Assembly (NCBI GenBank): GCA_963920705.1
Contig: CAWUCO010000186.1
Coordinates: 186,001 to 250,000, forward strand
DNA from: Odiellus spinosus
Taxonomy: Eukaryota > Arthropoda > Arachnida > Opiliones > Phalangiidae
Direction: 5' to 3'
DNA: 64,000 nt
Part shown: one piece after another, positions 1 through 64,000 of the stretch
Numbering within the stretch: position 1 is the stretch's first letter
Layout of the letters: each line of letters begins with the position of its first letter
Made by a program: the position numbers and the translations under genes
Notes under the pieces: model-generated
Database searches by the model: none
Told to the model about the DNA's origin: nothing
What the model saw: only the letters and a program-made list of their open reading frames with translations

Positions 1-788
1 TTTTCGATCTATACTTGGGAAATTTTTGGATTTATACTTGGGAAATTTTTGGATCTATACTTGGGAAATTTTTCGATGTATACTTGGGAAATTTTTCGAT
101 CTATACTTGTGAAATTTTTAGATCTATACTTGGGAAATTTTTGGATCTATACTTGGGAAATTTTTGGATCTATACTTGGGAAATTTTTGGATCTATACTT
201 GTGAAATTTTTGGATCTATACTTGGGAAATTTTTGGATCTATATCTGGAAAATTTTTGGATCTATACTTGGGAAATTTTTGGATCTATACTTGGGTAATT
301 TTTCGATCTATTCTTGGGAAATTTTTCGATCTATACTTGGGAAATTTTTAGATCTATACTTGAAAAAAATTTTCGATCTATACTTGGGAAATTTTTCGAT
401 CTTTACGAGGGAAATTTTTCGATCTATACTTGGGAAATTTTTCGATCTATACTTGGGAAATTTTTCGATCTATACTTGGGAAATTTTTGGATTTATACTT
501 GGGAAATTTTTCGATGTATACTTGGGAAATTTTTCGATCTATACTTGTGAAATTTTTAGATCTATACTTGGGAAATTTTTGGATCTATACTTGGGAAATT
601 TTTGGATCTAAACTTGGGAAATTTTTGGATCTATACTTGTGAAATTTTTGGATCTATACTTGGGAAATTTTTGGATCTATATCTGGAAAATTTTTGGATC
701 TATACTTGGGTAATTTTTCGATCTATACTTCGGAAATTTTTGGATTTTTACTTGGGAAATTTTTGGATCTATACTTGGGAAATTTTTG

Positions 789-2702
789 GATTTTTACTTG
801 GGAAATTTTTGGATCTATACTTGGGAAATTTTTCGATCTATACTTGGTTGAAATTTTTCGATCTATACTTGGGTAATTTTTCGATCTATACTTGGGAAAT
901 TTTTCGATCTATACTTGGGAAATTTTTCGATCTATACTTGGGAAATTTTTCGATCTATACTTGGGAAATTTTTCGATCTATACTTGGGGGAAATTTTTCG
1001 ATCTATACTTGGGAAATTTTTCGATCTATACTTGGGGGAAATTTTTCGATCTATACTTGGGGGAAATTTTTCTATCTATAACTTGGGTAATTTTTCGATC
1101 TATACTTGGGAAATTTTTCGATCTATACTTGGGAAATTTTTCGATCTATACTTGGGGGAAATTTTTCGATCTATACTTGGGAAATTTTTCGATCTATACT
1201 TGGGGGAAATTTTTCGATCTATACTTGGGGGAAATTTTTCGATCTATTCTTGGGAAATTTTTCGATCTATTCTTGGGAAATTTTTCGATCTATACTTGGG
1301 AAATTTTTAGATCTATACTTGAAAAAAAATTTTCGATCTATACTTGGGAAATTTTTCGATCTATACTTGGGAAATTTTTCGATCTATACTTGGGAAATTT
1401 TTCGATGTATACTTGGGAAATTTTTGGATCTATATCTGGAAAATTTTTCGATCTATTCTTGGGAAATTTTTCGATCTATTCTTGGGAAATTTTTCGATCT
1501 ATACTTGGGAAATTTTTAGATCTATACTTGAAAAAAATTTTCGATCTATACTTGGGAAATTTTTCGATCTTTACGAGGGAAATTTTTCGATCTATACTTG
1601 GGAAATTTTTCGATCTATACTTGGGAAATTTTTCGATCTATACTTGGGAAATTTTTGGATTTATACTTGGGAAATTTTTGGATCTATACTTGGGAAATTT
1701 TTCGATGTATACTTGGGAAATTTTTCGATCTATACTTGTGAAATTTTTAGATCTATACTTGGGAAATTTTTGGATCTATACTTGGGAAATTTTTGGATCT
1801 GTACTTGGGAAATTTTTGGATCTATACTTGTGAAATTTTTGGATCTATACTTGGGAAATTTTTGGATCTATATCTGGAAAATTTTTGGATCTATACTTGG
1901 GAAATTTTTGGATCTATACTTGGGTAATTTTTCGATCTATACTTCGGAAATTTTTGGATTTATACTTGGGAAATTTTTGGATCTATACTTGGGAAATTTT
2001 TCGATCTATACTTGGTTGAAATTTTTCGATCTATACTTGGGTAATTTTTCGATCTATACTTGGGAAAGTTTTGGATCTATACTTGGGAAATTTTTCGATC
2101 TATACTTGGGAAATTTTTCGATCTATACTTGGGAAATTTTTCGATCTATACTTGGGAAATTTTTCGATCTATACTTGGGAAATTTTTCGATCTATACTTG
2201 GGAAATTTTTGGATCTATACTTGGGTAATTTTTCGATCTATACTTGGGGGAAATTTTTCGATCTATACTTGGGGGAAATTTTTCGATCTATAACTTGGGT
2301 AATTTTTCTATCTATACTTGGGAAATTTTTCGATCTATTCTTGGGAAATTTTTCGATCTATTCTTGGGAAATTTTTCGATCTATACTTGGGAAATTTTTA
2401 GATCTATACTTGAAAAAAATTTTTCGATCTATACTTGGGAAATTTTTCGATCTATACTTGGGAAATTTTTCGATCTATACTTGGGAAATTTTTCGATGTA
2501 TACTTGGGAAATTTTTCGATCTATACTTGGGAAATTTTTCGATCTATTCTTGGGAAATTTTTCGATCTATTCTTGGGAAATTTTTCGATCTATACTTGGG
2601 AAATTTTTAGATCTATACTTGAAAAAAATTTTCGATCTATACTTGGGAAATTTTTCGATCTTTACGAGGGAAATTTTTCGATCTATACTTGGGAAATTTT
2701 TC
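789..2702 (+). repeat. HOR unit A1, first copy of a ~1.94-kb tandem doublet
   Basis: The unit starts at a GATTTTTAC monomer (789) and runs to the next one (2,703). The offset to the second copy is 1,914 at the left edge, 1,937 over most of the unit (for example 892 to 2,829 and 1,344 to 3,281) and 1,960 near the end. The copies therefore differ by two single 23-bp monomer gains, plus a few substitutions such as GGTGCTAT at ~3,779 in the second copy. The unit contains the GGGGGAAA clusters, the CTTGAAAAAAA monomers and a complete TGTGAAA to AAAGTTTTGG cassette. Confidence 0.85.
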
Positions 2703-4662
2703 GATTTTTACTTGGGAAATTTTTGGATCTATACTTGGGAAATTTTTCGATCTATACTTGGTTGAAATTTTTCGATCTATACTTGGGTAATTTTTCGATC
2801 TATACTTGGGAAATTTTTCGATCTATACTTGGGAAATTTTTCGATCTATACTTGGGAAATTTTTCGATCTATACTTGGGAAATTTTTCGATCTATACTTG
2901 GGAAATTTTTCGATCTATACTTGGGGGAAATTTTTCGATCTATACTTGGGAAATTTTTCGATCTATACTTGGGGGAAATTTTTCGATCTATACTTGGGGG
3001 AAATTTTTCTATCTATAACTTGGGTAATTTTTCGATCTATACTTGGGAAATTTTTCGATCTATACTTGGGAAATTTTTCGATCTATACTTGGGGGAAATT
3101 TTTCGATCTATACTTGGGAAATTTTTCGATCTATACTTGGGGGAAATTTTTCGATCTATACTTGGGGGAAATTTTTCGATCTATTCTTGGGAAATTTTTC
3201 GATCTATTCTTGGGAAATTTTTCGATCTATACTTGGGAAATTTTTAGATCTATACTTGAAAAAAAATTTTCGATCTATACTTGGGAAATTTTTCGATCTA
3301 TACTTGGGAAATTTTTCGATCTATACTTGGGAAATTTTTCGATGTATACTTGGGAAATTTTTGGATCTATATCTGGAAAATTTTTCGATCTATTCTTGGG
3401 AAATTTTTCGATCTATTCTTGGGAAATTTTTCGATCTATACTTGGGAAATTTTTAGATCTATACTTGAAAAAAATTTTCGATCTATACTTGGGAAATTTT
3501 TCGATCTTTACGAGGGAAATTTTTCGATCTATACTTGGGAAATTTTTCGATCTATACTTGGGAAATTTTTCGATCTATACTTGGGAAATTTTTGGATTTA
3601 TACTTGGGAAATTTTTGGATCTATACTTGGGAAATTTTTCGATGTATACTTGGGAAATTTTTCGATCTATACTTGTGAAATTTTTAGATCTATACTTGGG
3701 AAATTTTTGGATCTATACTTGGGAAATTTTTGGATCTGTACTTGGGAAATTTTTGGATCTATACTTGTGAAATTTTTGGTGCTATACTTGGGAAATTTTT
3801 GGATCTATATCTGGAAAATTTTTGGATCTATACTTGGGAAATTTTTGGATCTATACTTGGGTAATTTTTCGATCTATACTTCGGAAATTTTTGGATTTAT
3901 ACTTGGGAAATTTTTGGATCTATACTTGGGAAATTTTTCGATCTATACTTGGTTGAAATTTTTCGATCTATACTTGGGTAATTTTTCGATCTATACTTGG
4001 GAAAGTTTTGGATCTATACTTGGGAAATTTTTCGATCTATACTTGGGAAATTTTTCGATCTATACTTGGGAAATTTTTCGATCTATACTTGGGAAATTTT
4101 TCGATCTATACTTGGGAAATTTTTCGATCTATACTTGGGAAATTTTTCGATCTATACTTGGGAAATTTTTGGATCTATACTTGGGTAATTTTTCGATCTA
4201 TACTTGGGGGAAATTTTTCGATCTATACTTGGGGGAAATTTTTCGATCTATAACTTGGGTAATTTTTCTATCTATACTTGGGAAATTTTTCGATCTATTC
4301 TTGGGAAATTTTTCGATCTATTCTTGGGAAATTTTTCGATCTATACTTGGGAAATTTTTAGATCTATACTTGAAAAAAATTTTTCGATCTATACTTGGGA
4401 AATTTTTCGATCTATACTTGGGAAATTTTTCGATCTATACTTGGGAAATTTTTCGATGTATACTTGGGAAATTTTTCGATCTATACTTGGGAAATTTTTC
4501 GATCTATTCTTGGGAAATTTTTCGATCTATTCTTGGGAAATTTTTCGATCTATACTTGGGAAATTTTTAGATCTATACTTGAAAAAAATTTTCGATCTAT
4601 ACTTGGGAAATTTTTCGATCTTTACGAGGGAAATTTTTCGATCTATACTTGGGAAATTTTTC
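2703..4662 (+). repeat. HOR unit A1, second copy of a ~1.94-kb tandem doublet
   Basis: This copy directly abuts the first copy (789-2,702) and repeats the same order of variant monomers. It is 46 bp longer, from two extra 23-bp monomers: one near 2,800 in the plain C-class run and one near 4,100-4,200. Similarity to copy 1 stops at ~4,662, where copy 1 has GATTTTTAC and this copy continues with an ordinary GATCTATAC monomer. Confidence 0.85.
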
Positions 4663-5769
4663 GATCTATACTTGGGAAATTTTTCGATCTATACTTGGGA
4701 AATTTTTGGATTTATACTTGGGAAATTTTTGGATCTATACTTGGGAAATTTTTCGATGTATACTTGGGAAATTTTTCGATCTATACTTGTGAAATTTTTA
4801 GATCTATACTTGGGAAATTTTTGGATCTATACTTGGGAAATTTTTGGATCTATACTTGGGAAATTTTTGGATCTATACTTGTGAAATTTTTGGATCTATA
4901 CTTGGGAAATTTTTGGATCTATATCTGGAAAATTTTTGGATCTATACTTGGGAAATTTTTGGATCTATACTTGGGTAATTTTTCGATCTATACTTCGGAA
5001 ATTTTTGGATTTATACTTGGGAAATTTTTGGATCTATACTTGGGAAATTTTTCGATCTATACTTGGTTGAAATTTTTCGATCTATACTTGGGTAATTTTT
5101 CGATCTATACTTGGGAAATTTTTCGATCTATACTTGGGAAATTTTTCGATCTATACTTGGGAAATTTTTCGATCTATACTTGGGAAATTTTTCGATCTAT
5201 ACTTGGGAAATTTTTCGATCTATACTTGGGAAATTTTTCGATCTATACTTGGGGGAAATTTTTCGATCTATACTTGGGGGAAATTTTTCGATCTATAACT
5301 TGGGTAATTTTTCTATCTATACTTGGGAAATTTTTCGATCTATTCTTGGGAAATTTTTCGATCTATTCTTGGGAAATTTTTCGATCTATACTTGGGAAAT
5401 TTTTAGATCTATACTTGAAAAAAAATTTTCGATCTATACTTGGGAAATTTTTCGATCTATACTTGGGAAATTTTTCGATCTATACTTGGGAAATTTTTCG
5501 ATGTATACTTGGGAAATTTTTCGATCTATACTTGGGAAATTTTTCGATGTATACTTGGGAAATTTTTCGATCTATTCTTGGGAAATTTTTCGATCTATTC
5601 TTGGGAAATTTTTCGATCTACACTTGGGAAATTTTTAGATCTATACTTGAAAAAAATTTTCGATCTATACTTGGGAAATTTTTCGATCTTTACGAGGGAA
5701 ATTTTTCGATCTATACTTGGGAAATTTTTCGATCTATACTTGGGAAATTTTTCGATCTATACTTGGGAA

Positions 5770-7362
5770 ATTTTTGGATCTATACTTGGGAAATTTTTCG
5801 ATGTATACTTGGGAAATTTTTCGATCTATACTTGTGAAATTTTTAGATCTATACTTGGGAAATTTTTGGATCTATACTTGGGAAATTTTTGGATCTGTAC
5901 TTGGGAAATTTTTGGATCTATACTTGTGAAATTTTTGGATCTATACTTGGGAAATTTTTGGATCTATATCTGGAAAATTTTTGGATCTATACTTGGGAAA
6001 TTTTTGGATCTATACTTGGGTAATTTTTCGATCTATACTTCGGAAATTTTTGGATTTATACTTGGGAAATTTTTGGATCTATACTTGGGAAATTTTTCGA
6101 TCTATACTTGGTTGAAATTTTTCGATCTATACTTGGGTAATTTTTCGATCTATACTTGGGAAAGTTTTGGATCTATACTTGGGAAATTTTTCGATCTATA
6201 CTTGGGAAATTTTTCGATCTATACTTGGGAAATTTTTCGATCTATACTTGGGAAATTTTTCGATCTATACTTGGGAAATTTTTCGATCTATACTTGGGAA
6301 ATTTTTGGATCTATACTTGGGAAATTTTTGGATCTATACTTGTGAAATTTTTGGATCTATACTTGGGAAATTTTTGGATCTATATCTGGAAAATTTTTGG
6401 ATCTATACTTGGGAAATTTTTGGATCTATACTTGGGTAATTTTTCGATCTATACTTCGGAAATTTTTGGATTTATACTTGGGAAATTTTTGGATCTATAC
6501 TTGGGAAATTTTTCGATCTATACTTGGTTGAAATTTTTCGATCTATACTTGGGAAATTTTTCGATCTATACTTGGGAAATTTTTCGATCTATACTTGGGA
6601 AATTTTTCGATCTATACTTGGGAAATTTTTCGATCTATACTTGGGAAATTTTTCGATCTATACTTGGGAAATTTTTCGATCTATACTTGGGGGAAATTTT
6701 TCGATCTATACTTGGGGGAAATTTTTCGATCTATAACTTGGGTAATTTTTCTATCTATTCTTGGGAAATTTTTCGATCTATTCTTGGGAAATTTTTCGAT
6801 CTATACTAGGGAAATTTTTAGATCTATACTTGAAAAAAAATTTTCGATCTATACTTGGGAAATTTTTCGATCTATACTTGGGAAATTTTTCGATCTATAC
6901 TTGGGAAATTTTTCGATGTATACTTGGGAAATTTTTCGATCTATTCTTGGGAAATTTTTCGATCTATTCTTGGGAAATTTTTCGATCTATACTTGGGAAA
7001 TTTTTAGATCTATACTTGAAAAAAATTTTCGATCTATACTTGGGAAATTTTTCGATCTATACTTGGGAAATTTTTCGATCTATACTTGGGAAATTTTTCG
7101 ATCTATACTTGGGGGAAATTTTTCGATCTATACTTGGGGGAAATTTTTCGATCTATAACTTGGGTAATTTTTCTATCTATACTTGGGAAATTTTTCGATC
7201 TATTCTTGGGAAATTTTTCGATCTATTCTTGGGAAATTTTTCGATCTATACTTGGGAAATTTTTAGATCTATACTTGAAAAAAAATTTTCGATCTATACT
7301 TGGGAAATTTTTCGATCTATACTTGGGAAATTTTTCGATCTATACTTGGGAAATTTTTCGAT
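5770..7362 (+). repeat. HOR unit A2, first copy (offset 2,020 bp)
   Basis: From ~5,770 to 7,362 this segment matches 7,790-9,382 at a constant offset of 2,020 bp. I saw no difference in the lines compared, including the rare CTATACTAGGG monomer at ~6,804, which recurs at ~8,824. The match ends at 7,363, where this copy has GATCTATAC and the other has GATGTATAC. The two copies are separated by ~427 bp that itself contains a 322-bp (14-monomer) repeat (7,415 and 7,737). Confidence 0.85.
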
Positions 7363-7789
7363 CTATACTTGGGAAATTTTTGGATCTATACTTGGGTAAT
7401 TTTTCGATCTATACTTGGGAAATTTTTCGATCTATACTTGGGAAATTTTTGGATTTATACTTGGGAAATTTTTGGATCTATACTTGGGAAATTTTTCGAT
7501 GTATACTTGGGAAATTTTTCGATCTATACTTGTGAAATTTTTAGATCTATACTTGGGAAATTTTTGGATCTATACTTGGGAAATTTTTGGATCTATACTT
7601 GGGAAATTTTTGGATCTATACTTGTGAAATTTTTGGATCTATACTTGGGAAATTTTTGGATCTATATCTGGAAAATTTTTGGATCTATACATGGGAAATT
7701 TTTGGATCTATACTTGGGTAATTTTTCGATGTATACTTGGGAAATTTTTCGATCTATACTTGGGAAATTTTTGGATTTATACTTGGGAA

Positions 7790-9382
7790 ATTTTTGGATC
7801 TATACTTGGGAAATTTTTCGATGTATACTTGGGAAATTTTTCGATCTATACTTGTGAAATTTTTAGATCTATACTTGGGAAATTTTTGGATCTATACTTG
7901 GGAAATTTTTGGATCTGTACTTGGGAAATTTTTGGATCTATACTTGTGAAATTTTTGGATCTATACTTGGGAAATTTTTGGATCTATATCTGGAAAATTT
8001 TTGGATCTATACTTGGGAAATTTTTGGATCTATACTTGGGTAATTTTTCGATCTATACTTCGGAAATTTTTGGATTTATACTTGGGAAATTTTTGGATCT
8101 ATACTTGGGAAATTTTTCGATCTATACTTGGTTGAAATTTTTCGATCTATACTTGGGTAATTTTTCGATCTATACTTGGGAAAGTTTTGGATCTATACTT
8201 GGGAAATTTTTCGATCTATACTTGGGAAATTTTTCGATCTATACTTGGGAAATTTTTCGATCTATACTTGGGAAATTTTTCGATCTATACTTGGGAAATT
8301 TTTCGATCTATACTTGGGAAATTTTTGGATCTATACTTGGGAAATTTTTGGATCTATACTTGTGAAATTTTTGGATCTATACTTGGGAAATTTTTGGATC
8401 TATATCTGGAAAATTTTTGGATCTATACTTGGGAAATTTTTGGATCTATACTTGGGTAATTTTTCGATCTATACTTCGGAAATTTTTGGATTTATACTTG
8501 GGAAATTTTTGGATCTATACTTGGGAAATTTTTCGATCTATACTTGGTTGAAATTTTTCGATCTATACTTGGGAAATTTTTCGATCTATACTTGGGAAAT
8601 TTTTCGATCTATACTTGGGAAATTTTTCGATCTATACTTGGGAAATTTTTCGATCTATACTTGGGAAATTTTTCGATCTATACTTGGGAAATTTTTCGAT
8701 CTATACTTGGGGGAAATTTTTCGATCTATACTTGGGGGAAATTTTTCGATCTATAACTTGGGTAATTTTTCTATCTATTCTTGGGAAATTTTTCGATCTA
8801 TTCTTGGGAAATTTTTCGATCTATACTAGGGAAATTTTTAGATCTATACTTGAAAAAAAATTTTCGATCTATACTTGGGAAATTTTTCGATCTATACTTG
8901 GGAAATTTTTCGATCTATACTTGGGAAATTTTTCGATGTATACTTGGGAAATTTTTCGATCTATTCTTGGGAAATTTTTCGATCTATTCTTGGGAAATTT
9001 TTCGATCTATACTTGGGAAATTTTTAGATCTATACTTGAAAAAAATTTTCGATCTATACTTGGGAAATTTTTCGATCTATACTTGGGAAATTTTTCGATC
9101 TATACTTGGGAAATTTTTCGATCTATACTTGGGGGAAATTTTTCGATCTATACTTGGGGGAAATTTTTCGATCTATAACTTGGGTAATTTTTCTATCTAT
9201 ACTTGGGAAATTTTTCGATCTATTCTTGGGAAATTTTTCGATCTATTCTTGGGAAATTTTTCGATCTATACTTGGGAAATTTTTAGATCTATACTTGAAA
9301 AAAAATTTTCGATCTATACTTGGGAAATTTTTCGATCTATACTTGGGAAATTTTTCGATCTATACTTGGGAAATTTTTCGAT
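7790..9382 (+). repeat. HOR unit A2, second copy (offset 2,020 bp)
   Basis: This is the second copy of the 5,770-7,362 segment at a constant 2,020-bp offset, carrying the same private variants. A constant offset over ~1.6 kb with shared private variants points to recent duplication, not independent assembly of the same monomer types. Confidence 0.85.
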
Positions 9383-12300
9383 GTATACTTGGGAAATTTT
9401 TCGATCTATTCTTGGGAAATTTTTCGATCTATTCTTGGGAAATTTTTCGATCTATACTTGGGAAATTTTTAGATCTATACTTGAAAAAAATTTTCGATCT
9501 ATACTTGGGAAATTTTTCGATCTTTACGAGGGAAATTTTTCGATCTATACTTGGGAAATTTTTCGATCTATACTTGGGAAATTTTTCGATCTATACTTGG
9601 GAAATTTTTCGATGTATACTTGGGAAATTTTTCGATCTATACTTGTGAAATTTTTAGATCTATACTTGGGAAATTTTTGGATCTATACTTGGGAAATTTT
9701 TGGATCTGTACTTGGGAAATTTTTGGATCTATACTTGTGAAATTTTTGGATCTATACTTGGGAAATTTTTGGATCTATATCTGGAAAATTTTTGGATCTA
9801 TACTTGGGAAATTTTTGGATCTATACTTGGGTAATTTTTCGATCTATACTTCGGAAATTTTTGGATTTATACTTGGGAAATTTTTCGATCTATACTTGGT
9901 TGAAATTTTTCGATCTATACTTGGGTAATTTTTCGATCTATACTTGGGAAAGTTTTGGATCTATACTTGGGAAATTTTTCGATCTATACTTGGGAAATTT
10001 TTCGATCTATACTTGGGAAATTTTTCGATCTATACTTGGGAAATTTTTCGATCTATACTTGGGAAATTTTTCGATCTATACTTGGGAAATTTTTGGATCT
10101 ATACTTGGGTAATTTTTCGATCTATACTTGGGGGAAATTTTTCGATCTATACTTGGGGGAAATTTTTCGATCTATAACTTGGGTAATTTTTCTATCTATA
10201 CTTGGGAAATTTTTCGATCTATTCTTGGGAAATTTTTCGATCTATTCTTGGGAAATTTTTCGATCTATACTTGGGAAATTTTTAGATCTATACTTGAAAA
10301 AAAATTTTCGATCTATACTATGGAAATTTTTCGATCTATACTTGGGAAATTTTTCGATCTATACTTGGGAAATTTTTCGATGTATACTTGGGAAATTTTT
10401 CGATCTATACTTGGGAAATTTTTCGATCTATTCTTGGGAAATTTTTCGATCTATTCTTGGGAAATTTTTCGATCTATACTTGGGAAATTTTTAGATCTAT
10501 ACTTGAAAAAAATTTTCGATCTATACTTGGGAAATTTTTCGATCTTTACGAGGGAAATTTTTCGATCTGTACTTGGGAAATTTTTCGATCTATACTTGGG
10601 AAATTTTTGGATCTATATCTGGAAAATTTTTGGATCTATACTTGGGAAATTTTTGGATCTATACTTGGGTAATTTTTCGATCTATACTTCGGAAATTTTT
10701 GGATTTATACTTGGGAAATTTTTGGATCTATACTTGGGAAATTTTTGGATCTATACTTGGGTAATTTTTCGATCTATACTTGGGGGAAATTTTTCGATCT
10801 ATACTTGGGGGAAATTTTTCGATCTATAACTTGGGTAATTTTTCTATCTATACTTGGGAAATTTTTCGATCTATTCTTGGGAAATTTTTCGATCTATTCT
10901 TGGGAAATTTTTCGATCTATACTTGGGAAATTTTTCGATCTATACTTGGGAAATTTTTCGATCTATACTTGGGAAATTTTTCGATCTATACTTGGGAAAT
11001 TTTTCGATCTATACTTGGGAAATTTTTCGATCTATACTTGGGAAATTTTTGGATCTATACTTGGGTAATTTTTCGATCTATACTTGGGGGAAATTTTTCG
11101 ATCTATACTTGGGGGAAATTTTTCGATCTATAACTTGGGTAATTTTTCTATCTATACTTGGGAAATTTTTCGATCTATTCTTGGGAAATTTTTCGATCTA
11201 TTCTTGGGAAATTTTTCGATCTATACTTGGGAAATTTTTAGATCTATACTTGAAAAAAAATTTTCGATCTATACTATGGAAATTTTTCGATCTATACTTG
11301 GGAAATTTTTCGATCTATACTTGGGAAATTTTTCGATCTATACTTGGGAAATTTTTCGATCTATTCTTGGGAAATTTTTCGATCTATTCTTGGGAAATTT
11401 TTCGATCTATACTTGGGAAATTTTTAGATCTATACTTGAAAAAAATTTTCGATCTATACTTGGGAAATTTTTCGATCTTTACGAGGGAAATTTTTCGATC
11501 TGTACTTGGGAAATTTTTCGATCTATACTTGGGAAATTTTTGGATCTATATCTGGAAAATTTTTGGATCTATACTTGGGAAATTTTTGGATCTATACTTG
11601 GGTAATTTTTCGATCTATACTTCGGAAATTTTTGGATTTATACTTGGGAAATTTTTGGATCTATACTTGGGAAATTTTTGGATCTATACTTGGGTAATTT
11701 TTCGATCTATACTTGGGGGAAATTTTTCGATCTATACTTGGGGGAAATTTTTCGATCTATAACTTGGGTAATTTTTCTATCTATACTTGGGAAATTTTTC
11801 GATCTATTCTTGGGAAATTTTTCGATCTATTCTTGGGAAATTTTTCGATCTATACTTGGGAAATTTTTAGATCTATACTTGAAAAAAAATTTTCGATCTA
11901 TACTATGGAAATTTTTCGATCTATACTTGGGAAATTTTTCGATCTATACTTGGGAAATTTTTCGATGTATACTTGGGAAATTTTTCGATCTATACTTGGG
12001 AAATTTTTCGATCTATTCTTGGGAAATTTTTCGATCTATTCTTGGGAAATTTTTCGATCTATACTTGGGAAATTTTTAGATCTATACTTGAAAAAAATTT
12101 TCGATCTATACTTGGGAAATTTTTCGATCTTTACGAGGGAAATTTTTCGATCTGTACTTGGGAAATTTTTCGATCTATACTTGGGAAATTTTTGGATCTA
12201 TATCTGGAAAATTTTTGGATCTATACTTGGGAAATTTTTGGATCTATACTTGGGTAATTTTTCGATCTATACTTCGGAAATTTTTGGATTTATACTTGTG

Positions 12301-12726
12301 AAATTTTTAGATCTATACTTGGGAAATTTTTGGATCTATACTTGGGAAATTTTTGGATCTGTACTTGGGAAATTTTTGGATCTATACTTGTGAAATTTTT
12401 GGATCTATACTTGGGAAATTTTTGGATCTATATCTGGAAAATTTTTGGATCTATACTTGGGAAATTTTTGGATCTATACTTGGGTAATTTTTCGATCTAT
12501 ACTTCGGAAATTTTTGGATTTATACTTGGGAAATTTTTCGATCTATACTTGGTTGAAATTTTTCGATCTATACTTGGGTAATTTTTCGATCTATACTTGG
12601 GAAATTTTGGATCTATACTTGGGAAATTTTTCGATCTATACTTGGGAAATTTTTCGATCTATACTTGGGAAATTTTTCGATCTATACTTGGGAAATTTTT
12701 CGATCTATACTTGGGAAATTTTTCGA

Positions 12727-13378
12727 TCTATACTTGGGAAATTTTTGGATCTATACTTGGGTAATTTTTCGATCTATACTTGGGGGAAATTTTTCGATCT
12801 ATACTTGGGGGAAATTTTTCGATCTATAACTTGGGTAATTTTTCTATCTATACTTGGGAAATTTTTCGATCTATTCTTGGGAAATTTTTCGATCTATTCT
12901 TGGGAAATTTTTCGATCTATACTTGGGAAATTTTTAGATCTATACTTGAAAAAAAATTTTCGATCTATACTATGGAAATTTTTCGATCTATACTTGGGAA
13001 ATTTTTCGATCTATACTTGGGAAATTTTTCGATGTATACTTGGGAAATTTTTCGATCTATACTTGGGAAATTTTTCGATCTATTCTTGGGAAATTTTTCG
13101 ATCTATTCTTGGGAAATTTTTCGATCTATACTTGGGAAATTTTTAGATCTATACTTGAAAAAAATTTTCGATCTATACTTGGGAAATTTTTCGATCTTTA
13201 CGAGGGAAATTTTTCGATCTGTACTTGGGAAATTTTTCGATCTATACTTGGGAAATTTTTGGATCTATATCTGGAAAATTTTTGGATCTATACTTGGGAA
13301 ATTTTTGGATCTATACTTGGGTAATTTTTCGATCTATACTTCGGAAATTTTTGGATTTATACTTGGGAAATTTTTGGA
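12727..13378 (+). repeat. 652-bp HOR unit A3, first of two tandem copies
   Basis: A 652-bp unit is tandemly repeated (12,780 corresponds to 13,432). It holds two GGGGGAAA monomers, TATAACTTGGGTAA, a GATCTATTC pair, CTTGAAAAAAAA, the private CTATACTATGG variant, GATGTATAC, TTTACGAGG, GATCTGTAC, TATATCTGG, CTTCGGAAA and GATTTATAC. Dispersed full or partial relatives occur at ~10,075-10,830 (offset 2,652), ~11,032-12,290, ~14,825-15,490 and ~16,993-17,660. The CTATACTATGG variant appears once per relative (10,319; 11,275; 11,902; 12,969; 13,621; 15,066; 17,235). Confidence 0.8.
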
Positions 13379-14062
13379 TCTATACTTGGGAAATTTTTGG
13401 ATCTATACTTGGGTAATTTTTCGATCTATACTTGGGGGAAATTTTTCGATCTATACTTGGGGGAAATTTTTCGATCTATAACTTGGGTAATTTTTCTATC
13501 TATACTTGGGAAATTTTTCGATCTATTCTTGGGAAATTTTTCGATCTATTCTTGGGAAATTTTTCGATCTATACTTGGGAAATTTTTAGATCTATACTTG
13601 AAAAAAAATTTTCGATCTATACTATGGAAATTTTTCGATCTATACTTGGGAAATTTTTCGATCTATACTTGGGAAATTTTTCGATGTATACTTGGGAAAT
13701 TTTTCGATCTATACTTGGGAAATTTTTCGATCTATTCTTGGGAAATTTTTCGATCTATTCTTGGGAAATTTTTCGATCTATACTTGGGAAATTTTTAGAT
13801 CTATACTTGAAAAAAATTTTCGATCTATACTTGGGAAATTTTTCGATCTTTACGAGGGAAATTTTTCGATCTGTACTTGGGAAATTTTTCGATCTATACT
13901 TGGGAAATTTTTGGATCTATATCTGGAAAATTTTTGGATCTATACTTGGGAAATTTTTGGATCTATACTTGGGTAATTTTTCGATCTATACTTCGGAAAT
14001 TTTTGGATTTATACTTGGGAAATTTTTGGATCTATACTTGGGAAATTTTTGGATCTATACTT
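13379..14062 (+). repeat. 652-bp HOR unit A3, second tandem copy
   Basis: This copy follows the first at an offset of 652 bp and matches it to ~14,061, where the first copy has a GGGTAA monomer and this one has GGGAAA. It overlaps the left end of the 2,168-bp HOR that begins at ~13,939, so HOR levels are nested here. Confidence 0.75.
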
Positions 14063-16106
14063 GGGAAATTTTTCGATCTATACTTGGTTGAAATTTTTCG
14101 ATCTATACTTGGGTAATTTTTCGATCTATACTTGGGAAATTTTTCGATCTATACTTGGGAAATTTTTCGATCTATACTTGGGAAATTTTTCGATCTATAC
14201 TTGGGAAATTTTTCGATCTATACTTGGGAAATTTTTCGATCTATACTTGGGAAATTTTTCGATCTATACTTGGGGGAAATTTTTCGATCTATACTTGGGG
14301 GAAATTTTTCGATCTATAACTTGGGTAATTTTTCTATCTATACTTGGGAAATTTTTCGATCTATTCTTGGGAAATTTTTCGATCTATACTTGGGAAATTT
14401 TTAGATCTATACTTGAAAAAAAATTTTCGATCTATACTTGGGAAATTTTTCGATCTATACTTGGGAAATTTTTCGATCTATAATTGGGAAATTTTTCGAT
14501 GTATACTTGGGAAATTTTTCGATCTATTCTTGGGAAATTTTTCGATCTATTCTTGGGAAATTTTTCGAGCTATACTTGGGAAATTTTTAGATCTATACTT
14601 GAAAAAAATTTTCGATCTATACTTGGGAAATTTTTCGATCTTTACGAGGGAAATTTTTCGATCTATACTTGGGAAATTTTTCGATCTATACTTGGGAAAT
14701 TTTTCGATCTATTTTTGGGAAATTTTTGGATTTATACTTGGGAAATTTTTGGATCTATACTTGGGAAATTTTTCGATGTATACTTGGGAAATTTTTCGAT
14801 CTATACTTGTGAAATTTTTAGATCTATACTTGGGAAATTTTTGGATCTATACTTGGGTAATTTTTCGATCTATACTTGGGGGAAATTTTTCGATCTATAC
14901 TTGGGGGAAATTTTTCGATCTATAACTTGGGTAATTTTTCTATCTATACTTGGGAAATTTTTCGATCTATTCTTGGGAAATTTTTCGATCTATTCTTGGG
15001 AAATTTTTCGATCTATACTTGGGAAATTTTTAGATCTATACTTGAAAAAAAATTTTCGATCTATACTATGGAAATTTTTCGATCTATACTTGGGAAATTT
15101 TTCGATCTATACTTGGGAAATTTTTCGATGTATACTTGGGAAATTTTTCGATCTATACTTGGGAAATTTTTCGATCTATTCTTGGGAAATTTTTCGATCT
15201 ATTCTTGGGAAATTTTTCGATCTATACTTGGGAAATTTTTAGATCTATACTTGAAAAAAAATTTCGATCTATACTTGGGAAATTTTTCGATCTTTACGAG
15301 GGAAATTTTTCGATCTGTACTTGGGAAATTTTTCGATCTATACTTGGGAAATTTTTGGATCTATATCTGGAAAATTTTTGGATCTATACTTGGGAAATTT
15401 TTGGATCTATACTTGGGTAATTTTTCGATCTATACTTCGGAAATTTTTGGATTTATACTTGGGAAATTTTTGGATCTATACTTGGGAAATTTTTGGATCT
15501 ATACTTGGGAAATTTTTCGATCTATACTTGGTTGAAATTTTTCGATCTATACTTGGGTAATTTTTCGATCTATACTTGGGAAATTTTTCGATCTATACTT
15601 GGGAAATTTTTCGATCTATACTTGGGAAATTTTTCGATCTATACTTGGGAAATTTTTCGATCTATACTTGGGAAATTTTTCGATCTATACTTGGGAAATT
15701 TTTCGATCTATACTTGGGGGAAATTTTTCGATCTATACTTGGGGGAAATTTTTCGATCTATAACTTGGGTAATTTTTCTATCTATACTTGGGAAATTTTT
15801 CGATCTATTCTTGGGAAATTTTTCGATCTATTCTTGGGAAATTTTTCGATCTATACTTGGGAAATTTTTAGATCTATACTTGAAAAAAAATTTTCGATCT
15901 ATACTTGGGAAATTTTTCGATCTATACTTGGGAAATTTTTCGATCTATACTTGGGAAATTTTTCGATGTATACTTGGGAAATTTTTCGATCTATTCTTGG
16001 GAAATTTTTCGATCTATTCTTGGGAAATTTTTCGATCTATACTTGGGAAATTTTTAGATCTATACTTGAAAAAAAATTTTCGATCTATACTTGGGAAATT
16101 TTTCGA
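13939..16106 (+). repeat. 2,168-bp HOR unit A4, first tandem copy
   Basis: The offset of 2,168 bp holds across the unit (14,049 to 16,217; 14,344 to 16,512; 14,876 to 17,044; 15,321 to 17,489). Private variants are shared, including GATCTATAATTGGG (~14,479 and ~16,647) and TTTTTCGAGCTATAC (~14,566 and ~16,734). The unit contains one copy of the 652-bp type cassette. Confidence 0.85.
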
Positions 16107-18275
16107 TCTATACTTGGGAAATTTTTGGATCTATACTTGGGTAATTTTTCGATCTATACTTCGGAAATTTTTGGATTTATACTTGGGAAATTTTTGGATC
16201 TATACTTGGGAAATTTTTGGATCTATACTTGGGAAATTTTTCGATCTATACTTGGTTGAAATTTTTCGATCTATACTTGGGTAATTTTTCGATCTATACT
16301 TGGGAAATTTTTCGATCTATACTTGGGAAATTTTTCGATCTATACTTGGGAAATTTTTCGATCTATACTTGGGAAATTTTTCGATCTATACTTGGGAAAT
16401 TTTTCGATCTATACTTGGGAAATTTTTCGATCTATACTTGGGGGAAATTTTTCGATCTATACTTGGGGGAAATTTTTCGATCTATAACTTGGGTAATTTT
16501 TCTATCTATACTTGGGAAATTTTTCGATCTATTCTTGGGAAATTTTTCGATCTATACTTGGGAAATTTTTAGATCTATACTTGAAAAAAAATTTTCGATC
16601 TATACTTGGGAAATTTTTCGATCTATACTTGGGAAATTTTTCGATCTATAATTGGGAAATTTTTCGATGTATACTTGGGAAATTTTTCGATCTATTCTTG
16701 GGAAATTTTTCGATCTATTCTTGGGAAATTTTTCGAGCTATACTTGGGAAATTTTTAGATCTATACTTGAAAAAAATTTTCGATCTATACTTGGGAAATT
16801 TTTCGATCTTTACGAGGGAAATTTTTCGATCTATACTTGGGAAATTTTTCGATCTATACTTGGGAAATTTTTCGATCTATACTTGGGAAATTTTTGGATT
16901 TATTCTTGGGAAATTTTTGGATCTATACTTGGGAAATTTTTCGATGTATACTTGGGAAATTTTTCGATCTATACTTGTGAAATTTTTAGATCTATACTTG
17001 GGAAATTTTTGGATCTATACTTGGGTAATTTTTCGATCTATACTTGGGGGAAATTTTTCGATCTATACTTGGGGGAAATTTTTCGATCTATAACTTGGGT
17101 AATTTTTCTATCTATACTTGGGAAATTTTTCGATCTATTCTTGGGAAATTTTTCGATCTATTCTTGGGAAATTTTTCGATCTATACTTGGGAAATTTTTA
17201 GATCTATACTTGAAAAAAAATTTTCGATCTATACTATGGAAATTTTTCGATCTATACTTGGGAAATTTTTCGATCTATACTTGGGAAATTTTTCGATGTA
17301 TACTTGGGAAATTTTTCGATCTATACTTGGGAAATTTTTCGATCTATTCTTGGGAAATTTTTCGATCTATTCTTGGGAAATTTTTCGATCTATACTTGGG
17401 AAATTTTTAGATCTATACTTGAAAAAAATTTTCGATCTATACTTGGGAAATTTTTCGATCTTTACGAGGGAAATTTTTCGATCTGTACTTGGGAAATTTT
17501 TCGATCTATACTTGGGAAATTTTTGGATCTATATCTGGAAAATTTTTGGATCTATACTTGGGAAATTTTTGGATCTATACTTGGGTAATTTTTCGATCTA
17601 TACTTCGGAAATTTTTGGATTTATACTTGGGAAATTTTTGGATCTATACTTGGGAAATTTTTGGATCTATACTTGGGAAATTTTTCGATCTATACTTGGT
17701 TGAAATTTTTCGATCTATACTTGGTTGAAATTTTTCGATCTATACTTGGGTAATTTTTCGATCTATACTTGGGAAATTTTTCGATCTATACTTGGGAAAT
17801 TTTTCGATCTATACTTGGGAAATTTTTCGATCTATACTTGGGAAATTTTTCGATCTATACTTGGGAAATTTTTCGATCTATACTTGGGGGAAATTTTTCG
17901 ATCTATACTTGGGGGAAATTTTTCGATCTATAACTTGGGTAATTTTTCTATCTATACTTGGGAAATTTTTCGATCTATTCTTGGGAAATTTTTCGATCTA
18001 TTCTTGGGAAATTTTTCGATCTATACTTGGGAAATTTTTAGACCTATACTTGAAAAAAAATTTTCGATCTATACTTGGGAAATTTTTCGATCTATACTTG
18101 GGAAATTTTTCGATCTATACTTGGGAAATTTTTCGATGTATACTTGGGAAATTTTTCGATCTATTCTTGGGAAATTTTTCGATCTATTCTTGGGAAATTT
18201 TTCGATCTATACTTGGGAAATTTTTAGATCTATACTTGAAAAAAAATTTCGATCTATACTTGGGAAATTTTTCGA
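16107..18275 (+). repeat. 2,168-bp HOR unit A4, second tandem copy
   Basis: This unit directly abuts the first copy. It differs by an extra 25-bp GGTTGAAA monomer at ~17,700-17,725 (two in a row here, one in copy 1), one monomer fewer in the following plain run, and a GACCTATAC variant at ~18,042. The left edge of the large macro-duplication (~17.4 kb) falls inside this unit. Confidence 0.8.
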
Positions 18276-21200
18276 TCTTTACGAGGGAAATTTTTCGATC
18301 TATACTTGGGAAATTTTTCGATCTATACTTGGGAAATTTTTCGATCTATACTTGGGAAATTTTTGGATTTATACTTGGGAAATTTTTGGATCTATACTTG
18401 GGAAATTTTTCGATGTATACTTGGGAAATTTTTCGATCTATACTTGTGAAATTTTTAGATCTATACTTGGGAAATTTTTGGATCTATACTTGGGAAATTT
18501 TTGGATCTGTACTTGGGAAATTTTTGGATCTATACTTGTGAAATTTTTGGATCTATACTTGGGAAATTTTTGGATCTATATCTGGAAAATTTTTGGATCT
18601 ATACTTGGGAAATTTTTGGATCTATACTTGGGTAATTTTTCGATCTATTCTTCGGAAATTTTTGGATTTATACTTGGGAAATTTTTGGATCTATACTTGG
18701 GAAATTTTTCGATCTATACTTGGTTGAAATTTTTCGATCTATACTTGGGTAATTTTTCGATCTATACTTGGGAAAGTTTTGGATCTATACTTGGGAAATT
18801 TTTCGATCTATACTTGGGAAATTTTTCGATCTATACTTGGGAAATTTTTCGATCTATACTTGGGAAATTTTTCGATCAATACTTGGGAAATTTTTCGATC
18901 TATACTTGGGAAATTTTTGGATCTATACTTGGGTAATTTTTCGATCTATACTTGGGGGAAATTTTTCGATCTATACTTGGGGGAAATTTTTCGATCTATA
19001 ACTTGGGTAATTTTTCTATCTATACTTGGGAAATTTTTCGATCTATTCTTGGGAAATTTTTCGATCTATTCTTGGGAAATTTTTCGATCTATACTTGGGA
19101 AATTTTTAGATCTATACTTGAAAAAAATTTTTCGATCTATACTTGGGAAATTTTTCGATCTATACTTGGGAAATTTTTCGATCTATACTTGGGAAATTTT
19201 TCGATCTATACTTGGGAAATTTTTCGATCTATACTTGGGAAATTTTTCGATCTATTCTTGGGAAATTTTTCGATCTATTCTTGGGAAATTTTTCGATCTA
19301 TACTTGGGAAATTTTTAGATCTATACTTGAAAAAAATTTTCGATTTATACTTGGGAAATTTTTCGATCTTTACGAGGGAAATTTTTCGATCTATACTTGG
19401 GAAATTTTTCGATCTATACTTGGGAAATTTTTCGATCTATACTTGGGAAATTTTTGGATTTATACTTGGGAAATTTTTCGATGTATACTTGGGAAATTTT
19501 TCGATCTATACTTGTGAAATTTTTAGATCTATACTTGGGAAATTTTTGGATCTATACTTGGGAAATTTTTGGATCTATACTTGGGAAATTTTTGGATCTA
19601 TACTTGTGAAATTTTTGGATCTATACTTGGGAAATTTTTGGATCTATATCTGGAAAATTTTTGGATCTATACTTGGGAAGTTTTTGGATCTATACTTGGG
19701 TAATTTTTCGATCTATACTTCGGAAATTTTTGGATTTATACTTGGGAAATTTTTGGATCTATACTTGGTAAATTTTTCGATCTATACTTGGTTGAAATTT
19801 TTCGATCTATACTTGGGTAATTTTTCGATCTATACTTGGGAAATTTTTCGATCTATACTTGGGAAATTTTTCGATCTATACTTGGGAAATTTTTCGATCT
19901 ATACTTGGGAAATTTTTCGATCTATACTTGGGAAATTTTTCGATCTATACTTGGGAAATTTTTCGATCTATACTTGGGGAAATTTTTCGATCTATACTTG
20001 GGGGAAATTTTTCGATCTATAACTTGGGTAATTTTTCTATCTATACTTGGGAAATTTTTCGATCTATTCTTGGGAAATTTTTCGATCTATTCTTGGGAAA
20101 TTTTTCGATCTATACTTGGGAAATTTTTAGATCTATACTTGAAAAAAAATTTTCGATCTATACTTGGGAAATTTTTCGATCTATACTTGGGAAATTTTTC
20201 GATCTATACTTGGGAAATTTTTCGATGTATACTTGGGAAATTTTTCGATCTATTCTTGGGAAATTTTTCGATCTATTCTTGGGAAATTTTTCGATCTATA
20301 CTTGGGAAATTTTTAGATCTATACTTGAAAAAAATTTTCGATCTATACTTGGGAAATTTTTCGATCTTTACGAGGGAAATTTTTCGATCTATACTTGGGA
20401 AATTTTTCGATCTATACTTGGGAAATTTTTCGATCTATACTTGGGAAATTTTTGGATTTATACTTGGGAAATTTTTGGATCTATACTTGGGAAATTTTTC
20501 GATGTATACTTGGGAAATTTTTCGATCTATACTTGTGAAATTTTTAGATCTATACTTGGGAAATTTTTGGATCTATACTTGGGAAATTTTTGGATCTGTA
20601 CTTGGGAAATTTTTGGATCTATACTTGTGAAATTTTTGTATCTATACTTGGGAAATTTTTGGATCTATATCTGGAAAATTTTTGGATCTATACTTGGGAA
20701 ATTTTTGGATCTATACTTGGGTAATTTTTCGATCTATACTTCGGAAATTTTTGGATTTATACATGTGGAAATTTTTGAATCTATACTTGGGAAATTTTTC
20801 GATCTATACTTGGTTGAAATTTTTCGATCTATACTTGGGTAATTTTTCGATCTATACTTGGGAAAGTTTTGGATCTATACTTGGGAAATTTTTCGATCTA
20901 TACTTGGGAAATTTTTCGATCTATACTTGGGAAATTTTTCGATCTATACTTGGGAAATTTTTCGATCTATACTTGGGAAATTTTTGGATCTATACTTGGG
21001 TAATTTTTCGATCTATACTTGGGGGAAATTTTTCGATCTATACTTGGGGGAAATTTTTCGATCTATAACTTGGGTAATTTTTCTATCTATACTTGGGAAA
21101 TTTTTCGATCTATTCTTGGGAAATTTTTCCATCTATTCTTGGGAAATTTTTCGATCTATACTTGGGAAATTTTTAGATCTATACTTGAAAAAATTTTTTC

Positions 21201-23930
21201 GATCTATACTTGGGAAATTTTTCGATCTATACTTGGGAAATTTTTCGATCTATACTTGGGAAATTTTTCGATGTATACTTGGGAAATTTTTCGATCTATA
21301 CTTGGGAAATTTTTCGATCTATTCTTGGGAAATTTTTCGATCTATTCTTGGGAAATTTTTCGATCTATACTTGGGAAATTTTTAGATCTATACTTGAAAA
21401 AAATTTTCGATCTATACTTGGGAAATTTTTCGATCTTTACGAGGGAAATTTTTCGATCTGTACTTGGGAAATTTTTAGATCTATACTTGAAAAAAATTTT
21501 TCGATCTATACTTGGGAAATTTTTCGATCTATACTTGGGAAATTTTTCGATCTATACTTGGGAAATTTTTCGATGTATACTTGGGAAATTTTTCGATCTA
21601 TTCTTGGGAAATTTTTCGATCTATTCTTGGGAAATTTTTCGATCTATACTTGGGAAATTTTTAGATCTATACTTGAAAAAAATTTTCGATCTATACTTGG
21701 GAAATTTTTCGATCTTTACGAGGGAAATTTTTCGATCTATACTTGGGAAATTTTTCGATCTATACTTGGGAAATTTTTCGATCTATACTTGGGAAATTTT
21801 TGGATTTATACTTGGGAAATTTTTGGATCTATACTTGGGAAATTTTTCGATGTATACTTGGGAAATTTTTCGATCTATACTTGTGAAATTTTTAGATCTA
21901 TACTTGGGAAATTTTTGGATCTATACTTGGGAAATTTTTGGATCTGTACTTGGGAAATTTTTGGATCTATACTTGTGAAATTTTTGGATCTATACTTGGG
22001 AAATTTTTGGATCTAAATCTGGAAAATTTTTGGATCTATACTTGGGAAATTTTTGGATCTATACTTGGGTAATTTTTCGATCTATACTTCGGAAATTTTT
22101 GGATTTATACTTGGGAAATTTTTGGATCTATACTTGGGAAATTTTTCGATCTATACTTGGTTGAAATTTTTCGATCTATACTTGGGTAATTTTTCGATCT
22201 ATACTTGGGAAAGTTTTGGATCTATACTTGGGAAATTTTTCGATCTATACTTGGAAATTTTTCGATCTATACTTGGGAAATTTTTCGATCTATACTTGGG
22301 AAATTTTTCGATCTATACTTGGGAAATTTTTCGATCTATACTTGGGAAATTTTTGGATCTATACTTGGGTAATTTTTCGATCTATACTTGGGGGAAATTT
22401 TTCGATCTATACTTGGGGGAAATTTTTCGATCTATAACTTGGGTAATTTTTCTATCTATACTTGGGAAATTTTTCGATCTATTCTTGGGAAATTTTTCGA
22501 TCTATTCTTGGGAAATTTTTCGATCTATACTTGGGAAATTTTTAGATCTATACTTGAAAAAAATTTTTCGATCTATACTTGGGAAATTTTTCGATCTATA
22601 CTTGGGAAATTTTTCGATGTATACTTGGGAAATTTTTCGATCTATACTTGGGAAATTTTTCGATCTATTCTTGGGAAATTTTTCGATCTATACTTGGGAA
22701 ATTTTTAGATCTATACTTGAAAAAAATTTTCGATCTATACTTGGGAAATTTTTCGATCTTTACGAGGGAAATTTTTCGATCTGTACTTGGGAAATTTTTC
22801 GATCTATACTTCGGAAATTTTTGGATTTATACTTGGGAAATTTTTGGATCTATACTTGGGAAATTTTTGGATCTATACTTGGGAAATTTTTGGATCTATA
22901 CTTGGGAAATTTTTGGATCTATACTTGTGAAATTTTTGGATCTATACTTGGGAAATTTTTGGATCTATATCTGGAAAATTTTTGGATCTATACTTGGGAA
23001 ATTTTTGGATCTATACTTGGGTAATTTTTCGATCTATACTTCGGAAATTTTTGGATTTATACTTGGGAAATTTTTGGATCTATACTTGGGAAATTTTTCG
23101 ATCTATACTTGGTTGAAATTTTTCGATCTATACTTGGGTAATTTTTCGATCTATACTTGGGAAATTTTTCGATCTATACTTGGGAAATTTTTCGATCTAT
23201 ACTTGGGAAATTTTTCGATCTATACTTGGGAAATTTTTCGATCTATACTTGGGGAATTTTTCGATCTATACTTGGGAAATTTTTCGATCTATACTTGGGG
23301 GAAATTTTTCGATCTATACTTGGGGGAAATTTTTCGATCTATAACTTGGGTAATTTTTCTATCTATACTTGGGAAATTTTTCGATCTATTCTTGGGAAAT
23401 TTTTCGATCTATTCTTGGGAAATTTTTCGATCTATACTTGGGAAATTTTTAGATCTATACTTGAAAAAAATTTTTCGATCTATACTTGGGAAATTTTTCG
23501 ATCTATACTTGGGAAATTTTTCGATCTATACTTGGGAAATTTTTCGATGTATACTTGGGAAATTTTTCGATCTATTCTTGGGAAATTTTTCGATCTATTC
23601 TTGGGAAATTTTTCGATCTATACTAGGGAAATTTTTAGATCTATACTTGAAAAAAATTTTCGATCTATACTTGGGAAATTTTTCGATCTTTACGAGGGAA
23701 ATTTTTGGATTTATACTTGGGAAATTTTTGGATCTATACTTGGGAAATTTTTCGATCTATACTTGGTTGAAATTTTTCGATCTATACTTGGGTAATTTTT
23801 CGATCTATACTTGGGAAAGTTTTGGATCTATACTTGGGAAATTTTTCGATCTATACTTGGGAAATTTTTCGATCTATACTTGGGAAATTTTTCGATCTAT
23901 ACTTGGGTAATTTTTCGATCTATACTTGGG

Positions 23931-26509
23931 AAAATTTTTTATCTATACTTGGGAAATTTTTGGATCTATACTTGGGAAATTTTTCGATCTATACTTGGGA
24001 AATTTTTCGATCTATATTTGGGAAATTTTTCGATCTATACTTGGGAAATTTTTCGATCTATACTTGGGAAATTTTTCGATCTATACTTGGGAAATTTTTC
24101 GATCTATACTTATGAAATTTTTCGATCTATACCTGGACAATTTTTGCATCTATACTTCGGAAATTTTTGGATCTATACTTGGGAAATTTCTGGATCTATA
24201 CTTGGGGGAAATTTTTCGATCTATACTTGGGTAATTTTTCTATCTATACTTGGGAAATTTTTCGATCTATTCTTGGGAAATTTTTCGATCTATTCTTGGG
24301 AAATTTTTCGATCTATACTTGGGAAATTTTTAGATCTATACTTGAAAAAATTTTTCGATCTATACTTGGGAAATTTTTCGATCTATACTATGGAAATTTT
24401 TCGATCTATACTTGGGTAATTTTTCGATCTATACTTGGGAAATTTTTGGATTAATACTTGGGAAATTTTTGGATCTATACTTGGGAAATTTTTCGATCTA
24501 TACTTGGTTGAAATTTTTCGATCTATACTTGGGTAATTTTTCGATCTATACTTGGGAAATTTTTGGATCTATACTTGGGAAATTTTTCGATCTATACTTG
24601 GGAAATTTTTCGATCTATACTTGGGAAATTTTTCGATCTATACTTGGGAAATTTTTCGATCTATACTTGGGAAATTTTTCGATCTATACTTGGGAAATTT
24701 TTGGATCTATACTTGGGAAATTTTTGGATCTATACTTGAGAAATTTTTGGATCATTACTTGGGAAATTTTTCGATCTATACTTGGGAAATTTTTAGATCT
24801 ATACTTGAAAAAAAATTTTCGATCTATACTTGGGAAATTTTTCGATCTATACTTGGGAAATTTTTCGATCTATACTTGGGAAATTTTTCGATCTATTCTT
24901 GGGAAATTTTTCGATCTATTCTTGGGAAATTTTTCGATCTATACTTGGGAAATTTTTAGATCTATACTTGAAAAAAATTTTCGATCTATACTTGGGAAAT
25001 TTTTCGATCTTTACGAGGGAAATTTTTCGATCTATACTTGGGAAATTTTTCGATCTATACTTGGGAAATTTTTCGATCTATACTTGGGAAATTTTTGGAT
25101 TTATACTTGGGAAATTTTTGGATCTATACTTGGGAAATTTTTCGATGTATACTTGGGAAATTTTTCGATCTATACTTGTGAAATTTTTAGATCTATACTT
25201 GGGAAATTTTTGGATCTATACTTGGGAAATTTTTGGATCTATACTTGGGAAATTTTTGGATCTATACTTGTGAAATTTTTGGATCTATACTTGGGAAATT
25301 TTTGGATCTATATCTGGAAAATTTTTGGATCTATACTTGGGAAATTTTTGGATCTATACTTGGGTAATTTTTCGATCTATACTTCGGAAATTTTTGGATT
25401 TATACTTGGGAAATTTTTGGATCTATACTTGGGAAATTTTTCGATCTATACTTGGTTGAAATTTTTCGATCTATACTTGGGTAATTTTTCGATCTATACT
25501 TGGGAAAGTTTTGGATCTATACTTGGGAAATTTTTCGACCTATACTTGGGAAATTTTTCGATCTATACTTGGGAAATTTTTCGATCTATACTTGGGAAAT
25601 TTTTCGATCTATACTTGGGAAATTTTTCGATCTATACTTGGGTAATTTTTCGATCTATACTTGGGAAAGTTTTTTATCTATACTTGGGAAATTTTTGGAT
25701 CTATACTTGGGAAATTTTTCGATCTATACTTGGGAAATTTTTCGATCTATACTTGGGAAATTTTTCGATCTATACTTGGGAAATTTTTCGATTTATACTT
25801 GGGAAATTTTTCGATCTATACTTGGGAAATTTTTCGATCTATACTTATGAAATTTTTCGATCTATACCTGGAAAATTTTTGCATCTATACTACGGAAATT
25901 TTTGGATCTATACTTGGGAAATTTTTCGATCTATACTTGGGAATTTTTTGGATCTATACTTGGGAAATTTTTCGATCTATACTTGGGAAATTTTTCGATC
26001 TATACTTGGAAAATCTTTCGATCTATACTTGGGAAATTTTTGGATCTATACTTGGGAAATTTTTTTATCTATACTTGGGAAATTTTTCGATCTATACTTG
26101 GGGGAAATTTTTCGATCTATACTTGGGGGAAATTTTTCGATCTATAACTTGGGTAATTTTTCTATCTATACTTGGGAAATTTTTCGATCTATTCTTGGGA
26201 AATTTTTCGATCTATTCTTGGGAAATTTTTCGATCTACACTTGGGAAATTTTAAGATCTATACTTGAAAAAAAATTTTCGATCTATACTTGGGAAATTTT
26301 TCGATCTATACTTATGAAATTTTTCGATCTATACCTGGAAAATTTTTGCATCTATACTACGGAAATTTTTGGATCTATACTTGGGAAATTTTTCGATCTA
26401 TACTTGGGAATTTTTTGGATCTATACTTGGGAAATTTTTCGATCTATACTTGGGAAATTTTTCGATCTATACTTGGAAAATCTTTCGATCTATACTTGGG
26501 AAATTTTTG
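23931..26509 (+). repeat. A/B mosaic zone
   Basis: Block A markers (TTTACGAGG at ~25,012, a TGTGAAA to AAAGTTTTGG cassette at ~25,177-25,507) alternate here with variants otherwise typical of later blocks: TTTTTTTATC monomers at ~23,935 and ~25,670, and CTTATGAAA then CCTGGAAAA (or CCTGGACAA) then GCATCTATAC at ~24,110 and ~25,845. Block C uses the same three-monomer series repeatedly. Inferred: recombination between families, or the source from which block C expanded. Confidence 0.75.
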
Positions 26510-26721
26510 GATCTATACTTGGGAAATTTTTTTATCTATACTTGGGAAATTTTTCGATCTATACTTGGGGGAAATTTTTCGATCTATACTTGGGGGAAAT
26601 TTTTCGATCTATAACTTGGGTAATTTTTCTATCTATACTTGGGAAATTTTTCGATCTATTCTTGGGAAATTTTTCGATCTATTCTTGGGAAATTTTTCGA
26701 TCTACACTTGGGAAATTTTAA
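24412..26721 (+). other. Longest stop-free stretch (769 codons); not called a gene
   Basis: This is the longest open frame from an ATG in the window. Its translation is a 23-residue period, GNFSIYTWEIFR then SILGKFFDLYL, with substitutions set by the monomer variants. The same peptide is read in all three + frames because the 23-bp monomer has no stop triplet and 23 is not divisible by 3. The frame's ends are fixed by variant monomers that carry TAA (GGGTAA), TGA (TGTGAA, CTTGAA, GGTTGAA) or TAG (TTTTAGATC). There is no splice structure, promoter or conserved domain visible, and overlapping frames are equally open. Similar stretches lie at 26,289-28,118, 27,671-29,488, 31,251-33,128, 53,078-54,682 and 58,080-59,864. 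I judge these non-coding. Confidence 0.85.
25812..26278 (+). repeat. 467-bp HOR unit, first tandem copy
   Basis: The offset of 467 bp links 25,841 to 26,308 and 25,902 to 26,369. The unit runs CTTATGAAA, CCTGGAAAA, GCATCTATACTACGG, a TTGGGAATTTTTTGG monomer, GGAAAATCTTTCG, TTTTTTTATC, two GGGGGAAA, TATAACTTGGGTAA, GATCTATTC pair, GATCTACAC, TTTTAAGATC and CTTGAAAAAAAA. The same doublet is present in the right macro copy (~59,108 and ~59,575), so it predates the macro-duplication. Confidence 0.85.
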
Positions 26722-26745
26722 GATCTATACTTGAAAAAAAATTTT
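26279..26745 (+). repeat. 467-bp HOR unit, second tandem copy
   Basis: This copy directly follows the first with the same private variants (TTTTAAGATC, GATCTACAC, CTACGGAAA). Its right-copy homologue near 59,575-59,995 is 46 bp shorter: two monomers are missing near 59,700. Confidence 0.85.
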
Positions 26746-27906
26746 CGATCTATACTTGGGAAATTTTTCGATCTATACTTGGGAAATTTTTCGATCTATA
26801 CTTGGGAAATTTTTCGATGTATACTTGGGAAATTTTTCGATCTATTCTTGGGAAATTTTTGGATCTATACTTGGGAAATTTTTGGATCTATACTTTTGAA
26901 ATTTTTCGATCTATACTTGGGAGAAATTTTTCGATCTATACTTGGGGGAAATTTTTCGATCTATACTTGGGTAATTTTTCGATCTATACTTGGGAAATTT
27001 TTGGATCTATACTTGGGAAATTTTTGGATCTATATTTGGGAAATTTTTGGATCTATACTTGGGAAATTTTTGGATCTATACTTGAGAAATTTTTGGATCT
27101 ATACTTGGGAAATTTTTCGATCTATTCTTGGGAAATTTTTGGATCTATACTTGGGAAATTTTTAGATCTATACTTGGGAAATATTTTTCGATCTATACTT
27201 GGGAAATTTTTCGATCTATACTTGGGAAATTTTTCGATCTATACTTGGGTAATTTTTGGATTTATACTTGGGAAATTTTTGGATCTATACTTGGGAAATT
27301 TTTCGATCTATACTTGGTTGAAATTTTTCGATCTATACTTGGGTAATTTTTGGATCTATACTTGGGAAATTTTTGGATCTATACTTGGGAAATTTTTCGA
27401 TCTATACTTTGGAAATTTTTCGATCTATACTTGGGAAATTTTTCGATCTATACTTGGGAAATTTTTCGATCTATACTTGGGAAATTTTTCGATCTATACT
27501 TGGGAAATTTTTCGATCTATACTTGGAAATTTTTCGATCTATACTTGGGAAATTTTTGGATCTATACTTGGGAAATTTTTGGATCTATACTTGGAAAATT
27601 TTTGTACCTATACTTGGGAAATTTTTCGATCTATACTTGAGAAATTTTTGGATCTATACTTGGGAAATTTTTGGATCTATACTTGGGAAATTTTTCGATC
27701 TATACTTGGGAACTTTTTCGATCTATACTTGGAAATTTTTCGATCTATACTTGGGAAATTTTTCGATCTATACTTGGGAAATTTTTGGATCTATACTTGG
27801 GAAATTTTTGGATCTATACTTGGGAAATTTTTCGATCTATACTTGGGAGAAATTTTTCGATCTATACTTGGGGGAAATTTTTCGATCTATACTTGGGTAA
27901 TTTTTC
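26510..27906 (+). repeat. 1,397-bp HOR unit B1, first tandem copy
   Basis: The offset to the next unit is a constant 1,397 bp (26,731 to 28,128; 27,128 to 28,525; 27,350 to 28,747; 27,671 to 29,068). The unit starts near a TTTTTTTATC monomer and ends after a GGGGGAAA/GGGTAA pair. The right macro copy has this unit only once (~59,760-61,100). Confidence 0.85.
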
Positions 27907-29303
27907 GATCTATACTTGGGAAATTTTTTTATCTATACTTGGGAAATTTTTCGATCTATACTTGGGGGAAATTTTTCGATCTATACTTGGGGGAAATTTT
28001 TCGATCTATAACTTGGGTAATTTTTCTATCTATACTTGGGAAATTTTTCGATCTATTCTTGGGAAATTTTTCGATCTATTCTTGGGAAATTTTTCGATCT
28101 ACACTTGGGAAATTTTAAGATCTATACTTGAAAAAAAATTTTCGATCTATACTTGGGAAATTTTTCGATCTATACTTGGGAAATTTTTCGATCTATACTT
28201 GGGAAATTTTTCGATGTATACTTGGGAAATTTTTCGATCTATTCTTGGGAAATTTTTGGATCTATACTTGGGAAATTTTTGGATCTATACTTTTGAAATT
28301 TTTCGATCTATACTTGGGAGAAATTTTTCGATCTATACTTGGGGGAAATTTTTCGATCTATACTTGGGTAATTTTTCGATCTATACTTGGGAAATTTTTG
28401 GATCTATACTTGGGAAATTTTTGGATCTATATTTGGGAAATTTTTGGATCTATACTTGGGAAATTTTTGGATCTATACTTGAGAAATTTTTGGATCTATA
28501 CTTGGGAAATTTTTCGATCTATTCTTGGGAAATTTTTGGATCTATACTTGGGAAATTTTTAGATCTATACTTGGGAAATATTTTTCGATCTATACTTGGG
28601 AAATTTTTCGATCTATACTTGGGAAATTTTTCGAACTATACTTGGGTAATTTTTGGATTTATACTTGGGAAATTTTTGGATCTATACTTGGGAAATTTTT
28701 CGATCTATACTTGGTTGAAATTTTTCGATCTATACTTGGGTAATTTTTGGATCTATACTTGGGAAATTTTTGGATCTATACTTGGGAAATTTTTCGATCT
28801 ATACTTTGGAAATTTTTCGATCTATACTTGGGAAATTTTTCGATCTATACTTGGGAAATTTTTCGATCTATACTTGGGAAATTTTTCGATCTATACTTGG
28901 GAAATTTTTCGATCTATACTTGGAAATTTTTCGATCTATACTTGGGAAATTTTTGGATCTATACTTGGGAAATTTTTGGATCTATACTTGGAAAATTTTT
29001 GTACCTATACTTGGGAAATTTTTCGATCTATACTTGAGAAATTTTTGGATCTATACTTGGGAAATTTTTGGATCTATACTTGGGAAATTTTTCGATCTAT
29101 ACTTGGGAACTTTTTCGATCTATACTTGGAAATTTTTCGATCTATACTTGGGAAATTTTTCGATCTATACTTGGGAAATTTTTGGATCTATACTTGGGAA
29201 ATTTTTGGATCTATACTTGGGAAATTTTTCGATCTATACTTGGGAGAAATTTTTCGATCTATACTTGGGGGAAATTTTTCGATCTATACTTGGGTAATTT
29301 TTC
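27907..29303 (+). repeat. 1,397-bp HOR unit B1, second tandem copy
   Basis: This unit abuts the first and matches it in order and length, with point differences such as TTTTTCGAACTATAC at ~28,632. It is followed by a partial third unit whose contents match 28,380 onward at an offset of 926 bp, later 903 bp. Confidence 0.85.
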
Positions 29304-29599
29304 GATCTATACTTGGGAAATTTTTGGATCTATACTTGGGAAATTTTTGGATCTATATTTGGGAAATTTTTGGATCTATACTTGGGAAATTTTTGGATCT
29401 ATACCTGAGAAATTTTTGGATCTATACTTGGGAAATTTTTCGATCTATTCTTGGGAAATTTTTGGATCTATACTTGGGAAATTTTTAGATCTATACTTGG
29501 GAAATATTTTTCGATCTATACTTGGGAAATTTTTCGATCTAAACTTGGGTAATTTTTGGATTTATACTTGGGAAATTTTTGGATCTATACTTGGGAAAT

Positions 29600-31661
29600 T
29601 TTTCGATCTATACTTGGTTGAAATTTTTCGATCTATACTTGGGTAATTTTTGGATCTATACTTGGGAAATTTTTGGATCTATACTTGGGAAATTTTTCGA
29701 TATATACTTTGGAAATTTTTCGATCTATACTTGGGAAATTTTTCGATCTATACTTGGGAAATTTTTGGATCTATACTTGGGAAATTTTTGGATCTATATT
29801 TGGGAAATTTTTGGATCTATACTTGGGAAATTTTTGGATCTATACTTGAGAAATTTTTGGATCTATACTTTTGAAATTTTTCGATCTATACTTGGGAGAA
29901 ATTTTTCGATCTATACTTGGGGGAAATTTTTCGATCTATACTTGGGTAATTTTTCGATCTATACTTGGGAAATTTTTGGATCTATACTTGGGAAATTTTT
30001 GGATCTATATTTGGGAAATTTTTGGATCTATACTTGGGAAATTTTTGGATCTATACTTGAGAAATTTTTGGATCTATACTTGGGAAATTTTTCGATCTAT
30101 TCTTGGGAAATTTTTGGATCTATACTTGGGAAATTTTTAGATCTATACTTGGGAAATATTTTTCGATCTATACTTGGGAAATTTTTCGATCTATACTTGG
30201 GAAATTTTTCGATCTATACTTGGGTAATTTTTGGATTTATACTTGGGAAATTTTTGGATCTATACTTGGGAAATTTTTCGATCTATACTTGGTTGAAATT
30301 TTTCGATCTATACTTGGGTAATTTTTGGATCTATACTTGGGAAATTTTTGGATCTATACTTGGGAAATTTTTCGATCTATACTTTGGAAATTTTTCGATC
30401 TATACTTGGGAAATTTTTCGATATATACTTGGGAAATTTTTCGATCTATACTTGGGAAATTTTTCGATCTATACTTGGGAAATTTTTCGATCTATACTTG
30501 GAAATTTTTCGATCTATACTTGGGAAATTTTTGGATCTATACTTGGGAAATTTTTGGATCTATACTTGGAAAATTTTTGTACCTATACTTGGGAAATTTT
30601 TCGATCTATACTTGAGAAATTTTTGGATCTATACTTGGGAAATTTTTGGATCTATACTTGGGAAATTTTTCGATCTATACTTGGGAACTTTTTCGATCTA
30701 TACTTGGAAATTTTTCGATCTATACTTGGGAAATTTTTCGATCTATACTTGGGAAATTTTTGGATCTATACTTGGGAAATTTTTGGATCTATACTTGGGA
30801 AATTTTTCGATCTATACTTGGGAGAAATTTTTCGATCTATACTTGGGGGAAATTTTTCGATCTATACTTGGGTAATTTTTCGATCTATACTTGGGAAATT
30901 TTTGGATCTATACTTGGGAAATTTTTGGATCTATATTTGGGAAATTTTTGGATCTATACTTGGGAAATTTTTGGATCTATACCTGAGAAATTTTTGGATC
31001 TATACTTGGGAAATTTTTCGATCTATTCTTGGGAAATTTTTGGATCTATACTTGGGAAATTTTTAGATCTATACTTGGGAAATATTTTTCGATCTATACT
31101 TGGGAAATTTTTCGATCTAAACTTGGGTAATTTTTGGATTTATACTTGGGAAATTTTTGGATCTATACTTGGGAAATTTTTCGATCTATACTTGGTTGAA
31201 ATTTTTCGATCTATACTTGGGTAATTTTTGGATCTATACTTGGGAAATTTTTGGATCTATACTTGGGAAATTTTTCGATATATACTTTGGAAATTTTTCG
31301 ATCTATACTTGGGAAATTTTTCGATCTATACTTGGGAAATTTTTCGATCTATACTTGGGAAATTTTTCGATCTATACTTGGAAATTTTTCGATCTATACT
31401 TGGGAAATTTTTGGATCTATACTTGGGAAATTTTTGGATCTATACTTGAGAAATTTTTGGATCTATACTTGGGAAATTTTTGGATCTATACTTGGGAAAT
31501 TTTTCGATCTATACTTGGGAACTTTTTCGATCTATACTTGGGAAATTTTTCGATCTATACTTGGGGAATTTTTCGATCTATACTTGGGAAATTTTTCGAT
31601 CTATACTTGGGTAATTTTTCCATCTATACTTGGGAAATTTTTGGATCTATACTTGAGAAAT
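29600..31661 (+). repeat. 2,062-bp HOR unit B2, first tandem copy
   Basis: A constant offset of 2,062 bp links this unit to the next (29,650 to 31,712; 30,103 to 32,165; 30,646 to 32,708; 31,251 to 33,313). The left edge lies in a GAAATTTTT just before a GGTTGAAA monomer. Within it, 29,650 also matches 31,228 at 1,578 bp, so the unit is itself a 1,578-bp unit plus a 484-bp extension. Confidence 0.85.
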
Positions 31662-33723
31662 TTTTCGATCTATACTTGGTTGAAATTTTTCGATCTATAC
31701 TTGGGTAATTTTTGGATCTATACTTGGGAAATTTTTGGATCTATACTTGGGAAATTTTTCGATATATACTTTGGAAATTTTTCGATCTATACTTGGGAAA
31801 TTTTTCGATCTATACTTGGGAAATTTTTGGATCTATACTTGGGAAATTTTTGGATCTATATTTGGGAAATTTTTGGATCTATACTTGGGAAATTTTTGGA
31901 TCTATACTTGAGAAATTTTTGGATCTATACTTTTGAAATTTTTCGATCTATACTTGGGAGAAATTTTTCGATCTATACTTGGGGGAAATTTTTCGATCTA
32001 TACTTGGGTAATTTTTCGATCTATACTTGGGAAATTTTTGGATCTATACTTGGGAAATTTTTGGATCTATATTTGGGAAATTTTTGGATCTATACTTGGG
32101 AAATTTTTGGATCTATACTTGAGAAATTTTTGGATCTATACTTGGGAAATTTTTCGATCTATTCTTGGGAAATTTTTGGATCTATACTTGGGAAATTTTT
32201 AGATCTATACTTGGGAAATATTTTTCGATCTATACTTGGGAAATTTTTCGATCTATACTTGGGAAATTTTTCGATCTATACTTGGGTAATTTTTGGATTT
32301 ATACTTGGGAAATTTTTGGATCTATACTTGGGAAATTTTTCGATCTATACTTGGTTGAAATTTTTCGATCTATACTTGGGTAATTTTTGGATCTATACTT
32401 GGGAAATTTTTGGATCTATACTTGGGAAATTTTTCGATCTATACTTTGGAAATTTTTCGATCTATACTTGGGAAATTTTTCGATATATACTTGGGAAATT
32501 TTTCGATCTATACTTGGGAAATTTTTCGATCTATACTTGGGAAATTTTTCGATCTATACTTGGAAATTTTTCGATCTATACTTGGGAAATTTTTGGATCT
32601 ATACTTGGGAAATTTTTGGATCTATACTTGGAAAATTTTTGTACCTATACTTGGGAAATTTTTCGATCTATACTTGAGAAATTTTTGGATCTATACTTGG
32701 GAAATTTTTGGATCTATACTTGGGAAATTTTTCGATCTATACTTGGGAACTTTTTCGATCTATACTTGGAAATTTTTCGATCTATACTTGGGAAATTTTT
32801 CGATCTATACTTGGGAAATTTTTGGATCTATACTTGGGAAATTTTTGGATCTATACTTGGGAAATTTTTCGATCTATACTTGGGAGAAATTTTTCGATCT
32901 ATACTTGGGGGAAATTTTTCGATCTATACTTGGGTAATTTTTCGATCTATACTTGGGAAATTTTTGGATCTATACTTGGGAAATTTTTGGATCTATATTT
33001 GGGAAATTTTTGGATCTATACTTGGGAAATTTTTGGATCTATACCTGAGAAATTTTTGGATCTATACTTGGGAAATTTTTCGATCTATTCTTGGGAAATT
33101 TTTGGATCTATACTTGGGAAATTTTTAGATCTATACTTGGGAAATATTTTTCGATCTATACTTGGGAAATTTTTCGATCTAAACTTGGGTAATTTTTGGA
33201 TTTATACTTGGGAAATTTTTGGATCTATACTTGGGAAATTTTTCGATCTATACTTGGTTGAAATTTTTCGATCTATACTTGGGTAATTTTTGGATCTATA
33301 CTTGGGAAATTTTTGGATCTATACTTGGGAAATTTTTCGATATATACTTTGGAAATTTTTCGATCTATACTTGGGAAATTTTTCGATCTATACTTGGGAA
33401 ATTTTTCGATCTATACTTGGGAAATTTTTCGATCTATACTTGGAAATTTTTCGATCTATACTTGGGAAATTTTTGGATCTATACTTGGGAAATTTTTGGA
33501 TCTATACTTGAGAAATTTTTGGATCTATACTTGGGAAATTTTTGGATCTATACTTGGGAAATTTTTCGATCTATACTTGGGAACTTTTTCGATCTATACT
33601 TGGGAAATTTTTCGATCTATACTTGGGGAATTTTTCGATCTATACTTGGGAAATTTTTCGATCTATACTTGGGTAATTTTTCCATCTATACTTGGGAAAT
33701 TTTTGGATCTATACTTGAGAAAT
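31662..33723 (+). repeat. 2,062-bp HOR unit B2, second tandem copy
   Basis: This copy directly abuts the first and matches it through the TTTTTCCATC monomer (31,620 and 33,682). The right macro copy joins its single unit to the end that follows this copy (offset 29,745), so one 2,062-bp unit is missing there. Confidence 0.85.
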
Positions 33724-33728
33724 TTTTG

Positions 33729-35138
33729 GATCTATACTTGGGAAATTTTTCGATCTATACTTGGGAAATTTTTCGATGTATACTTGGGAAATTTTTCGAT
33801 CTATTCTTGGGAAATTTTTCGATCTATACTTGGGAAATTTTTAGATCTATACTTGAAAAAAATTTTCGATCTATACTTGGGAAATTTTTCGATCTAGACT
33901 TGGGTAATTTTTCGATCTAGACTTGGGAAATTTTTGGATTTATACTTGGGAAATTTTTGGATCTATACTTGGGAAATTTTTCGATCTATACTTGGGAAAT
34001 TTTTCGATCTATACTTGGGAAATTTTTCGATCTATACTTGGGAAATTTTTCGATCTATACTTGGGAAATTTTTCGATCTATACTTGGGAAATTTTTCGAT
34101 CTATACTTGGGAAATTTTTCGATCTAAACTTGGGAAATTTTTCGATCTATACTTATGAAATTTTTCGATCTATACCTGGAAAATTTTTGCATCTATACTT
34201 TGGAAATTTTTGGTTCTATACTTGGGAAATTTTTCGATCTATACTTATGAAATTTTTCGATCTATACCTGGAAAATTTTTGCATCTATACTTTGGAAATT
34301 TTTGGTTCTATACTTGGGAAATTTTTGGATCTATTCTTGGGAAATTTTTCGATATATACTTGGGAAATTTTTGGATCTATACTTGGGAAATTTTTCGATC
34401 TATACTTGGAAAATTTTTCGATCAATACTCGGGAAATTTTTCGATCTATACTTGGGAAATTTTTGGATCTATACTTGGGAAATTTTTGGATCTATACTTG
34501 GGAAATTTTTCTATCTATACTTGGGAGAAACTTTTCGATCGATACTTGGGGGAAATTTAACGATCTATACTTGGGTAATTTTTCGATCTATACTTGGGAA
34601 ATTTTTGGATCTATACTTGGGAAATTTTTGGATCTATACTTGGGAAATTTTTGGATCTATACTTGGGAAATTTTTCGATCTATACTTGGGAAATTTTTCG
34701 ATGTATACTTGGGAAATTTTTCGATCTATTCTTGGGAAATTTTTCGATCTATACTTGGGAAATTTTTAGATCTATACTTGAAAAAAATTTTCGATCTATA
34801 CTTGGGAAATTTTTCGATCTATACTTGGGAAATTTTTCGATCTATACTTGGGTAATTTTTCGATCTATACTTGGGAAATTTTTGGATTTATACATGGGAA
34901 ATTTTTGGATCTATACTTGGGAAATTTTTCAATCTATATTTGGTTGAAATTTTTCGATCTATACTTGGGTAATTTTAGATCTATACTTGGGAAATTTTTG
35001 GATCTATACTTGGGAAATTTTTGGATCTATACATGGGAAATTTTTCGATCTATACTTGGGAAATTTTTCGATCTATACTTGGGAAATTTTTCGATCTATA
35101 CTTGGGAAATTTTTCGATCAATACTTGGGAAATTTTTC
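33729..35138 (+). repeat. HOR unit C1, first copy (1,410 bp)
   Basis: This unit matches 35,139-36,456 at an offset of 1,410 falling to 1,318 bp. The 92-bp difference (four monomers) is a local duplication of the CTTATGAAA to TTGGTTCTATAC series at ~34,151 and ~34,243, present only here. The unit includes the CGATCGAT composite at ~34,536 and a short GGGTAATTTTAGATC monomer at ~34,973. Confidence 0.8.
34525..34565 (+). repeat. CGATCGAT composite element, first of 12 complete copies in block C
   Basis: Three adjacent diverged monomers form a distinctive landmark: GGGAGAAAC, then CTTTTCGATCGATAC, then GGGGGAAATTTAACG. It contains overlapping CGATCG and ATCGAT palindromes and a TTAA, all rare in the rest of the array. 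Other complete copies have their CGATCG near 35,854, 37,608, 38,556, 41,299, 43,216, 44,073, 44,354, 45,188, 46,665, 49,110 and 51,379. A thirteenth begins at ~63,993 and is cut by the window end. It is absent from blocks A and B. Confidence 0.85.
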
Positions 35139-37840
35139 GATCTATACTTGGGAAATTTTTCGATCTATACTTGGGAAATTTTTCGATGTATACTTGGGAA
35201 ATTTTTCGATCTATTCTTGGGAAATTTTTCGATCTATACTTGGGAAATTTTTAGATCTATACTTGAAAAAAATTTTCGATCTATACTTGGGAAATTTTTC
35301 GATCTAGACTTGGGTAATTTTTCGATCTAGACTTGGGAAATTTTTGGATTTATACTTGGGAAATTTTTGGATCTATACTTGGGAAATTTTTCGATCTATA
35401 CTTGGGAAATTTTTCGATCTATACTTGGGAAATTTTTCGATCTATACTTGGGAAATTTTTCGATCTATACTTGGGAAATTTTTCGATCTATACTTGGGAA
35501 ATTTTTCGATCTATACTTGGGAAATTTTTCGATCTAAACTTGGGAAATTTTTCGATCTATACTTATGAAATTTTTCGATCTATACCTGGAAAATTTTTGC
35601 ATCTATACTTTGGAAATTTTTGGTTCTATACTTGGGAAATTTTTGGATCTATTCTTGGGAAATTTTTCGATATATACTTGGGAAATTTTTGGATCTATAC
35701 TTGGGAAATTTTTCGATCTATACTTGGAAAATTTTTCGATCAATACTCGGGAAATTTTTCGATCTATACTTGGGAAATTTTTGGATCTATACTTGGGAAA
35801 TTTTTGGATCTATACTTGGGAAATTTTTCTATCTATACTTGGGAGAAACTTTTCGATCGATACTTGGGGGAAATTTAACGATCTATACTTGGGTAATTTT
35901 TCGATCTATACTTGGGAAATTTTTGGATCTATACTTGGGAAATTTTTGGATCTATACTTGGGAAATTTTTGGATCTATACTTGGGAAATTTTTCGATCTA
36001 TACTTGGGAAATTTTTCGATGTATACTTGGGAAATTTTTCGATCTATTCTTGGGAAATTTTTCGATCTATACTTGGGAAATTTTTAGATCTATACTTGAA
36101 AAAAATTTTCGATCTATACTTGGGAAATTTTTCGATCTATACTTGGGAAATTTTTCGATCTATACTTGGGTAATTTTTCGATCTATACTTGGGAAATTTT
36201 TGGATTTATACATGGGAAATTTTTGGATCTATACTTGGGAAATTTTTCAATCTATATTTGGTTGAAATTTTTCGATCTATACTTGGGTAATTTTAGATCT
36301 ATACTTGGGAAATTTTTGGATCTATACTTGGGAAATTTTTGGATCTATACATGGGAAATTTTTCGATCTATACTTGGGAAATTTTTCGATCTATACTTGG
36401 GAAATTTTTCGATCTATACTTGGGAAATTTTTCGATCAATACTTGGGAAATTTTTCGATCTATACTTGGGAAATTTTTCGATCTATACTTGGGAAATTTT
36501 TCGATCTATACTTGGGAAATTTTTCGATGTATACTTATGAAATTTTTCGATCTATACCTGGAAAATTTTTGCATCTATACTTTGGAAATTTTTGGTTCTA
36601 TACTTGGGAAATTTTTGGATCTATACTTGGGAAATTTTTCGATATATACTTGAAATTTTTGGATCTATACTTGGGAAATTTTTCGATCTATACTTGGGAA
36701 ATTTTTCGATCAATACTTGGGTAATTTTTCGATCTATACTTGGGAAATTTTTGGATCTATACTTGAGAAATTTTTGGATCTATACTTGGGAAATTTTTAG
36801 ATCTATACTTGGGAAATATTTTTCGATCTATACTTGGGAAATTTTTCGATCTATACATGGGAAATTTTTCGATCTATACTTGGGTAATTTTTCGATCTAT
36901 ACTTGGGAAAGTTTTGGATTTATACTTGGGAAATTTTTCGATCTATACTTGGGAAATTTTTCGATCTATACTTGGGAAATTTTTCGATCTATACTTGGGA
37001 AATTTTTCGATCTATACTTGGGAAATTTTTCGTTCTATACTTGTGAAATTTTTCGATCTATACCTGGAAAATTTTTGCATCTATACTTCGGAAATTTTTG
37101 GATCTATACTTGGGAAATTTTTGGATCTATACTTGGGAAATTTTTCGATATATACTTGGGAAATTTTTGGATCTATACTTGGGAAATTTTTGGATCTATA
37201 CTTTTGATATTTTTGGATCTATACTTGGGAAATTTTTCGATCTATACTTGGGAAATTTTTCGATCTATACTTGGGAAATTTTTCGATCTATACTTGGGAA
37301 ATTTTTCGATATATACTTATGAAATTTTTCGATCTATACCTGGAAAATTTTTGCATCTATACTTTGGAAATTTTTGGTTCTATACTTGGGAAATTTTTGG
37401 ATCTATTCTTGGGAAATTTTTCGATATATACTTCGGAAATTTTTGGATCTATACTTGGGAAATTTTTCGATCTATACTTGGAAAATTTTTCGATCAATAC
37501 TCGGGAAATTTTTCGATCTATACTTGGGAAATTTTTGGATCTATACTTGGGAAATTTTTGGATCTATACTTGGGAAATTTTTCTATCTATACTTGGGAGA
37601 AACTTTTCGATCGATACTTGGGGGAAATTTAACGATCTATACTTGGGTAATTTTTCGATCTATACTTGGGAAATTTTTGGATCTATACTTGGGAAATTTT
37701 TGGATCTATACTTGGGAAATTTTTGGATCTATACTTGGGAAATTTTTCGATCTATACTTGGGAAATTTTTCGATGTATACTTGGGTAATTTTTCCATCTA
37801 TACTTGGGAAATTTTTGGATCTATACTTGAGAAATTTTTG
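35139..37840 (+). repeat. 2,702-bp HOR unit C2, first tandem copy (its first half is C1 copy 2)
   Basis: The offset of 2,702 bp links 35,333 to 38,035, 35,912 to 38,614, 36,305 to 39,007 and 36,592 to 39,294, rising to 2,748 after ~36,780 because the second copy has two extra monomers there (37,098 to 39,846). The first 1.3 kb repeats unit C1 (offset 1,318 from 34,594 to 35,912). Confidence 0.8.
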
Positions 37841-40220
37841 GATCTATACTTGGGAAATTTTTCGATCTATACTTGGGAAATTTTTCGATGTATACTTGGG
37901 AAATTTTTCGATCTATTCTTGGGAAATTTTTCGATCTATACTTGGGAAATTTTTAGATCTATACTTGAAAAAAATTTTCGATCTATACTTGGGAAATTTT
38001 TCGATCTAGACTTGGGTAATTTTTCGATCTAGACTTGGGAAATTTTTGGATTTATACTTGGGAAATTTTTGGATCTATACTTGGGAAATTTTTCGATCTA
38101 TACTTGGGAAATTTTTCGATCTATACTTGGGAAATTTTTCGATCTATACTTGGGAAATTTTTCGATCTATACTTGGGAAATTTTTCGATCTATACTTGGG
38201 AAATTTTTCGATCTATACTTGGGAAATTTTTCGATCTAAACTTGGGAAATTTTTCGATCTATACTTATGAAATTTTTCGATCTATACCTGGAAAATTTTT
38301 GCATCTATACTTTGGAAATTTTTGGTTCTATACTTGGGAAATTTTTGGATCTATTCTTGGGAAATTTTTCGATATATACTTGGGAAATTTTTGGATCTAT
38401 ACTTGGGAAATTTTTCGATCTATACTTGGAAAATTTTTCGATCAATACTCGGGAAATTTTTCGATCTATACTTGGGAAATTTTTGGATCTATACTTGGGA
38501 AATTTTTGGATCTATACTTGGGAAATTTTTCTATCTATACTTGGGAGAAACTTTTCGATCGATACTTGGGGGAAATTTAACGATCTATACTTGGGTAATT
38601 TTTCGATCTATACTTGGGAAATTTTTGGATCTATACTTGGGAAATTTTTGGATCTATACTTGGGAAATTTTTGGATCTATACTTGGGAAATTTTTCGATC
38701 TATACTTGGGAAATTTTTCGATGTATACTTGGGAAATTTTTCGATCTATTCTTGGGAAATTTTTCGATCTATACTTGGGAAATTTTTAGATCTATACTTG
38801 AAAAAAATTTTCGATCTATACTTGGGAAATTTTTCGATCTATACTTGGGAAATTTTTCGATCTATACTTGGGTAATTTTTCGATCTATACTTGGGAAATT
38901 TTTGGATTTATACATGGGAAATTTTTGGATCTATACTTGGGAAATTTTTCAATCTATATTTGGTTGAAATTTTTCGATCTATACTTGGGTAATTTTAGAT
39001 CTATACTTGGGAAATTTTTGGATCTATACTTGGGAAATTTTTGGATCTATACATGGGAAATTTTTCGATCTATACTTGGGAAATTTTTCGATCTATACTT
39101 GGGAAATTTTTCGATCTATACTTGGGAAATTTTTCGATCAATACTTGGGAAATTTTTCGATCTATACTTGGGAAATTTTTCGATCTATACTTGGGAAATT
39201 TTTCGATCTATACTTGGGAAATTTTTCGATGTATACTTATGAAATTTTTCGATCTATACCTGGAAAATTTTTGCATCTATACTTTGGAAATTTTTGGTTC
39301 TATACTTGGGAAATTTTTGGATCTATACTTGGGAAATTTTTCGATATATACTTGAAATTTTTGGATCTATACTTGGGAAATTTTTCGATCTATACTTGGG
39401 AAATTTTTCGATCAATACTTGGGTAATTTTTCGATCTATACTTGGGAAATTTTTGGATCTATACTTGAGAAATTTTTGGATCTATACTTGGGAAATTTTT
39501 CGATCTATTCTTGGGAAATTTTTGGATCTATACTTGGGAAATTTTTAGATCTATACTTGGGAAATATTTTTCGATCTATACTTGGGAAATTTTTCGATCT
39601 ATACATGGGAAATTTTTCGATCTATACTTGGGTAATTTTTCGATCTATACTTGGGAAAGTTTTGGATTTATACTTGGGAAATTTTTCGATCTATACTTGG
39701 GAAATTTTTCGATCTATACTTGGGAAATTTTTCGATCTATACTTGGGAAATTTTTCGATCTATACTTGGGAAATTTTTCGTTCTATACTTGTGAAATTTT
39801 TCGATCTATACCTGGAAAATTTTTGCATCTATACTTCGGAAATTTTTGGATCTATACTTGGGAAATTTTTGGATCTATACTTGGGAAATTTTTCGATATA
39901 TACTTGGGAAATTTTTGGATCTATACTTGGGAAATTTTTGGATCTATACTTTTGATATTTTTGGATCTATACTTGGGAAATTTTTCGATCTATACTTGGG
40001 AAATTTTTCGATCTATACTTGGGAAATTTTTCGATCTATACTTGGGAAATTTTTCGATCTATACTTATGAAATTATTCGATCTATACCTGGAAAATTTTT
40101 GCATCTATACTTTGGAAATTTTTGGTTCTATACTTGGGAAATTTTTGGATCTATTCTTGGGAAATTTTTCGATATATACTTCGGAAATTTTTGGATCTAT
40201 ACTTGGGAAATTTTTCGATC
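37841..40220 (+). repeat. 2,702-bp HOR unit C2, second copy, truncated on the right
   Basis: This copy follows the first with the same order of variants, including the third instance of the short GGGTAATTTTAGATC monomer (~38,990). It breaks off at ~40,220, where the array passes into the 529-bp doublet. A further relative starts at ~41,357 (offset 2,743 from 38,614). Confidence 0.78.
39669..40197 (+). repeat. 529-bp HOR unit (23 monomers), first tandem copy
   Basis: The offset is exactly 529 bp, 23 x 23 (39,846 to 40,375; 40,019 to 40,548; 40,122 to 40,651). It carries TTCGTTCTATAC, CTTGTGAAA, CCTGGAAAA, GCATC, GATATATAC, TTTTGATATTT, an ATTATTCGATC variant, TTGGTTCTATAC and CTTCGGAAA. Confidence 0.85.
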
Positions 40221-40726
40221 TATACTTGGGAAATTTTTCGATCTATACTTGGGAAATTTTTCGATCTATACTTGGGAAATTTTTCGATCTATACTTGGGA
40301 AATTTTTCGTTCTATACTTGTGAAATTTTTCGATCTATACCTGGAAAATTTTTGCATCTATACTTCGGAAATTTTTGGATCTATACTTGGGAAATTTTTG
40401 GATCTATACTTGGGAAATTTTTCGATATATACTTGGGAAATTTTTGGATCTATACTTGGGAAATTTTTGGATCTATACTTTTGATATTTTTGGATCTATA
40501 CTTGGGAAATTTTTCGATCTATACTTGGGAAATTTTTCGATCTATACTTGGGAAATTTTTCGATCTATACTTGGGAAATTTTTCGATCTATACTTATGAA
40601 ATTATTCGATCTATACCTGGAAAATTTTTGCATCTATACTTTGGAAATTTTTGGTTCTATACTTGGGAAATTTTTGGATCTATTCTTGGGAAATTTTTCG
40701 ATATATACTTCGGAAATTTTTGGATC
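40198..40726 (+). repeat. 529-bp HOR unit, second tandem copy
   Basis: This copy immediately follows the first. It is followed in turn by a partial third unit at an offset of 414 bp (40,548 to 40,962), exactly 18 monomers. The ATTATTCGATC variant therefore appears three times (~40,072, ~40,601, ~41,015). Confidence 0.85.
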
Positions 40727-43120
40727 TATACTTGGGAAATTTTTCGATCTATACTTGGAAAATTTTTCGATCAATACTCGGGAAATTTTTCGATCTATAC
40801 TTGGGAAATTTTTGGATCTATACTTGGGAAATTTTTCGATATATACTTGGGAAATTTTTGGATCTATACTTGGGAAATTTTTGGATCTATACTTTTGATA
40901 TTTTTGGATCTATACTTGGGAAATTTTTCGATCTATACTTGGGAAATTTTTCGATCTATACTTGGGAAATTTTTCGATCTATACTTGGGAAATTTTTCGA
41001 TCTATACTTATGAAATTATTCGATCTATACCTGGAAAATTTTTGCATCTATACTTTGGAAATTTTTGGTTCTATACTTGGGAAATTTTTGGATCTATTCT
41101 TGGGAAATTTTTCGATATATACTTCGGAAATTTTTGGATCTATACTTGGGAAATTTTTCGATCTATACTTGGAAAATTTTTCGATCAATACTCGGGAAAT
41201 TTTTCGATCTATACTTGGGAAATTTTTGGATCTATACTTGGGAAATTTTTGGATCTATACTTGGGAAATTTTTCTATCTATACTTGGGAGAAACTTTTCG
41301 ATCGATACTTGGGGGAAATTTAACGATCTATACTTGGGTAATTTTTCGATCTATACTTGGGAAATTTTTGGATCTATACTTGGGAAATTTTTGGATCTAT
41401 ACTTGGGAAATTTTTGGATCTATACTTGGGAAATTTTTCGATCTATACTTGGGAAATTTTTCGATGTATACTTGGGAAATTTTTCGATCTATTCTTGGGA
41501 AATTTTTCGATCTATACTTGGGAAATTTTTAGATCTATACTTGAAAAAAATTTTCGATCTATACTTGGGAAATTTTTCGATCTATACTTGGGAAATTTTT
41601 CGATCTATACTTGGGTAATTTTTCGATCTATACTTGGGAAATTTTTGGATTTATACATGGGAAATTTTTGGATCTATACTTGGGAAATTTTTCAATCTAT
41701 ATTTGGTTGAAATTTTTCGATCTATACTTGGGTAATTTTTCGATCTATACTTGGGAAATTTTTGGATCTATACTTGGGAAATTTTTGGATCTATACATGG
41801 GAAATTTTTCGATCTATACTTGGGAAATTTTTCGATCTATACTTGGGAAATTTTTCGATCTATACTTGGGAAATTTTTCGATCAATACTTGGGAAATTTT
41901 TCGATCTATACTTGGGAAATTTTTCGATCTATACTTGGGAAATTTTTCGATCTATACTTGGGAAATTTTTCGATGTATACTTATGAAATTTTTCGATCTA
42001 TACCTGGAAAATTTTTGCATCTATACTTTGGAAATTTTTGGTTCTATACTTGGGAAATTTTTGGATCTATACTTGGGAAATTTTTCGATATATACTTGAA
42101 ATTTTTGGATCTATACTTGGGAAATTTTTCGATCTATACTTGGGAAATTTTTCGATCAATACTTGGGTAATTTTTCGATCTATACTTGGGAAATTTTTGG
42201 ATCTATACTTGAGAAATTTTTGGATCTATACTTGGGAAATTTTTCGATCTATTCTTGGGAAATTTTTGGATCTATACTTGGGAAATTTTTAGATCTATAC
42301 TTGGGAAATATTTTTCGATCTATACTTGTTAAATTTTTCGATCTATACATGGGAAATTTTTCGATCTATACTTGGGTAATTTTTCGATCTATACTTGGGA
42401 AATTTTTGGATTTATACTTGGGAAATTTTTCGATCTATACTTGGGAAATTTTTCGATCTATACTTGGGAAATTTTTCGATCTATACTTGGGAAATTTTTC
42501 GATCTATACTTGGGAAATTTTTCGTTCTATACTTGTGAAATTTTTCGATCTATACCTGGAAAATTTTTGCATCTATACTTCGGAAATTTTTGGATCTATA
42601 CTTGGGAAATTTTTGGATCTATACTTGGGAAATTTTTCGATATATACTTGGAAAATTTTTGGATCTATACTTGGGAAATTTTTGGATCTATACTTTTGAT
42701 ATTTTTGGATCTATACTTGGGAAATTTTTGGATCTATACTTGGGAAATTTTTGGATCTATACTTGGGAAATTTTTGGATCTATACTTGGGAAATTTTTCG
42801 ATCTATACTTGGGAAATTTTTCGATCTATACTTGGGAAATTTTTCGATCTATACTTGGGAAATTTTTCGATCTATACTTGGGAAATTTTTCGATCTATAC
42901 TTGGGAAATTTTTCGATCTATACTTATGAAATTTTTCGATCTATACCTGGAAAATTTTTGCATCTATACTTTGGAAATTTTTGGTTCTATACTTGGGAAA
43001 TTTTTGGATCTATTCTTGGGAAATTTTTCGATATATACTTGGGAAATTTTTGGATCTATACTTGGGAAATTTTTCGATCTATACTTGGGGAATTTTTCGA
43101 TCAATACTCGGGAAATTTTT

Positions 43121-44258
43121 CGATCTATACTTGGGAAATTTTTGGATCTATACTTGGGAAATTTTTGGATCTATACTTGGGAAATTTTTCTATCTATACT
43201 TGGGAGAAACTTTTCGATCGATACTTGGGGGAAATTTAACGATCTATACTTGGGTAATTTTTCGATCTATACTTGGGAAATTTTTGGATCTATACTTGGG
43301 AAATTTTTGGATCTATACTTGGGAAATTTTTGGATCTATACTTGGGAAATTTTTCGATCTATACTTGGGAAATTTTTCGATGTATACTTGGGAAATTTTT
43401 CGATCTATTCTTGGGAAATTTTTCGATCTATACTTGGGAAATTTTTAGATCTATACTTGAAAAAAATTTTCGATCTATACTTGGGAAATTTTTCGATCTA
43501 TACTTGGGAAATTTTTCGATCTATACTTGGGTAATTTTTCGATCTATACTTGGGAAATTTTTGGATTTATACATGGGAAATTTTTGGATCTATACTTGGG
43601 AAATTTTTCAATCTATATTTGGTTGAAATTTTTCGATCTATACTTGGGAAATTTTTCGATCTATACTTGGGAAATTTTTCGATCTATACTTGGGAAATTT
43701 TTCGATCTATACTTGGGAAATTTTTCGATCTATACTTGGGAAATTTTTCGATCTATACTTGGGAAATTTTTCGATCTATACTTATGAAATTTTTCGATCT
43801 ATACCTGGAAAATTTTTGCATCTATACTTTGGAAATTTTTGGTTCTATACTTGGGAAATTTTTGGATCTATTCTTGGGAAATTTTTCGATATATACTTGG
43901 GAAATTTTTGGATCTATACTTGGGAAATTTTTCGATCTATACTTGGGGAATTTTTCGATCAATACTCGGGAAATTTTTCGATCTATACTTGGGAAATTTT
44001 TCGATCTATACTTGGGAAATTTTTGGATCTATACTTGGGAAATTTTTCTATCTATACTTGGGAGAAACTTTTCGATCGATACTTGGGGGAAATTTAACGA
44101 TCTATACTTGGGTAATTTTTCGATCTATACTTGGGAAATTTTTGGATCTATACTTGGGAAATTTTTGGATCTATACTTGGGAAATTTTTGGATCTATACT
44201 TGGGAAATTTTTCGATCTATACTTGGGAAATTTTTCGATGTATACTTGGGAAATTTTT
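43121..44258 (+). repeat. 1,138-bp HOR unit C3, first tandem copy
   Basis: The offset of 1,138 bp links 43,273 to 44,411, 43,527 to 44,665 and 43,839 to 44,977. The unit contains CGATCGAT composites at ~43,216 and ~44,076, the TTCAATCTATATTTGGTTG monomer and the CTTATGAAA series. Confidence 0.82.
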
Positions 44259-45120
44259 CGATCTATACTTGGGAAATTTTTGGATCTATACTTGGGAAAT
44301 TTTTGGATCTATACTTGGGAAATTTTTCTATCTATACTTGGGAGAAACTTTTCGATCGATACTTGGGGGAAATTTAACGATCTATACTTGGGTAATTTTT
44401 CGATCTATACTTGGGAAATTTTTGGATCTATACTTGGGAAATTTTTGGATCTATACTTGGGAAATTTTTGGATCTATACTTGGGAAATTTTTCGATCTAT
44501 ACTTGGGAAATTTTTCGATGTATACTTGGGAAATTTTTCGATCTATTCTTGGGAAATTTTTCGATCTATACTTGGGAAATTTTTAGATCTATACTTGAAA
44601 AAAATTTTCGATCTATACTTGGGAAATTTTTCGATCTATACTTGGGAAATTTTTCGATCTATACTTGGGTAATTTTTCGATCTATACTTGGGAAATTTTT
44701 GGATTTATACATGGGAAATTTTTGGATCTATACTTGGGAAATTTTTCAATCTATATTTGGTTGAAATTTTTCGATCTATACTTGGGAAATTTTTCGATCT
44801 ATACTTGGGAAATTTTTCGATCTATACTTGGGAAATTTTTCGATCTATACTTGGGAAATTTTTCGATCTATACTTGGGAAATTTTTCGATCTATACTTGG
44901 GAAATTTTTCGATCTATACTTATGAAATTTTTCGATCTATACCTGGAAAATTTTTGCATCTATACTTTGGAAATTTTTGGTTCTATACTTGGGAAATTTT
45001 TGGATCTATTCTTGGGAAATTTTTCGATATATACTTGGGAAATTTTTGGATCTATACTTGGGAAATTTTTCGATCTATACTTGGGGAATTTTTCGATCAA
45101 TACTCGGGAAATTTTTCGAT
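44259..45120 (+). repeat. 1,138-bp HOR unit C3, second copy, truncated
   Basis: This copy repeats the first at 1,138 bp until ~45,120, where two G-class monomers are missing relative to other relatives, then joins the next CGATCGAT composite at ~45,187. Confidence 0.78.
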
Positions 45121-45124
45121 CTAT

Positions 45125-46601
45125 ACTTGGGAAATTTTTGGATCTATACTTGGGAAATTTTTCTATCTATACTTGGGAGAAACTTTTCGATCGATACTTG
45201 GGGGAAATTTAACGATCTATACTTGGGTAATTTTTCGATCTATACTTGGGAAATTTTTGGATCTATACTTGGGAAATTTTTGGATCTATACTTGGGAAAT
45301 TTTTGGATCTATACTTGGGAAATTTTTCGATCTATACTTGGGAAATTTTTCGATGTATACTTGGGAAATTTTTCGATCTATTCTTGGGAAATTTTTCGAT
45401 CTATACTTGGGAAATTTTTAGATCTATACTTGAAAAAAATTTTCGATCTATACTTGGGAAATTTTTCGATCTATACTTGGGAAATTTTTCGATCTATACT
45501 TGGGTAATTTTTCGATCTATACTTGGGAAATTTTTGGATTTATACATGGGAAATTTTTGGATCTATACTTGGGAAATTTTTCAATCTATATTTGGTTGAA
45601 ATTTTTCGATCTATACTTGGGTAATTTTTCGATCTATACTTGGGAAATTTTTGGATCTATACTTGGGAAATTTTTGGATCTATACATGGGAAATTTTTCG
45701 ATCTATACTTGGGAAATTTTTCGATCTATACTTGGGAAATTTTTCGATCTATACTTGGGAAATTTTTCGATCAATACTTGGGAAATTTTTCGATCTATAC
45801 TTGGGAAATTTTTCGATCTATACTTGGGAAATTTTTCGATCTATACTTGGGAAATTTTTCGATGTATACTTATGAAATTTTTCGATCTATACCTGGAAAA
45901 TTTTTGCATCTATACTTTGGAAATTTTTGGTTCTATACTTGGGAAATTTTTGGTTCTATACTTGGGAAATTTTTGGATCTATACTTGGGAAATTTTTCGA
46001 TATATACTTGAAATTTTTGGATCTATACTTGGGAAATTTTTCGATCTATACTTGGGAAATTTTTCGATCAATACTTGGGTAAATTTTCGATCTATACTTG
46101 GGAAATTTTTCGATCTATACTTGGGTAATTTTTCGATCTAGACTTGGGAAATTTTTCGATCTAGACTTGGGAAATTTTTGGATTTATACTTGGGAAATTT
46201 TTGGATCTATACTTGGGAAATTTTTGGATCTATACTTGGGAAATTTTTCGATCTATACTTGGGAAATTTTTCGATCTATACTTGGGAAATTTTTCGATCT
46301 ATACTTGGGAAATTTTTCGATCTATACTTGGGAAATTTTTCGATCTATACTTGGGAAATTTTTCGATCTATACTTATGAAATTTTTCGATCTATACCTGG
46401 AAAATTTTTGCATCTATACTTTGGAAATTTTTGGTTCTATACTTGGGAAATTTTTGGATCTATTCTTGGGAAATTTTTCGATATATACTTGGGAAATTTT
46501 TGGATCTATACTTGGGAAATTTTTCGATCTATACTTGGGAAATTTTTCGATCAATACTCGGGAAATTTTTCGATCTATACTTGGGAAATTTTTGGATCTA
46601 T
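45125..46601 (+). repeat. 1,477-bp HOR unit C4, first copy
   Basis: The offset of 1,477 bp links 45,246 to 46,723, 45,500 to 46,977 and 45,640 to 47,117. The match runs to ~45,953, where this copy carries two TTGGTTCTATAC monomers in a row and the other has one. The second half contains a run with TCTAGACTTGGG monomers (~46,138-46,165). Confidence 0.75.
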
Positions 46602-48059
46602 ACTTGGGAAATTTTTGGATCTATACTTGGGAAATTTTTCTATCTATACTTGGGAGAAACTTTTCGATCGATACTTGGGGGAAATTTAACGATCTATACT
46701 TGGGTAATTTTTCGATCTATACTTGGGAAATTTTTGGATCTATACTTGGGAAATTTTTGGATCTATACTTGGGAAATTTTTGGATCTATACTTGGGAAAT
46801 TTTTCGATCTATACTTGGGAAATTTTTCGATGTATACTTGGGAAATTTTTCGATCTATTCTTGGGAAATTTTTCGATCTATACTTGGGAAATTTTTAGAT
46901 CTATACTTGAAAAAAATTTTCGATCTATACTTGGGAAATTTTTCGATCTATACTTGGGAAATTTTTCGATCTATACTTGGGTAATTTTTCGATCTATACT
47001 TGGGAAATTTTTGGATTTATACATGGGAAATTTTTGGATCTATACTTGGGAAATTTTTCAATCTATATTTGGTTGAAATTTTTCGATCTATACTTGGGTA
47101 ATTTTTCGATCTATACTTGGGAAATTTTTGGATCTATACTTGGGAAATTTTTGGATCTATACATGGGAAATTTTTCGATCTATACTTGGGAAATTTTTCG
47201 ATCTATACTTGGGAAATTTTTCGATCTATACTTGGGAAATTTTTCGATCAATACTTGGGAAATTTTTCGATCTATACTTGGGAAATTTTTCGATCTATAC
47301 TTGGGAAATTTTTCGATCTATACTTGGGAAATTTTTCGATGTATACTTATGAAATTTTTCGATCTATACCTGGAAAATTTTTGCATCTATACTTTGGAAA
47401 TTTTTGGTTCTATACTTGGGAAATTTTTGGATCTATACTTGGGAAATTTTTCGATATATACTTGAAATTTTTGGATCTATACTTGGGAAATTTTTCGATC
47501 TATACTTGGGAAATTTTTCGATCAATACTTGGGTAATTTTTCGATCTATACTTGGGAAATTTTTGGATCTATACTTGAGAAATTTTTGGATCTATACTTG
47601 GGAAATTTTTCGATCTATTCTTGGGAAATTTTTGGATCTATACTTGGGAAATTTTTAGATCTATACTTGGGAAATATTTTTCGATCTATACTTGGGAAAT
47701 TTTTCGATCTATACATGGGAAATTTTTCGATCTATACTTGGGTAATTTTTCGATCTATACTTGGGAAATTTTTGGATTTATACTTGGGAAATTTTTCGAT
47801 CTATACTTGGGAAATTTTTCGATCTATACTTGGGAAATTTTTCGATCTATACTTGGGAAATTTTTCGATCTATACTTGGGAAATTTTTCGTTCTATACTT
47901 GTGAAATTTTTCGATCTATACCTGGAAAATTTTTGCATCTATACTTCGGAAATTTTTGGATCTATACTTGGGAAATTTTTGGATCTATACTTGGGAAATT
48001 TTTCGATATATACTTGGGAAATTTTTGGATCTATACTTGGGAAATTTTTGGATCTATAC
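46602..48059 (+). repeat. 1,477-bp HOR unit C4, second copy (similar to ~47,430) and continuation
   Basis: The first ~830 bp match 45,125-45,953. The continuation through ~47,430-48,059 matches the earlier region after 41,751 at an offset of 5,366 bp (41,751 to 47,117; 42,163 to 47,529), so this is a mosaic of two earlier block C segments. Confidence 0.7.
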
Positions 48060-50580
48060 TTTTGATATTTTTGGATCTATACTTGGGAAATTTTTGGATC
48101 TATACTTGGGAAATTTTTGGATCTATACTTGGGAAATTTTTGGATCTATACTTGGGAAATTTTTCGATCTATACTTGGGTAATTTTTCGATCTAGACTTG
48201 GGAAATTTTTGGATTTATACTTGGGAAATTTTTGGATCTATACTTGGGAAATTTTTCGATCTATACTTGGGAAATCTTTCGATCTATACTTATGAAATTT
48301 TTCGATCTATACCTGGAAAATTTTTGCATCTATACTTTGGAAATTTTTGGTTCTATACTTGGGAAATTTTTGGATCTATACTTGGGAAATTTTTCGATCT
48401 ATACTTGGGAAATTTTTCGATCTATACTTGGGAAATTTTTCGATCTATACTTGGGAAATTTTTCGATGTATACTTGGGAAATTTTTCGATCTATTCTTGG
48501 GAAATTTTTCGATCTATACTTGGGAAATTTTTAGATCTATACTTGAAAAAAATTTTCGATCTATACTTGGGAAATTTTTCGATCTATACTTGGGAAATTT
48601 TTCGATCTATACTTGGGTAATTTTTCGATCTAGACTTGGGAAATTTTTGGATTTATACTTGGGAAATTTTTGGATCTATACTTGGGAAATTTTTCGATAT
48701 ATACTTGGGAAATTTTTCGATCTATACTTGGGAAATTTTTGGATCTATACTTGGGAATTTTTTGGATCTATACTTGGGAAATTTTTGGATCTATACTTGG
48801 GAAATTTTTCGATCTATACTTGGGAAATTTTTCGATCTATACTTGGGAAATTTTTCGATCTATACTTGGGAAATTTTTCGATCTATATTTGGGAAATTTT
48901 TCGATCTATACTTGGGAAATTTTTCGATCTATACTTGGGAAATTTTTCGATCTATACTTGGGAAATTTTTAGATCTATACTTGGGAAATTTTTCGATCAA
49001 TACTCGGGAAATTTTTCGATCTATACTTGGGAAATTTTTGGATCTATACTTGGAAAATTTTTGGATCTATACTTGGGAAATTTTTCTATCTATACTTGGG
49101 AGAAACTTTTCGATCGATACTTGGGGGAAATTTAACGATCTATACTTGGGTAATTTTTCGATCTATACTTGGGAAATTTTTGGATCTATACTTGGGAAAT
49201 TTTTGGATCTATACTTGGGAAATTTTTGGATCTATACTTGGGAAATTTTTCGATCTATACTTGGGAAATTTTTCGATGTATACTTGGGAAATTTTTCGAT
49301 CTATTCTTGGGAAATTTTTCGATCTATACTTGGGAAATTTTTAGATCTATACTTGAAAAAAATTTTCGATCTATACTTGGGAAATTTTTCGATCTATACT
49401 TGGGAAATTTTTCGATCTATACTTGGGTAATTTTTCGATCTATACTTGGGAAATTTTTGGATTTATACTTGGGAAATTTTTGGATCTATACTTGGGAAAT
49501 TTTTCAATCTATATTTGGTTGAAATTTTTCGATCTATACTTGGGTAATTTTTCGATCTATACTTGGGAAATTTTTGGATCTATACTTGGGAAATTTTTGG
49601 ATCTATACATGGGAAATTTTTCGATCTATACTTGAGAAATTTTTGGATCTATACTTGGGAAATTTTTCGATCTATACTTGGGAAATTTTTCGATCAATAC
49701 TTGGGAAATTTTTCGATCTATACTTGGGAAATTTTTGGATCTATACTTGGTAAATTTTTCGATCTATACTAGGGAAATTTTTCGATCTATACTTGGGAGA
49801 AATTTTTCGATCTATACTTGGGGGAAATTTTTCGATCTATACTTGGGTAATTTTTCCATCTATACTTGGGAAATTTTTGGATCTATACTTGAGAAATTTT
49901 TGGATCTATACTTGGGAAATTTTTAGATCTATACTTGGGAAATATTTTTCGATCTATACTTGGGAAATTTTTCGATCTATACTTGGGAAATTTTTCGATC
50001 TATACTTGGGAAATTTTTCGATCTATACTTGGGAAATTTTTCGTTCTATACTTGTGAAATTTTTCGATCTATACCTGGAAAATTTTTGCATCTATTCTTC
50101 GGAAATTTTTGGATCTATACTTGGGAAATTTTTGGATCTATACTTGGGAAATTTTTCGATATATACTTGGGAAATTTTTGGATCTATACTTGGGAAATTT
50201 TTGGATCTATACTTTTGATATTTTTGGATCTATACTTGGGAAATTTTTGGATCTATACTTGGGAAATTTTTGGATCTATACTTGGGAAATTTTTCGATCT
50301 ATACTTGGGTAATTTTTCGATCTAGACTTGGGAAATTTTTGGATTTATACTTGGGAAATTTTTCGATCTATACTTGGGAAATTTTTCGATCTATACTTGG
50401 GAAATTTTTGGATCTATACTTGGGAAATTTTTGGATCTATACTTGGGAAATTTTTGGATCTATACTTGGGAAATTTTTCGATCTATACTTGGGAAATTTT
50501 TTGATCTATACTTGGGAAATTTTTCGATGTATACTTGTGAAATTTTTCGATCTATTCTTGGGAAATTTTTGGATCTATAC
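48060..50580 (+). repeat. 2,521-bp HOR unit C5, first tandem copy
   Basis: The offset to the next unit is 2,521 bp over the left part (48,060 to 50,581; 48,198 to 50,719; 48,636 to 51,157), 2,268 bp in the middle (49,169 to 51,437) and 2,209 bp at the right (49,563 to 51,772; 50,270 to 52,479). The unit begins at a CTTTTGATATTT monomer. Confidence 0.83.
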
Positions 50581-52790
50581 TTTTGATATTTTTGGATCTA
50601 TACTTGGGAAATTTTTGGATCTATACTTGGGAAATTTTTGGATCTATACTTGGGAAATTTTTGGATCTATACTTGGGAAATTTTTCGATCTATACTTGGG
50701 TAATTTTTCGATCTAGACTTGGGAAATTTTTGGATTTATACTTGGGAAATTTTTGGATCTATACTTGGGAAATTTTTCGATCTATACTTGGGAAATCTTT
50801 CGATCTATACTTATGAAATTTTTCGATCTATACCTGGAAAATTTTTGCATCTATACTTTGGAAATTTTTGGTTCTATACTTGGGAAATTTTTGGATCTAT
50901 ACTTGGGAAATTTTTCGATCTATACTTGGGAAATTTTTCGATCTATACTTGGGAAATTTTTCGATCTATACTTGGGAAATTTTTCGATGTATACTTGGGA
51001 AATTTTTCGATCTATTCTTGGGAAATTTTTCGATCTATACTTGGGAAATTTTTAGATCTATACTTGAAAAAAATTTTCGATCTATACTTGGGAAATTTTT
51101 CGATCTATACTTGGGAAATTTTTCGATCTATACTTGGGTAATTTTTCGATCTAGACTTGGGAAATTTTTGGATTTATACTTGGGAAATTTTTGGATCTAT
51201 ACTTGGGAAATTTTTCGATATATACTTGGGAAATTTTTCGATCTATACTTGGGAAATTTTTGGATCTATACTTGGGAATTTTTTGGATCTATACTTGGGA
51301 AATTTTTGGATCTATACTTGGGAAATTTTTCGATCTATACTTGGGAAATTTTTCGATCTATACTTGGGAGAAACTTTTCGATCGATACTTGGGGGAAATT
51401 TAACGATCTATACTTGGGTAATTTTTCGATCTATACTTGGGAAATTTTTGGATCTATACTTGGGAAATTTTTGGATCTATACTTGGGAAATTTTTGGATC
51501 TATACTTGGGAAATTTTTCGATCTATACTTGGGAAATTTTTCGATGTATACTTGGGAAATTTTTCGATCTATTCTTGGGAAATTTTTCGATCTATACTTG
51601 GGAAATTTTTAGATCTATACTTGAAAAAAATTTTCGATCTATACTTGGGAAATTTTGGGAAATTTTTGGATTTATACTTGGGAAATTTTTGGATCTATAC
51701 TTGGGAAATTTTTCAATCTATATTTGGTTGAAATTTTTCGATCTATACTTGGGTAATTTTTCGATCTATACTTGGGAAATTTTTGGATCTATACTTGGGA
51801 AATTTTTGGATCTATACATGGGAAATTTTTCGATCTATACTTGAGAAATTTTTGGATCTATACTTGGGAAATTTTTCGATCTATACTTGGGAAATTTTTC
51901 GATCAATACTTGGGAAATTTTTCGATCTATACTTGGGAAATTTTTGGATCTATACTTGGTAAATTTTTCGATCTATACTAGGGAAATTTTTCGATCTATA
52001 CTTGGGAGAAATTTTTCGATCTATACTTGGGGGAAATTTTTCGATCTATACTTGGGTAATTTTTCCATCTAAACTTGGGAAATTTTTGGATCTATACTTG
52101 AGAAATTTTTGGATCTATACTTGGGAAATTTTTAGATCTATACTTGGGAAATATTTTTCGATCTATACTTGGGAAATTTTTCGATCTATACTTGGGAAAT
52201 TTTTCGATCTATACTTGGGAAATTTTTCGATCTATACTTGGGAAATTTTTCGTTCTATACTTGTGAAATTTTTCGATCTATACCTGGAAAATTTTTGCAT
52301 CTATTCTTCGGAAATTTTTGGATCTATACTTGGGAAATTTTTGGATCTATACTTGGGAAATTTTTCGATATATACTTGGGAAATTTTTGGATCTATACTT
52401 GGGAAATTTTTGGATCTATACTTTTGATATTTTTGGATCTATACTTGGGAAATTTTTGGATCTATACTTGGGAAATTTTTGGATCTATACTTGGGAAATT
52501 TTTCGATCTATACTTGGGTAATTTTTCGATCTAGACTTGGGAAATTTTTGGATTTATACTTGGGAAATTTTTCGATCTATACTTGGGAAATTTTTCGATC
52601 TATACTTGGGAAATTTTTGGATCTATACTTGGGAAATTTTTGGATCTATACTTGGGAAATTTTTGGATCTATACTTGGGAAATTTTTCGATCTATACTTG
52701 GGAAATTTTTTGATCTATACTTGGGAAATTTTTCGATGTATACTTGTGAAATTTTTCGATCTATTCTTGGGAAATTTTTGGATCTATACT
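50581..52790 (+). repeat. 2,521-bp HOR unit C5, second copy with two internal losses
   Basis: This copy abuts the first. It lacks 253 bp near ~51,360 (exactly 11 monomers) and 59 bp near ~51,655 (not a whole number of monomers, leaving an out-of-phase junction). It ends at a CTTTTGATATTT monomer just before the block C to block A switch. Confidence 0.83.
51640..51668 (+). other. Out-of-register junction between monomers
   Basis: Here the text reads TTGGGAAATTTT and then at once GGGAAATTTTTGG, so the GATCTATACTT part of a monomer is missing. The homologous place in the first C5 copy (~49,390-49,450) has intact monomers. The shared GGGAAATTTT on both sides is a plausible microhomology. Most other rearrangements in the window keep the 23-bp phase. 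Confidence 0.8.
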
Positions 52791-52817
52791 TGGGAAATTT
52801 TTGGATCTATACTTTTG

Positions 52818-52828
52818 ATATTTTTAGA
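52818..52828 (+). other. Block C to block A switch point
   Basis: Left of the junction is the block C monomer CTTTTGATA; right of it is TTTTTAGATC, CTTGAAAAAAA, then TTTACGAGG, matching 17,404 onward. The break lies within the shared T run at 52,821-52,825 and keeps the monomer register. Block C homologues at this place (for example ~50,590) continue as TTTTTGGATC. Confidence 0.85.
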
Positions 52829-55800
52829 TCTATACTTGAAAAAAATTTTCGATCTATACTTGGGAAATTTTTCGATCTTTACGAGGGAAATTTTTCGATC
52901 TGTACTTGGGAAATTTTTCGATCTATACTTGGGAAATTTTTGGATCTATATCTGGAAAATTTTTGGATCTATACTTGGGAAATTTTTGGATCTATACTTG
53001 GGTAATTTTTCGATCTATACTTCGGAAATTTTTGGATTTATACTTGGGAAATTTTTGGATCTATACTTGGGAAATTTTTGGATCTATACTTGGGAAATTT
53101 TTCGATCTATACTTGGTTGAAATTTTTCGATCTATACTTGGGTAATTTTTCGATCTATACTTGGGAAATTTTTCGATCTATACTTGGGAAATTTTTCGAT
53201 CTATACTTGGGAAATTTTTCGATCTATACTTGGGAAATTTTTCGATCTATACTTGGGAAATTTTTCGATCTATACTTGGGGGAAATTTTTCGATCTATAC
53301 TTGGGGGAAATTTTTCGATCTATAACTTGGGTAATTTTTCTATCTATACTTGGGAAATTTTTCGATCTATTCTTGGGAAATTTTTCGATCTATTCTTGGG
53401 AAATTTTTCGATCTATACTTGGGAAATTTTTAGACCTATACTTGAAAAAAAATTTTCGATCTATACTTGGGAAATTTTTCGATCTATACTTGGGAAATTT
53501 TTCGATCTATACTTGGGAAATTTTTCGATGTATACTTGGGAAATTTTTCGATCTATTCTTGGGAAATTTTTCGATCTATTCTTGGGAAATTTTTCGATCT
53601 ATACTTGGGAAATTTTTAGATCTATACTTGAAAAAAATTTTCGATCTATACTTGGGAAATTTTTCGATCTTTACGAGGGAAATTTTTCGATCTATACTTG
53701 GGAAATTTTTCGATCTATACTTGGGAAATTTTTCGATCTATACTTGGGAAATTTTTGGATTTATACTTGGGAAATTTTTGGATCTATACTTGGGAAATTT
53801 TTCGATGTATACTTGGGAAATTTTTCGATCTATACTTGTGAAATTTTTAGATCTATACTTGGGAAATTTTTGGATCTATACTTGGGAAATTTTTGGATCT
53901 GTACTTGGGAAATTTTTGGATCTATACTTGTGAAATTTTTGGATCTATACTTGGGAAATTTTTGGATCTATATCTGGAAAATTTTTGGATCTATACTTGG
54001 GAAATTTTTGGATCTATACTTGGGTAATTTTTCGATCTATTCTTCGGAAATTTTTGGATTTATACTTGGGAAATTTTTGGATCTATACTTGGGAAATTTT
54101 TCGATCTATACTTGGTTGAAATTTTTCGATCTATACTTGGGTAATTTTTCGATCTATACTTGGGAAAGTTTTGGATCTATACTTGGGAAATTTTTCGATC
54201 TATACTTGGGAAATTTTTCGATCTATACTTGGGAAATTTTTCGATCTATACTTGGGAAATTTTTCGATCAATACTTGGGAAATTTTTCGATCTATACTTG
54301 GGAAATTTTTGGATCTATACTTGGGAAATTTTTCGATCTATTCTTGGGAAATTTTTCGATCTATTCTTGGGAAATTTTTCGATCTATACTTGGGAAATTT
54401 TTCGATCTATTCTTGGGAAATTTTTCCATCTATTCTTGGGAAATTTTTCGATCTATACTTGGGAAATTTTTAGATCTATACTTGAAAAAAATTTTTCGAT
54501 CTATACTTGGGAAATTTTTCGATCTATACTTGGGAAATTTTTCGATCTATACTTGGGAAATTTTTCGATGTATACTTGGGAAATTTTTCGATCTATACTT
54601 GGGAAATTTTTCGATCTATTCTTGGGAAATTTTTCGATCTATTCTTGGGAAATTTTTCGATCTATACTTGGGAAATTTTTAGATCTATACTTGAAAAAAA
54701 TTTTCGATCTATACTTGGGAAATTTTTCGATCTTTACGAGGGAAATTTTTCGATCTGTACTTGGGAAATTTTTAGATCTATACTTGAAAAAAATTTTTCG
54801 ATCTATACTTGGGAAATTTTTCGATCTATACTAGGGAAATTTTTCGATCTATACTTGGGAAATTTTTCGATGTATACTTGGGAAATTTTTCGATCTATTC
54901 TTGGGAAATTTTTCGATCTATTCTTGGGAAATTTTTCGATCTATACTTGGGAAATTTTTAGATCTATACTTGAAAAAAATTTTCGATCTATACTTGGGAA
55001 ATTTTTCGATCTTTACGAGGGAAATTTTTCGATCTATACTTGGGAAATTTTTCGATCTATACTTGGGAAATTTTTCGATCTATACTTGGGAAATTTTTGG
55101 ATTTATACTTGGGAAATTTTTGGATCTATACTTGGGAAATTTTTCGATGTATACTTGGGAAATTTTTCGATCTATACTTGTGAAATTTTTAGATCTATAC
55201 TTGGGAAATTTTTGGATCTATACTTGGGAAATTTTTGGATCTGTACTTGGGAAATTTTTGGATCTATACTTGTGAAATTTTTGGATCTATACTTGGGAAA
55301 TTTTTGGATCTAAATCTGGAAAATTTTTGGATCTATACTTGGGAAATTTTTGGATCTATACTTGGGTAATTTTTCGATCTATACTTCGGAAATTTTTGGA
55401 TTTATACTTGGGAAATTTTTGGATCTATACTTGGGAAATTTTTCGATCTATACTTGGTTGAAATTTTTCGATCTATACTTGGGTAATTTTTCGATCTATA
55501 CTTGGGAAAGTTTTGGATCTATACTTGGGAAATTTTTCGATCTATACTTGGAAATTTTTCGATCTATACTTGGGAAATTTTTCGATCTATACTTGGGAAA
55601 TTTTTCGATCTATACTTGGGAAATTTTTCGATCTATACTTGGGAAATTTTTGGATCTATACTTGGGTAATTTTTCGATCTATACTTGGGGGAAATTTTTC
55701 GATCTATACTTGGGGGAAATTTTTCGATCTATAACTTGGGTAATTTTTCTATCTATTCTTGGGAAATTTTTCGATCTATTCTTGGGAAATTTTTCGATCT

Positions 55801-58800
55801 ATTCTTGGGAAATTTTTCGATCTATACTTGGGAAATTTTTAGATCTATACTTGAAAAAAATTTTTCGATCTATACTTGGGAAATTTTTCGATCTATACTT
55901 GGGAAATTTTTCGATGTATACTTGGGAAATTTTTCGATCTATACTTGGGAAATTTTTCGATCTATTCTTGGGAAATTTTTCGATCTATACTTGGGAAATT
56001 TTTAGATCTATACTTGAAAAAAATTTTCGATCTATACTTGGGAAATTTTTCGATCTTTACGAGGGAAATTTTTCGATCTGTACTTGGGAAATTTTTCGAT
56101 CTATACTTCGGAAATTTTTGGATTTATACTTGGGAAATTTTTGGATCTATACTTGGGAAATTTTTGGATCTATACTTGGGAAATTTTTGGATCTATACTT
56201 GGGAAATTTTTGGATCTATACTTGTGAAATTTTTGGATCTATACTTGGGAAATTTTTGGATCTATATCTGGAAAATTTTTGGATCTATACTTGGGAAATT
56301 TTTGGATCTATACTTGGGTAATTTTTCGATCTATACTTCGGAAATTTTTGGATTATACTTGGGAAATTTTTGGATCTATACTTGGGAAATTTTTCGATCT
56401 ATACTTGGTTGAAATTTTTCGATCTATACTTGGGTAATTTTTCGATCTATACTTGGGAAATTTTTCGATCTATACTTGGGAAATTTTTCGATCTATACTT
56501 GGGAAATTTTTCGATCTATACTTGGGAAATTTTTCGATCTATACTTGGGGAATTTTTCGATCTATACTTGGGAAATTTTTCGATCTATACTTGGGGGAAA
56601 TTTTTCGATCTATACTTGGGGGAAATTTTTCGATCTATAACTTGGGTAATTTTTCTATCTATACTTGGGAAATTTTTCGATCTATTCTTGGGAAATTTTT
56701 CGATCTATTCTTGGGAAATTTTTCGATCTATACTTGGGAAATTTTTAGATCTATACTTGAAAAAAATTTTTCGATCTATACTTGGGAAATTTTTCGATCT
56801 ATACTTGGGAAATTTTTCGATCTATACTTGGGAAATTTTTCGATGTATACTTGGGAAATTTTTCGATCTATTCTTGGGAAATTTTTCGATCTATTCTTGG
56901 GAAATTTTTCGATCTATACTAGGGAAATTTTTAGATCTATACTTGAAAAAAATTTTCGATCTATACTTGGGAAATTTTTCGATCTTTACGAGGGAAATTT
57001 TTGGATTTATACTTGGGAAATTTTTGGATCTATACTTGGGAAATTTTTCGATCTATACTTGGTTGAAATTTTTCGATCTATACTTGGGTAATTTTTCGAT
57101 CTATACTTGGGAAAGTTTTGGATCTATACTTGGGAAATTTTTCGATCTATACTTGGGAAATTTTTCGATCTATACTTGGGAAATTTTTCGATCTATACTT
57201 GGGTAATTTTTCGATCTATACTTGGGAAAATTTTTTATCTATACTTGGGAAATTTTTCGATCTATACTTGGGAAATTTTTCGATCTATACTTGGGAAATT
57301 TTTCGATCTATACTTGGGAAATTTTTCGATCTATACTTGGGAAATTTTTCGATCTATACTTGGGAAATTTTTCGATCTATACTTGGGAAATTTTTCGATC
57401 TATACTTATGAAATTTTTCGATCTATACCTGGACAATTTTTGCATCTATACTTCGGAAATTTTTGGATCTATACTTGGGAAATTTCTGGATCTATACTTG
57501 GGGGAAATTTTTCGATCTATACTTGGGTAATTTTTCTATCTATACTTGGGAAATTTTTCGATCTATTCTTGGGAAATTTTTCGATCTATTCTTGGGAAAT
57601 TTTTCGATCTATACTTGGGAAATTTTTAGATCTATACTTGAAAAAATTTTTCGATCTATACTTGGGAAATTTTTCGATCTATACTATGGAAATTTTTCGA
57701 TCTATACTTGGGTAATTTTTCGATCTATACTTGGGAAATTTTTGGATTAATACTTGGGAAATTTTTGGATCTATACTTGGGAAATTTTTCGATCTATACT
57801 TGGTTGAAATTTTTGGATCTATACTTGGGAAATTTTTCGATCTATACTTGGGAAATTTTTCGATCTATACTTGGGAAATTTTTCGATCTATACTTGGGAA
57901 ATTTTTCGATCTATACTTGGGAAATTTTTCGATCTATACTTGGGAAATTTTTGGATCTATACTTGGGAAATTTTTGGATCTATACTTGAGAAATTTTTGG
58001 ATCATTACTTGGGAAATTTTTCGATCTATACTTGGGAAATTTTTAGATCTATACTTGAAAAAAAATTTTCGATCTATACTTGGGAAATTTTTCGATCTAT
58101 ACTTGGGAAATTTTTCGATCTATACTTGGGAAATTTTTCGATGTATACTTGGGAAATTTTTCGATCTATTCTTGGGAAATTTTTCGATCTATTCTTGGGA
58201 AATTTTTCGATCTATTCTTGGGAAATTTTTCGATCTATACTTGGGAAATTTTTAGATCTATACTTGAAAAAAATTTTCGATCTATACTTGGGAAATTTTT
58301 CGATCTTTACGAGGGAAATTTTTCGATCTATACTTGGGAAATTTTTCGATCTATACTTGGGAAATTTTTCGATCTATACTTGGGAAATTTTTGGATTTAT
58401 ACTTGGGAAATTTTTGGATCTATACTTGGGAAATTTTTCGATGTATACTTGGGAAATTTTTCGATCTATACTTGTGAAATTTTTAGATCTATACTTGGGA
58501 AATTTTTGGATCTATACTTGGGAAATTTTTGGATCTATACTTGGGAAATTTTTGGATCTATACTTGTGAAATTTTTGGATCTATACTTGGGAAATTTTTG
58601 GATCTATATCTGGAAAATTTTTGGATCTATACTTGGGAAATTTTTGGATCTATACTTGGGTAATTTTTCGATCTATACTTCGGAAATTTTTGGATTTATA
58701 CTTGGGAAATTTTTGGATCTATACTTGGGAAATTTTTCGATCTATACTTGGTTGAAATTTTTCGATCTATACTTGGGTAATTTTTCGATCTATACTTGGG

Positions 58801-61800
58801 AAAGTTTTGGATCTATACTTGGGAAATTTTTCGACCTATACTTGGGAAATTTTTCGATCTATACTTGGGAAATTTTTCGATCTATACTTGGGAAATTTTT
58901 CGATCTATACTTGGGAAATTTTTCGATCTATACTTGGGTAATTTTTCGATCTATACTTGGGAAAGTTTTTTATCTATACTTGGGAAATTTTTGGATCTAT
59001 ACTTGGGAAATTTTTCGATCTATACTTGGGAAATTTTTCGATCTATACTTGGGAAATTTTTCGATCTATACTTGGGAAATTTTTCGATTTATACTTGGGA
59101 AATTTTTCGATCTATACTTGGGAAATTTTTCGATCTATACTTATGAAATTTTTCGATCTATACCTGGAAAATTTTTGCATCTATACTACGGAAATTTTTG
59201 GATCTATACTTGGGAAATTTTTCGATCTATACTTGGGAATTTTTTGGATCTATACTTGGGAAATTTTTCGATCTATACTTGGGAAATTTTTCGATCTATA
59301 CTTGGAAAATCTTTCGATCTATACTTGGGAAATTTTTGGATCTATACTTGGGAAATTTTTTTATCTATACTTGGGAAATTTTTCGATCTATACTTGGGGG
59401 AAATTTTTCGATCTATACTTGGGGGAAATTTTTCGATCTATAACTTGGGTAATTTTTCTATCTATACTTGGGAAATTTTTCGATCTATTCTTGGGAAATT
59501 TTTCGATCTATTCTTGGGAAATTTTTCGATCTACACTTGGGAAATTTTAAGATCTATACTTGAAAAAAAATTTTCGATCTATACTTGGGAAATTTTTCGA
59601 TCTATACTTATGAAATTTTTCGATCTATACCTGGAAAATTTTTGCATCTATACTACGGAAATTTTTGGATCTATACTTGGGAAATTTTTCGATCTATACT
59701 TGGGAAATTTTTCGATCTATACTTGGAAAATCTTTCGATCTATACTTGGGAAATTTTTGGATCTATACTTGGGAAATTTTTTTATCTATACTTGGGAAAT
59801 TTTTCGATCTATACTTGGGGGAAATTTTTCGATCTATACTTGGGGGAAATTTTTCGATCTATAACTTGGGTAATTTTTCTATCTATACTTGGGAAATTTT
59901 TCGATCTATTCTTGGGAAATTTTTCGATCTATTCTTGGGAAATTTTTCGATCTACACTTGGGAAATTTTAAGATCTATACTTGAAAAAAAATTTTCGATC
60001 TATACTTGGGAAATTTTTCGATCTATACTTGGGAAATTTTTCGATCTATACTTGGGAAATTTTTCGATGTATACTTGGGAAATTTTTCGATCTATTCTTG
60101 GGAAATTTTTGGATCTATACTTGGGAAATTTTTGGATCTATACTTTTGAAATTTTTCGATCTATACTTGGGAGAAATTTTTCGATCTATACTTGGGGGAA
60201 ATTTTTCGATCTATACTTGGGTAATTTTTCGATCTATACTTGGGAAATTTTTGGATCTATACTTGGGAAATTTTTGGATCTATATTTGGGAAATTTTTGG
60301 ATCTATACTTGGGAAATTTTTGGATCTATACTTGAGAAATTTTTGGATCTATACTTGGGAAATTTTTCGATCTATTCTTGGGAAATTTTTGGATCTATAC
60401 TTGGGAAATTTTTAGATCTATACTTGGGAAATATTTTTCGATCTATACTTGGGAAATTTTTCGATCTATACTTGGGAAATTTTTCGATCTATACTTGGGT
60501 AATTTTTGGATTTATACTTGGGAAATTTTTGGATCTATACTTGGGAAATTTTTCGATCTATACTTGGTTGAAATTTTTCGATCTATACTTGGGTAATTTT
60601 TGGATCTATACTTGGGAAATTTTTGGATCTATACTTGGGAAATTTTTCGATCTATACTTTGGAAATTTTTCGATCTATACTTGGGAAATTTTTCGATCTA
60701 TACTTGGGAAATTTTTCGATCTATACTTGGAAATTTTTCGATCTATACTTGGGAAATTTTTGGATCTATACTTGGGAAATTTTTGGATCTATACTTGGAA
60801 AATTTTTGTACCTATACTTGGGAAATTTTTCGATCTATACTTGAGAAATTTTTGGATCTATACTTGGGAAATTTTTGGATCTATACTTGGGAAATTTTTC
60901 GATCTATACTTGGGAACTTTTTCGATCTATACTTGGAAATTTTTCGATCTATACTTGGGAAATTTTTCGATCTATACTTGGGAAATTTTTGGATCTATAC
61001 TTGGGAAATTTTTGGATCTATACTTGGGAAATTTTTCGATCTATACTTGGGAGAAATTTTTCGATCTATACTTGGGGGAAATTTTTCGATCTATACTTGG
61101 GTAATTTTTCGATCTATACTTGGGAAATTTTTGGATCTATACTTGGGAAATTTTTGGATCTATATTTGGGAAATTTTTGGATCTATACTTGGGAAATTTT
61201 TGGATCTATACCTGAGAAATTTTTGGATCTATACTTGGGAAATTTTTCGATCTATTCTTGGGAAATTTTTGGATCTATACTTGGGAAATTTTTAGATCTA
61301 TACTTGGGAAATATTTTTCGATCTATACTTGGGAAATTTTTCGATCTAAACTTGGGTAATTTTTGGATTTATACTTGGGAAATTTTTGGATCTATACTTG
61401 GGAAATTTTTCGATCTATACTTGGTTGAAATTTTTCGATCTATACTTGGGTAATTTTTGGATCTATACTTGGGAAATTTTTGGATCTATACTTGGGAAAT
61501 TTTTCGATATATACTTTGGAAATTTTTCGATCTATACTTGGGAAATTTTTCGATCTATACTTGGGAAATTTTTGGATCTATACTTGGGAAATTTTTGGAT
61601 CTATATTTGGGAAATTTTTGGATCTATACTTGGGAAATTTTTGGATCTATACTTGAGAAATTTTTGGATCTATACTTTTGAAATTTTTCGATCTATACTT
61701 GGGAGAAATTTTTCGATCTATACTTGGGGGAAATTTTTCGATCTATACTTGGGTAATTTTTCGATCTATACTTGGGAAATTTTTGGATCTATACTTGGGA

Positions 61801-64000
61801 AATTTTTGGATCTATATTTGGGAAATTTTTGGATCTATACTTGGGAAATTTTTGGATCTATACTTGAGAAATTTTTGGATCTATACTTGGGAAATTTTTC
61901 GATCTATTCTTGGGAAATTTTTGGATCTATACTTGGGAAATTTTTAGATCTATACTTGGGAAATATTTTTCGATCTATACTTGGGAAATTTTTCGATCTA
62001 TACTTGGGAAATTTTTCGATCTATACTTGGGTAATTTTTGGATTTATACTTGGGAAATTTTTGGATCTATACTTGGGAAATTTTTCGATCTATACTTGGT
62101 TGAAATTTTTCGATCTATACTTGGGTAATTTTTGGATCTATACTTGGGAAATTTTTGGATCTATACTTGGGAAATTTTTCGATCTATACTTTGGAAATTT
62201 TTCGATCTATACTTGGGAAATTTTTCGATCTATACTTGGGAAATTTTTCGATCTATACTTGGGAAATTTTTCGATCTATACTTGGGAAATTTTTCGATCT
62301 ATACTTGGAAATTTTTCGATCTATACTTGGGAAATTTTTGGATCTATACTTGGGAAATTTTTGGATCTATACTTGGAAAATTTTTGTACCTATACTTGGG
62401 AAATTTTTCGATCTATACTTGAGAAATTTTTGGATCTATACTTGGGAAATTTTTGGATCTATACTTGGGAAATTTTTCGATCTATACTTGGGAACTTTTT
62501 CGATCTATACTTGGAAATTTTTCGATCTATACTTGGGAAATTTTTCGATCTATACTTGGGAAATTTTTGGATCTATACTTGGGAAATTTTTGGATCTATA
62601 CTTGGGAAATTTTTCGATCTATACTTGGGAGAAATTTTTCGATCTATACTTGGGGGAAATTTTTCGATCTATACTTGGGTAATTTTTCGATCTATACTTG
62701 GGAAATTTTTGGATCTATACTTGGGAAATTTTTGGATCTATATTTGGGAAATTTTTGGATCTATACTTGGGAAATTTTTGGATCTATACCTGAGAAATTT
62801 TTGGATCTATACTTGGGAAATTTTTCGATCTATTCTTGGGAAATTTTTGGATCTATACTTGGGAAATTTTTAGATCTATACTTGGGAAATATTTTTCGAT
62901 CTATACTTGGGAAATTTTTCGATCTAAACTTGGGTAATTTTTGGATTTATACTTGGGAAATTTTTGGATCTATACTTGGGAAATTTTTCGATCTATACTT
63001 GGTTGAAATTTTTCGATCTATACTTGGGTAATTTTTGGATCTATACTTGGGAAATTTTTGGATCTATACTTGGGAAATTTTTCGATATATACTTTGGAAA
63101 TTTTTCGATCTATACTTGGGAAATTTTTCGATCTATACTTGGGAAATTTTTCGATCTATACTTGGGAAATTTTTCGATCTATACTTGGAAATTTTTCGAT
63201 CTATACTTGGGAAATTTTTGGATCTATACTTGGGAAATTTTTGGATCTATACTTGAGAAATTTTTGGATCTATACTTGGGAAATTTTTGGATCTATACTT
63301 GGGAAATTTTTCGATCTATACTTGGGAACTTTTTCGATCTATACTTGGGAAATTTTTCGATCTATACTTGGGGAATTTTTCGATCTATACTTGGGAAATT
63401 TTTCGATCTATACTTGGGTAATTTTTCCATCTATACTTGGGAAATTTTTGGATCTATACTTGAGAAATTTTTGGATCTATACTTGGGAAATTTTTCGATC
63501 TATACTTGGGAAATTTTTCGATGTATACTTGGGAAATTTTTCGATCTATTCTTGGGAAATTTTTCGATCTATACTTGGGAAATTTTTCGATCTATACTTG
63601 GGAAATTTTTCGATCTATACTTGGGAAATTTTTCGATCTATACTTGGGAAATTTTTCGATCTATACTTGGGAAATTTTTCGATCTAAACTTGGGAAATTT
63701 TTCGATCTATACTTATGAAATTTTTCGATCTATACCTGGAAAATTTTTGCATCTATACTTTGGAAATTTTTGGTTCTATACTTGGGAAATTTTTGGATCT
63801 ATTCTTGGGAAATTTTTCGATATATACTTGGGAAATTTTTGGATCTATACTTGGGAAATTTTTCGATCTATACTTGGAAAATTTTTCGATCAATACTCGG
63901 GAAATTTTTCGATCTATACTTGGGAAATTTTTGGATCTATACTTGGGAAATTTTTGGATCTATACTTGGGAAATTTTTCTATCTATACTTGGGAGAAACT
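52821..64000 (+). repeat. Macro-repeat, right copy (block A, mosaic, block B, block C start)
   Basis: This copy replays 17,404-34,158 in the same order and orientation: the A4/652-type end (52,821-53,145), A units with TTTACGAGG (~52,876, 53,667, 54,731, 55,012, 56,052, 56,992, 58,308), the mosaic with the 467-bp doublet (~59,108-59,995), block B (~60,000-63,480) and block C onset with the CTTATGAAA series and the start of a CGATCGAT composite at the window end. Relative to the left copy it lacks ~2,095 bp near 54,325, one 1,397-bp unit, one 2,062-bp unit and ~185 bp near 63,590. There are also several 46-bp steps and one 1-bp loss near 56,353. Confidence 0.88.
54318..54345 (+). other. Internal junction in the right macro copy (about 2.1 kb fewer than the left)
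   Basis: Up to ~54,324 the sequence matches 18,9xx (offset 35,392), where the left copy continues with GGGTAA and GGGGGAAA monomers. Here it continues with GGGAAATTTTTCG and GATCTATTC monomers, and from the TTTTTCCATC monomer at ~54,424 it matches 21,127 onward (offset 33,297). The left copy's extra ~2.1 kb includes a TTTACGAGG pair and one full cassette. Monomer phase is preserved. Confidence 0.8.

What the first reader, a model, noticed from the sequence alone, without database searches (positions are those of the whole stretch)
17404..64000. A ~35-kb macro-period above the HOR level
The order block A end, mosaic, block B, block C start at 17.4-34.2 kb is replayed at 52.8-63.7 kb with the same private variants. 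This gives at least four nested levels: 23-bp monomer, cassettes of about 330-650 bp, HOR units of 0.4-2.7 kb, and a segment of tens of kb. Such a long period in a satellite with so short a monomer implies copying of very large tracts, not only local slippage.
Basis: seen in the sequence. Interest (0 to 1): 0.75.

Follow-up and report, generated by a model that had tools for sequence, protein, structure and literature searches.

The report
Recent 35-kb duplication inside satellite DNA
A stretch of highly repetitive satellite DNA about 35 thousand bases long appears to have been copied once, in tandem, and the two copies have since gained and lost smaller repeat units; this is a clear example of a known kind of event, not a proven new regular repeat level.

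Summary
The window is one head-to-tail 23-bp satellite (2,761 monomer pieces, 128 variants). From 52,821 to the window's last base, the sequence repeats 17,404-34,532 in order: 11,134 aligned bases, 9 mismatches (99.92%), including the B/C block junction and 27 monomer variants found nowhere else in the window, 13 of them once per copy and in the same order. Monomer-order score is 1,703, against at most 28.4 in 20 shuffles. The first copy is 5.9 kb longer through internal gains and losses, so the offset drifts from 35.4 to 29.5 kb. The copy starts at a sharp junction, 52,820|52,821: block C meets the end of block A in the 23-bp register, with 6 bp common to both parents. Best explanation: one recent tandem duplication of 17,404-52,820 (35,417 bp) by out-of-register exchange or break-induced replication, then smaller expansions and deletions. 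A repeating unit is not shown: one interval, second copy cut by the window's end, and block A does not resemble block C. Reads, flanks and the organism were out of reach.

The parts
1..17403 (+). Block A: A-type 23-bp satellite array upstream of the first copy
   Evidence: Single TRF array 1-63,994; aligns with X but not with block C
17404..34532 (+). First copy X (17,129 bp): end of block A, mosaic, block B, B/C junction, start of block C
   Evidence: Colinear with 52,821-64,000, 9 mismatches in 11,134 aligned bases
33850..52820 (+). Block C: distinct variant set; with the rest of X it forms the inferred 35,417-bp duplicated tract 17,404-52,820. Left edge approximate.
   Evidence: Variant table and monomer listing; no A-C alignment of score 60 or more
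52820..52825 (+). Duplication junction (52,820|52,821): block C joined to the end of block A in monomer register; ATTTTT is common to both parents
   Evidence: 9 of 9 other copies of the last C monomer (variant 42) are followed by variant 1; 6 of 6 other copies of the 9-monomer string that opens X' are preceded by 2-2-0; the 16-mer across the joint occurs once in the window
52821..64000 (+). Second copy X' (11,180 bp seen; cut by window end)
18891..21100 (+). Region holding two X-only segments (18,891-20,194, 1,304 bp; 20,310-21,100, 791 bp) absent from X'; most likely lost from X'
   Evidence: Six variants seen once in the window lie here; best other place shares 487 and 334 of their 60-mers on one diagonal, so no near-identical neighbour; gaps
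27416..28858 (+). X-only 1,443 bp beside a 1,397-bp near-perfect tandem repeat (1 mismatch); gain in X or loss in X' not decided
29595..33718 (+). Two identical 2,062-bp tandem units in X, one in X'; the unit was doubled in X after the large duplication
   Evidence: 0 differences between the units, 1 between each and X'; the base at 30,423 and 32,485 is shared by both units and found nowhere else in that 81-bp context, while X' and five other places have the other base
17681..17705 (+). One doubled 25-bp monomer (variant 10-10) in X, single in X'
   Evidence: Variant 10 stands single in 41 of 42 places

Best explanation
One recent tandem duplication of about 35.4 kb (17,404-52,820) inside a 23-bp satellite array. 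Inferred mechanism: a broken fork or double-strand break in C-type repeats was repaired on a sister or homologous array out of register, re-entering at the end of block A, by unequal exchange or by break-induced replication. The strand joined in monomer register at a short identity and copied A-end, mosaic, B and C again. Later, smaller events changed the two copies separately: X gained a 2,062-bp unit and a 25-bp monomer; X' most likely lost about 2.1 kb. Shown: colinearity, shared private variants, sharp in-register junction, separate later changes. Inferred: that the copy goes through all of block C, the repair pathway, and that the assembly is right.
For: 99.92% identity over 11,134 aligned bases and 27 variants private to the two copies, 13 single-copy ones in the same order; the copy crosses the B/C junction and runs to the window's end, as a tandem duplication predicts; junction unique in the window, in 23-bp register, with 6 bp shared; 2,062-bp units in X identical and sharing a base that X' lacks; by allele counts elsewhere in the window, 4 of the 9 mismatches look derived in X, 3 in X', and 2 lie in a 115-bp piece whose alignment is uncertain. 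Break-induced replication in arrays, and copying of more than 100 kb by it in yeast, are described in PMC11034957 (passages).
Against: The right end of the second copy is outside the window, so the tract length rests on the tandem model. 101 of 150 distant exact matches of 200 bp or more are not X-X' pairs, so similarity by other routes is common, though shorter. The first 19 monomers of X' match 13,792 without a gap, against 13 at 17,404; a doubled monomer found only in X explains this, but the left source point is slightly uncertain. The 2.1-kb difference at 18.9-21.1 kb needs a complex join. No reads.
Confidence: 0.75

Rival explanations
1. Assembly artefact: two haplotypes, or two paralogous stretches, laid end to end by the assembler.
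For: 0.08% substitution plus unit-number differences is also what two alleles of a satellite could show; no reads or depth were available.
Against: A false join by overlap needs a long shared stretch at the join; the 16-mer across 52,820|52,821 occurs nowhere else in the window and blocks A and C share no monomer-order alignment above 19. No N in the window (base counts). Weakness: 24 of the other 2,755 monomer boundaries also lack a straddling 24-bp repeat, so uniqueness alone is uncommon but not exceptional.
Confidence: 0.13
2. A true tandem macro-period: many units of about 30-35 kb, of which the window shows one and a third.
For: The second copy enters block C as a next unit would.
Against: Upstream block A does not match block C in order (score 19), so no unit in phase lies to the left. 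The two copies already differ by 5.9 kb.
Confidence: 0.1
3. Non-tandem copying: only 17.4 to about 34.5 kb was copied into a C-type array by long gene conversion or insertion.
For: Only the first 0.5-0.7 kb of block C is seen in the second copy.
Against: The second copy keeps the B/C junction and goes on in the order of block C with 0 mismatches. An insertion would need its right end to fall just beyond the window by coincidence.
Confidence: 0.1

Closest known systems
22.7-kb adjacent segmental duplication in maize centromere 10 (PMC4806543, passages and section 23)
   Same: Recent tandem duplication of tens of kb among centromeric repeats, with a 5-nt identity at the junction, ascribed there to alternative end-joining
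   Different: There the tract is several nested and partial retrotransposons and a genomic repeat; here it is pure 23-bp satellite, the joint keeps the monomer register, and later unit gains and losses are visible. That this array is centromeric is not known.
Human satellites 2 and 3 with 1.77-kb and 3.6-kb repeat units (PMC4022460, passages)
   Same: Kb-scale units built on a very short ancestral monomer (5 bp)
   Different: Other sequence; the passages seen do not treat copied tracts of tens of kb
Evolutionary layers in human alpha-satellite arrays (PMC11062924, passages)
   Same: Stretches of near-identical higher-order units within an older array
   Different: 171-bp monomer; the layers named in the passages are 870 kb and 1.21 Mb
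Chio 23-bp satellite of Chionographis japonica (PMC12722358, passages)
   Same: Monomer length
   Different: Chio holds TTCGTACGA; that string is not in the window on either strand

Membership tests
Tandem segmental duplication within a satellite array | Two copies, same orientation, colinear, near identical | tested here: met
   99.92% over 11,134 aligned bases
Tandem segmental duplication within a satellite array | End of first copy joined directly to start of second | tested here: inconclusive
   A sharp C to A-end joint at 52,820|52,821 is there, but that 52,820 is the end of the unit can be known only from the end of the second copy, outside the window
Tandem segmental duplication within a satellite array | Second copy complete, followed by the original downstream flank | not testable with these tools
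   Window ends at 64,000; no genome held
Macro-period (super-HOR array) | Three or more units at a regular interval | tested here: not met
   One interval in the window, drifting from 35.4 to 29.5 kb; A does not match C. Flanks not testable.
Higher-order repeat satellite array | Monomer variants recurring in fixed order at multi-monomer lags | tested here: met
   Block-specific lags; identical 2,062-bp units
Chio satellite | Monomer sequence with TTCGTACGA | tested here: not met
   0 matches in the window
Functional centromere repeat | CENH3/CENP-A binding | not testable with these tools
   Needs ChIP in the organism, which is unknown

The most novel reading that the evidence does not exclude
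The array grows by repeated copying of tracts of tens of kb whose joints keep the 23-bp register, so that whole multi-block segments, not higher-order units, are the main unit of turnover in this satellite.
Probability: 0.2. Interest if true: 0.5.

Novelty: new member of a known kind. Interest (0 to 1): 0.3.

Why it matters
It is a readable example of satellite growth in one step of tens of kb, with the junction preserved and the order of later events partly legible: the large duplication first, then a 2,062-bp unit gained in one copy. Such joints could help to tell end-joining from register-keeping homologous repair in satellites. It does not by itself change what is known.

Tried and rejected
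Organism or relatives: no whole genome is held; a 38-bp exact pattern from the consensus had 0 matches in genome contigs and viral contigs; one 2-kb piece (29,000-31,000) had no match in plasmids (near) or phages (distant); strings from the monomer were in no held paper. These collections are not eukaryote genomes, so little follows.

Older macro-copy A to X: rejected; the best chain has 0.895 monomer identity in 21 pieces with offsets from 15.9 down to 7.6 kb, as expected of units of one family.

X' start copied from 13,792 instead of 17,404: rejected because variants 82 and 83, private to X and X', follow at 53,427 and 54,028, and the doubled monomer at 17,681 is found only there.

Coding: 27 ORFs of 300 aa or more, all on the + strand; ascribed to a consensus without stops on that strand, read by eye; no test of selection was made.

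Corrected on checking: the chain has 470, not 471, identical monomers of 479; tandem end-to-start joining is now marked inconclusive.

Full report
What the window is. Tandem Repeats Finder gives one array from 1 to 63,994 with a 23-bp unit, 2,760 copies, 91% matches (a second small row at 51,627 lies inside it). A wrap-around alignment to the consensus cuts the window into 2,761 pieces with 128 distinct variants, 26 of them seen once (this includes partial pieces at the window's edges). No whole genome is held for it, and the organism is unknown.

The observation. Long exact matches lie at offsets of 35,392, then about 33,296, 33,250, 31,807 and 29,745. Aligned by order of monomer variants, 17.4 kb onward and 52.8 kb onward pair 479 monomers, 470 identical, in 10 pieces (its last 22 monomers were paired with a later C unit). 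In nucleotides, 17,404-34,532 (X, 17,129 bp) and 52,821-64,000 (X', 11,180 bp) share 11,134 aligned bases with 9 mismatches and a 1-bp gap. The right end of the alignment crosses from block B into block C and reaches the last base of the window with no mismatch in its last 1,255 aligned bases.

More than chance. Shuffling the monomers of X' 20 times gave best scores of 15.6 to 28.4 against 1,703. Because shuffles destroy the local units, other real pairs are the better control: A-X, A1-A2, C1-C2, A-C and B-C gave 638, 457, 691, 19 and 36 against 1,920. Of 128 variants, 27 are private to the two copies; 13 of them occur once in each copy, all 13 in the same order, at 18.0-25.8 kb of X. Against this, 101 of 150 exact matches of 200 bp or more at 20 kb or more apart are not X-X' pairs; the longest of them is 660 bp, against 1,569 bp.

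Length differences. X is longer by 25, 1,304, 791, 46, 46, 1,443, 2,062, 185 and 92 bp; X' has one extra 46 bp. This is why the offset falls from 35.4 to 29.5 kb. Some can be given a direction. The two 2,062-bp units of X are identical, each differs from X' at one base, and that base is the same in both, so the unit was doubled in X after the copies parted. The doubled 25-bp monomer in X is the only doubling of that variant in 42 places. The segments at 18.9-21.1 kb carry six variants seen once in the window and have no near-identical neighbour, so X' most likely lost them. Whether the 1,443-bp difference is a gain or a loss is open. Of the 9 mismatches, 4 look derived in X and 3 in X'; 2 lie in a 115-bp piece whose alignment is uncertain (my reading of allele counts elsewhere in the window).

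The junction. At 52,820|52,821 block C stops and the end of block A begins. The last C monomer has 9 other copies, and 9 of 9 are followed by a different monomer; the 9-monomer string that follows has 6 other copies, and 6 of 6 are preceded by a different one. The joint keeps the 23-bp register, with ATTTTT common to both parents, and the 16-mer across it occurs once in the window. An overlap-based assembler has no shared stretch there on which to make a false join, so the junction was probably in a read. That is an argument, not a test: 24 of the other 2,755 monomer boundaries also lack a straddling 24-bp repeat.

Interpretation. These facts fit one tandem duplication of 17,404-52,820 (35,417 bp). 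Unequal exchange between sisters and break-induced replication both predict it; a register-keeping joint suggests pairing of 23-bp repeats, while 6 bp of identity is also compatible with end-joining, as proposed for the 22.7-kb duplication in maize centromere 10 (PMC4806543, section 23). The sequence does not choose between them. Break-induced replication in arrays is discussed in PMC11034957 (passages).

Macro-period. Not shown. There is one interval, the second copy is incomplete, and the 17.4 kb before the first copy do not resemble block C. 'Copying of very large tracts' is supported; 'a period above the HOR level' is not.

Literature. Three string searches found none of the monomer strings in the held library; five topic searches gave the papers named here. 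Most subscription papers are not held, and sequences printed in figures or split lines would be missed. Short monomers with kb-scale units are known in human satellites 2 and 3 (PMC4022460, passages), and layered structure in alpha satellite (PMC11062924, passages). The 23-bp Chio satellite (PMC12722358, passages) has a motif that is absent here.

Noticed in passing
1-64000: The + strand of the consensus has no stop codon in any frame (by eye; 23 is not a multiple of 3), so ORFs up to 769 aa appear; variants with GGGTAA break them. Probably meaningless.
   Followed up: partly
33850-52820: Block C has its own variant set and strong lags near 2.70-2.75 kb; the stretches from 35,139 and 37,841 share 1,660 identical bases.
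   Followed up: partly
4459-5118 and 24848-25507: 660-bp exact match between block A and X, 20.4 kb apart, also found in X' (633 bp at 58,171): an older or separate transfer.
   Followed up: no
1-64000: Strong strand asymmetry (T 44%, A 27%, G 18%, C 11%), in all 64 one-kb steps of the profile.
   Followed up: no
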